From Ascidia mentula (lineage: Eukaryota; Chordata; Ascidiacea; Phlebobranchia; Ascidiidae), in the NCBI GenBank assembly GCA_947561715.1, contig OX387203.1:7688001-7752000 (forward strand): a stretch of DNA of 64,000 nucleotides, written 5' to 3'. The notes under the pieces were generated by a model. The model was not told where the DNA came from, searched no databases, and worked only from the letters and a program-made list of their open reading frames with translations. This document shows, one piece after another, positions 1-64,000 of this stretch (positions are counted from its first letter, which is position 1; every line of letters starts with the position of its first letter). A program made the position numbers and the translations under genes.

Positions 1-787
1 GGCAAAAATGCTGCATAGCAATCGAAACGTTGATACTTAGAATTTTTCGCCAGAAGAGCGGTCTTTCAGTAATAAATATGCCTGGCATCGTCAGTGAATT
101 ATGTGTGGTATATTGCAATGTATATATAAAGAATTATTCCTTCAAAGCGTACTTGCTTTCTTTGAGAATTTTTTCTGTTGACAGTGGTTGGTTGCTCCGT
201 TATTGGGTAACAGCGATAACATTCGCGCCAAGATCACAATGAACATCAAAAGGAAAGCGTTTGCTCCAATGGAAAGCAACGATCGTATCACACAAAGTAA
301 ATTTACCTGCCATTTTGTGTTGTTTGTCGTACCTGACATTGGGGTGAATATTAAAAAGCATACCGCACGAATATACTGTCTTAAAACGAACAGAGCAGCC
401 CCAAACTGCCATGAAAAATGCCTATGGAGTCATACCAGACAGGCATGAATTATGAAAGGTTAAATTGCAAAAATTTTGTCCTTTTGAAAAAAATTAGTTT
501 TATTCGTAAGTGTGTCATATATTTTGACTCAGAAGTAATGCCATGCTTACGCATAGCAAGGCGGGATCGCCCCACTGCGCAGGCCCTTTGTATTTGGCGA
601 TCACAGCTCTAATATTCTGATCATAAGGTTCACAGGCTTCGCAGCCAAGCTGGATCAGCCACTTTTCCCGACAAGTCGGAGCGAGATCTGAAAAATCAAG
701 GGCCTGCGCAGTGGGGCGATCCCGCCCAAGAAAATCAAGAATATTTTGACTCCTACTTATCACATATAATCGTACTGTTATTTTCAG
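1..787 (+). other. LLTP intron or upstream part, with a MITE-like insertion
   Basis: No exon is recognisable before the TTTTCAG acceptor at 781-787. The only structured piece is the inverted-repeat element at 560-726. The short ORFs here have no signal of being coding and are probably chance. Since the first exon seen begins in the middle of the protein, this stretch is most likely intron. Confidence 0.6.
560..726. mobile_element. MITE-like element with 29-bp perfect terminal inverted repeats (copy 1)
   Basis: Bases 560-588 (starting GGCGGGATCGCCCC) are an exact inverted copy of 698-726. The 109-bp interior contains GATCACAGCT, GGATCAGCCAC and CCCGACAAGTCGGAGC. The same interior order is found at 16441-16562, so it is a repeat family and not a lone hairpin. 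The 12-mer ATATTTTGACTC occurs at 519-530 and again at 741-752, flanking the element at a distance; it may be a target-site duplication of a slightly larger insertion. There is no coding capacity, so movement would need help in trans. Confidence 0.75.
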
Positions 788-3714
788 CCGAACGAGCCCA
801 AATCAAAAATGCCTACACCAAACATTCGGTCATTTACGAGGAGCAATGGAAGGAGGTCATCGAAGGTCAGTTCGTTGCCTTTGACCCTGAATCGGTCATG
901 CGCGACCTGATACTGACCCCGAATGACCCTTACGCGGCTGCAAAATTCGCCAAAATCGCCAGGTACCTTCCGACACTGAGCAGTGCCGAAATTCAAACCC
1001 TGTGGAGCAAGTTGTCGCGAACTTACAGTGGAGAGCAAATGGAAAGTTTGACGTAAGAACAAATATTTGACAAATATATGTTGATATAGCCAAGCGAATT
1101 ATGTTTTTTATCTGCTTTGAAGTTCCCTCATTTTTAAGCCAAGTAATTTTGAAAGCGATAATAGTGCGTGGGCAATTGTTCTAAATTTGTGGCATAACCC
1201 GAACAACATATCTCCATAATTCAGAGAAACATACACGCACATATTCGCTTATAAATGTACATAAATAATTAAAATTTCTGGTCATCGAATGACATAATGT
1301 TAATGATACCAAACGTAACAGCTAATCTTTGTATTTTACAGATCGCTTTGGGTGCAAATTTTATACCGTTGTAGCTCCCTGGCTCTTCGCTGCCACCTAC
1401 CGACTTGTCGCGAAGCACTAGCATGTCAGGCGGGACTGCAAAATTTCGTTTCATCCAATAGCATGGCTAGTTGGACGCCGCAAATTGAAAGCGGTGTTAT
1501 GAAGGCAGTGGCTGAGTTTGAAAACCCAAGTGCTGAAGTTGTAGCCCTTGCATACGTAAGTTGGATACATTTGCTAGATGTTAATGCAGAGAAATATAAC
1601 CAAAAAAAATATGAGTAAAAAATGTGAATAAAATAAATGTGAATTTGTCAGGCCACCAAAAGCTTACATATAGACAAAATAGGAAAAATGGAGGGAAAAA
1701 TAAAGTTTTATAACGTTAAACAACCGTAACCCAAACAGTATCGTTAAATTATTGGGAATTGCTCTTCTGACACTTGAGTTTATAAAATGTTTATTGAAAC
1801 CGACGTTTCGTCTACCATCCGGCGAGACTTCCTCAGGGTAATGTCACACAATAATGCATCAAGCGCATGAACACTAAAAACGCAAGAAAAACGTAAGAAA
1901 AACGTAAGAAAAAGGGGAAATGGATAACATTGGCACTGTTTGTATCGTCACGTGGCCAGGTGTGTAACGGGGCGTAACACTTACAACAATTTGTTGTAAA
2001 CCACTGGAAAGTACACACATCGCTCTTTGTCATTCACGCAATGGTTGTTCTTATGAATGTGGAGTGATTCCAGGAATAGTATCGTTCAATATTCGCCAAC
2101 TCAAACTAACCAAAAATCAACTAGCAATAGTACTAATTCCGAGCAAATGTGGTCATTTTGTTCAACATATTCCTTGTTAATGTGTTCTATCCTAACGTTT
2201 GCCACATTTTTCAGAACATTGCTTCCCAAAGAACATCCCCTCTTTCAGTACTGACCCTCGGAAAAGTATTGGTTCGTCACGTAAAAGCTCATCGGGTTGA
2301 AACACTCGATAGTTCGGTGATACAGGCCATAAACTTCCTTCAAACCCTTCTTAACTCGGATTGCTCGATCTCAAGCTCCTACAACGGTATGTGATAGCGG
2401 CTGATATGCATATTGACTGGGCCGTGTCAAGGCTTAGAGAGTTGTACTCGTTTTCCATTTGATTGTTTGCTACGCAGCCCAAACTTTTGACAATGCATCT
2501 ACACAGTATAATAATTGACTGTTGGTACGAGAGACATATTCTGTGCAGAATTCTAATCTGTAGTGTGTGATTTTAAGGCGAGGATCACAATTGTTTGTAG
2601 CAAAGATTAAATGTAAAAATGTAAATGAGTTCCGCGGTTACCATATACTGCAATACTTTTTAAGAACCGAATTTTAATTTATTCTCGTCACCATTTGATT
2701 AAAGTAAATATTTTTAGAACACGAAGTACTAATGATTGCTGCGACGAAGGCCCTCAATTCACTTCCCTCATCTGCTCAACTCAACCCTGTGTTTTTTGTC
2801 AACTGCGCATATAACGTCAATGCACCAAAGCCCGTTGCGCTGGAGGCTGTGAGAGCTTTCAAGAAACTTACTCTAACACCGGCAGTAAGTAACAATTTCT
2901 TGTTTAATATAGGCCTTGATGTACATATGGTCATTGTCCCTCGCAATGATCTTTCTTAAATATAAATGAACAATAGGGTTGTATGTAATACAACTGTGCC
3001 GGCCACCCTGTTAGTATTTATTTGGTGTGCTTGGGTAAAGGTATATCTAAAATCGTCACATTTGTTCCGTTTTTAACTTGCCCATGAAGGAAAGAACCAC
3101 ACAATGTAACTAAAATACAGACAGCGGCTGGTTTATGTGTAGTAAACTGCAGGTAGGCGTTTGCATGTAATGCTTCCGTAGAAGCTCGCCTATAAGCTTC
3201 ATTTGACTAATATGGTTTTCTATGAGACTTAACATTTGTTGACCGAAAATTTGTAAACACTCAGATGAGAGCCAAAGTGATGACGATCTTTGCTGACAAC
3301 AGTCGCCCCATCGAAGTCCGACTTTCTTGTTACGTTTATTTGATCAATAACCAACCAACAATGGGCGAATTCGGACGAATCTCCGACATCGGTAACTTAT
3401 GTCAATTGCCCAATGTGTTTTCCCCCGTTATATTGTCTTGAAATATTGCCAACATTAAAATATTGTTAATTGGTAGTTTAATTAAATCAAGTAGTTTATA
3501 TAAGTGTTCATAAGGAATTGAAACGTCAAAACCGGATTTGTTTTTCAATATTCGTAATTTCAACAACAACACGGGTAAAGGTGTATTTAAAGTTTCAAAA
3601 CAATGCGTATTTCACGTTGTGTTCAACCCCTGCTTTGTGCAGTCGCCTTGGATGAAACACCGAAAGCCGTGAAGTACTACGTAAAACAACACATCAAGAC
3701 CCAAATCCAATACC
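788..3714 (+). CDS. LLTP exons 1-6: lipovitellin-type alpha-helical superhelix (Vitellogenin_N, C-terminal half)
   Basis: These six exons encode about 340 residues of paired helices. Exon 1 contains FAKIARYLPTLSSAEIQTLW, which fits the family pattern F..L...LR.LS...L..LW that opens the superhelix. Exon 3 contains RTSPLSVLTLGKVLVRHVK, matching the conserved SPLL...L..GSLV helix. Exon 6 contains AVKYYVKQHIKTQ, the counterpart of the V.SFV.SHI helix near the domain end. In known structures this arch encloses the lipid cavity. The exon 6 donor is uncertain: ending at 3714 (GTGGCA donor) keeps the frame into exon 7, whereas the better-looking GTAGGG donor at 3746 would break it. Introns hold the MITE copy upstream and a short retroelement fossil at 1796-1838. 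Confidence 0.75.
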
Positions 3715-6700
3715 GTGGCACAAGGTTCTGCATGCTTAGCAGGAGGTAGGGCCACGTTAAGCACCCATAAAAGTAATTTAGGATTACCTTGTTTAAACTT
3801 ACACGAGTAAAATCGTCAATACAAAAGAGCGATGGTTATTGTCCGTTGTATGATTTGTCCAAATTATTTGTTTGGTTTGTTGTGATGCACATGACCATAA
3901 TATTAAAATGATGGGAATGTTGTGGAGAATGTGAAGAGTGTGATACAAATTTTATTTGCTTAACTGGTTTTCAGTGAATGTAAAAAAAATGGTGGAAAAA
4001 CTTGATGGGCCTGATACAAATTCACTATTTTATGTGTTTGAACACACGTCACAAAACACAACCTTTTCCTATGGTTTAACCTTGCCCAAAACAAGTTACA
4101 ACCCTATGTACAGCTTTGCCGACAACATCTTGACGTCGCTGAGAAGAAACAACTGGGTTGAGGTGGATCTTCATAATCAGGTTAAAACAGTCACGGAGAA
4201 GGAATACAACTACGCACGTCCAATCTACGTCCCGTATTTGCGACGAGAAATTAATTTCTTTGTAAAATCCAGCATCATCATGCCACTAGACAGCATTATT
4301 CCTCTGCTGGCCAATGTCGGTATTAGCGGAGAGGTGAGTCCTTTTTTGATTTAAATCACAATGCCATCTAAATATGTTTGGTACTATTATTATATTACTC
4401 AATACAGAAAATGGTTTTCGCAATCAAGCCATCACTGAGCTGATAAATTTCATATTGTAAACGTATTGATTACGTGGCCTTCAACTGTGTTGTTAACATA
4501 CGAACGTGCTTCTGTAATACTATGTTGACTAAGTTCATTGTACGGCCAAGTTAACATAGAAAGGTTGAACGATGTCAGAATATCTAAAACGCTTTTATTT
4601 TGCTGCCATTTTCATTTAATTAAGCTTTGCATTTTTCTTTTTTGGAGACATTTGAAGGTAAAAAATTTTGCTCTTCAGATTGAGGGTAAAAATCTCACAC
4701 TCTTGGAGTTGACATTGGACTTGAACAAGATGATCTCACTTCTTCGTCCTCTCATGGGAAGTGGAGGACTCTTCCAGGAACCGCGTCTTGAAGAGCTGCT
4801 CAACCTACCTCTGTCTCAACTCCTGGCAAGCGCTACGAACGAGATGCCGCCCCTCACAGAAGGCGAACTACGTAGTCTTGCCCAAATCCAGGACGAGGTA
4901 ATTACTCGTCATATCATACACAACAAAGATAATCAATATATTTGGGGGACTCTTAATATCTGCCCCCGATCCACAATGCAGTTACCATACTGGTAGAGAC
5001 ACAGTTCCTGACCGCTTTTTTGCAGGCATTCGTCGCTTACGACATGCTGAAAATGCAAGACAGCTGGCCGATCTACATTAGACTTCTCAACTCCGAAATT
5101 GATCTAAACAACCTTTTCAAGATGCCATGGTTAAGAGGATTGAACCTTAACATTTTATGGAAAGTAAGTAAATGCTTCTGCACATTGTGATTAGTAATAT
5201 TTAGTTTCAAAGCCTTCCTGAACAAAAAGTAATTTTTATTGTCAAATCACCAGTCTTTATTTCACGTCAACAATTTATTCACAAAATACCTCCTAAACAA
5301 TGCAAGCGTAAAGAAAGGCGCTGAATACTTTTTATGCATGTTATGTAAACTAAATATTTTTACTTTATTAAATTTAACTGATACGAGAAGAATACCTTGT
5401 AAGCAAACCTTTGTTTACGGCAGCTTTCGCAAGAGTTTGAGAGTGGCAAAACTTTCAACGGTCTTGAGGCAGATGAACCAATAAGAATACACACTGCCTC
5501 GCCTACTTCAATCGGTTTGCCCCACGTCCAACATATCAACTTGGCATATTACTACAACTTGCAATCAACACTGACAGCTCAGATCCGAAACATTTTCCTT
5601 TATCGAAGAGGGACAATTTCTGCCATGGCCAAACCCGTGTAAGTACCCTTCATCCGGATTCGTTGGTAAACTGAAGAAATGCTTCTCGGAAATTTAACGA
5701 CTCAGAGGCGAAGATAGGGTTTATAAACGATTTTATTGATTTAGTTTTTAAACTTCTAAAATCTGTAGCACCTTGGTGCAAAACCGAAGGTCTATAATAA
5801 TGTTCGCCTGTACTATCGTCTGTTTGAATTAACGTAATATAACGCTATGGAGTATAAGGTTGTGATCCGTGTAACAGGATGTAATTTCACCCAAGTACTG
5901 TATAACAGATAAAAATTTGCGTTGTCGGACTCTTTTCTATTAGCAATGCAGCCAATAAAGACGTACTTTTATCAACAATCCTTGCAAGACAAACGACTTG
6001 GGGTTTTGTATAAAAGTTGCCGATCCAGAAAAACTAAACAGTTGTTTAACTGTTTTACAGACTGAGATCCAGCGTGGAATGGAGTCACACGATTCAGCTG
6101 CCAGGTGGCGCTACATGTGGCGCAGGGTACTTGGTCAACGTTGGCCATAAAAGCGACATCAGCGTGAGCATGAATGTGGAACCGTATGAAGTGACCATGA
6201 ACTTTGCCCCCCTGCCAGAAATAACTGAACTTATCACTCTCACGTAAGAACATGTGTAACCTTTTACAGAAGGGTTCTTCCTTCACCTTCCCATCTAGTG
6301 CAAATATCCTTTTTATAAAAGCAATATCGATCTAAGGGTAACCGTATTTGTTTCCAAGCAACTAATGCTGTCATTGTTTTTGTTGCCACACCCAACGGAG
6401 CATCACACGAGACTTGGTCCTAACAATGCGAAAAATATGTAACAATATCACGACAATATTTGTCTTGATCGCATTAAATCTATTAGTAATGATATTTTAT
6501 ATGTGCTTCATTTAATTTTTGTCTAACTTATATAACGGTACTTATTCAAACGTTTAGAACCAACAACTTGGCTGTTGTAAACGGATTGTTAAAGGTGATT
6601 CCCCGGCCTGCGGAATGCGCTAAAACGTGTCTCGAAAGCAATTGCAACAGGGGAACCCACCTTCACTACAAGGTAAACTATTTGAAAAGTTAAAGCAGCA

Positions 6701-9700
6701 GCCCCAAAATCGTCTGTTTGATGTTAAGCATAAATCAATACAGGTTGTAGCGTTCTTTAGTTATTTCTAACTATCCATGGTCAAAAATCAATTACGGAAA
6801 TTTCATTGTCTATGCACAGAACTGTTTCAATCACCCAGTCGACATTGGTCTCTACTTGAGAAGCGACGAAAGATTCCATTATCAACTAAAGGTTAACACG
6901 GGCGAACTCATCTCTATCATCAACAACGAAAATGTGGAGGGCAAAGGTATCGAAGTATCGGTAAGAAACCTGTTTTACAATGCAATTTAATAAAGCCTCT
7001 ATGCTTGCAGTAATGCCCCAACTCACAAAATACATTCGCAAGCATAAAGAATGAAACATCTCGCAGTGTTTTGCCCCTGCAAACGTGATCTGACAATCGG
7101 TGTCAACGAGTCCTTCTTTATTTTGTGCCCCTGAATGTATGTGTGGTTTACTGCGGAATCAATACCTGAAGTCTCGCTGAATCGCGGACGAAACGTCGTA
7201 ACAATACAGCACGTTAATTTTATGCCAAAAGAGCAGTACATTTTAAATAAAGAATGATACTATGTAAACTAAATATGTTTGCAACCAGCAATCGTGTTTT
7301 TGCATGAAATAAATAGGTATATCTGCAAGCGCGGAGATTCGTCGCAATTGTAATTATATTTACTGACATGGAGAAGCATACATAGTAAGGCAAATGAAAC
7401 TTACGTTTTTAAAATATACATTTTTATTGAAGCTTGGAAGAAGAGCCAGCGCTACGGACACAAACATCGCCAACCAATGGAAAATCGGCTGTAAATACTT
7501 CCCAACTCTTTCCCAACTCCGTTGGGAGTACACCTACCAGGACCAGCAACCGTGGGTGGTGATACTCAAGTCTGCATTGCAACGCATTGATGTCGAAGAC
7601 GAACAGAGTCCAATGGACTACTACCAAGCCGCCTTTAAGTGGGTCAGACCTGACGGAACGAACGCTTACAACAACGAATTGAAAATTTCCCGCCAGGCGA
7701 ACCCGGAGAGTGCTTTCTACGAGCTTATGAGCTACTTTTCCCACGTAAGTAACAAAATACGGAAATCTTCTGTACGGGATAATTTGAATGTAAAATTAAA
7801 TAATTATAATTTCTTTAAAATGTCAAACAAATGGTATACTTAACCCAGCTAGGTAAAATAAGTTTTAAATCTGGGGTAGGCAAACATTCTCAACAATTTA
7901 TGAATAAACTAACTTATTTATAAAAAATAACGTTTGTAAGTTGTCACCAAATTGCAAATAAAGCTTGCACAAATCTTCTTTAGTATAAATTGTGTTCTTT
8001 AGAAGCACTTATGTTAACATTTGACTTACTAGAAATAAAGATCAAACGGGCCAGGTATTTGCCCGTATCTGCTCTAAATATAGAGTCGTGGTCTATACGC
8101 TAGAAACCATATGTAAAGTTAGCATGGCTTGCCAGCTAATGTTTTCATTTCTTCAGCATTCCAGCGAAGCACCCACCTACACTGTGGATGGTAAATTCCA
8201 GTTACCAGTCCTGGGACACTACATGGCCAAAGGCCTGGTCAAAAGCGAAGATACCAACCTTGCAAGTTACACAGCTCGTGTCGTGGTAAGCTTTGTATGA
8301 TCAATTGAACTGTTTTTGTTAACCGTATGTTATAATCAGAGTAACAACGAGATATTTGCTGTATCTTTTAAACAACTCGATTACTTTTGAACAAAATTAA
8401 TCCATTTGCATTTTTTTATTTAGTTAAGGAAGGGCACCGTTAAGCAACCAGGACCAACAATCGGTCATTTCAGCATACAAACTAACCCTGTGACGGACGG
8501 AGCCATGACAGGGTTTCTCACCGTGGCCAAGGTCGAAGAAATGGCCATGCCAATGGTTCCGTTCACTGAGATCATCATGCGCCTCAGGAGCATCAACGAC
8601 ACCACTGGAAATTGCCGTAACATTGTTCATTTGGAAGGAATGAGACGCGACGGTCGACCCACGTCTTTTGTTAACCTACGATATGATCTTACCGAGACCA
8701 CGCCCACCAACAGAGCGATCCAAGCCACCCTTACATGTAACACATGGCAGACCCAAATGGACTTCATGACGCCCAATACCACTGCTATTACGATGACCAC
8801 CAGAGCCTTGTTACCAGCAAAGGACATTCCCAACACTTTGATGGACTCCAACCAACAAAACGAGGTCAGAATCGGCGAGTACGATATCGCGTATAACCCA
8901 ACTTGTATAACGTGGGACCTCGTTGCTATGGAAACAACTGACGGTGCAACTTCACTAAAAATGGATTGGACTACAACGCCCTCGAAGAGTCCTGTATTTA
9001 AGTGGGCGATCCCTGAGCAAATATCTTACTACACTCACATGACTTGGATGCCGAACGTGTGCAATCAATGTCATAACTTGAATATTAAGCTACCGTACCT
9101 CAGCATGACCAGTCGGTATTTGAGAAACAGCTGGTTGGATGTCGAATGGAGGACTGGCGTTGACGTGCATAAGAATATGCTTTCCTACCTATATTTACCA
9201 CATTACGTCCATGTCTTGTTGAATCGCTACTATACCAATGACAGGTTAACCTTCGGTTTTGCGGAGAGTATAAAGCAAACCACTACAGATCACGACGTTT
9301 CGGCCTCATTGATGTATTACTTCAGTGAAAGACGGTTTAACGCCAATGCATGGTTGAATGCCTCAGGCGATTGGTTCGACGATTACCATTTTGTCTGTAA
9401 CATGTCTTGCTCTCGATGCGTTCCTCTGCTTGAAACTGTTTTCAAAACCGACCTCAGCATCAAAGGACATAGTATGTCGCCATCTGAACTAGCCGAGTTT
9501 GCTCCCAAAGACCGTGGTTACAATCTGAATATAGAATTTGTTCACAATCATCCCGAAGTGGCTGCAATCGCCACAAGCTGGAAATACGAAATTATCAGAA
9601 ACAAAGATCTCAAACGCCTCCGAACCAGTTTTAACTTCAGATATGAAAATCTCTACCAGTCGATGTATTCATTCTTATCCAATAACGTGTTGGAACTGCC

Positions 9701-12700
9701 GTTGGCGCTTAACATCACGATAAAGCCTGATGCCCCAAGTAGTACATCAGCACACGATGTTTCGATGAGCTTCGGGCCAAGATCATTGTGGCAGGGAACA
9801 ATACATCACGGACCTGTTGTTGCGGCAAGGTTTCCTACAGTCTGTACAGGCCGGAAAACTTGCATGTACTCAAATGTCTCAATGTCACAGGTTGGAATTT
9901 AGAATATTTTTTTTCTATGTAGGTTTCAACATGTGCAATCTGTGTTATACTAATGCATTGACAACATTTTTAAAGATCACTTTAAATGAACTTTACCAGG
10001 AAATACTACTACAACATTCTTAACTATACACGAGTTACGACCCGTTTTAATATATTGAATCCAAAAGTACGGCATTTGGTCCCTAATATACTTTGTTAAA
10101 TTATTAGATCACAAATTGTCCCGACTTCAGCGTATTCTTTGCTGGGAAGGAAGCAGCAAACGTTTATTCTCGAACCAGATGCTCCACCCTCGGTATGGAC
10201 ACGGTCTGGTCAGGAGCTGCATCAAGAACTAGCATCAAGATCGACGGGAGGCACGACCCAACCATGATGATTGATCACCTCGATGTTATCTTGGAACAAA
10301 CGAGAAGCCGCAAGCTCCTTGAATTGACAAGCGAGCTTTCAAGGCCAATCATGTTTATCCCCGTGAAAACGAAAGTGCGAGTCTTGGTGGACCGACCACG
10401 AGTTGAGGCCCTACTGAACACAGGTACGTGGAGGGTCGAAGCACGCTACTCTGAGAATGAGGAATTCATGTGGAGTGTCGCTACTAACGGAGTGCCAGTT
10501 GAACTCGACTGTGTGTACAGAGCTACAGTGGTGGCTGACAGTATGTCGATAGCTATTCCAAGATGTGCTTTTAGGTTCCGTCCACTTACTTCTAACGCCA
10601 TCTACAACACCACGGTAGTTGGAAGTGTTTCATCTGCATCTCGATGGAACCTTAACATCAACATGCTAGCCGACAACCAACCTCTAATAAAGGTTCAAGC
10701 TGCTCTAGCCGGAAACACACTAAGCACGAAGGCTTTATGTGGCGAAGGTGTCGATTCTCCTTGCAACATTACCGCAACTTTCACCCCTTCGTCATTCGCT
10801 TTTAACGCGAGACTGTATGAAAACAACCTGAATTGCGCTTGGATGGAAAACAACCTTTTGTTAAACGTCGCCACTCCAACTTTAACCTTTAAAACCACGT
10901 TGCAATTGACCCCGACCGTTCGCGTTGTATTGAACTTCAATTCCCCGACGATCTTCTCAAACTCCATTGTCTGGGACAACGGTTTGCAGTCCATGAATCT
11001 GGAAGGTCGTTCTGTTAGAATTCCCGGCTTTGCTGTTCCTTGCTCGTGGCGATGCATGTATCAAACCACACCAGCCATGCCTACCCACTGGGACATGATG
11101 GTCAGCTTTGGCGTAGAAGCTACCTATAGGTACAAATACTTTAAAGGTAGCAACAACCCAGTTCTTCCATTCCACATTCCATCGATATCAACTTCAAGCC
11201 AACTTCATCTGTTGAAGTTTGAGTACAGGACGTCCAACAGCCTTGCTTTCTTTGATAACCTAAACGTGTATACTGAGGATTGGGGACGATTGCTCACAAC
11301 TACCTGGAACACGACCATCAACGTTTGGCCATTTGTGAAGGAAAGTACGTGGAGAAGTATGGTTTCAACCGCCTGGCCTCTCTATTCCTGCTCAACGTGC
11401 ATGGGACCCATCGCCATCTACGCCAAATACGACGCAAGTAAATCTACTGAGGAACAATTCAACGCCACAGTTTTGTTGGTAGATACAGCAGACATCATCA
11501 TGAACTACACGACGCGCATGCGTAACAGCGAAAGTTTGCTTTACCTTAAAGGCAGTACGAACATCCGGCTTGGAAGGCTTGAGGCGGAGAGCAGACCTGC
11601 ATGGCTCATTGTAAAGCACATCGACATTGCTCAGTCCAGCTACAAGGTTGATATTACTATACAGAGCAGCGGTTTAGACGAGAACATCTTGCTTGAAACA
11701 AAGAACAACTACCGAGTGTCCACTTCTCTTAGCTCGAAAATGCAGCTCCGCAGTCCTTATGCATCCCTACGTTATCTGATTGAAGTTGACTCGACAAGGG
11801 CGTTGATCACCTGCAGGTAAATGCAACTAACGCACAGTTGTTACCTACTTGTCAAAATATCTCTGTTTTCACGCATTTATAAACCTGATTTGTTAAAATC
11901 GCGCAAAAAACTTTTTATTACAAAATAACTTGTTACAGTTTAACCAAGACTTTTTAAAAAGAACGTTGTTTTTACCACATATTCTTAAACAGTATTTTTG
12001 TTCTTTTCAGTTACCCTGATACACGCGACGCCTTATTGCTACTCGATGTGGATGTCAACCAAGACAGAATACAGGTCCGCGATGCCAGAATCACATTAGG
12101 CATGCACCAGTGGCAGCTTAGCGGCATGACAGCAAGTCTCGTACGCAACATCGACCAGAATATAGTCGGTTTCTCCTTGCAAAACCTTAGATTCTCGCGT
12201 ACATGCAAGTGCAGCGCCGAGGCCCCTTGTCCGTGCGAGTTCACAGTAATAGGAAATGCACGTGTCGAGCTGGGCGGCGAATGGAACATTCACATCCGGG
12301 ACACTTTGGGCAAGATGATCAACGTGAGGTTTGTCCTTACACCGAGCGACCCGATTAGCTTGGAAACCCTGGTCCATTTGAATCTACCTGTTGTTCTCTT
12401 GGACATGACCTTCACCGGACAGTACTCACAAGCCTTAGTAAATGACAACATGACAATGTCTATGACACTCCGCAACCCCATGACTGGCAAAATGGTTCCT
12501 GTGGTTAAATCGTGGTATCGTTCAAGTATGGCTGTAGATGCCAATACCAACATGATGAAAGGGTACATGTACTCCACCACCCACTATTGGAATTTGCTTT
12601 CTCCTGGTAAGCCCATATCCAGCAGTTTCAATTTAACTTTCGGACCGAACGCAGAATTAGTGGGAAGAGAAGTCTATGCAGCGGTAATTATAGGCGAGTG

Positions 12701-15700
12701 GATGACCACTCAGCGATGGATTTATTCCTCCGAGTGTTACCACACGTACACAATGGGCAGAATTGAAATCTGCGACCCAAGGAGAATGAGCCTGGACGCC
12801 ACCGTCGATTTTCCTCTTTTGAAATCAACTGCAAACTGGAGGTTCGAGGACAACAGATGGCATGGAACAACTTTGTTTGATATGTACCAACCGACAGGCG
12901 CTTGCTGCAAGCCGTGGTACCACTTTACCGAATCATTTGACTTGGAGTGGATAAGCACGCCAGACTTTGTAAGCGGATCTTACAACATTACTTCGCATCT
13001 TATGTGGCCTATGGATGTCTCCACGACATTAGTGTGGACGATGAAACCAAACGAGGACCGCACAGCCAAAACCACAACGATCAGTATAGGAATGCAAGAC
13101 AACCTTCCGATTACGCTTGTGCACAGTCCTGCCTCAAACATGATGAACCACGTCCGTATTACTTCAGGCAACCAGTTGATTTTGAACAGTGACATGGTCG
13201 TATCCAATTGCCTCAGTCAAGTGGAAGTGATCTGTATTCCTTCTAGAATTCAGCTTTCCAACTTGGATGTCAACCTTCCAATAACAGCCATGCTCCGTAC
13301 GATTCCAATGCTTAAAGGACTTGTCCCCGACAACGGAATGTTCGATTTGAGTCTCGAAAATTCCGGAGCCACCATGACCATTACCTGCGCAAATTCTGCC
13401 TGTACCATCACCACCAATGTCCAGATGAACGGTCCATCGATGCCTGAAAATCTGATAATGGACAGCACCTTTACGATGTCAGTGGAAACGTGGCATTATC
13501 GCATGACACTCAATCACTGGGACGCAATGAACACTTGGACTTGGACACCCGCAACTATGGCTTTCATCTGCGAAACGACTATGACCACACCATGGTAAAG
13601 TGCTACTAATACGATTAGTTAGTAATGAATTGCAGATACATCACAATGTACACTATAGTAAGTGTGAATGTATGTTAGGTGCGGACAGTACAACTACAAC
13701 TATTTTTTCTCCAAAAAAAATTGACTTACTGTGAAAAAATCTCAATATACTTAATATTCCCAATAACTAACGCAAGTGTTTATTTTTCACGGACTACGTG
13801 TTACAAGAGTCGCCACCTTCGTGCATGAGAAATACCACGTTATAGGTACGCGCTGCCACTTTGCAAACAACTTAACATATTCCTGCATACAGGGTTAAGC
13901 ATCGCTCTACACTACACTGCCCAGGACCCCTTATGCTGGATGAAATGACCTTTATGCTGAAGACTATGGGTGACATGCGGGACGTTCTTCCAATCGATAT
14001 TGACCTAGAGTACCACCGTCACACATCAGCAGGCACATGGAATCTTAACCTGCGGTCATGCTCCATAAGCATTCCTTCATTTATGGTTTTTAATGTGTCA
14101 CTCGGGGTTGACGGCACCTTGACGCCAATACGACTTAGATGGGAGATAAGCACAGCCAGGTAGTAATTGCATTATTTAAGATTAAATATATTTCCAATAA
14201 TGACACAAAGTTGAATTAACCATCAAAAGTGAAATTTTGTGAATATTTTTTTGCTGAAATTTGGTTCCTCCTTCTATCGGTGTTTGTGTTCCTTGTTCTC
14301 AGAAATATTGTTTTCAGTTACCCGATGCTCAACCACATTGTGTCGGTCGTCCTTCGCACCACTGTTCCTTCCGAGCAATGGACATGCAACCTGATGATCA
14401 GCAACATCTTCCTGTGGACAAAGACCACCTGGAATCTCACTCCAAGATCTGTTGTCCTTAACGATCTAGTGACTGGACTTCCGGACAATCCACATGGTGT
14501 CAATATCCGCTATGAGTTAGAGGCAGCCACAAGCACAAAAATTGCAGTGTTGACTTACAATGACAGAAATACTGTTTACCAGTGCACAGGCAGACCAATG
14601 CAGACCACGCCCAACACTTTGGCTGTCACCTGTACGAGAACGGAGGTAATTCTGGATTTGCTCTATTTCATCCCGTTTTTAGATATTACTTTAATAAGAA
14701 AGAATAATGTAATCCTATGTTTGTTTTTACTGATTTTTAGCTGTGGTATTATGCACCATATAAGACTGTGCAACTCTTAGCAATTGCTTACTTTTGGCAA
14801 CTTACGTGGTGTTTATTTTCAGTACGTTTGTTGCCAAAGGAAAACAACTGGTGAGAGTGCTATAGTCTTATAAATATTTGGCACAAAAAAATTATCAATA
14901 ACTCCTCACTCACTTGTAACTATTTTAGCCAACTCCTGCAAAGGCACCAGCAAGGCCCGTTACCGTTGCTGAATGGCAAATGGATGCGAGTTACATGATT
15001 GGCTACGATGTTCCCAACGCTGACTGGCTTAGAGTTCTTAAATTCCTTGTCACATTCAACACCAGCCGTTTGATGGATCAACCATGGCTGGAGGAAACCC
15101 TCAGAACGGTAAAATGCCTGTTCTGTTATGGGGCGTATACTCCTTCAAGTTTCACCAAGAAATTGTGTAGTAAAACTGTTTTTTCATTCAATTCAGAGAT
15201 TCCATGTCAGTGATCCTGACCTGTGTACACGACTTTCAACGTACATTTGCAACGCAAACAAGAGACTAATAGACACCTGGAGGAACAGAATGGACCCAAA
15301 ACTAGGTCAAAACACGTCAAGGAGTTGGAGTTAGATAGCATTTTGATTAACATTTACACTTATCTTTTGCAGTGAGCAACGTTTTGAACAAGTTCTATCA
15401 GCTTGGAAAGCCGTATTATTCTTACGCGAAGCCTTACCTTAAGCCAATCGTCAAATACTTGAGTAAAGACTATTTGCAAATTGGGTTGAAAACAGTCGGA
15501 AACGACGAGGTGTTCGTTATGAATGTAACTTGCCCCGAGTAAGTAAACAACGCAATGTCCTCAAAGTATAGAATAAGCAAGGGATCATTCGTAGACATCT
15601 GTGAAAGTAGCTGTTCTGTACTAAGTAACTTCTCAATTCATTTCACAAAGACTAATTGCAACCAGAATGCAAAATATTATAAATACCCAAACTAAGGTCA

Positions 15701-18700
15701 AGGCCAATAACGCTTTGGAAATGTGGTCAAATGCTACTCTAAACTTTCGAAAATTATAGATGCAAACGAGTAACCGCCACCATTGAAATCAAATTGTCTA
15801 TGGATGCACATGAACGACCGATCATTACCGTGACCTGTACAACCCCGAAGATGACTGCAACTACGACCCTCACCACTACGTAATCTTATTTTATGTTTGT
15901 TGTATAAAGTGGAATTTCATCTTAGCAATCGGAAGTATGCATGCAGTCTTAACAAAAAGAATATTATTGCAGCTAAATAATTTATATTAAAGTGGGATAC
16001 ACGAGAGAATAAAAAATATCATGATATTTCCAGGGTTGTTGAATACCAAAAGGTCTTAAAGCGAACGTAAAATCGTGTATGGCCACAATACAGAGAAAAA
16101 AACACACTGTATACGTTCAAAACGTAAGCAAACACAAATAAAAAATTCAATTATCCAGATTCCCAATTCGTCCTGTGAGTTTGCATTGGGTGATGGGGAC
16201 GAACGAGGTTTCAATGACTACAGAGACCGACGAACACGACACATTGATGGGAATGACGATGACAGCGAAAATGGGTACCGGGCGCGCGATTCGCTGCGTC
16301 GCAGAAAGAGCTTCTGCCACTACAATGTCGATGCCATGCGTTTGCAACAAGCTGGAGGTAGCAAAATATGTCTTTACTGTTTCAAAAGTATGTAAGTCTA
16401 AAACTTAGTAATATTTCACGAAAGGATTGTTTGGCAGTATCGCCCCATTGCAGAGGTCCTTGCTTGGCGATCACAGCTATCGTATCGCGATCATTAGGTT
16501 TGCAGCCTAGCTCGATCAGCAACTTTTTCCTGACAAGTCGGAGCATGATTTGAAAAATCAAACTCCCGGTAAGGTTTGAACTCACGATCCTGGGCCAACC
16601 AGGCCCAACGCTCTACCAATTGAGCTACAGGAGATCAAATCTTGCTCCGACTTGTCAGGAAAAAGTGACTGATCTATCTAGGCTGCAATGCCTGGTTTGC
16701 AAAGCCTGCAAACCTAATAAGTTTAAAACTTTTAGGATTTTCTGTGATTTATCAGCTTTTTTTCTTTAGGGTGATACCTTGGGACCAGAAGTTGCCCGAT
16801 TCAACATTCCAATTCTCTTCATGGAGGCACTTTACGCTAAAATAAACGAGTACAGCGCATATGCTGTGCTCAAGAACATTCCAGCTAAAATCAAACAGGT
16901 AAACAGCAAAGTCGTGTGCGAGTTAGTAAAAAATAGTGAACGAATTAAATGCACCTTGTGCTAAATCGTCACAATCGATTGCCTCTAATACGTATTTATA
17001 AATGACCAGTTTTTTACACAAAGGATTTGCTTTAATAAGGTGTATTTAAGTAAGAAATTGACGAAATATGTATTCCTGCATACTGTAATAACATGCTGAA
17101 ACCATTCCTAAAGCAAGTGCTCTGTGTGAATTAGTACTGGAATTGCAGTGATTTTTTCTCGCAATTCATTGGTTTTAGATTCAAATATATAACTAGAAGT
17201 CATTTAAAATACTCCAACTATAACATAGTTTGCCGCTTACTGTACACAGGATTTGGCTCTAAGTGTCGAAGCAGCACATAAACTGGACCTGTACATCGCA
17301 AATTTAAAACAGTATGTCTTCAATCAGTTGTATCCCGTTTACGGTAAGGCCACATCTTATAAGAGGTTTTCGAAACTAACATATATATCAAAACTTGAAA
17401 CAGGAGAAAGCTCTGTTGTATTGGGAAGAATAAATCTTGGAATTGCCAGTGTTACGATAATCATGGAAACGCCAAACAACAACATCCATACTGGATGGAA
17501 ATTGGTAGTTTCCTCTGTTGAGTAAGTTAACAAGTCCCAGTTTGTTAATCTCCATTTTAACTGTAACTAGTTAATAACCTACGCTATGCGGTAGTTAATC
17601 CTTTTAAGGCTGCATTTGCAATTTGTTGCTCTCAAGGACCTGTGTGTTATTACTATTTCGCGTGTCGGATGTTTTTATATTTTCCAACACTCATTTGGGG
17701 CATATAAACAGCATGTTTTATCCTAATCATCAACTCCTTTTTTACACTCTTTGCCATTGCTTTTCTATGCAGAGAAAAACTATATTTAGATGCAGTAATC
17801 TGTAACGATTTACTTCTTGTAACAGAATTCCGGAGTTAAACCAAGAGATGAAGATATCCCTGCTCAACGTTGGCAATGAACCAATACTTAACCTTTACAC
17901 CATGAACCAATTTTATTGGATGTACGGCAACTGGAACGTAAGGTACAGGAATGACCTTTTACATGTGGATTTGAAGTGACAAAAGCATATGCGTTGTTTC
18001 CACATAATTTAGATGTTTCAATGCGTTTAACTATCGTGTTTCATTACAGAACATGGGAGTTTTTCAACGCATCGTTCTCACTAGTGGGCAGTAGTGAGTG
18101 TGTCAACATTACCACAAGGCGATCTAATGCAGATCGAACTATTCGGGAATTCGAGATTCGATTCAAAGACATTAACGGTTCCCCCTATACGTGTATTGTT
18201 AACACCGAGAGGGCGATTAGATTGACCTGCAACGTAGAGGTACAGAACTTTAACAGTTCCTTTACGCGTTCCTTTTCATTCCGTCCAAGAAAGGCATTAA
18301 AATACGTTTTATGTGCCAATGTTTGATGTGCACATTGAGGCTTTTTATTTGGAGATTTGTCAAGATGTCTGCGTATCTATAAGTTCTGCGAGTAAACGCG
18401 TATATTATGATAGGTTGAAGGCGTTACACACCAAGTATGCAATGTGGAGTGGAGCAAAGAAATTTTCGGAATGAAGGGCCTTATGGTTGCTTCAATGATG
18501 ACAACACCAATGGTTTATCAAGCAGCAGTTCGACCAACCGAGTTCAAACGCAAATTCAGGAGGGTAAGATTATATGCAAACTAATGTCCCAACAAAAACG
18601 GTTTGTGGCAGATACAACCAATGTTGGCAATAAGGATATGAAACTGTTTGTGGGCTCCTGATTCAATTCAATAAAATCGATTTATTGCACAACAAGATTC

Positions 18701-21700
18701 AACGCTCAAAAATGTTTGCAGTGGTTCAGTATCACGAACAGGGAAGCGAGCGATGCGCTGTGCGATTACATCAGTATGACATGCCAAAAACTTGTGAATT
18801 ACATGAACGACCGTTCTGCCCATTACATCGTCAAGTACAACGTTGCCTACATGGCCAAATATTACAACAAAGGTGAGTTCCACCAGGGGCGGATGTAGGG
18901 GAGACCGAATGATCCCACAGACAAAAGGGTTGTGTAAGATTGAGCCTGCTTTGTCTGGGGTATAAATGACTTTCTTCTCGTCTAGCGACCAAAATTGTCA
19001 TTAATAGGTCACAACAGGTTACAAAGCAACTTTATCTTTGTGTTAAAGTGCACTCAAAGTGCACTCAAAGTGCACTCAAAGTGCACTCAAAGTGCAATCA
19101 AAGTGCACTTAGTTTCCGCGAATCCTGGAGTCAACAGCAACATGTTGTGTTTCTATTTAAGAACTGGCCAAGATGTTCTTCGAGAGTTGGATGTCATCCA
19201 ACGACTTCATCCTGTACCGGACGACACTCGAACGGTTTATAAATAATGCGATCTCTCAGTTTGGTCGGGCGCTCCTGGACAATTTGGTGGAGAAGATCCT
19301 ACAAATCGAAAGCTATTATCGCAAGGTTTAGTTTTCTCGTCGACTTTACTTCTTTTAAGTCAAACAGAAATATATGTTTGTATAAGCAACTGTAAAATCT
19401 AAACACATAATTTCGTGAAAATCATAATGTCAATGGTTATACTTGGGTTTTATAAAGCTATGGATAGAATGTAAAGTCGTGCAATTTTGGGAGAACAATA
19501 TAAGCAACATGTCCAGTAGCATTAGAAAAACATATCCATTCATATAATAGCTAAGTCAAAAAAAAATTTCAGATGACTATAACGATTGTGTGACACTTGT
19601 TTATTGAAATCATTTTACAAAATCCTCGCATCTTATTTACAGGTGAAAAGATTAAGTTACGTTTTCTTGGACAAATTACCAAGCACTAACGTGTTGGTCA
19701 GCTACAAAGTGAAAGATTACATTCATCTGATGCACACCACCACTGAGGTATGTACACTAAACCGATACAAAATAATTATGGGTTTTAAATATTATCCAAA
19801 GTATTTTCTTCACAGAACGTTCATTTTTACCACTACGAGTATGCAACCAAGTTATTGACACAGACCAGTCCCATTGCGCGTTTTTGGAATTTTTTGCAGC
19901 GCAGCTGGGGCATCAACCTTGGGTGGCTTTTGTTTAACTCGCAAGGTAAGCTGCAAAATTCTGGTGACCCCGATGCAGCAGTAGTTTATCCGTGTTCACA
20001 TCTTTGCAGGACCTATTTATTACAACATTCTGACACCTACCATAAACCAAGTAATTACAAGCAATGGAGTTTATTTGGAGTTGCCTACACCAGAGGAAAA
20101 CAGCCAGTGTAGCTATGTTTACGTCACCGACCCAGCGCGCAATCGTTTCAGCGTCATTTCCAAAGGAAGAAACCTGATCTTGGGTATGCGCGTGTCTAAT
20201 GTAACTATATGACCTAAAGGCAAGCATGTATATGGAGATGAATCTTACATACAACAATGCATTTCGCCGTTTCTGTGTGCATACAACGCATGAGTCAATT
20301 TGGTCCTCCCACGTATACCGATTAGATGGGGAATGTTGTCAAACAAAGAAAACAGCATCAAGTAGCGCATTGTATATAGCTGCAACAAATGCTTTGACCT
20401 GTCCTAAACCTTTGCACATTTCCTCAACGTTTTTTCATGGCAATTGTACTTATTCTGATAATGCCCACAATTCCCACAAATGCAGGTAGAAGTTTGGCTG
20501 ACTTAGCTGAAGGTTTACAAGTGACCGCGCCACGGAGGATATAGACATATGTTGTAATTCGCTTTTTATTACAGCTTTGCCCGGCAAACTCATTGAGCTC
20601 GCAAGCTCTCGTACAGCCTACGTCACCACAACCTCCCGCCAACTGGTCAACTTACCTTACGTCGCTGATGACGTGATTTGTGGTTACCGAGGAGACAAGG
20701 CGTACTGCCAGTGCCCATACTTAAGCCTGGTGATAAAGTTTGCCGCCAACAATCGATCCCTTAGAAGTATTAGGGTAGGTATTGATCTGCTGTTTTCCGT
20801 GATTTCATAACAGTACGTTTGCATTGATTTATTTGGTCAATTGTAACAACCGATGCTGAATTTGAGTAAATAAACTTCAAAATAACGCCGCGTTTTCACA
20901 ATAATTTAGCCCGGCTTAATGTCGCCTAAACGTATTGAACTAAAGTGGTATAAAGTGTTCGGCAATAATCTTGCTACTTTATTTTGCCATTTCAAAAGGT
21001 CCGCGTTTGCTTGCTTCCTAATCTTACATTATCATGTGGTTTAATTGAAAGCAAACCCCAGATTTTATTGAGTTTTTGTGGTGTTTCCCCAGCTTTACAA
21101 CGAAGTCAGTTACGTCATCGGAGCAATGGGCACCATGGCGGATGGGAGGATCCCCACTCTTTTCTTGCCTAATGGCGATGAAGCCCAAACTACAACCGAA
21201 CTGTTGAACGCTTATAGCCTCAAAGAGAACTGCGCTAGAGTCATGTCTGTAAGTTGACCATTTCTTGGAATAGTCGCCATATATTTAACGGGACGAAACT
21301 GCTGTGAAAAGACATTTGTTATATTTTCTTTGTGCTGTACTTAACCACATATATATTCTGCATTTAATTCCGTTTTCAAATAGGCTACTGTTTAACATAA
21401 TATCAAAATTATGTTTGAGCAGTTAGTATAGCAGCTTTTTACGAATGCAAAAATCTTATGGGGGAAAGGTTCTTTTAAACAGTATTTATATGAGATGTCA
21501 GCACTTGAGTTGCTTGAAAGTGTGACGCACTCTTTAAAAATGTCAAATATTCCTTTAGCATATTCCTATGCACTGGGATGCGGAGTCCCGCGGTGTCGCC
21601 GCATGCGAAAGCAACCTTCCATCGAACCTCCCGGCACATTATTCTGTCCACTACGCTACGTACAAGAAAGCCTGTTCGCTTGGTAACGTGGGCGAATACC

Positions 21701-23576
21701 CTGTCGATCCATGCTGGTATCGCCAAGTATTCTCCCAATACATGAGGTCTATGATGGATTCGAACTACATGCACTGCTGTACGTTTTGTTGTAAATTTAG
21801 CAGAAAAATTGAGTTTTATGTCAATTTGTATTATCATTTCTCTATGCTGTGCTTTCATTTAGGTCCAAGCCCCGTGCACAAGTCCCTGTATATCATGTTA
21901 TCATTGAGTGCGGACTCCAATCGCATTTCAGCTGCAAAGGTGGCTCGCAAAATTGCCATGAAATCTAAGAGGTCCGACGCGGTAAGTTAACATTCTGCCT
22001 TGCCACAAATCAACTTCAATTTAATAAACACTATTTCCGGGGTAAGTATATGGATATATAGCAGTGTTGTATTCTAGCCGAAATCGCCCAACTGTGCTTC
22101 GTATTTTTCGAAATCTACCAGATATTGATCAATCATTTAAAGTTGCATCGCAGCATTTGCTGGATCACAGCCACATTTACGTAATAAGCCAAAGCGAGAT
22201 ACGAAAAGTCACGCTTTGGTGAGATTTGAACTCAAAACAAGACTTTGAAACAACGCTGCTCACCAGTCTGGGTGCAGTGGAGCCTTGACTCAAGCGCACA
22301 ATTTGTAGAGGCCCGGGCATTCCTTTGAATCTCATTTGCGCTAGTAATATTTATTACCTACAGGACTATTTATTACTTAGTGTTCGTTTAAATAATGGGA
22401 AAACTAAAAAAATGCCAGTATTATATCACCTTCAATATTGTATCGTGCCTTTCTTCTTTTCTTATCTAAACAGAACCATCATATATTAAAATTTCGTCCG
22501 CAATGATAAAAAAGCCAAATATGTATGCAGGCATACGACTCCATCTACTTGGTAACTTACGGGGCGACTGAAGCTTCTTCCCACCCAACGGTGTTAGATC
22601 TTACCGAAATGAGCGATAACGAGATCCGCCAGGTCATTCGTGATCTGCATATCAACGGTCCACGCTACAGTCACGAGTCTACCCTTGAAGCTCTCCGATA
22701 CATGGCAGAGCATTACAGATCGGCCAGCGGAGCGGCTGTGGCAAAAACCATCGCCTTGATCGCCCCCGAGAAACCCCGCGAGGTATACTGTGTGTTGGGA
22801 TTATAGATTTCTGGCTGCTTATGGGATATTAAATGAACGTGTTAGTAGAGACGATTAGACGTGCCAGGCCAGACACGCATAACGATTGATTTGACGATGT
22901 TACAAGACATTGTTGCCTTTCCATATTCAAACAAACTTTGAACGGTCAAAAATACATTTTTAGGGGTAATAAAATGTTCGGGGACATATGGGTCATAAAA
23001 TGTTCGTTAATTTATGCACAGTGTATAATTTTTGCATGTAATGATAGACCGTGTATGTTGCAAATAATTTGTTAGGATGCTTGATATTTGGTATATTTTT
23101 GTCAGAACTGCGGTATGACCGACATGAATGCGCTCATTGAGGACCTGGTCGGTGACTCCACATCGGTATTCATGTACTCCCGTCTCACACAAGAACAGTG
23201 TAAACAGATGAGGATTAACCTTGTTCTAAACACGGGAGGTGAGTGGTTCTTTACATCAGGTTTCAACTACGAAACCGGCTTTTAATATTTAAAAAGCCGA
23301 TTTAACAGCATTTCCTTCTTTTTCGTTTTTTTTCGCCTGGGCTATTTTATTGCCAAAGTATCCCATAATAATTTATTAAGCACAAAGATAACCGACGTAA
23401 TGTTGATCCGCAGTTCTATTTAATGTTAATTGACTTTGTACCATTGACAATAAACCGCAGGTATCACTTTACCTTTGACGTTTGTAGGTGTTTGCGTAAC
23501 AAAGTCAACCCGCGTCATGGTGCAGTTCATGGATGAACAGGTTACACACCTCTCGAAACTCCAACGAAGCTGTTAA
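788..23576 (+). CDS. Large lipid transfer protein (apolipophorin/apoB/vitellogenin family) with C-terminal VWD and VWA-like domains, 5'-partial
   Basis: Forty-two exons can be chained with agreeing phases: 788-1052, 1342-1555, 2215-2386, 2718-2884, 3265-3391, 3643-3714(?), 3975-4333, 4679-4897, 5026-5163, 5424-5638, 6061-6243, 6558-6672, 6820-6960, 7433-7744, 8157-8285, 8424-9890, 10108-11816, 12011-13594, 13893-14159, 14318-14645, 14929-15108, 15197-15305, 15373-15538, 15760-15879, 16159-16357, 16770-16898, 17250-17521, 17826-17942, 18050-18239, 18414-18563, 18722-18872, 19162-19325, 19643-19747, 19816-19945, 20010-20183, 20575-20774, 21093-21248, 21559-21778, 21863-21981, 22531-22782, 23106-23238, 23488-23576. 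This gives about 3,900 codons with no internal stop, ending Arg-Ser-Cys-stop. Family members are secreted and package lipid into lipoprotein or yolk particles. The first exon opens with an acceptor site and starts at the superhelix, so signal peptide and N-terminal beta-barrel (roughly 280 residues) lie upstream. The donor of exon 6 is the least certain junction. Confidence 0.85.
1796..1838 (-). other. Short retroelement fossil with Penelope-type hammerhead-like motif
   Basis: On the minus strand this reads CTGAGGAAGTCTCG, a small hairpin, then GACGAAACGTCGG. The pairing of CTGAnGA with GAAACGTC is the core layout of hammerhead motifs known from Penelope-like retroelements. A related piece in the other orientation lies at 7165-7200. 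It is a small broken remnant with no coding part recognised nearby. Confidence 0.35.
3975..6960 (+). CDS. LLTP exons 7-13: lipid-cavity beta-sheet region (DUF1943-like)
   Basis: About 450 residues of alternating hydrophobic strands. Exon 10 carries TASPTSIGLPHVQ, and PTSxGLP is the hallmark of the beta-sheet domain in vitellogenins, apolipophorins and apoB. Exon 12 has CAKTCLESNC and exon 13 starts NCFNHPVDIG; such clustered cysteines make local disulfides in this part of the family. All seven exons join in frame (phases 0,0,0,2,2,0,0 at their ends). The sheets line the cavity closed by the helical arch and contact lipid; secretion through the ER/Golgi is implied by family knowledge. Confidence 0.7.
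7165..7200 (+). other. Second short fossil with the same hammerhead-like motif
   Basis: Plus-strand CTGAAGTCTCG, a short hairpin, then GACGAAACGTCG, sharing the order and spacing of the piece at 1796-1838 but oriented oppositely. It sits in the intron between LLTP exons 13 and 14. Broken remnant; no coding part recognised. Confidence 0.3.
7433..15879 (+). CDS. LLTP exons 14-24: long beta-strand lipid-binding middle with three giant exons
   Basis: Three exons of 1467, 1709 and 1584 nt (8424-9890, 10108-11816, 12011-13594) contrast with the 70-360 nt exons on either side. They encode amphipathic beta-strand repeats with no recognised catalytic motif, as expected for the middle part of apolipophorin/apoB proteins that spreads on the lipid surface. 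Composition is striking: many Met, Thr and Trp residues, and scattered Cys pairs such as NVCNQCHN and CKCSAEAPCPC. The 9890 donor (GTTGGA) is weak but keeps phase 0 into the acceptor at 10107. Exon 24 ends in a Thr-rich run and could be misread as terminal because TAA overlaps the GTAATC donor; using the donor joins in frame to 16159. Confidence 0.7.
16159..19945 (+). CDS. LLTP exons 25-34: region between beta-sheet middle and VWD domain
   Basis: Ten exons encode about 535 residues. Exons 26-34 include amphipathic helical stretches, for example EVARFNIPILFMEALYAKI, KLDLYIANLKQYVFNQLYPV and NAISQFGRALLDNLVEKIL, resembling the helix-rich lipid-binding segments that precede the VWD domain in apolipophorins. 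Exon 25 (16159-16357) uses acceptor TTATCCAG, starts in phase 2 and is Met/Thr-rich, ending in CVCNKLE. All junctions are in frame. The intron after exon 25 contains the foldback repeat with a tRNA-like apex, and the intron before exon 32 contains the 11-bp minisatellite. Confidence 0.65.
16437..16720. mobile_element. Foldback repeat (copy 2 of the family at 560-726) with tRNA-like apex
   Basis: The left arm, about 16437-16562, is homologous to the interior of the element at 560-726 (shared ATCGCCCCA, TTGGCGATCACAGCT, TGACAAGTCGGAGC, TGAAAAATCAA). The right arm, about 16635-16720, is an inverted version of the left: CTTGCTCCGACTTGTCAGGA mirrors TCCTGACAAGTCGGAGCATG, and further out TAGGCTGCA mirrors TGCAGCCTA. 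Between the arms lies the tRNA-like sequence on the minus strand. The element is inside the LLTP intron 16358-16769. It is noncoding. Confidence 0.65.
16562..16634 (-). tRNA. tRNA-Thr(GGT)-like sequence, probably a SINE head or pseudo-tRNA
   Basis: The 73-nt minus-strand sequence folds as a cloverleaf. The acceptor stem is TCTCCTG against CGGGAGT with 6 of 7 paired; TA then D-arm GCTC/GAGC with loop AATTGGTA; anticodon stem TGGGC/GCCCA with loop CTGGTTG (U33 present, anticodon GGT); T-arm GTGAG/CTTAC with loop TTCAAAC. A-box TAGCTCAATTGG and B-box GAGTTCAAACC are good. Two bases instead of one separate the D and anticodon stems, the outer acceptor pair is lost, and it sits at the apex of an inverted repeat, so I favour a transposon-borne tRNA-derived sequence over a working tRNA gene. 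Confidence 0.5.
19045..19110. repeat. 11-bp minisatellite (AAAGTGCACTC)n
   Basis: Six head-to-tail units of 11 bp starting at 19045: four exact copies of AAAGTGCACTC, then two with one substitution each. It lies in the LLTP intron just upstream of the exon that starts at 19162. The unit contains the palindrome AGTGCACT. Confidence 0.9.
20010..21248 (+). CDS. LLTP exons 35-37: von Willebrand factor type D domain
   Basis: About 177 residues. Exon 35 shows NSQCSYVYVTDPARNRFSVI, fitting the VWD opening C.Y.L..D.....F.V. Exon 36 has strands ending in QLVNLPYV and the cysteines CGYRGDKAYCQCPY. Exon 37 contains SYVIGAMGTMADGRIPTLF then LPNGDEA and ENCARV, matching the VWD C-terminal pattern V.GL.GN.DG....D...PDG......F...W....C, though with Gly-Ala-Met in place of the usual GLCG. 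VWD domains occur near the C-terminus of insect apolipophorins and vitellogenins, which supports the family call and the orientation. Introns are 64, 391 and 318 nt. Ca-binding and disulfide details cannot be settled from sequence alone. Confidence 0.75.
21559..23576 (+). CDS. LLTP exons 38-42: Cys-rich segment plus VWA-like domain, then stop
   Basis: Exon 38 (73 residues) has Cys in AACES, KKACSL, DPCWYRQ and MHCC, a C8-like Cys-rich segment after VWD. Exons 39-40 look like a von Willebrand A (Rossmann-type) fold: hydrophobic strand KSLYIMLSLSADSNRISAAK, helix, strand YDSIYLVTYGA, then DLTEMSDNEIRQVIRDL, HESTLEALRYMAEHY and strand AVAKTIALIAPEK. The metal site DxSxS is not intact; the matching stretch reads SLSAD. 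Exon 41 begins NCGMTDMNALIEDL, which fits the final VWA strand and helix. Exon 42 ends at TAA 23574-23576. This tail is not a standard part of the family that I know of. Confidence 0.6.
22204..22285 (-). repeat. tRNA-like SINE head
   Basis: On the minus strand an A-box-like TGCACCCAGACTGGTGAGC is followed by a B-box-like GAGTTCAAATCTC at pol III spacing, with a terminal TCACC. The anticodon region does not fold cleanly. It lies in the LLTP intron between exons 39 and 40. Most likely the head of a decayed short interspersed element. Confidence 0.4.
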
Positions 23577-24818
23577 CCACATCTCATAACGAACATCGAC
23601 CCAACCCGCTTTCCCCCAGTTCTTTTTTTCTTTAATTAAAAGTAATTTGTGTTCGTGCACATGAGCTTTGGCCCTGTGCTGTGTGTTGTAACAATACGAT
23701 TCTCGAATAAACTGCAGGAAAAAGTGACGTGCTTTTGTTGTGGGTCTTTTCGAATTACCATGGTACGTCGAGCGCAGAGCTACCTTTACATCAACAATGC
23801 ACGATATTTTGTGGCGAACAAAGGAAACCGTCTACCATTAAACGTTAATTCAAGATATAATTTGGTTGATGTTATTGTATATCGCAATGATTTATACCCG
23901 ATGAATAACGTTCACTGGCGGCCATAGCGTGACGGGCAAGCTTCGAACGATATTCGAAGCAAACGAAAAAAGGCAAGTCAATGTCTATGCAGTTGGGCGA
24001 ACCTTGTCATGCAAGCGGATGTAGTTTTTCGGCGTTTCTCATTAAATGGTTACAATAGAAATTTAACGTATATGGAATATAACGAATAAATCTTGTGAGA
24101 GCTGAATAGGATCCTTCAAGGCACCTCATTGTGTAGTTTTAAGTTGATTCATTGCATATTAAATAGTTGTACCTAAGCGACCCTAGAGGTGTTTGGTTGC
24201 ATACGAAGGCGAATGATCAATAGCGCTGTTATTTACTTAGTCACACTTTTCAGCAAATACAGAAATCTAAACATATGGACAGCCAGGTTTATTTGAACTA
24301 AAACAAGTCGCATTTGAGCGCTTTGCAAGTTCTTTATCCGTAACATTAGAACTTTTGTTGTTGTTTAGTATGTATATATATATATAACAGAATACTGGAT
24401 AACCTTTGCTTTCAAATTGTTCCGGTTATCCGTGTTTTAGTGTTGTCAAATGTTGTATTAAATACTGAAAACGCCTGTTCAGTTTGTCGTTGAGTATAAA
24501 ACGCATCATAGGCACAAGGCCGCATACATTAATTCCAGTCAGTGCAAATATTTGCTGTGTTTCTCATTTTATTATCGAAAAAAGGGAAACCCAACTTAAC
24601 ATAGGCTCATTTCAGTAAGGTGAACATCATATGCCTACGTACCATGCGTTATAGGCTGATTTCGCCTCTGGTTTTGCCTATCAGAACTGTTTTATTTTAC
24701 TGACTAATTGCACAGGTACGTTAGTTTGGCCCGTTTTTGTCAGTTGTGCCGTTTGCTTTCCATGCGGAAGATGTGTATTTGTTTGTGAAAGTGCTGACCT
24801 GTTATCTCAGAAGTGTAG
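23577..24818. other. Intergenic DNA after the LLTP gene
   Basis: The LLTP 3'UTR presumably ends soon after 23711. No further exon with convincing splice sites or composition was seen. There is a (TA)n run near 24370-24385. The 92-codon open frame at 23649-23927 has neither splice context nor recognisable motifs. Confidence 0.5.
23706..23711 (+). promoter_or_regulatory. Candidate polyadenylation signal of the LLTP gene
   Basis: AATAAA lies 130 bases after the stop codon at 23574-23576, at a usual 3'UTR distance, and is the first such hexamer downstream. No transcript evidence is available. Confidence 0.4.
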
Positions 24819-24884
24819 TTGCTAGTGATTCAACAGAACTGTTTATGTATTGCAAGTTTCGACAATAGACCTACACGTCCGAAA

Positions 24885-25394
24885 TTTAACTTACCAACTC
24901 CTGATGAAGTGTTAGATTCAAAGCGAGTTGTTTGGTTCTTCTGGCAGCCCGGGCAACTTGAATGCTTTGTGCAGGTTTATTTGTCTCCATGGCGCTTTTA
25001 CGTCTTTGTTTGAACGGTTCAAGCCTTCAAGGCCAAACTGATCCGAAAAAAGCATTGGAACTCCCCCTTTTTATGCAAGTCAGCCCGAGAAACATGCGAA
25101 ACTCAGGAGGTGTTTCTTCATTGCGCGAAATTTAATGTAACCGGCCTGAAGGCAACGCTTGGTGTATTTGAACCCATTGTCATGATACCTAAAGTGGGAA
25201 TTGTTGCCAGCCTCGTAAGTTACATCCTCCATTGTATTTTGATCGGGACAAAATGACTGGTGTTTGTTTTTAGACTCAGGACCTTGCCAACAATGCCAAG
25301 AGCCAAATACTATTGACAGACCAGGAAATATTAATCCACATTGCTGTTTCGCCCAACGCGGGACAAGTCGTTAAAATGGCGTTTTGTTTTAACA
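24885..25394 (+). CDS. Candidate exons of an unidentified gene or gene remnant
   Basis: Three adjacent open segments look coding. Segment 1 ends at about 24974 before GGTTTAT and includes LPTPDEVLDSKRVVWFFWQP. Segment 2, about 25024-25214, includes ARETCETQEVFLHCAKFNVT and FEPIVMIPKVGIVASL and ends at a good GTAAGT donor. Segment 3, 25274-25394, starts after TTTTTAG with TQDLANNAKSQILLTDQEIL. Segments 2 and 3 join in phase 0 to about 100 residues. The spacing between segments 1 and 2 (about 48 nt) is short for an intron. I do not recognise the family; the Cys spacing is faintly like an integrin-alpha leg domain, but this is not enough to name it. No start, stop or further exons were found. 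Confidence 0.35.
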
Positions 25395-27637
25395 GTAGGG
25401 TTTACTATTGTTTGATTTTCTACGACTGAATATGTGGTCGGAGCTGGTCTTCCTCTAGGTTTACGCAAATCCGACTGCTGCTCAACTTGCGAGGGGAACT
25501 TTGAAATCCCTTGTTTTCAAGTCTTCTGCAGCTTTGGGTCACTGTATATGTGTTGGTCATGTGTCAATGTTGTAATTTGTTTACTTTTTGTTTGTTTCAT
25601 CGCGAAAGAATCTTTTCGTACCTTGTGATATATTATTTTGCGCCCAAAATTTCTTGAATCAACGTGAAAAATGAAAACATTGAATCGTTTTACCTGCCGT
25701 GAAAATTGCTTAACTTATTGAATTGAAGTTAGCCTGCAGAAGACCTACCGTAACCAAGTTGTAAATCACTGGCCGTATTGTCCCCTTAGTGAAATGCATC
25801 AAATTGGACACGTGAGACTAATGAATGTCACTCACTATACCGGGTATATGACGTCATATCCTGGTTGTGGCGTTTTGCTTGTATTGTGTTACATTCACAG
25901 TAGAGTAGCGACTACTGTTGATAGGCAACCTGCTTTAAAATATTTTATACTATTCGCGCGATTGTAACACGTTATTGTTGAAATAATTACCAGTATTTTA
26001 GGAACACTTCTTTTGTCAGGTACTTTCGCAAACAATGATTGATTGCAACGCAAAGGATATTACGAAGTATCAAAACATACGCTGGACATATAGCGTAAAA
26101 TTTAACGCACGACGGTTTTCAACGGCGTACTCCGTGTTGTGCAATTCCGTCTTTCATTATCAACATTTGTGTGTTGCCGTGTGTCTAAGATGTACAGCAA
26201 GTGAAAACGTCATCGACTCGTTTTTCTCAATACGAAAATCAATACTGAACCTTATTCGCCAGTGAAGGGTTTCGTCGAGAGTTGGATACGCAGACCGCAT
26301 TACACATGGTTAGCCAAGCTGCAAGTTTAAAGCGTAAGGGCTTTAAACATGAAGTTTGTTCCGTTTTTGAAACTCCGCGTTAGTCTACTGTTGTTTCTAA
26401 TGAGCATCTGTGGGTTAAAATTGGCACTGTTCGGTACAGGCTTAAACAGTTAGAATATCCTTTTTGATATTGCGGCATAGGTTTGTGGAAATTTCAAGGT
26501 AAATTTTAATAAAGCTAACAACATGTACCATTACCGGCGAAAGTCTAGCAAACAATGACGTTGTATAGTTGCGTTAACCTTGAGGGTAGGATATTTGCGT
26601 TGTGTTGTCAGCTGCAAATCTAACAGTCAGCGTTGGTGTGTGAAACGAAGAGCAAGGCCGTAGCCGTGTGAGACATCATGTCCGGTTTGACAAATGACAA
26701 TAGTACGCACTGCATGTTGCTACGTCAGTATTTCGGTAGCATTGTATTGAAAACATAACAACACCATGCGTTTTGTTGCTGTGTGTAGTTATAGGTGCGT
26801 TTTTACGTGTCTGTGATGTAGGAAACAGAACGTGGCCATAAGTGCATGACCTACAACGTAAAAAAACTGTTTAAACGTGACTAAATCATAGAAAGCTACC
26901 AGGTATGCTTGTAGTTTATTGAAAGTTGTCGGTGATTCAACAGTAAACATCTTTTGACGTAGGAATGCGTAATCGTGGACCATCGTGCTCTCAACCGTCA
27001 TGTATTTGTAGGTACTTACACTATGCACGCAAAAAGTTCAGTAAGAGTGCATGGATTGTTTGTTGTACTGTTAAACTATGCTGGTAGCAGTTTACAATGG
27101 TTTTGGTCCACATGGGTGTCTGTACAACATAATTTCTTGTATGTACAACGTTAACCTGTTGTCAGGATGGAGGGCGAATTAAGCATTTAGTAAAGCTGTA
27201 GTTAAGAACAGCACGACGTTTGGTCCGAGAAATGGTTTAAGGGTGCTATATACCCTAACTAAATGATGACCGTTAAAAACGTACGGTTAAATAAAGCCAG
27301 TTTTGTCGCAGTTAAATTTTGATAAAGGTTACTGTCAATATTGGATATATTTGATTATGTTGTAACAAAGCTCATAATTACGTAACAAGTGCAGAAAAGG
27401 GTTAAACGGTATGGGATATCAAACTCAAGCACCGAGAAAATTGATCGAAAGACTTTTGCAGGTTGCGTAGGATACAGGCATTACAAAACAAACCGATAGA
27501 TTTGTTTGCATTATCTGCGACTGCAAGCCAATCTTGACTTAACGAAGACTTCTTGCTGAAAGACACAACGCCACCGTTAGACGGATTATGTTCATTAGAT
27601 AGAAGATAATCATCATCAGTTTTTATAGTTGGTCGGT
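25395..27637. other. Intergenic DNA with no recognised gene
   Basis: No exon, RNA gene or structured repeat is supported in this 2.2-kb stretch upstream of the MGAT4-like gene. The longest open frames (76-79 codons, at 26035-26265 plus and 26789-27028 minus) lack splice context and recognisable motifs. The promoter and 5'UTR of the next gene must lie in its last part, but no clear TATA or initiator could be picked out. Confidence 0.5.
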
Positions 27638-30600
27638 ATGGGACGAAAACATTACACTGGCCTGTTGACGCTCGTGCTTCTAATCGCTTTCGCCCAACTG
27701 TTGTTTATGAAACTGGAATCTGGCAAAAGACAAGAGACAATGAAAGTCCCGGTCTCGCGAATAAATAGCGAAGTAATTCTAGAAGACTCGTTGGAAACCA
27801 CCGCGACAAACATTGCGCGACGCAGTAACATTTCGAACGTTATCCAGCACTCGAAACAGTGCGAATCCGTACAGGTTGCAGAAAGCACCCAACCGAAGTT
27901 TGTCGACTTGGAACGTTTTGACCCACGTCGAAAACCCACATACAAACTTGGTGACGTAGGCAAAACTCCGCCACTGCTGGCTGTTGGCATTCCCACCATT
28001 AGGCGCATGAATGAATCGTATCTTTTGGCCACGTTGCGTTCCATGATTAGACAACTCGGCGCCATTCACAGGGAGAACTGTGTATTCATCGTTTACGTGG
28101 CTGAGACAAACCGGGAGGATTTTTTCGAGGTTGCCAACGAAATATGTGATGAGTTTGGCGAAGACATAAGGAGTCAACTACTTGAGGTTTGTGAACTTAA
28201 GGCGTATAGGTTTAGGCGTACGCTACACAAAATATGTGTTTTTAGCGTGTTTTAACCATCATATTGACGAAAAGTTAAAAAACACGTCAACAGGTTTTGT
28301 TAAATAAACGCAACAAACCGGGTATTGGTAAAAACGAGCAATACCAGGTTAAAAAAAATGGTTGGATTTGTATTGGTTAGGATTTGAACACCGAACGCGA
28401 GCAGCTTTTAACCGTTGGAAACTAAACATAGCCTGAACTTTGCAGGATATCCCCTAACGCTTTCCGTCGCTGAGCAAATAGGTGTTTCTCCTGACAAAGG
28501 AATGTATCGAACCGCATGAGCATATTGCCATTCAAGCACTATGAACTCGCCATATTATTTTGCCATATTAACGTGACTACAATGAAATCTGTGTTTAAGA
28601 CTACACAGACTGTGTTTAATATGTTGAGGTAACCTTAAATTATTTGCGAAACGACTGCGCCTACGGGTGGATGAATTGAACTTGAACGAGCGGTTCTGAA
28701 TGATATTCTGAAAGTGCCATGTCGCTCTTTGATGTGAACCAAACTCCCATTAACCTAAATACACAAGAATCGACCTTAAGCGCACGCAACAATAACTTGG
28801 TTTTTGAAGGTTGTGTCGCCTCCAGAAGATATATACCCCAATTGGAAGGACAAAGTACACGTGAACTTCGGTGATTCCTACCCGCGGTCAATGTGGCGTT
28901 CCAAGCAGAACCTCGACGCTCAGTTTCTTGTGTCTTACGTGGAAAGCAACATCAGACCTCAGTACTTCCTCTTAATGGAAGATGACGTCATTGCCAGTGC
29001 AAACTACATGACTATCATTTTGCAGGTGACTAAAACCTTAGCCAGGTGTCAATTCTGTATGTTTTTTGACATGTTTATTTATGCGGCATGTCTGTGTGCA
29101 AATGGTATTCAATTTGTCAATAATAAATCGAAACTGGTAGGCCATTGCACGGAGTTTATAGAAGTAAAGGCAGTATTTCACTTACGTTTGGAGCATTATA
29201 ATCAATTCGACGATGTAAGACATGATTTATTTCACACAGGGACATGCGCCTAGACTGGTAAACATTTTCACCTACAAGCTAGCCGCTTCGCGTAATAGCT
29301 AGGACCAGTTGGGTACAGACTGCGCGTTGCCTCCATATGTTGAATATTCCGCCTGTTGTCATCCAGCAATGTAGGACCTTACGTGTCAACGGCAGCAATA
29401 CAGTAATTATAAGCAAATGGTTCTCGGGGTGCGTTTATGCTAATCGTGTTTCTCCCATTCTACTAAATAACTTGGTTTCAAATAGAATCATTTATTACAA
29501 CCTGTTAGTTGCGCTCAATGACAGTAATACCACCCACCGGATAAACGTCACAGTAATGCACCCAATCATTCGTATACCCACAGATAAACGTCACCAAAAC
29601 AATTAGTTCTACTGTCCATGTATCGCTGTCCTCCAATGTATATGCAGGCAAATACTGAGGCAACGCCTATTTTTCCAACATTGTTAAATTAAAACCAAAG
29701 GAAACGTGTCACATTGTACAGAAAGTTCAGTGTAATTCTTTTAACTTTTAAGACATTTGGCAATTGGGTTTGCCAGTTCATATATCAAGTAAACACCTGC
29801 GAGAAGCGAGTTAAATTAACAGTCTATGTGTTGCTGCATTAATTTGATTTGGGGCAACGCTTGTCAGAACATCGATTTTAAGAATATTAGTAGTTTTTCG
29901 TCAGGATGGTTATCTTACGTTGGTCGGTCTGAAAACGTTCAGAACTGCGCCATTAACCAATAATCTGTATTTTATGAACAAATAAGCACCTTTGGTGCCG
30001 AAAACTATAAGAAAAACAGAACACGCAAGTCCAAAATAAGCACGTTTCTTAGAAATACGCACGTTTGCATTTTCTAAGACACTGCTTGTGAAAATATGCA
30101 CAGTATTGTTTCCCTGTGTATCAAACTTGATACCGATTCTTCTTACAACCTGTGTGCGTTGGACCAACACGGAACCTTACATGTCTTCGTGAAAGGAATT
30201 GTGATCGGTGCACTTGCAAATATTTACTTTTCAACAAATCCAATAACGCCGTGATAAGGTCTTGTGTTTACCAGAGGTTTTAGCCACTACGTGCTGTGTT
30301 ACAGACTGTGCAATCCGCCCAGGCACCGAAGGGCTGGATTTACTACTCTTTTACGCCTGTTGGCGGAGCCGGCAAAGTCTTTCATTCCGCTTCATTGAAC
30401 GAGTTCGACGCCATGTTGAAGATATATTGGAATTACAAGCCGTTGGATTGGATTCTGTGGGACTACAGCAAGACGAAGGTATGCGGTTACGAGGACGACT
30501 GGCCCGCATGTAAAAAGAAATGGAAAAAGGTCGCAGTGGACTACGGGAAATCCCTGTTTATGCACAAAGGAAAGTAAGTGGAAGCTTTTTTGTCAAACTC

Positions 30601-31244
30601 TGAACTTTTGTCTTTGTCCTAATGCGTTCAAAAGACCCCCACAAACAGACCCTTTGTTCGATCTGAGCCTTTCAGTACATCGTACTTTTTTGTTGTTATT
30701 CGTAACGGCTTTATGAACGACCGTAGCCTACGTTCCACCACTTTGAATAAGAGGTACACACACTGACATGAATAGTCAGACGAAAGGGTATTCGGTTTCC
30801 ATTGTCACGCTGCGTAAACATGGTTTAAGTGTAAGCGTTTGTACTGTCCAGTTTCACGTCGAAAAGTTGGGTACTAAAAAGCCGAATTTGCCAGTAGACT
30901 TGATGATGTATATTTTTCGGTTCTAATAGTTTAGTTCTACCTTTGCGGTACTTCCCAAGCAATTTACTTTTAAACCAGTGGTTTCCAACTTTCATGAAAT
31001 GGTTACGCATTTATCCCTAACAAATGTTATAAGGACGCAAAATAGGTTTACCTTTTTGCGAAAAAGTCGCTTACAAATATTAATAGGGTTTTATATTACT
31101 GCAACAGCTAAGACCTAAAAGGTTACGCAGAATTGTAAAAACTTGTTCAAAAATTGAAAAAACCTCGGCATTTAACCAACTGTATTTGATTGCAGGGTTT
31201 CATCCAAAACAAACCCCAATTTTACACCACCGACTTCCAAGTAA
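27638..31244 (+). CDS. MGAT4-family beta-1,4-N-acetylglucosaminyltransferase (GnT-IV-like)
   Basis: Exons 27638-28186, 28810-29025, 30305-30573 and 31196-31244 join in phase to about 360 residues. Start ATG 27638 is followed by a short basic stretch and a membrane anchor at residues 7-24, a type II Golgi topology. The catalytic part matches MGAT4: LAVGIPTIRR near residue 114, LLEVVSPPEDIYP across the exon 1/2 join, MWRSKQNLDAQFL, and LLMEDDV with the metal-binding acidic triad near residues 240-242. Exon 3 gives WIYYSFTPVGGAGKVFHSAS and YKPLDWILWDY, the counterpart of human EEWMILEFSQLGFIGKMFQ and KPIDWLL. Family members add a beta-1,4 GlcNAc branch to the alpha-1,3 mannose arm of N-glycans. 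Exon 4 reaches TAA at 31242-31244, but AA-GTAAAA at 31239-31245 could be a donor; the usual roughly 170-residue C-terminal domain was not found. Confidence 0.85.
28368..28436 (-). repeat. tRNA-like SINE head in MGAT4-like intron 1
   Basis: The minus strand reads TAGTTTCCAACGG (A-box-like), then GGTGTTCAAATCCTAACC (B-box with T-arm). Spacing is somewhat short and the anticodon arm is not clear, so this is a decayed tRNA-derived element and not a gene. Confidence 0.35.
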
Positions 31245-32491
31245 AACTCATCACGTTTACGATGTCTATGTACGCTTCAACACAAGAGAACGCCTACTTA
31301 GGGTTTTTGGCGAGGCAATCATGACTGATGGCAACATCTGTCAAGACGGGCCCTTGTCAAGCTTTGCATATTATTCTGTTTTATAAGCGTGATCGCGGGA
31401 TAGAATTGCTTCGAATCCAGCCGTAAACAAAGCAAAAACAACCTTGTTTTGCAAGGAAATTTGTTTCACCATTGTGTCTTTCCTGTTTAAATTCCTGTTT
31501 GTAGAGTGTATATGCTACACTGTGCTGTTTGGTATTACGATACAGGCAACTATGAATTTGATGCAAACTCTTACTTTCGTTGACAAGTTAAGGGGCGAGC
31601 AAATATTGTTGCCAATTACGAAAACATGCATTACGCTTTTACTGCATAGGTCAATGGCACTTTTACCTGTTTTCTTTTGAACATATCAACGTCTGTGAGA
31701 TTTGTGGCTAGTCACAAACAAAGCACTTACAAAAATTGTTTGATTTTTGATCGGGCAATTACAAAGGTGTGCAGCCTTAGAAGTTTTTCTTGGAGCGGAC
31801 AGCTTGAATAATGACCCACAGGCAGGCGATACAGCCTAAAGCGGAACACACGCAGTCGAGGGAAACGGGAAGTGTATAGAATCTTGATTAAGAATGGCTG
31901 AAGCTTGCATTTTGTTGTCTATCAAGTCAACGTGTTACAGGTTTGTTAAACAAAGTTTAACTCTTTGAAAACTGCGACACGGTCCGCGTTTAATCTTGTT
32001 TTTTTGCGCGAAAATTGTGGGAACAATAAGTGGAAGTTTAAAATCAGTGTAACTGCCGCCCAACTGTGTGAGCGTCGAGAATTAACACCAGTTAGTCACA
32101 GCCTCAGAAAACGTCGTTGATTAGAAAGCACGAGGCGTTTTGTTTCAAATAAATATACTTCGCCTACTTGCCGATCATTAAATCATTTAGTTAATATTGG
32201 AATAGCATTCCTTATGAAACTGATGATGGCACAAGTTTTGCCAAAATGTCTTAAATAAATGAACATGTCAATGTTTTCAGCACCAGTGCCAGCAGTCTCT
32301 AAATCTAGAAGCTTTGAAAAGATTATTTTTGACAAACTCGTGTACATCACACACGACTAAAACGATATTTTGATTTCAGAAGACAACGAGTTATGAGATT
32401 TGTAGTGAGCAAAGACTAATTTGTTTCATTTCCACGATTCTTTGCATGCTCTGCGCGTCCGCGTCTGCGAACGTGTAACCGAGTACCAACT
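31245..32491. other. Stretch between the MGAT4-like gene and the giant repeat gene
   Basis: No convincing exon found. A 66-codon frame continues to 31386 over the MGAT4-like exon 4 but lacks family similarity. AATAAA-like hexamers occur near 32148-32153 and could serve as a 3' end signal for the upstream gene. The promoter of the downstream gene should lie at the right end of this stretch; no clear TATA box was recognised. Confidence 0.45.
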
Positions 32492-32561
32492 ATGGAGTTA
32501 CGTGGGCTAGCAGCTATTTTGCTTGCTTTGGTTTCTCTACTCGTTGCTGTGGATGGAGCAG
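32492..32561 (+). CDS. Signal-peptide exon of the giant repeat gene
   Basis: ATG at 32492 encodes MELRGLAAILLALVSLLVAV then DGA, a textbook signal peptide with a likely cleavage after VDG or DGA. The exon ends with one base of a Gly or Val codon at a GTTTGT donor (phase 1), the same phase as every downstream exon of the array, so it can join the domain exon at 34583 in frame. An in-frame TAA (32476-32478) lies upstream of the ATG, five codons before it, which supports this start. Assignment to this gene rests on order and phase; no other gene starts in between. Confidence 0.65.
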
Positions 32562-35500
32562 GTTTGTCATATAATGCAACTAAGGCGTGGTCTATATCAT
32601 TTTCTGTAAAGCTTAAATAAGGATCAAAACGAATGTTAGGTAACACAAAATACTTTAGTTTGTAAAACGACACTTACGGTCGCCTCTTTATATAACCCCA
32701 CTTTGTGCTTTTGTAACTCAAGAGTTTAATGTCTTATAGCAGGAATCAAGCTAACAAGCGTAACCAAGCAACCAACATATTTGCTTTCCCAGTCACTGTA
32801 GTATTGTCAATAGCACATAACTCAATATGTTTCGATATAACTGAACTTATAACTGAAGCACATTGAAATTGAAAATTAAATTACGTTTAACAGTAACCAC
32901 AGAGGGATACTGTTTGGGGCATTAAACTGATTTGTAAGGTACACCGGCTCGCTAGAATAGGTTTACCAACCCTGCAATAGAAAATACCACAACACTGAAA
33001 AAACCAGAGCCAGACAAAGGAATTTGTTATTAAAACGTGGTTTAGTTAACCACACTATCGTGCTTTGGTTTGGCGCACGGGTAATCGCCAATCATGCGTT
33101 ACAACCGTGTCTCAAAATGCGGAAAGTTTCATCGTCAGATTTCAAAAAAATAAGAATTAGGATTTTAAATTGAAAGTGGCTTGTGGTATGTTTTGTTTTA
33201 CATATTAAAGTTCCTTTCTCTGTTTTTAGAGTGAACGAAACTCTTTTTGCCTTTCAAATTTGTCCCTTTAGCTGACAAAAAACGTAACCCCATACCCCAA
33301 CTTAGTATTATTTTAAATACGTGTTTACGGATCCATGATACAAATTACATTGTGTAAAAATTACAGAAAATTGTATCTTTAACTTGAATAATTCTGTGCG
33401 CAGAGGAATAAATGCGCGAAAATATTGCAGATAAATTGTCGATATTATCCAACAGCATATAACCACAATAAACCCCACTCAACCGTCCATTAAAACACAA
33501 ACAGTCTCTTCCTGTACTGAGACATTATAACGAACGACTGCCTTCCGTAAACTGTAAGCATGAGAAAGGGGAAAATAATTTCCTCTATTGCTCTATTGCT
33601 CTAGTGTAACTATACACACTACAACATAGCGTGCGCCCCGAGCATTGCATCCTGTAAGTCGAAGTACATGTTTGCACTTTGGTAGATTGTAGTTAGTTGC
33701 AAATCCCCAGCAGATTTTACCAACAACCAATATAATTTTACCTCTACAAAGACTTATATTCCTTGTAATGCAGTTTTCCCGACTCAACAATCACGCATTT
33801 TCAGACAGGGAGGATAACCGACCTCCCACTGCCCCTACTTCATGTCAAAGCTCCAAAAAAAAGCTGCAGGGGCAGATAAAAGGGTGTTTTAAAATTGATT
33901 TTCCTGTCTTTCACAAGTGTGCTTTTTCTAGCGCATGGTTATATATCCTGGTGCAACACAAATCGCAATTATTGCGTCAGAATGAGTATTGGATAGAAAC
34001 CATCACCTGGGTAAAATTTTTTGGTCCGCCCTATCTGCAGGAATAATGCAATAGAAATTCAAATTTAGGATGAAAAACAAATACCCGCTGTATTGTGAAT
34101 TGGTACCAACCCCCAACCTCGGCCTCATAAGTGTGTTGGTTTGACGAGTTATTTCTCCTTAGCAATTCACTGCGGTTTAAGTTCAATTCACTGCGGTTTA
34201 AGTTTAAGATAGGCTACTAAAATTTCGACACCAGGCTATATTTTAAGAAGGAAACTTGGTTGTGCAGGAAAATAACCAATATGTTATCCGTGCAAAAATA
34301 ATATGATTTCTATGCCTTTTTAATTTATTACTTCGCTACAGATGTGAGTGATAAAATGGTTGGTGGTTTTCCCGCCAAATCTAGTTGAATCGTTTTCCCG
34401 CCGAAATTAAAAAGACATGTGATTGGCATTACATGCCTCCGTAAGCGTATGAACCCCTAATGCTTCCTATAATGCGCTTGTTTATTTTTGTTTCACGTAA
34501 CAATGGTTTCCTTTGTTTTTAATTCAAAGTCATATAAAAAAACACGAAAGCAACCATCGATAACATCGCCATTATTTTCCAGTTTTATTCAGCGGTTGGA
34601 GTGTCATCCCAGCAAGCACACTTTCATCAAAAACTATTACTGTGCAATTGAGCCAGCCACTGAATTCCTTGTCGAAATTACAAATTAACTTCTTACCCAC
34701 TGCCAGTCAAACGTTTTCAGCAACTTTTACTAAAGTTTGTGACAGCAATTTTACGATTGTCATTAAAAGGACTGATGTTGCTTCTGGGTGGAACCAGTCA
34801 ATTAACTTGAACTACCAAGTACTTTCTGCAGGTAAATGTCTGACAACTGATTTTGTTAACAGCATGGTACATGCGATTTTAATATAAAGCAACATTGTTA
34901 CGTTGGCACAGTAGGATGGTTGTATTGACGTTGATTATCCAAAAATCTTTCATAAATAAGTCACAAAACAACTTCTGAGAATATGATCTTAGTGTGTTAC
35001 TCCAAAAAATAATTATAATTTTTTGAATTGGAAATATGAACAATTCTTACCAGTAGGTAGACAACAGGGGTATGGGTTTATTAATGCTAAGACAGCTAAG
35101 TCTGCTGGTACAAACCTCAACCAGACATACATGTGTAAAACAGTATATGGGGTAAAATACTACTCGTAAAAGTTTAATAAATGTGAATTTTATAACAAAT
35201 GCTGTAATTTGTCATGCAGGGTTGAACATTACAGCAAACACTACTGGTGAGTAGGGATTTTATACTTAAGTTATGTTCTAATGTATGACCATTATGACAG
35301 TGTGTATTTGTCATTAAAGTTTGAACAATCACCATGTTTCTGAAACACAAATATCACATTATATTTGTTTTAGCATGACTGATAAAAAAGGTTGTATAAT
35401 CCTATTATATAAGTCAGGGCATAAAAATATTATGGGTGATTGTCACAAAGAAGTCCAGATCGCAAACATACATTCAAGCCATTCATTTCCTAATTGACTT

Positions 35501-38500
35501 TTCCTTTTGCTTGCATCTGTAATGTCAAGGGTTAGCAAATACTATTTTTAAAACTGTGTTTTTGTGGTTGATTGTGGTATATAAATATTTGTCAAAGTGT
35601 TTCTGGTTTAAAAATTTATCGACAAAAACATCCAATAAAGGAGGAATAAGTGGCAATTTGTAAGTTAATAGGTCAAAATTGACCTAATGTGTTTTGTCTG
35701 TTCAATTACATACTTTTCATATTGGATTGTGAATACAAATTTTTATGTAGTGAAGCAATAAGATTGTGATTTAAGAGTTCAAAGAGAAAATTTATTTTAA
35801 ATTTCAGCATCAAGTGGAAAAATTAGTACCAGCCAAGGTAATTTTTATATTTACGCTATCTAGGGTGAATCTATATTTATTCAAAATGTATTACAGGACT
35901 GCAGGAGGGATATGTCAACATACCAAGCAGTTCCACACCCATGGTTACCCTAACATTTCCATTTACTACAACATTAAACACTAGCATCAAGTTATTAGCT
36001 ACAACAATTGGACTACCAGCACATACTTTCAAAATTGGAATTACAAAAGTTTGTGACACAAACTTCACAGTTACTGTACAAAGAACAGATTTGTTGACTG
36101 GTTGGAATCAATCTTTTCCGCTGAGGTTTCAAGTATTTCCAGGTATCTATATTTATAGTTTATCGAGCTCAAACAAAATTTTACAGGCATGCAATCATAT
36201 TTCAGAACCCAAAGCACTTGCAAACAAAACAACTATATCTGGACCAAGTGCAGTAAAGTGTATGGCAGTATTTTGATTTGTTCTCAAATTTGATGTGTTG
36301 TAACATTTATTTTGTTTGCTTCTAGCTTTGCAAACTGGACTGGTTACTGTCCCAACCAGTTCAAAACCAACAATGACATTGACCTTCCCTTTCATACATT
36401 CATTGAATGGTAGTGTAACAGTGCTGGCTACTGCCCTAGGAAAGGCAGGACATAGTTTCAAAGTAGATGTGACAAAAGTATGTGACAGAAATTTTACTGT
36501 AAAAATCCAGCGAACTGATATGTTATCTGGATGGAATTCATCTTTTCCATTGAAGTTTGAAGTAACACCAAGTATGATAATTATCTTAAATAATAATTGA
36601 TAAATAAACAGAAAATAAGTCTATTTAACATTTTGATTAAGGTCCCAACGCACTTGTCAACAAACCGGGTACTGCTGGACCAAGCTCTGCAATACGTAAG
36701 GATTTTTTTATTAGTCATGCCGGGTGTTTACATCTGTTGCAAATTTATTTGTTTTTAGCATTACAAGATGGAATAGTGACAGTTCCAAAAAGTTCTTCCC
36801 CGTCAATCACTTTGACCTTCCCCTTCATACATGCTTTGAATGGCAGTGTTACATTGTCGGCAACTGCACTGGGAATGCCTGGACACAGTTTTCATGTGGT
36901 TGTCACAAAAATATGTGATGGTAATTTTACTGTAAACATTAAAAGAACTGACATGTCTTCCGGATGGAACAGCTCTTTTCCTCTAAAGTTTGAAGTGACA
37001 CCAGGTAGTATTTATGTGCTAAATGCATTGTATGTTTATGGTTAATCATTTGAAATTTGCTTCAGAACTTAAGTCGCTAGCCAACAGCACAGCAGGTTCA
37101 GGAACAAATGCCAAAATTTGTAAGAAAAACTTCTGATAATTTTTCTGTTACTTTTAATATTACTTCTGTATTATGTATTTGATAATTTACATTTCAGCAT
37201 TGCAAAAGGGATGGGTGACAGTTCCTACATCTTCATCTCCATCTGTTTCTTTGACTTTCCCTTTTAATCAAACTTTGAACAGCAGTGTAGAATTACTGCT
37301 ATCAGCAGTGGGACTTCCAAAACACACTTTTGTCCTGGATGTCACTAAGATTTGTAACTCAACTTTTACTGTCACAGTTAAAAGAAGTGATTTTCCATCA
37401 GGCTGGAACAATACATTTCCTTTACAGTATGAAGTGTTTTCCGGTAAATTGGCAAGATGATTTTTGTGCATGTCTAAAAAATAATTTTCTGTTTTTCCAT
37501 TACAGAACCCAAAGCACTTGTTAACAAGCCGACTACATCTGGACCAGTTCCTGTTCAACGTATGTTGTTTTTTGTCTTTCTTTTCCAATCTGTATTTTTT
37601 GAAATATGTTCTGATTTTTATGTGATGTTTTTGTGTCTAGCTTTGCAAACTGGACTGGTTACTGTCCCAACAAGTTCAAAACCAACAATGACTTTGACCT
37701 TCCCATTTACACATTCATTAAATGGCAGTGTAACAGTGCTGGCTACTGCCCTAGGAAAGGCAGGACATAGTTTCAATGTAGATGTGACAAAAGTATGTGA
37801 TGGAAATTTTACTGTAAAAATCCAGCGAACTGATGTGTTATCTGGATGGAATTCATCTTTTCCATTGAAGTTTGAAGTAACACCAAGTATGATAATTATC
37901 TTAAATAATAATTGATAAATAAACAGAAAATAAATATATTTAACATTTTGATTAAGGTCCAAAAGCACTTGTCAACAAACCGGGTACTGCTGGACCAAGC
38001 TCTGCATTACGTAAGGATTTTTTTATTAGTCATGCCGGGTGTTTACATCTGTTGCAAATTTATTTGTTTTTAGCATTACAAGATGGAATAGTGACAGTTC
38101 CAAAAAGTTCTTCCCCGTCAATCACTTTGACCTTCCCCTTCATACATGCTTTGAATGGCAGTGTTACATTGTCGGCAACTGCACTGGGAATGCCTGGACA
38201 CAGTTTTCATGTGGTTGTCACAAAAATATGTGATGGTAATTTTACTGTAAACATTAAAAGAACTGACATGTCTTCCGGATGGAACAGCTCTTTTCCTCTA
38301 AAGTTTGAAGTGACACCAGGTAGTATTTATGTGCTAAATGCATAGTGTGTTGATTATTAATCATTTGAAATTTGCTTTAGAACCTAAGTCGCTAGCCAAC
38401 AGCACAGCAGGTTCAGGAACAAATGCCAAAATTCGTAAGAAAAACTTCTGATAATTTTTCTGTTACTTTTAATATTACTTCTGTATTATGTATTTGATAA

Positions 38501-41500
38501 TTTACATTTCAGCATTGCAAAAGGGATGGGTGACAGTTTCTACATCTTCATCTCCATCTGTTTCTTTGACTTTCCCTTTTAATCAAACTTTGAACAGCAG
38601 TGTAGAATTACTGCTATCAGCAGTTGGACTTCCAAAACACACTTTTGTCCTGGATGTCACTAAGATTTGTAACTCAACTTTTACTGTCACAGTTAAAAGA
38701 AGTGATTTTCCATCAGGCTGGAACAATACATTTCCTTTACAGTATGAAGTGTTTTCCGGTAAATTGGCAAGATAAATTTTGTGCATGTCTAAAAATTAAT
38801 TTTCTGTTTTTCCATTACAGAACCCAAAGCACTTGTAAACAAGCCGACTACATCTGGACCAGTTCCTGTTCAACGTATGTTATTTTTTGTCTTTCTTTTC
38901 CAATCTGTATTTTTTGAAATATGTTCTGATTTTTATGTGATGTTTTTGTGTCTAGCTTTGCAAACTGGACTGGTTACTGTCCCAACAAGTTCAAAACCAA
39001 CAATGACTTTGACCTTCCCATTTACACATTCATTAAATGGCAGTGTAACAGTGCTGGCTACTGCCCTAGGAAAGGCAGGACATAGTTTCAATGTAGATGT
39101 GACAAAAGTATGTGATGGAAATTTTACTGTAAAAATCCAGCGAACTGATGTGTTATCTGGATGGAATTCATCTTTTCCATTGAAGTTTGAAGTAACACCA
39201 AGTATGATAATTATCTTAAATAATAATTGATAAATAAACAGAAAATAAATCTATTTAACATTTTGATTAAGGTCCAAAAGCACTTGTCAACAAACCGGGT
39301 ACTGCTGGACCAAGCTCTGCAATACGTAAGGATTTTTTTATTAGTCATGCCGGGTGTTTACATCTGTTGCAAATTTATTTGTTTTTAGCATTACAAGATG
39401 GAATAGTGACAGTTCCAAAAAGTTCTTCCCCGTCAATCACTTTGACCTTCCCCTTCATACATGCTTTGAATGGCAGTGTTACATTGTCGGCAACTGCACT
39501 GGGAATGCCTGGACACAGTTTTCATGTGGTTGTCACAAAAATATGTGATGGTAATTTTACTGTAAACATTAAAAGAACTGACATGTCTTCCGGATGGAAC
39601 AGCTCTTTTCCTCTAAAGTTTGAAGTGACACCAGGTAGTATTTATGTGCTAAATGCATTGTATGTTTATGGTCAATCATTTGAAATTTGCTTCAGAACCT
39701 AAGTCGCTAGCCAACAGCACAGCAGGTTCAGGAACAAATGCCAAAATTCGTAAGAAAAACTTCTGATAATTTTTCTGTTACTTTTAATATTACTTCTGTA
39801 TTATGTGTTTGATAATTTACATTTCAGCATTGCAAAAGGGATGGGTGACAGTTCCTACATCTTCATCTCCATCTGTTTCTTTGACTTTCCCTTTTAATCA
39901 AACTTTGAACAGCAGTGTAGAATTACTGCTATCAGCAGTGGGACTTCCAAAACACACTTTTGTCCTGGATGTCACTAAGATTTGTAACTCAACTTTTACT
40001 GTCACAGTTAAAAGAAGTGATTTTCCATCAGGCTGGAACAATACATTTCCTTTACATTATGAAGTGTTTTCAGGTAAATTGATAAGATGATTTTTGTGCA
40101 TGTCCAAGAAGCGATTTTCTATTTTGCCATTACAGAACCCAAAGCACTTGTAAACAAGCCGACTACATCTGGACCAGTTCCTGTGCAACGTATGTTATTT
40201 TTTGTTTTTCTTTTCCAATCTGTATTTTTCGAAATATGTTCTGATTTTTATGTGACATTGTTTTGTGTCTAGCTTTGCAAACTGGACTGGTTACTGTCCC
40301 AACAAGTTCAAAACCAACAATGACTTTGACCTTCCCATTTACACATTCATTAAATGGCAGTGTAACAGTGCTGGCTACTGCCCTAGGAAAGGCAGGACAT
40401 AGTTTCAATGTAGATGTGACAAAAGTATGTGATGGAAATTTTACTGTAAAAATCCAGCGAACTGATGTGTTATCTGGATGGAATTCATCTTTTCCATTGA
40501 AGTTTGAAGTAACACCAAGTATGATGATTATCTTAAATAATAATTGATAAATAAACAGAAAATAAATTTATTTAACACTTTGATTAAGGTCCAAAAGCAC
40601 TTGTCAACAAACCGGGTACTGCTGGACCAAGCTCTGCAATACGTAAGGATTTTTTTAATAGTCATGCCGGGTGTTTACATCTGTTGCAAATTTATTTGTT
40701 TTTAGCATTACAAGATGGAATAGTGACAGTTCCAAAAAGTTCTTCCCCGTCAATCACTTTGACCTTCCCCTTCACACATGCTTTGAATGGCAGTGTTACA
40801 TTGTCGGCAACTGCACTGGGAATGCCTGGACACAGTTTTCATGTGGTTGTCACAAAAATATGTGATGGTAATTTTACTGTAAACATTAAAAGAACTGACA
40901 TGTCTTCCGGATGGAACAGCTCTTTTCCTCTAAAGTTTGAAGTGACACCAGGTAGTATTTATGTGCTAAATGCATTGTGTGTTTATTATTAATCATTTGA
41001 AATTTGCTTTAGAACCTAAGTCGCTAGCCAACAGCACAGCAGGTTCAGGAACAAATGTCAAAATTCGTAAGAAAAATTTCTGATAATTTTTCTGTTACTT
41101 TTAATATAACTTCTGTATTATGTATTTGATAATTTACATTTCAGCATTGCAAAAGGGATGGGTGACAGTTCCTACATCTTCATCTCCATCTGTTTCTTTG
41201 ACTTTCCCTTTTAATCAAACTTTGAACAGCAGTGTAGAATTACTGCTATCAGCAGTGGGACTTCCAAAACACACTTTTGTCCTGGATGTCACTAAGATTT
41301 GTAACTCAACTTTTACTGTCACAGTTAAAAGAAGTGATTTTCCATCAGGCTGGAACAATACATTTCCTTTACAGTATGAAGTGTTTTCCGGTAAATTGGC
41401 AAGATGATTTTTGTGCATGTCTAAAAATTAATTTTCTGTTTTTCCATTACAGAACCCAAAGCACTTGTAAACAAGCCGACTACATCTGGACCAGTTCCTG

Positions 41501-44500
41501 TTCAACGTATGTTGTTTTTTGTTTTTCTTTTCCAATCTGTATTTTTTGAAATATGTTCTGATTTTTATGTGATGTTTTTGTGTCTAGCTTTGCAAACTGG
41601 ACTGGTTACTGTCCCAACAAGTTCAAAACCAACAATGACTTTGACCTTCCCATTTACACATTCATTAAATGGCAGTGTAACAGTGCTGGCTACTGCCCTA
41701 GGAAAGGCAGGACATAGTTTCAATGTAGATGTGACAAAAGTATGTGATGGAAATTTTACTGTAAAAATCCAGCGAACTGATGTGTTATCTGGATGGAATT
41801 CATCTTTTCCATTGAAGTTTGAAGTAACACCAAGTATGATGATTATCTTAAATAATAATTGATAAATAAACAGAAAATAAATTTATTTAACATTTTGATT
41901 AAGGTCCAAAAGCACTTGTCAACAAACCGGGTACTGCTGGACCAAGCTCTGCAATACGTAAGGATTTTTTTATTAGTCATGCCGGGTGTTTACATCTGTT
42001 GCAAATTTATTTGTTTTTAGCATTACAAGATGGAATAGTGACAGTTCCAAAAAGTTCTTCCCCGTCAATCACTTTGACCTTCCCCTTCACACATGCTTTG
42101 AATGGCAGTGTTACATTGTCGGCAACTGCACTGGGAATGCCTGGACACAGTTTTCATGTGGTTGTCACAAAAATATGTGATGGTAATTTTACTGTAAACA
42201 TTAAAAGAACTGACATGTCTTCCGGATGGAACAGCTCTTTTCCTCTAAAGTTTGAAGTGACACCAGGTAGTATTTATGTGCTAAATGCATTGTGTGTTTA
42301 TTATTAATCATTTGAAATTTGCTTTAGAACCTAAGTCGCTAGCCAACAGCACAGCAGGTTCAGGAACAAATGTCAAAATTCGTAAGAAAAACTTCTGATA
42401 ATTTTTCTGTTACTTTTAATATAACTTCTGTATTATGTATTTGATAATTTACATTTCAGCATTGCAAAAGGGATGGGTGACAGTTCCTACATCTTCATCT
42501 CCATCTGTTTCTTTGACTTTCCCTTTTAATCAAACTTTGAACAGCAGTGTAGAATTACTGCTATCAGCAGTGGGACTTCCAAAACACACTTTTGTCCTGG
42601 ATGTCACTAAGATTTGTAACTCAACTTTTACTGTCACAGTTAAAAGAAGTGATTTTCCATCAGGCTGGAACAATACATTTCCTTTACAGTATGAAGTGTT
42701 TTCCGGTAAATTGGCAAGATGATTTTTGTGCATGTCTAAAAATTAATTTTCTGTTTTTCCATTACAGAACCCAAAGCACTTGTAAACAAGCCGACTACAT
42801 CTGGACCAGTTCCTGTTCAACGTATGTTGTTTTTTGTCTTTCTTTTCCAATCTGTATTTTTTGAAATATGTTCTGATTTTTATGTGATGTTTTTGTGTCT
42901 AGCTTTGCAAACTGGACTGGTTACTGTCCCAACAAGTTCAAAACCAACAATGACTTTGACCTTCCCATTTACACATTCATTAATTGGCAGTGTAACAGTG
43001 CTGGCTACTGCCCTAGGAAAGGCAGGACATAGTTTCAATGTAGATGTGACAAAAGTATGTGATGGAAATTTTACTGTAAAAATCCAGCGAACTGATGTGT
43101 TATCTGGATGGAATTCATCTTTTCCATTGAAGTTTGAAGTAACACCAAGTATGATGATTATCTTAAATAATAATTGATAAATAAACAGAAAATAAATTTA
43201 TTTAACATTTTGATTAAGGTCCAAAAGCACTTGTCAACAAACCGGGTACTGCTGGACCAAGCTCTGCAATACGTAAGGATTTTTTTATTAGTCATGCCGG
43301 GTGTTTACATCTGTTGCAAATTTATTTGTTTTTAGCATTACAAGATGGAATAGTGACAGTTCCAAAAAGTTCTTCCCCGTCAATCACTTTGACCTTCCCC
43401 TTCACACATGCTTTGAATGGCAGTGTTACATTGTCGGCAACTGCACTGGGAATGCCTGGACACAGTTTTCATGTGGTTGTCACAAAAATATGTGATGGTA
43501 ATTTTACTGTAAACATTAAAAGAACTGACATGTCTTCCGGATGGAACAGCTCTTTTCCTCTAAAGTTTGAAGTGACACCAGGTAGTATTTATGTGCTAAA
43601 TGCATTGTGTGTTTATTATTAATCATTTGAAATTTGCTTTAGAACCTAAGTCGCTAGCCAACAGCACAGCAGGTTCAGGAACAAATGCCAAAATTCGTAA
43701 GAAAAACTTCTGATAATTTTTCTGTTACTTTTAATATAACTTCTGTATTATGTATTTGATAATTTACATTTCAGCATTGCAAAAGGGATGGGTGACAGTT
43801 CCTACATCTTCATCTCCATCTGTTTCTTTGACTTTCCCTTTTAATCAAACTTTGAACAGCAGTGTAGAATTACTGCTATCAGCAGTGGGACTTCCAAAAC
43901 ACACTTTTGTCCTGGATGTCACTAAGATTTGTAACTCAACTTTTACTGTCACAGTTAAAAGAAGTGATTTTCCATCAGGCTGGAACAATACATTTCCTTT
44001 ACAGTATGAAGTGTTTTCCGGTAAATTGGCAAGATGATTTTTGTGCATGTCTAAAAATTAATTTTCTGTTTTTCCATTACAGAACCCAAAGCACTTGTTA
44101 ACAAGCCGACTACATCTGGACCAGTTCCTGTTCAACGTATGTTGTTTTTTGTCTTTCTTTTCCAATCTGTATTTTTTGAAATATGTTCTGATTTTTATGT
44201 GATGTTTTTGTGTCTAGCTTTGCAAACTGGACTGGTTACTGTCCCAACAAGTTCAAAACCAACAATGACTTTGACCTTCCCATTTACACATTCATTAAAT
44301 GGCAGTGTAACAGTGCTGGCTACTGCCCTAGGAAAGGCAGGACATAGTTTCAATGTAGATGTGACAAAAGTATGTGATGGAAATTTTACTGTAAAAATCC
44401 AGCGAACTGATGTGTTATCTGGATGGAATTCATCTTTTCCATTGAAGTTTGAAGTAACACCAAGTATGATGATTATCTTAAATAATAATTGATAAATAAA

Positions 44501-47500
44501 CAGAAAATAAATTTATTTAACATTTTGATTAAGGTCCAAAAGCACTTGTCAACAAACCGGGTACTGCTGGACCAAGCTCTGCAATACGTAAGGATTTTTT
44601 TATTAGTCATGCCGGGTGTTTACATCTGTTGCAAATTTATTTGTTTTTAGCATTACAAGATGGAATAGTGACAGTTCCAAAAAGTTCTTCCCCGTCAATC
44701 ACTTTGACCTTCCCCTTCACACATGCTTTGAATGGCAGTGTTACATTGTCGGCAACTGCACTGGGAATGCCTGGACACAGTTTTCATGTGGTTGTCACAA
44801 AAATATGTGATGGTAATTTTACTGTAAACATTAAAAGAACTGACATGTCTTCCGGATGGAACAGCTCTTTTCCTCTAAAGTTTGAAGTGACACCAGGTAG
44901 TATTTATGTGCTAAATGCATTGTGTGTTTATTATTAATCATTTGAAATTTGTTTTAGAACCTAAGTCGCTAGCCAACAGCACAGCAGGTTCAGGAACAAA
45001 TGCCAAAATTCGTAAGAAAAACTTCTGATAATTTTTCTGTTACTTTTAATATAACTTCTGTATTATGTATTTGATAATTTACATTTCAGCATTGCAAAAG
45101 GGATGGGTGACAGTTCCTACATCTTCATCTCCATCTGTTTCTTTGACTTTCCCTTTTAATCAAACTTTGAACAGCAGTGTAGAATTACTGCTATCAGCAG
45201 TGGGACTTCCAAAACACACTTTTGTCCTGGATGTCACTAAGATTTGTAACTCAACTTTTACTGTCACAGTTAAAAGAAGTGATTTTCCATCAGGCTGGAA
45301 CAATACATTTCCTTTACAGTATGAAGTGTTTTCCGGTAAATTGGCAAGATGATTTTTGTGCATGTCTAAAAATTAATTTTCTGTTTTTCCATTACAGAAC
45401 CCAAAGCACTTGTTAACAAGCCGACTACATCTGGACCAGTTCCTGTTCAACGTATGTTGTTTTTTGTCTTTCTTTTCCAATCTGTATTTTTTGAAATATG
45501 TTCTGATTTTTATGTGATGTTTTTGTGTCTAGCTTTGCAAACTGGACTGGTTACTGTCCCAACAAGTTCAAAACCAACAATGACTTTGACCTTCCCATTT
45601 ACACATTCATTAAATGGCAGTGTAACAGTGCTGGCTACTGCCCTAGGAAAGGCAGGACATAGTTTCAATGTAGATGTGACAAAAGTATGTGATGGAAATT
45701 TTACTGTAAAAATCCAGCGAACTGATGTGTTATCTGGATGGAATTCATCTTTTCCATTGAAGTTTGAAGTAACACCAAGTATGATGATTATCTTAAATAA
45801 TAATTGATAAATAAACAGAAAATAAATTTATTTAACATTTTGATTAAGGTCCAAAAGCACTTGTCAACAAACCGGGTACTGCTGGACCAAGCTCTGCAAT
45901 ACGTAAGGATTTTTTTATTAGTCATGCCGGGTGTTTACATCTGTTGCAAATTTATTTGTTTTTAGCATTACAAGATGGAATAGTGACAGTTCCAAAAAGT
46001 TCTTCCCCGTCAATCACTTTGACCTTCCCCTTCACACATGCTTTGAATGACAGTGTTACATTGTCGGCAACTGCACTGGGAATGCCTGGACACAGTTTTC
46101 ATGTGGTTGTCACAAAAATATGTGATGGTAATTTTACTGTAAACATTAAAAGAACTGACATGTCTTCCGGATGGAACAGCTCTTTTCCTCTAAAGTTTGA
46201 AGTGACACCAGGTAGTATTTATGTGCTAAATGCATTGTGTGGTTATTATTAATCATTTGAAATTTGTTTTAGAACCTAAGTCGCTAGCCAACAGCACAGC
46301 AGGTTCAGGAACAAATCCCAAAATTCGTAAGAAAAACTTCTGATAATTTTTCTGTTACTTTTAATATAACTTCTGTATTATGTATTTGATAATTTACATT
46401 TCAGCATTGCAAAAGGGATGGGTGACAGTTCCTACATCTTCATCTCCATCTGTTTCTTTGACTTTCCCTTTTAATCAAACTTTGAACAGCAGTGTAGAAT
46501 TACTGCTATCAGCAGTGGGACTTCCAAAACACACTTTTGTCCTGGATGTCACTAAGATTTGTAACTCAACTTTTACTGTCACAGTTAAAAGAAGTGATTT
46601 TCCATCAGGCTGGAACAATACATTTCCTTTACAGTATGAAGTGTTTTCCGGTAAATTGGCAAGATGATTTTTGTGCATGTCTAAAAATTAATTTTCTGTT
46701 TTTCCATTACAGAACCCAAAGCACTTGTAAACAAGCCGACTACATCTGGACCAGTTCCTGTTCAACGTATGTTGTTTTTTGTCTTTCTTTTCCAATCTGT
46801 ATTTTTTGAAATATGTTCTGATTTTTATGTGATGTTTTTGTGTCTAGCTTTGCAAACTGGACTGGTTACTGTCCCAACAAGTTCAAAACCAACAATGACT
46901 TTGACCTTCCCATTTACACATTCATTAAATGGCAGTGTAACAGTGCTGGCTACTGCCCTAGGAAAGGCAGGACATAGTTTCAATGTAGATGTGACAAAAG
47001 TATGTGATGGAAATTTTACTGTAAAAATCCAGCGAACTGATGTGTTATCTGGATGGAATTCATCTTTTCCATTGAAGTTTGAAGTAACACCAAGTATGAT
47101 GATTATCTTAAATAATAATTGATAAATAAACAGAAAATAAATTTATTTAACATTTTGATTAAGGTCCAAAAGCACTTGTCAACAAACCGGGTACTGCTGG
47201 ACCAAGCTCTGCAATACGTAAGGATTTTTTTATTAGTCATGCCGGGTGTTTACATCTGTTGCAAATTTATTTGTTTTTAGCATTACAAGATGGAATAGTG
47301 ACAGTTCCAAAAAGTTCTTCCCCGTCAATCACTTTGACCTTCCCCTTCACACATGCTTTGAATGGCAGTGTTACATTGTCGGCAACTGCACTGGGAATGC
47401 CTGGACACAGTTTTCATGTGGTTGTCACAAAAATATGTGATGGTAATTTTACTGTAAACATTAAAAGAACTGACATGTCTTCCGGATGGAACAGCTCTTT

Positions 47501-50500
47501 TCCTCTAAAGTTTGAAGTGACACCAGGTAGTATTTATGTGCTAAATGCATTGTGTGTTTATTATTAATCATTTGAAATTTGTTTTAGAACCTAAGTCGCT
47601 AGCCAACAGCACAGCAGGTTCAGGAACAAATGCCAAAATTCGTAAGAAAAACTTCTGATAATTTTTCTGTTACTTTTAATATAACTTCTGTATTATGTAT
47701 TTGATAATTTACATTTCAGCATTGCAAAAGGGATGGGTGACAGTTCCTACATCTTCATCTCCATCTGTTTCTTTGACTTTCCCTTTTAATCAAACTTTGA
47801 ACAGCAGTGTAGAATTACTGCTATCAGCAGTGGGACTTCCAAAACACACTTTTGTCCTGGATGTCACTAAGATTTGTAACTCAACTTTTACTGTCACAGT
47901 TAAAAGAAGTGATTTTCCATCAGGCTGGAACAATACATTTCCTTTACAGTATGAAGTGTTTTCCGGTAAATTGGCAAGATGATTTTTGTGCATGTCTAAA
48001 AATTAATTTTCTGTTTTTCCATTACAGAACCCAAAGCACTTGTTAACAAGCCGACTACATCTGGACCAGTTCCTGTTCAACGTATGTTGTTTTTTGTCTT
48101 TCTTTTCCAATCTGTATTTTTTGAAATATGTTCTGATTTTTATGTGATGTTTTTGTGTCTAGCTTTGCAAACTGGACTGGTTACTGTCCCAACAAGTTCA
48201 AAACCAACAATGACTTTGACCTTCCCATTTACACATTCATTAAATGGCAGTGTAACAGTGCTGGCTACTGCCCTAGGAAAGGCAGGACATAGTTTCAATG
48301 TAGATGTGACAAAAGTATGTGATGGAAATTTTACTGTAAAAATCCAGCGAACTGATGTGTTATCTGGATGGAATTCATCTTTTCCATTGAAGTTTGAAGT
48401 AACACCAAGTATGATGATTATCTTAAATAATAATTGATAAATAAACAGAAAATAAATTTATTTAACATTTTGATTAAGGTCCAAAAGCACTTGTCAACAA
48501 ACCGGGTACTGCTGGACCAAGCTCTGCAATACGTAAGGATTTTTTTATTAGTCATGCCGGGTGTTTACATCTGTTGCAAATTTATTTGTTTTTAGCATTA
48601 CAAGATGGAATAGTGACAGTTCCAAAAAGTTCTTCCCCGTCAATCACTTTGACCTTCCCCTTCACACATGCTTTGAATGACAGTGTTACATTGTCGGCAA
48701 CTGCACTGGGAATGCCTGGACACAGTTTTCATGTGGTTGTCACAAAAATATGTGATGGTAATTTTACTGTAAACATTAAAAGAACTGACATGTCTTCCGG
48801 ATGGAACAGCTCTTTTCCTCTAAAGTTTGAAGTGACACCAGGTAGTATTTATGTGCTAAATGCATTGTGTGGTTATTATTAATCATTTGAAATTTGTTTT
48901 AGAACCTAAGTCGCTAGCCAACAGCACAGCAGGTTCAGGAACAAATCCCAAAATTCGTAAGAAAAACTTCTGATAATTTTTCTGTTACTTTTAATATAAC
49001 TTCTGTATTATGTATTTGATAATTTACATTTCAGCATTGCAAAAGGGATGGGTGACAGTTCCTACATCTTCATCTCCATCTGTTTCTTTGACTTTCCCTT
49101 TTAATCAAACTTTGAACAGCAGTGTAGAATTACTGCTATCAGCAGTGGGACTTCCAAAACACACTTTTGTCCTGGATGTCACTAAGATTTGTAACTCAAC
49201 TTTTACTGTCACAGTTAAAAGAAGTGATTTTCCATCAGGCTGGAACAATACATTTCCTTTACAGTATGAAGTGTTTTCCGGTAAATTGGCAAGATGATTT
49301 TTGTGCATGTCTAAAAATTAATTTTCTGTTTTTCCATTACAGAACCCAAAGCACTTGTAAACAAGCCGACTACATCTGGACCAGTTCCTGTTCAACGTAT
49401 GTTGTTTTTTGTCTTTCTTTTCCAATCTGTATTTTTTGAAATATGTTCTGATTTTTATGTGATGTTTTTGTGTCTAGCTTTGCAAACTGGACTGGTTACT
49501 GTCCCAACAAGTTCAAAACCAACAATGACTTTGACCTTCCCATTTACACATTCATTAAATGGCAGTGTAACAGTGCTGGCTACTGCCCTAGGAAAGGCAG
49601 GACATAGTTTCAATGTAGATGTGACAAAAGTATGTGATGGAAATTTTACTGTAAAAATCCAGCGAACTGATGTGTTATCTGGATGGAATTCATCTTTTCC
49701 ATTGAAGTTTGAAGTAACACCAAGTATGATGATTATCTTAAATAATAATTGATAAATAAACAGAAAATAAATTTATTTAACATTTTGATTAAGGTCCAAA
49801 AGCACTTGTCAACAAACCGGGTACTGCTGGACCAAGCTCTGCAATACGTAAGGATTTTTTTATTAGTCATGTCGGGTGTTTACATCTGTTGCAAATTTAT
49901 TTGTTTTTAGCATTACAAGATGGAATAGTGACAGTTCCAAAAAGTTCTTCCCCGTCAATCACTTTGACCTTCCCCTTCACACATGCTTTGAATGGCAGTG
50001 TTACATTGTCGGCAACTGCACTGGGAATGCCTGGACACAGTTTTCATGTGGTTGTCACAAAAATATGTGATGGTAATTTTACTGTAAACATTAAAAGAAC
50101 TGACATGTCTTCCGGATGGAACAGCTCTTTTCCTCTAAAGTTTGAAGTGACACCAGGTAGTATTTATGTGCTAAATGCATTGTGTGTTTATTATTAATCA
50201 TTTGAAATTTGTTTTAGAACCTAAGTCGCTAGCCAACAGCACAGCAGGTTCAGGAACAAATGCCAAAATTCGTAAGAAAAACTTCTGATAATTTTTCTGT
50301 TACTTTTAATATAACTTCTGTATTATGTATTTGATAATTTACATTTCAGCATTGCAAAAGGGATGGGTGACAGTTCCTACATCTTCATCTCCATCTGTTT
50401 CTTTGACTTTCCCTTTTAATCAAACTTTGAACAGCAGTGTAGAATTACTGCTATCAGCAGTGGGACTTCCAAAACACACTTTTGTCCTGGATGTCACTAA

Positions 50501-53500
50501 GATTTGTAACTCAACTTTTACTGTCACAGTTAAAAGAAGTGATTTTCCATCAGGCTGGAACAATACATTTCCTTTACAGTATGAAGTGTTTTCCGGTAAA
50601 TTGGCAAGATGATTTTTGTGCATGTCTAAAAATTAATTTTCTGTTTTTCCATTACAGAACCCAAAGCACTTGTTAACAAGCCGACTACATCTGGACCAGT
50701 TCCTGTTCAACGTATGTTGTTTTTTGTCTTTCTTTTCCAATCTGTATTTTTTGAAATATGTTCTGATTTTTATGTGATGTTTTTGTGTCTAGCTTTGCAA
50801 ACTGGACTGGTTACTGTCCCAACAAGTTCAAAACCAACAATGACTTTGACCTTCCCATTTACACATTCATTAAATGGCAGTGTAACAGTGCTGGCTACTG
50901 CCCTAGGAAAGGCAGGACATAGTTTCAATGTAGATGTGACAAAAGTATGTGATGGAAATTTTACTGTAAAAATCCAGCGAACTGATGTGTTATCTGGATG
51001 GAATTCATCTTTTCCATTGAAGTTTGAAGTAACACCAAGTATGATGATTATCTTAAATAATAATTGATAAATAAACAGAAAATAAATTTATTTAACATTT
51101 TGATTAAGGTCCAAAAGCACTTGTCAACAAACCGGGTACTGCTGGACCAAGCTCTGCAATACGTAAGGATTTTTTTATTAGTCATGCCGGGTGTTTACAT
51201 CTGTTGCAAATTTATTTGTTTTTAGCATTACAAGATGGAATAGTGACAGTTCCAAAAAGTTCTTCCCCGTCAATCACTTTGACCTTCCCCTTCACACATG
51301 CTTTGAATGACAGTGTTACATTGTCGGCAACTGCACTGGGAATGCCTGGACACAGTTTTCATGTGGTTGTCACAAAAATATGTGATGGTAATTTTACTGT
51401 AAACATTAAAAGAACTGACATGTCTTCCGGATGGAACAGCTCTTTTCCTCTAAAGTTTGAAGTGACACCAGGTAGTATTTATGTGCTAAATGCATTGTGT
51501 GTTTATTATTAATCATTTGAAATTTGTTTTAGAACCTAAGTCGCTAGCCAACAGCACAGCAGGTTCAGGAACAAATGCCAAAATTCGTAAGAAAAACTTC
51601 TGATAATTTTTCTGTTACTTTTAATATAACTTCTGTATTATGTATTTGATAATTTACATTTCAGCATTGCAAAAGGGATGGGTGACAGTTCCTACATCTT
51701 CATCTCCATCTGTTTCTTTGACTTTCCCTTTTAATCAAACTTTGAACAGCAGTGTAGAATTACTGCTATCAGCAGTGGGACTTCCAAAACACACTTTTGT
51801 CCTGGATGTCACTAAGATTTGTAACTCAACTTTTACTGTCACAGTTAAAAGAAGTGATTTTCCATCAGGCTGGAACAATACATTTCCTTTACAGTATGAA
51901 GTGTTTTCCGGTAAATTGGCAAGATGATTTTTGTGCATGTCTAAAAATTAATTTTCTGTTTTTCCATTACAGAACCCAAAGCACTTGTAAACAAGCCGAC
52001 TACATCTGGACCAGTTCCTGTTCAACGTATGTTGTTTTTTGTCTTTCTTTTCCAATCTGTATTTTTTGAAATATGTTCTGATTTTTATGTGATGTTTTTG
52101 TGTCTAGCTTTGCAAACTGGACTGGTTACTGTCCCAACAAGTTCAAAACCAACAATGACTTTGACCTTCCCATTTACACATTCATTAAATGGCAGTGTAA
52201 CAGTGCTGGCTACTGCCCTAGGAAAGGCAGGACATAGTTTCAATGTAGATGTGACAAAAGTATGTGATGGAAATTTTACTGTAAAAATCCAGCGAACTGA
52301 TGTGTTATCTGGATGGAATTCATCTTTTCCATTGAAGTTTGAAGTAACACCAAGTATGATGATTATCTTAAATAATAATTGATAAATAAACAGAAAATAA
52401 ATTTATTTAACATTTTGATTAAGGTCCAAAAGCACTTGTCAACAAACCGGGTACTGCTGGACCAAGCTCTGCAATACGTAAGGATTTTTTTATTAGTCAT
52501 GCCGGGTGTTTACATCTGTTGCAAATTTATTTGTTTTTAGCATTACAAGATGGAATAGTGACAGTTCCAAAAAGTTCTTCCCCGTCAATCACTTTGACCT
52601 TCCCCTTCACACATGCTTTGAATGGCAGTGTTACATTGTCGGCAACTGCACTGGGAATGCCTGGACACAGTTTTCATGTGGTTGTCACAAAAATATGTGA
52701 TGGTAATTTTACTGTAAACATTAAAAGAACTGACATGTCTTCCGGATGGAACAGCTCTTTTCCTCTAAAGTTTGAAGTGACACCAGGTAGTATTTATGTG
52801 CTAAATGCATTGTGTGTTTATTATTAATCATTTGAAATTTGCTTTAGAACCTAAGTCGCTAGCCAACAGCACAGCAGGTTCAGGAACAAATGTCAAAATT
52901 CGTAAGAAAAACTTCTGATAATTTTTCTGTTACTTTTAATATAACTTCTGTATTATGTATTTGATAATTTACATTTCAGCATTGCAAAAGGGATGGGTGA
53001 CAGTTCCTACATCTTCATCTCCATCTGTTTCTTTGACTTTCCCTTTTAATCAAACTTTGAACAGCAGTGTAGAATTACTGCTATCAGCAGTGGGACTTCC
53101 AAAACACACTTTTGTCCTGGATGTCACTAAGATTTGTAACTCAACTTTTACTGTCACAGTTAAAAGAAGTGATTTTCCATCAGGCTGGAACAATACATTT
53201 CCTTTACAGTATGAAGTGTTTTCCGGTAAATTGGCAAGATGATTTTTGTGCATGTCTAAAAATTAATTTTCTGTTTTTCCATTACAGAACCCAAAGCACT
53301 TGTAAACAAGCCGACTACATCTGGACCAGTTCCTGTTCAACGTATGTTGTTTTTTGTCTTTCTTTTCCAATCTGTATTTTTTGAAATATGTTCTGATTTT
53401 TATGTGATGTTTTTGTGTCTAGCTTTGCAAACTGGACTGGTTACTGTCCCAACAAGTTCAAAACCAACAATGACTTTGACCTTCCCATTTACACATTCAT

Positions 53501-56500
53501 TAAATGGCAGTGTAACAGTGCTGGCTACTGCCCTAGGAAAGGCAGGACATAGTTTCAATGTAGATGTGACAAAAGTATGTGATGGAAATTTTACTGTAAA
53601 AATCCAGCGAACTGATGTGTTATCTGGATGGAATTCATCTTTTCCATTGAAGTTTGAAGTAACACCAAGTATGATGATTATCTTAAATAATAATTGATAA
53701 ATAAACAGAAAATAAATTTATTTAACATTTTGATTAAGGTCCAAAAGCACTTGTCAACAAACCGGGTACTGCTGGACCAAGCTCTGCAATACGTAAGGAT
53801 TTTTTTATTAGTCATGCCGGGTGTTTACATCTGTTGCAAATTTATTTGTTTTTAGCATTACAAGATGGAATAGTGACAGTTCCAAAAAGTTCTTCCCCGT
53901 CAATCACTTTGACCTTCCCCTTCACACATGCTTTGAATGGCAGTGTTACATTGTCGGCAACTGCACTGGGAATGCCTGGACACAGTTTTCATGTGGTTGT
54001 CACAAAATTATGTGATGGTAATTTTACTGTAAACATTAAAAGAACTGACATGTCTTCCGGATGGAACAGCTCTTTTCCTCTAAAGTTTGAAGTGACACCA
54101 GGTAGTATTTATGTGCTAAATGCATTGTGTGTTTATTATTAATCATTTGAAATTTGTTTTAGAACCTAAGTCGCTAGCCAACAGCACAGCAGGTTCAGGA
54201 ACAAATGCCAAAATTCGTAAGAAAAACTTCTGATAATTTTTCTGTTACTTTTAATATAACTTCTGTATTATGTATTTGATAATTTACATTTCAGCATTGC
54301 AAAAGGGATGGGTGACAGTTCCTACATCTTCATTTCCATCTGTTTCTTTGACTTTCCCTTTTAATCAAACTTTGAACAGCAGTGTAGAATTACTGCTATC
54401 AGCAGTGGGACTTCCAAAACACACTTTTGTCCTGGATGTCACTAAGATTTGTAACTCAACTTTTACTGTCACAGTTAAAAGAAGTGATTTTCCATCAGGC
54501 TGGAACAATACATTTCCTTTACAGTATGAAGTGTTTTCCGGTAAATTGGCAAGATGATTTTTGTGCATGTCTAAAAATTAATTTTCTGTTTTTCCATTAC
54601 AGAACCCAAAGCACTTGTTAACAAGCCGACTACATCTGGACCAGTTCCTGTTCAACGTATGTTGTTTTTTGTCTTTCTTTTCCAATCTGTATTTTTTGAA
54701 ATATGTTCTGATTTTTATGTGATGTTTTTGTGTCTAGCTTTGCAAACTGGACTGGTTACTGTCCCAACAAGTTCAAAACCAACAATGACTTTGACCTTCC
54801 CATTTACACATTCATTAAATGGCAGTGTAACAGTGCTGGCTACTGCCCTAGGAAAGGCAGGACATAGTTTCAATGTAGATGTGACAAAAGTATGTGATGG
54901 AAATTTTACTGTAAAAATCCAGCGAACTGATGTGTTATCTGGATGGAATTCATCTTTTCCATTGAAGTTTGAAGTAACACCAAGTATGATGATTATCTTA
55001 AATAATAATTGATAAATAAACAGAAAATAAATTTATTTAACATTTTGATTAAGGTCCAAAAGCACTTGTCAACAAACCGGGTACTGCTGGACCAAGCTCT
55101 GCAATACGTAAGGATTTTTTTATTAGTCATGCCGGGTGTTTACATCTGTTGCAAATTTATTTGTTTTTAGCATTACAAGATGGAATAGTGACAGTTCCAA
55201 AAAGTTCTTCCCCGTCAATCACTTTGACCTTCCCCTTCACACATGCTTTGAATGACAGTGTTACATTGTCGGCAACTGCACTGGGAATGCCTGGACACAG
55301 TTTTCATGTGGTTGTCACAAAAATATGTGATGGTAATTTTACTGTAAACATTAAAAGAACTGACATGTCTTCCGGATGGAACAGCTCTTTTCCTCTAAAG
55401 TTTGAAGTGACACCAGGTAGTATTTATGTGCTAAATGCATTGTGTGTTTATTATTAATCATTTGAAATTTGTTTTAGAACCTAAGTCGCTAGCCAACAGC
55501 ACAGCAGGTTCAGGAACAAATGCCAAAATTCGTAAGAAAAACTTCTGATAATTTTTCTGTTACTTTTAATATAACTTCTGTATTATGTATTTGATAATTT
55601 ACATTTCAGCATTGCAAAAGGGATGGGTGACAGTTCCTACATCTTCATCTCCATCTGTTTCTTTGACTTTCCCTTTTAATCAAACTTTGAACAGCAGTGT
55701 AGAATTACTGCTATCAGCAGTGGGACTTCCAAAACACACTTTTGTCCTGGATGTCACTAAGATTTGTAACTCAACTTTTACTGTCACAGTTAAAAGAAGT
55801 GATTTTCCATCAGGCTGGAACAATACATTTCCTTTACAGTATGAAGTGTTTTCCGGTAAATTGGCAAGATGATTTTTGTGCATGTCTAAAAATTAATTTT
55901 CTGTTTTTCCATTACAGAACCCAAAGCACTTGTAAACAAGCCGACTACATCTGGACCAGTTCCTGTTCAACGTATGTTGTTTTTTGTCTTTCTTTTCCAA
56001 TCTGTATTTTTTGAAATATGTTCTGATTTTTATGTGATGTTTTTGTGTCTAGCTTTGCAAACTGGACTGGTTACTGTCCCAACAAGTTCAAAACCAACAA
56101 TGACTTTGACCTTCCCATTTACACATTCATTAAATGGCAGTGTAACAGTGCTGGCTACTGCCCTAGGAAAGGCAGGACATAGTTTCAATGTAGATGTGAC
56201 AAAAGTATGTGATGGAAATTTTACTGTAAAAATCCAGCGAACTGATGTGTTATCTGGATGGAATTCATCTTTTCCATTGAAGTTTGAAGTAACACCAAGT
56301 ATGATGATTATCTTAAATAATAATTGATAAATAAACAGAAAATAAATTTATTTAACATTTTGATTAAGGTCCAAAAGCACTTGTCAACAAACCGGGTACT
56401 GCTGGACCAAGCTCTGCAATACGTAAGGATTTTTTTATTAGTCATGCCGGGTGTTTACATCTGTTGCAAATTTATTTGTTTTTAGCATTACAAGATGGAA

Positions 56501-59500
56501 TAGTGACAGTTCCAAAAAGTTCTTCCCCGTCAATCACTTTGACCTTTCCCTTCACACATGCTTTGAATGGCAGTGTTACATTGTCGGCAACTGCACTGGG
56601 AATGCCTGGACACAGTTTTCATGTGGTTGTCACAAAAATATGTGATGGTAATTTTACTGTAAACATTAAAAGAACTGACATGTCTTCCGGATGGAACAGC
56701 TCTTTTCCTCTAAAGTTTGAAGTGACACCAGGTAGTATTTATGTGCTAAATGCATTGTGTGTTTATTATTAATCATTTGAAATTTGCTTTAGAACCTAAG
56801 TCGCTAGCCAACAGCACAGCAGGTTCAGGAACAAATGTCAAAATTCGTAAGAAAAACTTCTGATAATTTTTCTGTTACTTTTAATATAACTTCTGTATTA
56901 TGTATTTGATAATTTACATTTCAGCATTGCAAAAGGGATGGGTGACAGTTCCTACATCTTCATCTCCATCTGTTTCTTTGACTTTCCCTTTTAATCAAAC
57001 TTTGAACAGCAGTGTAGAATTACTGCTATCAGCAGTGGGACTTCCAAAACACACTTTTGTCCTGGATGTCACTAAGATTTGTAACTCAACTTTTACTGTC
57101 ACAGTTAAAAGAAGTGATTTTCCATCAGGCTGGAACAATACATTTCCTTTACAGTATGAAGTGTTTTCCGGTAAATTGGCAAGATGATTTTTGTGCATGT
57201 CTAAAAATTAATTTTCTGTTTTTCCATTACAGAACCCAAAGCACTTGTAAACAAGCCGACTACATCTGGACCAGTTCCTGTTCAACGTATGTTGTTTTTT
57301 GTCTTTCTTTTCCAATCTGTATTTTTTGAAATATGTTCTGATTTTTATGTGATGTTTTTGTGTCTAGCTTTGCAAACTGGACTGGTTACTGTCCCAACAA
57401 GTTCAAAACCAACAATGACTTTGACCTTCCCATTTACACATTCATTAAATGGCAGTGTAACAGTGCTGGCTACTGCCCTAGGAAAGGCAGGACATAGTTT
57501 CAATGTAGATGTGACAAAAGTATGTGATGGAAATTTTACTGTAAAAATCCAGCGAACTGATGTGTTATCTGGATGGAATTCATCTTTTCCATTGAAGTTT
57601 GAAGTAACACCAAGTATGATGATTATCTTAAATAATAATTGATAAATAAACAGAAAATAAATTTATTTAACATTTTGATTAAGGTCCAAAAGCACTTGTC
57701 AACAAACCGGGTACTGCTGGACCAAGCTCTGCAATACGTAAGGATTTTTTTATTAGTCATGCCGGGTGTTTACATCTGTTGCAAATTTATTTGTTTTTAG
57801 CATTACAAGATGGAATAGTGACAGTTCCAAAAAGTTCTTCCCCGTCAATCACTTTGACCTTCCCCTTCACACATGCTTTGAATGGCAGTGTTACATTGTC
57901 GGCAACTGCACTGGGAATGCCTGGACACAGTTTTCATGTGGTTGTCACAAAAATATGTGATGGTAATTTTACTGTAAACATTAAAAGAACTGACATGTCT
58001 TCCGGATGGAACAGCTCTTTTCCTCTAAAGTTTGAAGTGACACCAGGTAGTATTTATGTGCTAAATGCATTGTGTGTTTATTATTAATCATTTGAAATTT
58101 GTTTTAGAACCTAAGTCGCTAGCCAACAGCACAGCAGGTTCAGGAACAAATGCCAAAATTCGTAAGAAAAACTTCTGATAATTTTTCTGTTACTTTTAAT
58201 ATAACTTCTGTATTATGTATTTGATAATTTACATTTCAGCATTGCAAAAGGGATGGGTGACAGTTCCTACATCTTCATCTCCATCTGTTTCTTTGACTTT
58301 CCCTTTTAATCAAACTTTGAACAGCAGTGTAGAATTACTGCTATCAGCAGTGGGACTTCCAAAACACACTTTTGTCCTGGATGTCACTAAGATTTGTAAC
58401 TCAACTTTTACTGTCACAGTTAAAAGAAGTGATTTTCCATCAGGCTGGAACAATACATTTCCTTTACAGTATGAAGTGTTTTCCGGTAAATTGGCAAGAT
58501 GATTTTTGTGCATGTCTAAAAATTAATTTTCTGTTTTTCCATTACAGAACCCAAAGCACTTGTAAACAAGCCGACTACATCTGGACCAGTTCCTGTTCAA
58601 CGTATGTTGTTTTTTGTCTTTCTTTTCCAATCTGTATTTTTTGAAATATGTTCTGATTTTTATGTGATGTTTTTGTGTCTAGCTTTGCAAACTGGACTGG
58701 TTACTGTCCCAACAAGTTCAAAACCAACAATGACTTTGACCTTCCCATTTACACATTCATTAAATGGCAGTGTAACAGTGCTGGCTACTGCCCTAGGAAA
58801 GGCAGGACATAGTTTCAATGTAGATGTGACAAAAGTATGTGATGGAAATTTTACTGTAAAAATCCAGCGAACTGATGTGTTATCTGGATGGAATTCATCT
58901 TTTCCATTGAAGTTTGAAGTAACACCAAGTATGATGATTATCTTAAATAATAATTGATAAATAAACAGAAAATAAATTTATTTAACATTTTGATTAAGGT
59001 CCAAAAGCACTTGTCAACAAACCGGGTACTGCTGGACCAAGCTCTGCAATACGTAAGGATTTTTTTATTAGTCATGCCGGGTGTTTACATCTGTTGCAAA
59101 TTTATTTGTTTTTAGCATTACAAGATGGAATAGTGACAGTTCCAAAAAGTTCTTCCCCGTCAATCACTTTGACCTTCCCCTTCACACATGCTTTGAATGG
59201 CAGTGTTACATTGTCGGCAACTGCACTGGGAATGCCTGGACACAGTTTTCATGTGGTTGTCACAAATATATGTGATGGTAATTTTACTGTAAACATTAAA
59301 AGAACTGACATGTTTTCCGGATGGAACAGCTCTTTTCCTCTAAAGTTTGAAGTGACACCAGGTAGTATTTATGTGCTAAATGCATTGTGTGTTTATTATT
59401 AATCATTTGAAATTTGCTTTAGAACCTAAGTCGCTAGCCAACAGCACAGCAGGTTCAGGAACAAATGTCAAAATTCGTAAGAAAAACTTCTGATAATTTT

Positions 59501-62500
59501 TCTGTTACTTTTAATATAACTTCTGTATTATGTATTTGATAATTTACATTTCAGCATTGCAAAAGGGATGGGTGACAGTTCCTACATCTTCATCTCCATC
59601 TGTTTCTTTGACTTTCCCTTTTAATCAAACTTTGAACAGCAGTGTAGAATTACTGCTATCAGCAGTGGGACTTCCAAAACACACTTTTGTCCTGGATGTC
59701 ACTAAGATTTGTAACTCAACTTTTACTGTCACAGTTAAAAGAAGTGATTTTCCATCAGGCTGGAACAATACATTTCCTTTACAGTATGAAGTGTTTTCCG
59801 GTAAATTGGCAAGATGATTTTTGTGCATGTCTAAAAATTAATTTTCTGTTTTTCCATTACAGAACCCAAAGCACTTGTTAACAAGCCGACTACATCTGGA
59901 CCAGTTCCTGTTCAACGTATGTTGTTTTTTGTCTTTCTTTTCCAATCTGTATTTTTTGAAATATGTTCTGATTTTTATGTGATGTTTTTGTGTCTAGCTT
60001 TGCAAACTGGACTGGTTACTGTCCCAACAAGTTCAAAACCAACAATGACTTTGACCTTCCCATTTACACATTCATTAAATGGCAGTGTAACAGTGCTGGC
60101 TACTGCCCTAGGAAAGGCAGGACATAGTTTCAATGTAGATGTGACAAAAGTATGTGATGGAAATTTTACTGTAAAAATCCAGCGAACTGATGTGTTATCT
60201 GGATGGAATTCATCTTTTCCATTGAAGTTTGAAGTAACACCAAGTATGATGATTATCTTAAATAATAATTGATAAATAAACAGAAAATAAATTTATTTAA
60301 CATTTTGATTAAGGTCCAAAAGCACTTGTCAACAAACCGGGTACTGCTGGACCAAGCTCTGCAATACGTAAGGATTTTTTTATTAGTCATGCCGGGTGTT
60401 TACATCTGTTGCAAATTTATTTGTTTTTAGCATTACAAGATGGAATAGTGACAGTTCCAAAAAGTTCTTCCCCGTCAATCACTTTGACCTTCCCCTTCAC
60501 ACATGCTTTGAATGGCAGTGTTACATTGTCGGCAACTGCACTGGGAATGCCTGGACACAGTTTTCATGTGGTTGTCACAAAAATATGTGATGGTAATTTT
60601 ACTGTAAACATTAAAAGAACTGACATGTCTTCCGGATGGAACAGCTCTTTTCCTCTAAAGTTTGAAGTGACACCAGGTAGTATTTATGTGCTAAATGCAT
60701 TGTGTGTTTATTATTAATCATTTGAAATTTGTTTTAGAACCTAAGTCGCTAGCCAACAGCACAGCAGGTTCAGGAACAAATGCCAAAATTCGTAAGAAAA
60801 ACTTCTGATAATTTTTCTGTTACTTTTAATATAACTTCTGTATTATGTATTTGATAATTTACATTTCAGCATTGCAAAAGGGATGGGTGACAGTTCCTAC
60901 ATCTTCATCTCCATCTGTTTCTTTGACTTTCCCTTTTAATCAAACTTTGAACAGCAGTGTAGAATTACTGCTATCAGCAGTGGGACTTCCAAAACACACT
61001 TTTGTCCTGGATGTCACTAAGATTTGTAACTCAACTTTTACTGTCACAGTTAAAAGAAGTGATTTTCCATCAGGCTGGAACAATACATTTCCTTTACAGT
61101 ATGAAGTGTTTTCCGGTAAATTGGCAAGATGATTTTTGTGCATGTCTAAAAATTAATTTTCTGTTTTTCCATTACAGAACCCAAAGCACTTGTTAACAAG
61201 CCGACTACATCTGGACCAGTTCCTGTTCAACGTATGTTGTTTTTTGTCTTTCTTTTCCAATCTGTATTTTTTGAAATATGTTCTGATTTTTATGTGATGT
61301 TTTTGTGTCTAGCTTTGCAAACTGGACTGGTTACTGTCCCAACAAGTTCAAAACCAACAATGACTTTGACCTTCCCATTTACACATTCATTAAATGGCAG
61401 TGTAACAGTGCTGGCTACTGCCCTAGGAAAGGCAGGACATAGTTTCAATGTAGATGTGACAAAAGTATGTGATGGAAATTTTACTGTAAAAATCCAGCGA
61501 ACTGATGTGTTATCTGGATGGAATTCATCTTTTCCATTGAAGTTTGAAGTAACACCAAGTATGATGATTATCTTAAATAATAATTGATAAATAAACAGAA
61601 AATAAATTTATTTAACATTTTGATTAAGGTCCAAAAGCACTTGTCAACAAACCGGGTACTGCTGGACCAAGCTCTGCAATACGTAAGGATTTTTTTATTA
61701 GTCATGCCGGGTGTTTACATCTGTTGCAAATTTATTTGTTTTTAGCATTACAAGATGGAATAGTGACAGTTCCAAAAAGTTCTTCCCCGTCAATCACTTT
61801 GACCTTCCCCTTCACACATGCTTTGAATGGCAGTGTTACATTGTCGGCAACTGCACTGGGAATGCCTGGACACAGTTTTCATGTGGTTGTCACAAAAATA
61901 TGTGATGGTAATTTTACTGTAAACATTAAAAGAACTGACATGTCTTCCGGATGGAACAGCTCTTTTCCTCTAAAGTTTGAAGTGACACCAGGTAGTATTT
62001 ATGTGCTAAATGCATTGTGTGTTTATTATTAATCATTTGAAATTTGTTTTAGAACCTAAGTCGCTAGCCAACAGCACAGCAGGTTCAGGAACAAATGCCA
62101 AAATTCGTAAGAAAAACTTCTGATAATTTTTCTGTTACTTTTAATATAACTTCTGTATTATGTATTTGATAATTTACATTTCAGCATTGCAAAAGGGATG
62201 GGTGACAGTTCCTACATCTTCATCTCCATCTGTTTCTTTGACTTTCCCTTTTAATCAAACTTTGAACAGCAGTGTAGAATTACTGCTATCAGCAGTGGGA
62301 CTTCCAAAACACACTTTTGTCCTGGATGTCACTAAGATTTGTAACTCAACTTTTACTGTCACAGTTAAAAGAAGTGATTTTCCATCAGGCTGGAACAATA
62401 CATTTCCTTTACAGTATGAAGTGTTTTCCGGTAAATTGGCAAGATGATTTTTGTGCATGTCTAAAAATTAATTTTCTGTTTTTCCATTACAGAACCCAAA

Positions 62501-64000
62501 GCACTTGTTAACAAGCCGACTACATCGGGACCAGTTCCTGTTCAACGTATGTTGTTTTTTGTCTTTCTTTTCCAATCTGTATTTTTTGAAATATGTTCTG
62601 ATTTTTATGTGATGTTTTTGTGTCTAGCTTTGCAAACTGGACTGGTTACTGTCCCAACAAGTTCAAAACCAACAATGACTTTGACCTTCCCATTTACACA
62701 TTCATTAAATGGCAGTGTAACAGTGCTGGCTACTGCCCTAGGAAAGGCAGGACATAGTTTCAATGTAGATGTGACAAAAGTATGTGATGGAAATTTTACT
62801 GTAAAAATCCAGCGAACTGATGTGTTATCTGGATGGAATTCATCTTTTCCATTGAAGTTTGAAGTAACACCAAGTATGATGATTATCTTAAATAATAATT
62901 GATAAATAAACAGAAAATAAATTTATTTAACATTTTGATTAAGGTCCAAAAGCACTTGTCAACAAACCGGGTACTGCTGGACCAAGCTCTGCAATACGTA
63001 AGGATTTTTTTATTAGTCATGCCGGGTGTTTACATTTGTTGCAAATTTATTTGTTTTTAGCATTACAAGATGGAATAGTGACAGTTCCAAAAAGTTCTTC
63101 CCCGTCAATCACTTTGACCTTCCCCTTCACACATGCTTTGAATGGCAGTGTTACATTGTCGGCAACTGCACTGGGAATGCCTGGACACAGTTTTCATGTG
63201 GTTGTCACAAAAATATGTGATGGTAATTTTACTGTAAACATTAAAAGAACTGACATGTCTTCCGGATGGAACAGCTCTTTTCCTCTAAAGTTTGAAGTGA
63301 CACCAGGTAGTATTTATGTGCTAAATGCATTGTGTGTTTATTATTAATCATTTGAAATTTGCTTTAGAACCTAAGTCGCTAGCCAACAGCACAGCAGGTT
63401 CAGGAACAAATGCCAAAATTCGTAAGAAAAACTTCTGATAATTTTTCTGTTACTTTTAATATAACTTCTGTATTATGTATTTGATAATTTACATTTCAGC
63501 ATTGCAAAAGGGATGGGTGACAGTTCCTACATCTTCATCTCCATCTGTTTCTTTGACTTTCCCTTTTAATCAAACTTTGAACAGCAGTGTAGAATTACTG
63601 CTATCAGCAGTGGGACTTCCAAAACACACTTTTGTCCTGGATGTCACTAAGATTTGTAACTCAACTTTTACTGTCACAGTTAAAAGAAGTGATTTTCCAT
63701 CAGGCTGGAACAATACATTTCCTTTACAGTATGAAGTGTTTTCCGGTAAATTGGCAAGATGATTTTTGTGCATGTCTAAAAATTAATTTTCTGTTTTTCC
63801 ATTACAGAACCCAAAGCACTTGTAAACAAGCCGACTACATCTGGACCAGTTCCTGTTCAACGTATGTTGTTTTTTGTCTTTCTTTTCCAATCTGTATTTT
63901 TTGAAATATGTTCTGATTTTTATGTGATGTTTTTGTGTCTAGCTTTGCAAACTGGACTGGTTACTGTCCCAACAAGTTCAAAACCAACAATGACTTTGAC
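32492..64000 (+). CDS. Giant secreted repeat protein with H-type-lectin-like domains, 3'-partial
   Basis: The gene opens with a signal-peptide exon at 32492-32561, followed by exons 34583-34831, 35220-35246, 35808-35837, 35897-36142 and 36206-36259, then 21 complete six-exon units (36326-63942) and the first 58 bases of another. All introns seen are phase 1, so the reading frame is open throughout: about 225 residues before the array plus 6,300 in it, continuing past the window. Domains are about 82 residues with the order G.VTVP, TLTFPF, SV.VLATALG, F.V.VTK.C, NFTV.I.RTD, SGWN.SFPL.FEV. This strand order, QxG start and gFxVxxxT core resemble H-type lectins (discoidin/Helix agglutinin C-terminal fold), although the last-strand Trp is replaced by Phe/Tyr. 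Secretion and heavy N-glycosylation are inferred; a structural, adhesive or mucin-like coat role is speculation. Confidence 0.8.
32562..34582 (+). other. First intron of the giant repeat gene, about 2 kb
   Basis: AT-rich DNA without a recognisable exon. It holds an exact 21-bp tandem duplication at 34163-34204. The open frame at 33768-34046 has no splice context or motif and is not called. The intron is far longer than the 61-81 nt introns inside the array. Confidence 0.5.
34163..34204. repeat. 21-bp exact tandem duplication
   Basis: CAATTCACTGCGGTTTAAGTT occupies 34163-34183 and is repeated immediately at 34184-34204. No third copy. It lies in the first intron, about 380 bases before the first domain exon. 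Confidence 0.9.
34583..34831 (+). CDS. First, diverged domain exon of the giant repeat gene
   Basis: The 249-nt exon has phase 1 on both sides and encodes 83 residues. GWSVIPASTLSS and KTITVQLSQPLNSL align with GLVTVPTSS and TLTFPF..SLNGS of the array, and FTKVCDSNFTIVIKRTD and SGWNQSINL match almost residue for residue. It is the most diverged domain and the only one with 83 rather than 82 residues, so it is probably the oldest edge of the cluster. Two sequons (NFT, NQS). Confidence 0.75.
35220..35246 (+). CDS. Linker micro-exon (27 nt)
   Basis: Between TCATGCAG and GTGAG; encodes GLNITANTT with two sequons in nine residues. Phase 1 at both ends, so it can be included or skipped without altering the frame. 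It takes the position of the 54-nt linker exons of the array. Confidence 0.5.
35670..35685. promoter_or_regulatory. Inverted AGGTCA half-sites spaced by 4 bp
   Basis: AGGTCA-AAAT-TGACCT is a perfect inverted pair of nuclear-receptor half-sites inside an intron of the giant repeat gene; the palindrome extends by T/A on both sides. Binding is unproven, and such a palindrome may be chance. Confidence 0.25.
35808..35837 (+). CDS. Linker micro-exon (30 nt)
   Basis: Between ATTTCAG and GTAATT; encodes ASSGKISTSQ. Phase 1 at both ends. With the preceding 27-nt exon it makes a 19-residue linker, close to the 18-residue linkers of the array, as though one ancestral linker had been split. Confidence 0.5.
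35897..36142 (+). CDS. Second diverged domain exon of the giant repeat gene
   Basis: 246 nt, phase 1/1, 82 residues: GLQEGYVNIPSSS, MVTLTFPFTTTLNTS, KLLATTIGLPAHTF, ITKVCDTNFTVTVQRTD, TGWNQSFPLRF. It is intermediate between the first exon and the array domains, sharing GLP.HTF with type C and KVC with type A. Three sequons (NTS, NFT, NQS). The product strand is followed by a standard 54-nt linker exon at 36206-36259 (EPKALANKTTISGPSAVK). Confidence 0.8.
36206..36259 (+). CDS. Linker exon preceding the tandem array
   Basis: 54 nt, phase 1/1, encoding EPKALANKTTISGPSAVK. It is homologous to the linkers of the array (EPKALVNKPTTSGPVPVQ) but has its own sequon NKT. It joins the first type A domain at 36326. 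Confidence 0.75.
36326..37640 (+). CDS. Array unit 1 (domains A, B, C and three linkers)
   Basis: Exons 36326-36571 (A), 36642-36695 (linker), 36759-37004 (B), 37066-37119 (linker), 37198-37443 (C), 37506-37559 (linker). A begins LQTGLVTVPTSSKPTMTLTF, B LQDGIVTVPKSSSPSITLTF, C LQKGWVTVPTSSSPSVSLTF. Linkers are GPNALVNKPGTAGPSSAI-, ELKSLANSTAGSGTNAKI- and EPKALVNKPTTSGPVPVQ-like. Compared with the later consensus, unit 1 differs in domain A (FIHSLNG, FKVDV, CDRNFT, RTDML) and in both of the first two linkers, so it is the least homogenised unit. Confidence 0.9.
37641..38955 (+). CDS. Array unit 2 (reference exon layout)
   Basis: Exons 37641-37886 (A), 37957-38010 (linker), 38074-38319 (B), 38381-38434 (linker), 38513-38758 (C), 38821-38874 (linker). 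Adding multiples of 1315 gives the exons of units 3 to 21 (plus 2 from the fourth unit on). Domain B keeps FIHALNG, as in units 1 and 3, whereas units 4-21 have FTHALN. Domain C has VSTSS in place of VPTSS. Confidence 0.9.
63943..64000 (+). CDS. Start of array unit 22, cut by the window end
   Basis: 58 bases of another type A exon identical to the consensus up to PTMTL. The array therefore extends beyond the window and its true copy number cannot be given. Confidence 0.9.

Follow-up and report, generated by a model that had tools for sequence, protein, structure and literature searches.

A probable giant adhesion GPCR of the ascidian Ascidia mentula with an ectodomain built from a near-identical exon cassette array

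What kind of gene carries more than twenty almost identical copies of a multi-exon unit, and what would its product do? The question is raised by the window analyzed here, a stretch of 64,000 nucleotides of Ascidia mentula DNA (positions 7688001-7752000 of contig C71), which the initial annotation had read as one giant gene of 21 complete 1315-bp units, each encoding 300 residues in three related beta domains plus linkers, in an array running off the window. For the analysis, 20 kb upstream and 100 kb downstream were added to give 184 kb, free of N bases, with coordinates continued from those of the window; genome searches covered 195,842,439 bases in 79 contigs. The best explanation as a whole, which we hold to be probable, is one gene for a giant adhesion GPCR whose cassette-array ectodomain acts as a multivalent tether.

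BLASTN with one unit against the 184 kb revealed an unbroken array of end-to-end copies at 36641-69453, all on the plus strand, with 24 full-length copies (22 of 1315 bp and two of 1317 bp) plus a 25th, intact up to the end of its last exon. The array does run off the window, as had been proposed, and ends at about 69453, 5.4 kb further on, with 25 units in total rather than 21. The original count holds for the window: 21 units fit before 63943 in the register that begins at 36326, one of them being 1317 bp long rather than 1315; in the register starting at 36641, 20 units are complete inside the window. The single orientation and the 300 residues per unit were borne out. Six exons of 54, 246, 54, 246, 54 and 246 nt, that is 900 coding bases, are present in 25 of 25 units, in the order linker, domain A, linker, domain B, linker, domain C. 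The features of the array, with unit 8 as an example, are as follows.

36641..64000 in the window, on to about 69453, + strand: cassette array A-B-C, 25 units (BLASTN; 150 exons)
45849..45902, + strand: linker exon L1, unit 8
45966..46211, + strand: domain exon A, unit 8 (AlphaFold2 mean pLDDT 92.3, six strands)
46273-46326, + strand: linker exon L2, unit 8
46405..46650, + strand: domain exon B, unit 8
46713-46766, + strand: linker exon L3, unit 8
46848..47093, + strand: domain exon C, unit 8
63943..64000, + strand: 22nd C-type exon, start only, at the window end

Every copy is in frame, as the initial annotation had stated: the 150 array exons contain no stop codon. In 2000 dinucleotide shuffles of one unit, not one kept all three domain exons open. 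All 150 exons are 54 or 246 nt long and start in phase 1; the border patterns required GT and AG, so these borders were chosen and are not an independent test.

Identity to the reference unit is 99.4-100% for inner units and 96.3-98.8% for edge units. The 20 core units have a mean pairwise difference of only 0.25%, introns included (exons 0.24%, introns 0.29%), 7 of the 190 core pairs are identical, and units 7-8 equal units 9-10 exactly. Such uniformity over about 33 kb speaks for a reading in which the array is real but its unit number depends on the assembly, the true number being much smaller or larger and differing between haplotypes. Yet the published assembly was built from 74-fold HiFi reads with a QV of 64.9, according to the excerpt of its description (PMC11109543), and the locus is without N. 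Moreover, the 22 units of 1315 bp hold 39 variable sites, many of them private to one unit, that serve as anchors, and at either edge the array passes gradually into diverged domains. We consider an assembly-dependent unit number unlikely.

The phase of the exons invites another reading, in which the cassettes serve alternative splicing and one gene yields receptors of many lengths. All domain and linker exons 5' of the mucin-like exon described below start in phase 1, and any subset could therefore be skipped without loss of frame. Against this, near-identical cassettes would provide length and hardly any sequence diversity, with only 12 distinct unit proteins among 25. The exon arrays of Dscam are diverged, unlike the cassettes found here. 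Mutually exclusive splicing of the cassettes was set aside given the near-identity of the units, and we judge splicing into many lengths to be very unlikely as the reason for the array.

That the locus is a single gene with a product of at least 6,500 residues, as had been suggested, agrees with a spliced model built by hand: 187 exons from 32492 to 83074 on the plus strand with 29,868 coding bases, encoding 9,955 residues in an open frame with the sole stop at the end. The A-B-C domains and linkers emerge from this model as exon cassettes. Its first version missed four of the 150 array exons and contained three stops; for the final version, less strict patterns were used and one acceptor was shifted by 5 bases to hold the frame. 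The introns comprise 185 of the GT-AG type and one GC-AG, with a median of 70 nt and 2,021 nt for the one after the first coding exon. The predicted product has a mass of about 1,037 kDa and 307 N-glycosylation sequons in residues 24-9640, and its order is signal peptide, N1-N3, 25 cassettes, D-J, mucin-like stretch, x1-x8, GPS-like motif and 7TM domain. Outside the array the model consists of these features.

32492..32561, + strand: first coding exon, putative signal peptide MELRGLAAILLALVSLLVAVDGA, ends in phase 1 (by eye; hydropathy peak at residues 8-26)
34583..34831, + strand: domain exon N1, diverged (profile match 2.4e-22; 38% identical to domain A; six strands modeled)
35220..35246, + strand: small linker exon, 27 nt (picked by eye to hold the frame)
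35808..35837, + strand: small linker exon, 30 nt (picked by eye to hold the frame)
35897..36142, + strand: domain exon N2, diverged (profile match 4.4e-36)
36206..36259, + strand: linker exon (gene model)
36326..36571, + strand: domain exon N3, C-like, where the register of the initial annotation begins (NG86 against C: dS 0.128, dN 0.022)
69740-73491, beyond the window, + strand: seven diverged domains D-J (profile search, gene model)
73692-75959, beyond the window, + strand: mucin-like exon (gene model)
76153-79286, beyond the window, + strand: exons x1-x8 (gene model)
79519-79653, beyond the window, + strand: GPS-like exon (gene model; 17.8 bits against a cut-off of 22.5)
80106-83074, beyond the window, + strand: 7TM exons including the stop codon (Pfam 7tm_2, E 2.6e-13)

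The mucin-like exon encodes 756 residues (39.6% Gly, 22.4% Thr, 7.9% Ser) and is made of a 42-bp repeat. Since the gene continues into this exon, the GPS-like exon and a 7TM domain, its product is very probably a giant adhesion GPCR of A. mentula. The C-terminal part matches Pfam 7tm_2 with 50.2 bits (cut-off 20.6). Of the nine PDB sequences that it matches at an E-value of 1 or lower, eight belong to adhesion GPCRs, with ADGRG2 as the best (E 1.5e-7) and E1, G6, G4 and D1 among them; the ninth is unrelated (E 0.066). A Kyte-Doolittle scan gave seven separate segments at residues 9642-9906 (eight windows, two of them overlapping); outside this region it picked up the signal peptide as well as a soluble segment at 7957, a false positive. 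The ectodomain is a long run of adhesive modules behind the signal peptide, the latter judged by hydropathy only.

The GPS-like motif scores below the Pfam cut-off (E 0.0049 on a 44-residue piece) and was not reported in pieces of 291 and 701 residues (Pfam scans, E up to 0.1); a GAIN family gave no Pfam match at E up to 0.1. In an alignment made by eye, K-A-T (CKCVKATDYS) stands at the place where adhesion GPCRs have HL*T/S, and self-cleavage is therefore unlikely. The excerpt of PMC8878244 gives HL*T/S as the autoproteolysis site of adhesion GPCRs, a site not common to all members, and states that uncleaved members can work via a tethered agonist. Because uncleaved members are known, K-A-T at this site does not exclude membership.

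The weakness of the GPS and GAIN calls also bears on whether the locus may comprise at least two genes, the array encoding a secreted, giant, lectin-like protein and a separate adhesion GPCR following it; the joining of the array to the mucin-like and 7TM exons is a prediction of the gene model. However, none of the 187 exons interrupts the frame before the single terminal stop, domains D-J run into the mucin-like exon with no intervening signal peptide in the hydropathy scan, and the same order, reduced in scale, seems to recur in neighboring genes. A division into separate genes is in our estimation highly improbable.

These neighbors lie downstream as tandem receptors, with TM and GPS pieces at 95341-97128, 139772-141538, 149325-151125 and 159923-161735. 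The gene at 84.5-97 kb has an exon that resembles a signal peptide by eye, a weak domain match at 86021 (E 0.0024), a 69-bp Ser/Thr-rich repeat and a 7tm_2 piece; a second domain in this gene, similar by eye only, found no support (profile E 12, no Pfam match). In the gene at 136.7-141.6 kb, a domain match (E 0.00088) is accompanied by a Thr/Pro-rich stretch, a GPS above the cut-off (29.7 bits) and two 7tm_2 pieces. Pfam scans of six neighbor pieces found 7tm_2 in three, GPS in one and neither in two, and no Pfam family matched the two candidate domains of the neighboring genes. Since these shorter neighbors seem to follow the same plan, the giant gene appears to be an extreme case within a local family of receptors with few domains. 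At least 153 7tm_2 matches were counted in the genome (150 of 454 candidates scored), a number that mixes secretin-type with adhesion receptors and includes several exons per gene; the giant gene is not among the matches listed.

Clusters of secretin-type 7TM exons were seen at 7.20-7.88 Mb of C71, 15.1-15.6 Mb of C69, 3.84-3.95 Mb of C73 and 0.4-1.8 Mb of C2; they resemble adhesion GPCR genes expanded in tandem, with weak lectin-like domain relatives interspersed in some of them. Among the matches listed, a second large tandem array at about 99400-131000 is apparently a satellite, with units of about 1.5-1.8 kb and nested subrepeats of about 150 bp; weak GPS-TM matches every 1.8 kb downstream (E 2-5), initially candidates for receptor exons, proved to be satellite. 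A long inverted repeat at about 86600-88000, recognized by eye, is perhaps part of a mobile element. Within the window, 27629-28252 (+ strand) contains part of a gene for an MGAT4-type N-acetylglucosaminyltransferase (Pfam MGAT4_cons, E 1.5e-16), and 8424-13595 (+ strand) holds three long open frames of 492, 570 and 546 residues with no Pfam match at E up to 0.1. Mitochondrial COX1 (contig C79) is open under the ascidian code, with AGA/AGG at glycine positions of the mammalian chain in 13 of 16 cases and at serine positions in 0 of 16.

The beta domain of about 82 residues occurs 85 times in the model: three upstream or C-like copies, 75 in the cassettes and seven downstream. A profile search of six-frame translations found the diverged domains at 34585 and 35899, the C-like one at 36326 and the seven at 69739 to 73487. 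When the genome was searched with domain G, 85 of the 86 matches fell in the giant gene, the exception lying at C71:7863600; with domain H, weaker relatives appeared on C69, on C73 and elsewhere on C71, the best one outside the giant gene at E 5.6e-6. Weak domain-like matches 8,566 bases apart at C73:2715560-2870215 (several at 2824533-2850231) suggest another tandem gene array there. F44, R62, D64 and G68 are invariant in 13 aligned domains, and S11 and W69 are present in at least 90%.

No Pfam family passes its cut-off for this domain. At E up to 1, H_lectin (PF09458) matches one of the 13 domains, domain H, as its top hit (E about 0.042), and its best score is 14.4 bits against a cut-off of 24; the unrelated Y_Y_Y family does slightly better (two of 13, best E 0.016). 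A genome-wide search with PF09458 gave no match, and control genomes were equally silent. PDB sequence searches with the beta domain found no lectin; antibody chains at the top of the PDB profile list (E 0.076 and above) were taken as chance. AlphaFold2, applied to seven window sequences with N1 as a second test, predicted six strands each for domain A and N1 (mean pLDDT 92.3 and 87.7). With both models, Foldseek placed pyocin and phage fiber or tailspike domains, SLL-2 and Helix agglutinins first in the PDB, with probabilities near 1 and a best E-value of 0.0085, none being at or below 0.001; for SLL-2 and 2ccv the probability is 0.98-1.00 but E is 0.045-0.14. Among the top 50 viral models, two are named H-type lectin. 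In view of the weak Pfam and Foldseek E-values, the modeled fold is called H-type-lectin-like and not H-type lectin.

How did the array arise? The protein, to judge from substitution rates, is constrained between the older cassette members: dS is 1.02 and dN 0.15 for A against C, and dS 1.09 and dN 0.33 for A against B (nine pairs were computed, four of them with saturated dS). Inside the array (25 units) no selection on the protein is visible, with 12 synonymous and 23 non-synonymous changes against 667:2033 possible (p 0.24). The 39 variable sites comprise 19 at 900 exon positions and 20 at 415 intron positions (Fisher p 0.013, largely from edge units). Since core units differ so little on average, the array is recent or homogenized, and from constraint between A, B and C together with uniformity within the array, the cassette is best read as an old constrained protein unit that has been recently amplified or homogenized. 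A satellite-like expansion inside a gene no longer expressed, in keeping with the undetectable selection among units and with the large satellite 16 kb downstream of the receptor gene, is scarcely credible given 150 array exons free of stop or frameshift despite all the variable sites, the lower density of these sites in exons than in introns, a difference that comes largely from the edge units, and the intact 7TM domain.

The giant adhesion GPCR with its amplified cassettes could thus be pictured as follows. Unequal crossing over or gene conversion may have expanded the array and maintained its uniformity; with all exons symmetric (phase 1 to 1), neither process can disrupt the frame. The ectodomain would be a long tether for a repetitive ligand; glycans appear the likeliest ligand because the fold is lectin-like and ascidian surfaces are rich in glycans. 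With 85 domains at about 3.5-4 nm plus linkers and mucin, we estimate that it would reach several hundred nanometers. Such a tether could engage a polymeric ligand at many of its sites and transmit tension to the 7TM domain, and ligand binding or pull might be relayed to the tethered agonist beside the GPS, without autoproteolysis. For the role as a multivalent tether we see an even chance; glycan binding by the predicted lectin-like domains is a more tentative proposal, possible and somewhat doubtful. Most likely the receptor is very long, multivalent, probably uncleaved and responsive to ligand or tension, a function that we infer.

A bolder proposal would make this the largest GPCR described so far. 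Its ectodomain, about 1 MDa without counting sugars, would have its length set by unequal crossing over and so differ from one individual to the next, and the lectin-like rope would attach to O-glycans on the mucin-like stretches of like receptors displayed by opposing cells. The result would be a chordate recognition receptor, polymorphic in length and binding to itself, with concerted evolution like that of abalone VERL; the proposal is decidedly unlikely in our view. The near-identical cassettes nevertheless offer a clean natural experiment: receptor length may vary between individuals in steps of 300 residues with all else unchanged, so that the effect of tether length on adhesion GPCR signaling becomes testable. 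Symmetric exons also offer a route by which a receptor can grow by recombination with its frame kept.

As the initial annotation had held, no described protein with this A-B-C cassette architecture was found among the matches listed in literature searches outside subscription journals, nor was a paper that combines an H-type lectin with an adhesion GPCR; the excerpt of PMC12716839 makes no mention of a lectin. In Ciona, 30 adhesion GPCRs are described in the excerpt of PMC2396169, 24 of them unclassified, with simple N-termini that carry only a GPS domain in 21 of 30. The unclassified ones are like the giant gene in being specific to the tunicate lineage, without vertebrate orthologues; a lectin-like array, as present here, is not mentioned in that excerpt (PMC2396169).

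The H-type lectins (Helix agglutinins, SLL-2, discoidin I) and the domains of R-pyocin and phage fibers appear in Foldseek to resemble the modeled domain in its predicted six-stranded beta sandwich of about 80-100 residues, with TM-scores by query of 0.56-0.68 for SLL-2 and 0.57-0.60 for 2ccv. They are small soluble or fiber proteins, unlike a receptor, and the domain sequence found here lies under the H_lectin cut-off. For the evolution of the array, abalone VERL is the closer parallel: the excerpt of PMC2704960 describes inner repeats (3-22) homogenized by concerted evolution and two diverged first repeats, and here likewise the edges are diverged and the inside is uniform. The length of the VERL array differs between individuals (PMC2704960, excerpt). 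VERL is an extracellular recognition protein of the egg coat with repeats of 153 residues (453 bp), in that excerpt neither a receptor nor built of an intron-spanning cassette (PMC2704960).

Among receptors, ADGRV1 (VLGR1) is called the largest adhesion GPCR in the excerpts of PMC13197933 and PMC9146371. The giant gene is like it in that its product would be an adhesion GPCR combining a very large, repetitive ectodomain with a terminal 7TM domain, and differs from it in its predicted length of 9,955 residues and in its domain; for Calx-beta, the beta domains gave no Pfam match at E up to 1. ADGRV1 reportedly has about 6,300 residues and some 35 Calx-beta repeats, which are not near-identical. 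If transcribed as modeled, the A. mentula receptor would extend the known repertoire of adhesion GPCR ectodomains by a lectin-like module and would exceed ADGRV1, at the length reported for the latter, by more than half, so that it is a candidate, by predicted length, for the largest receptor in its class.
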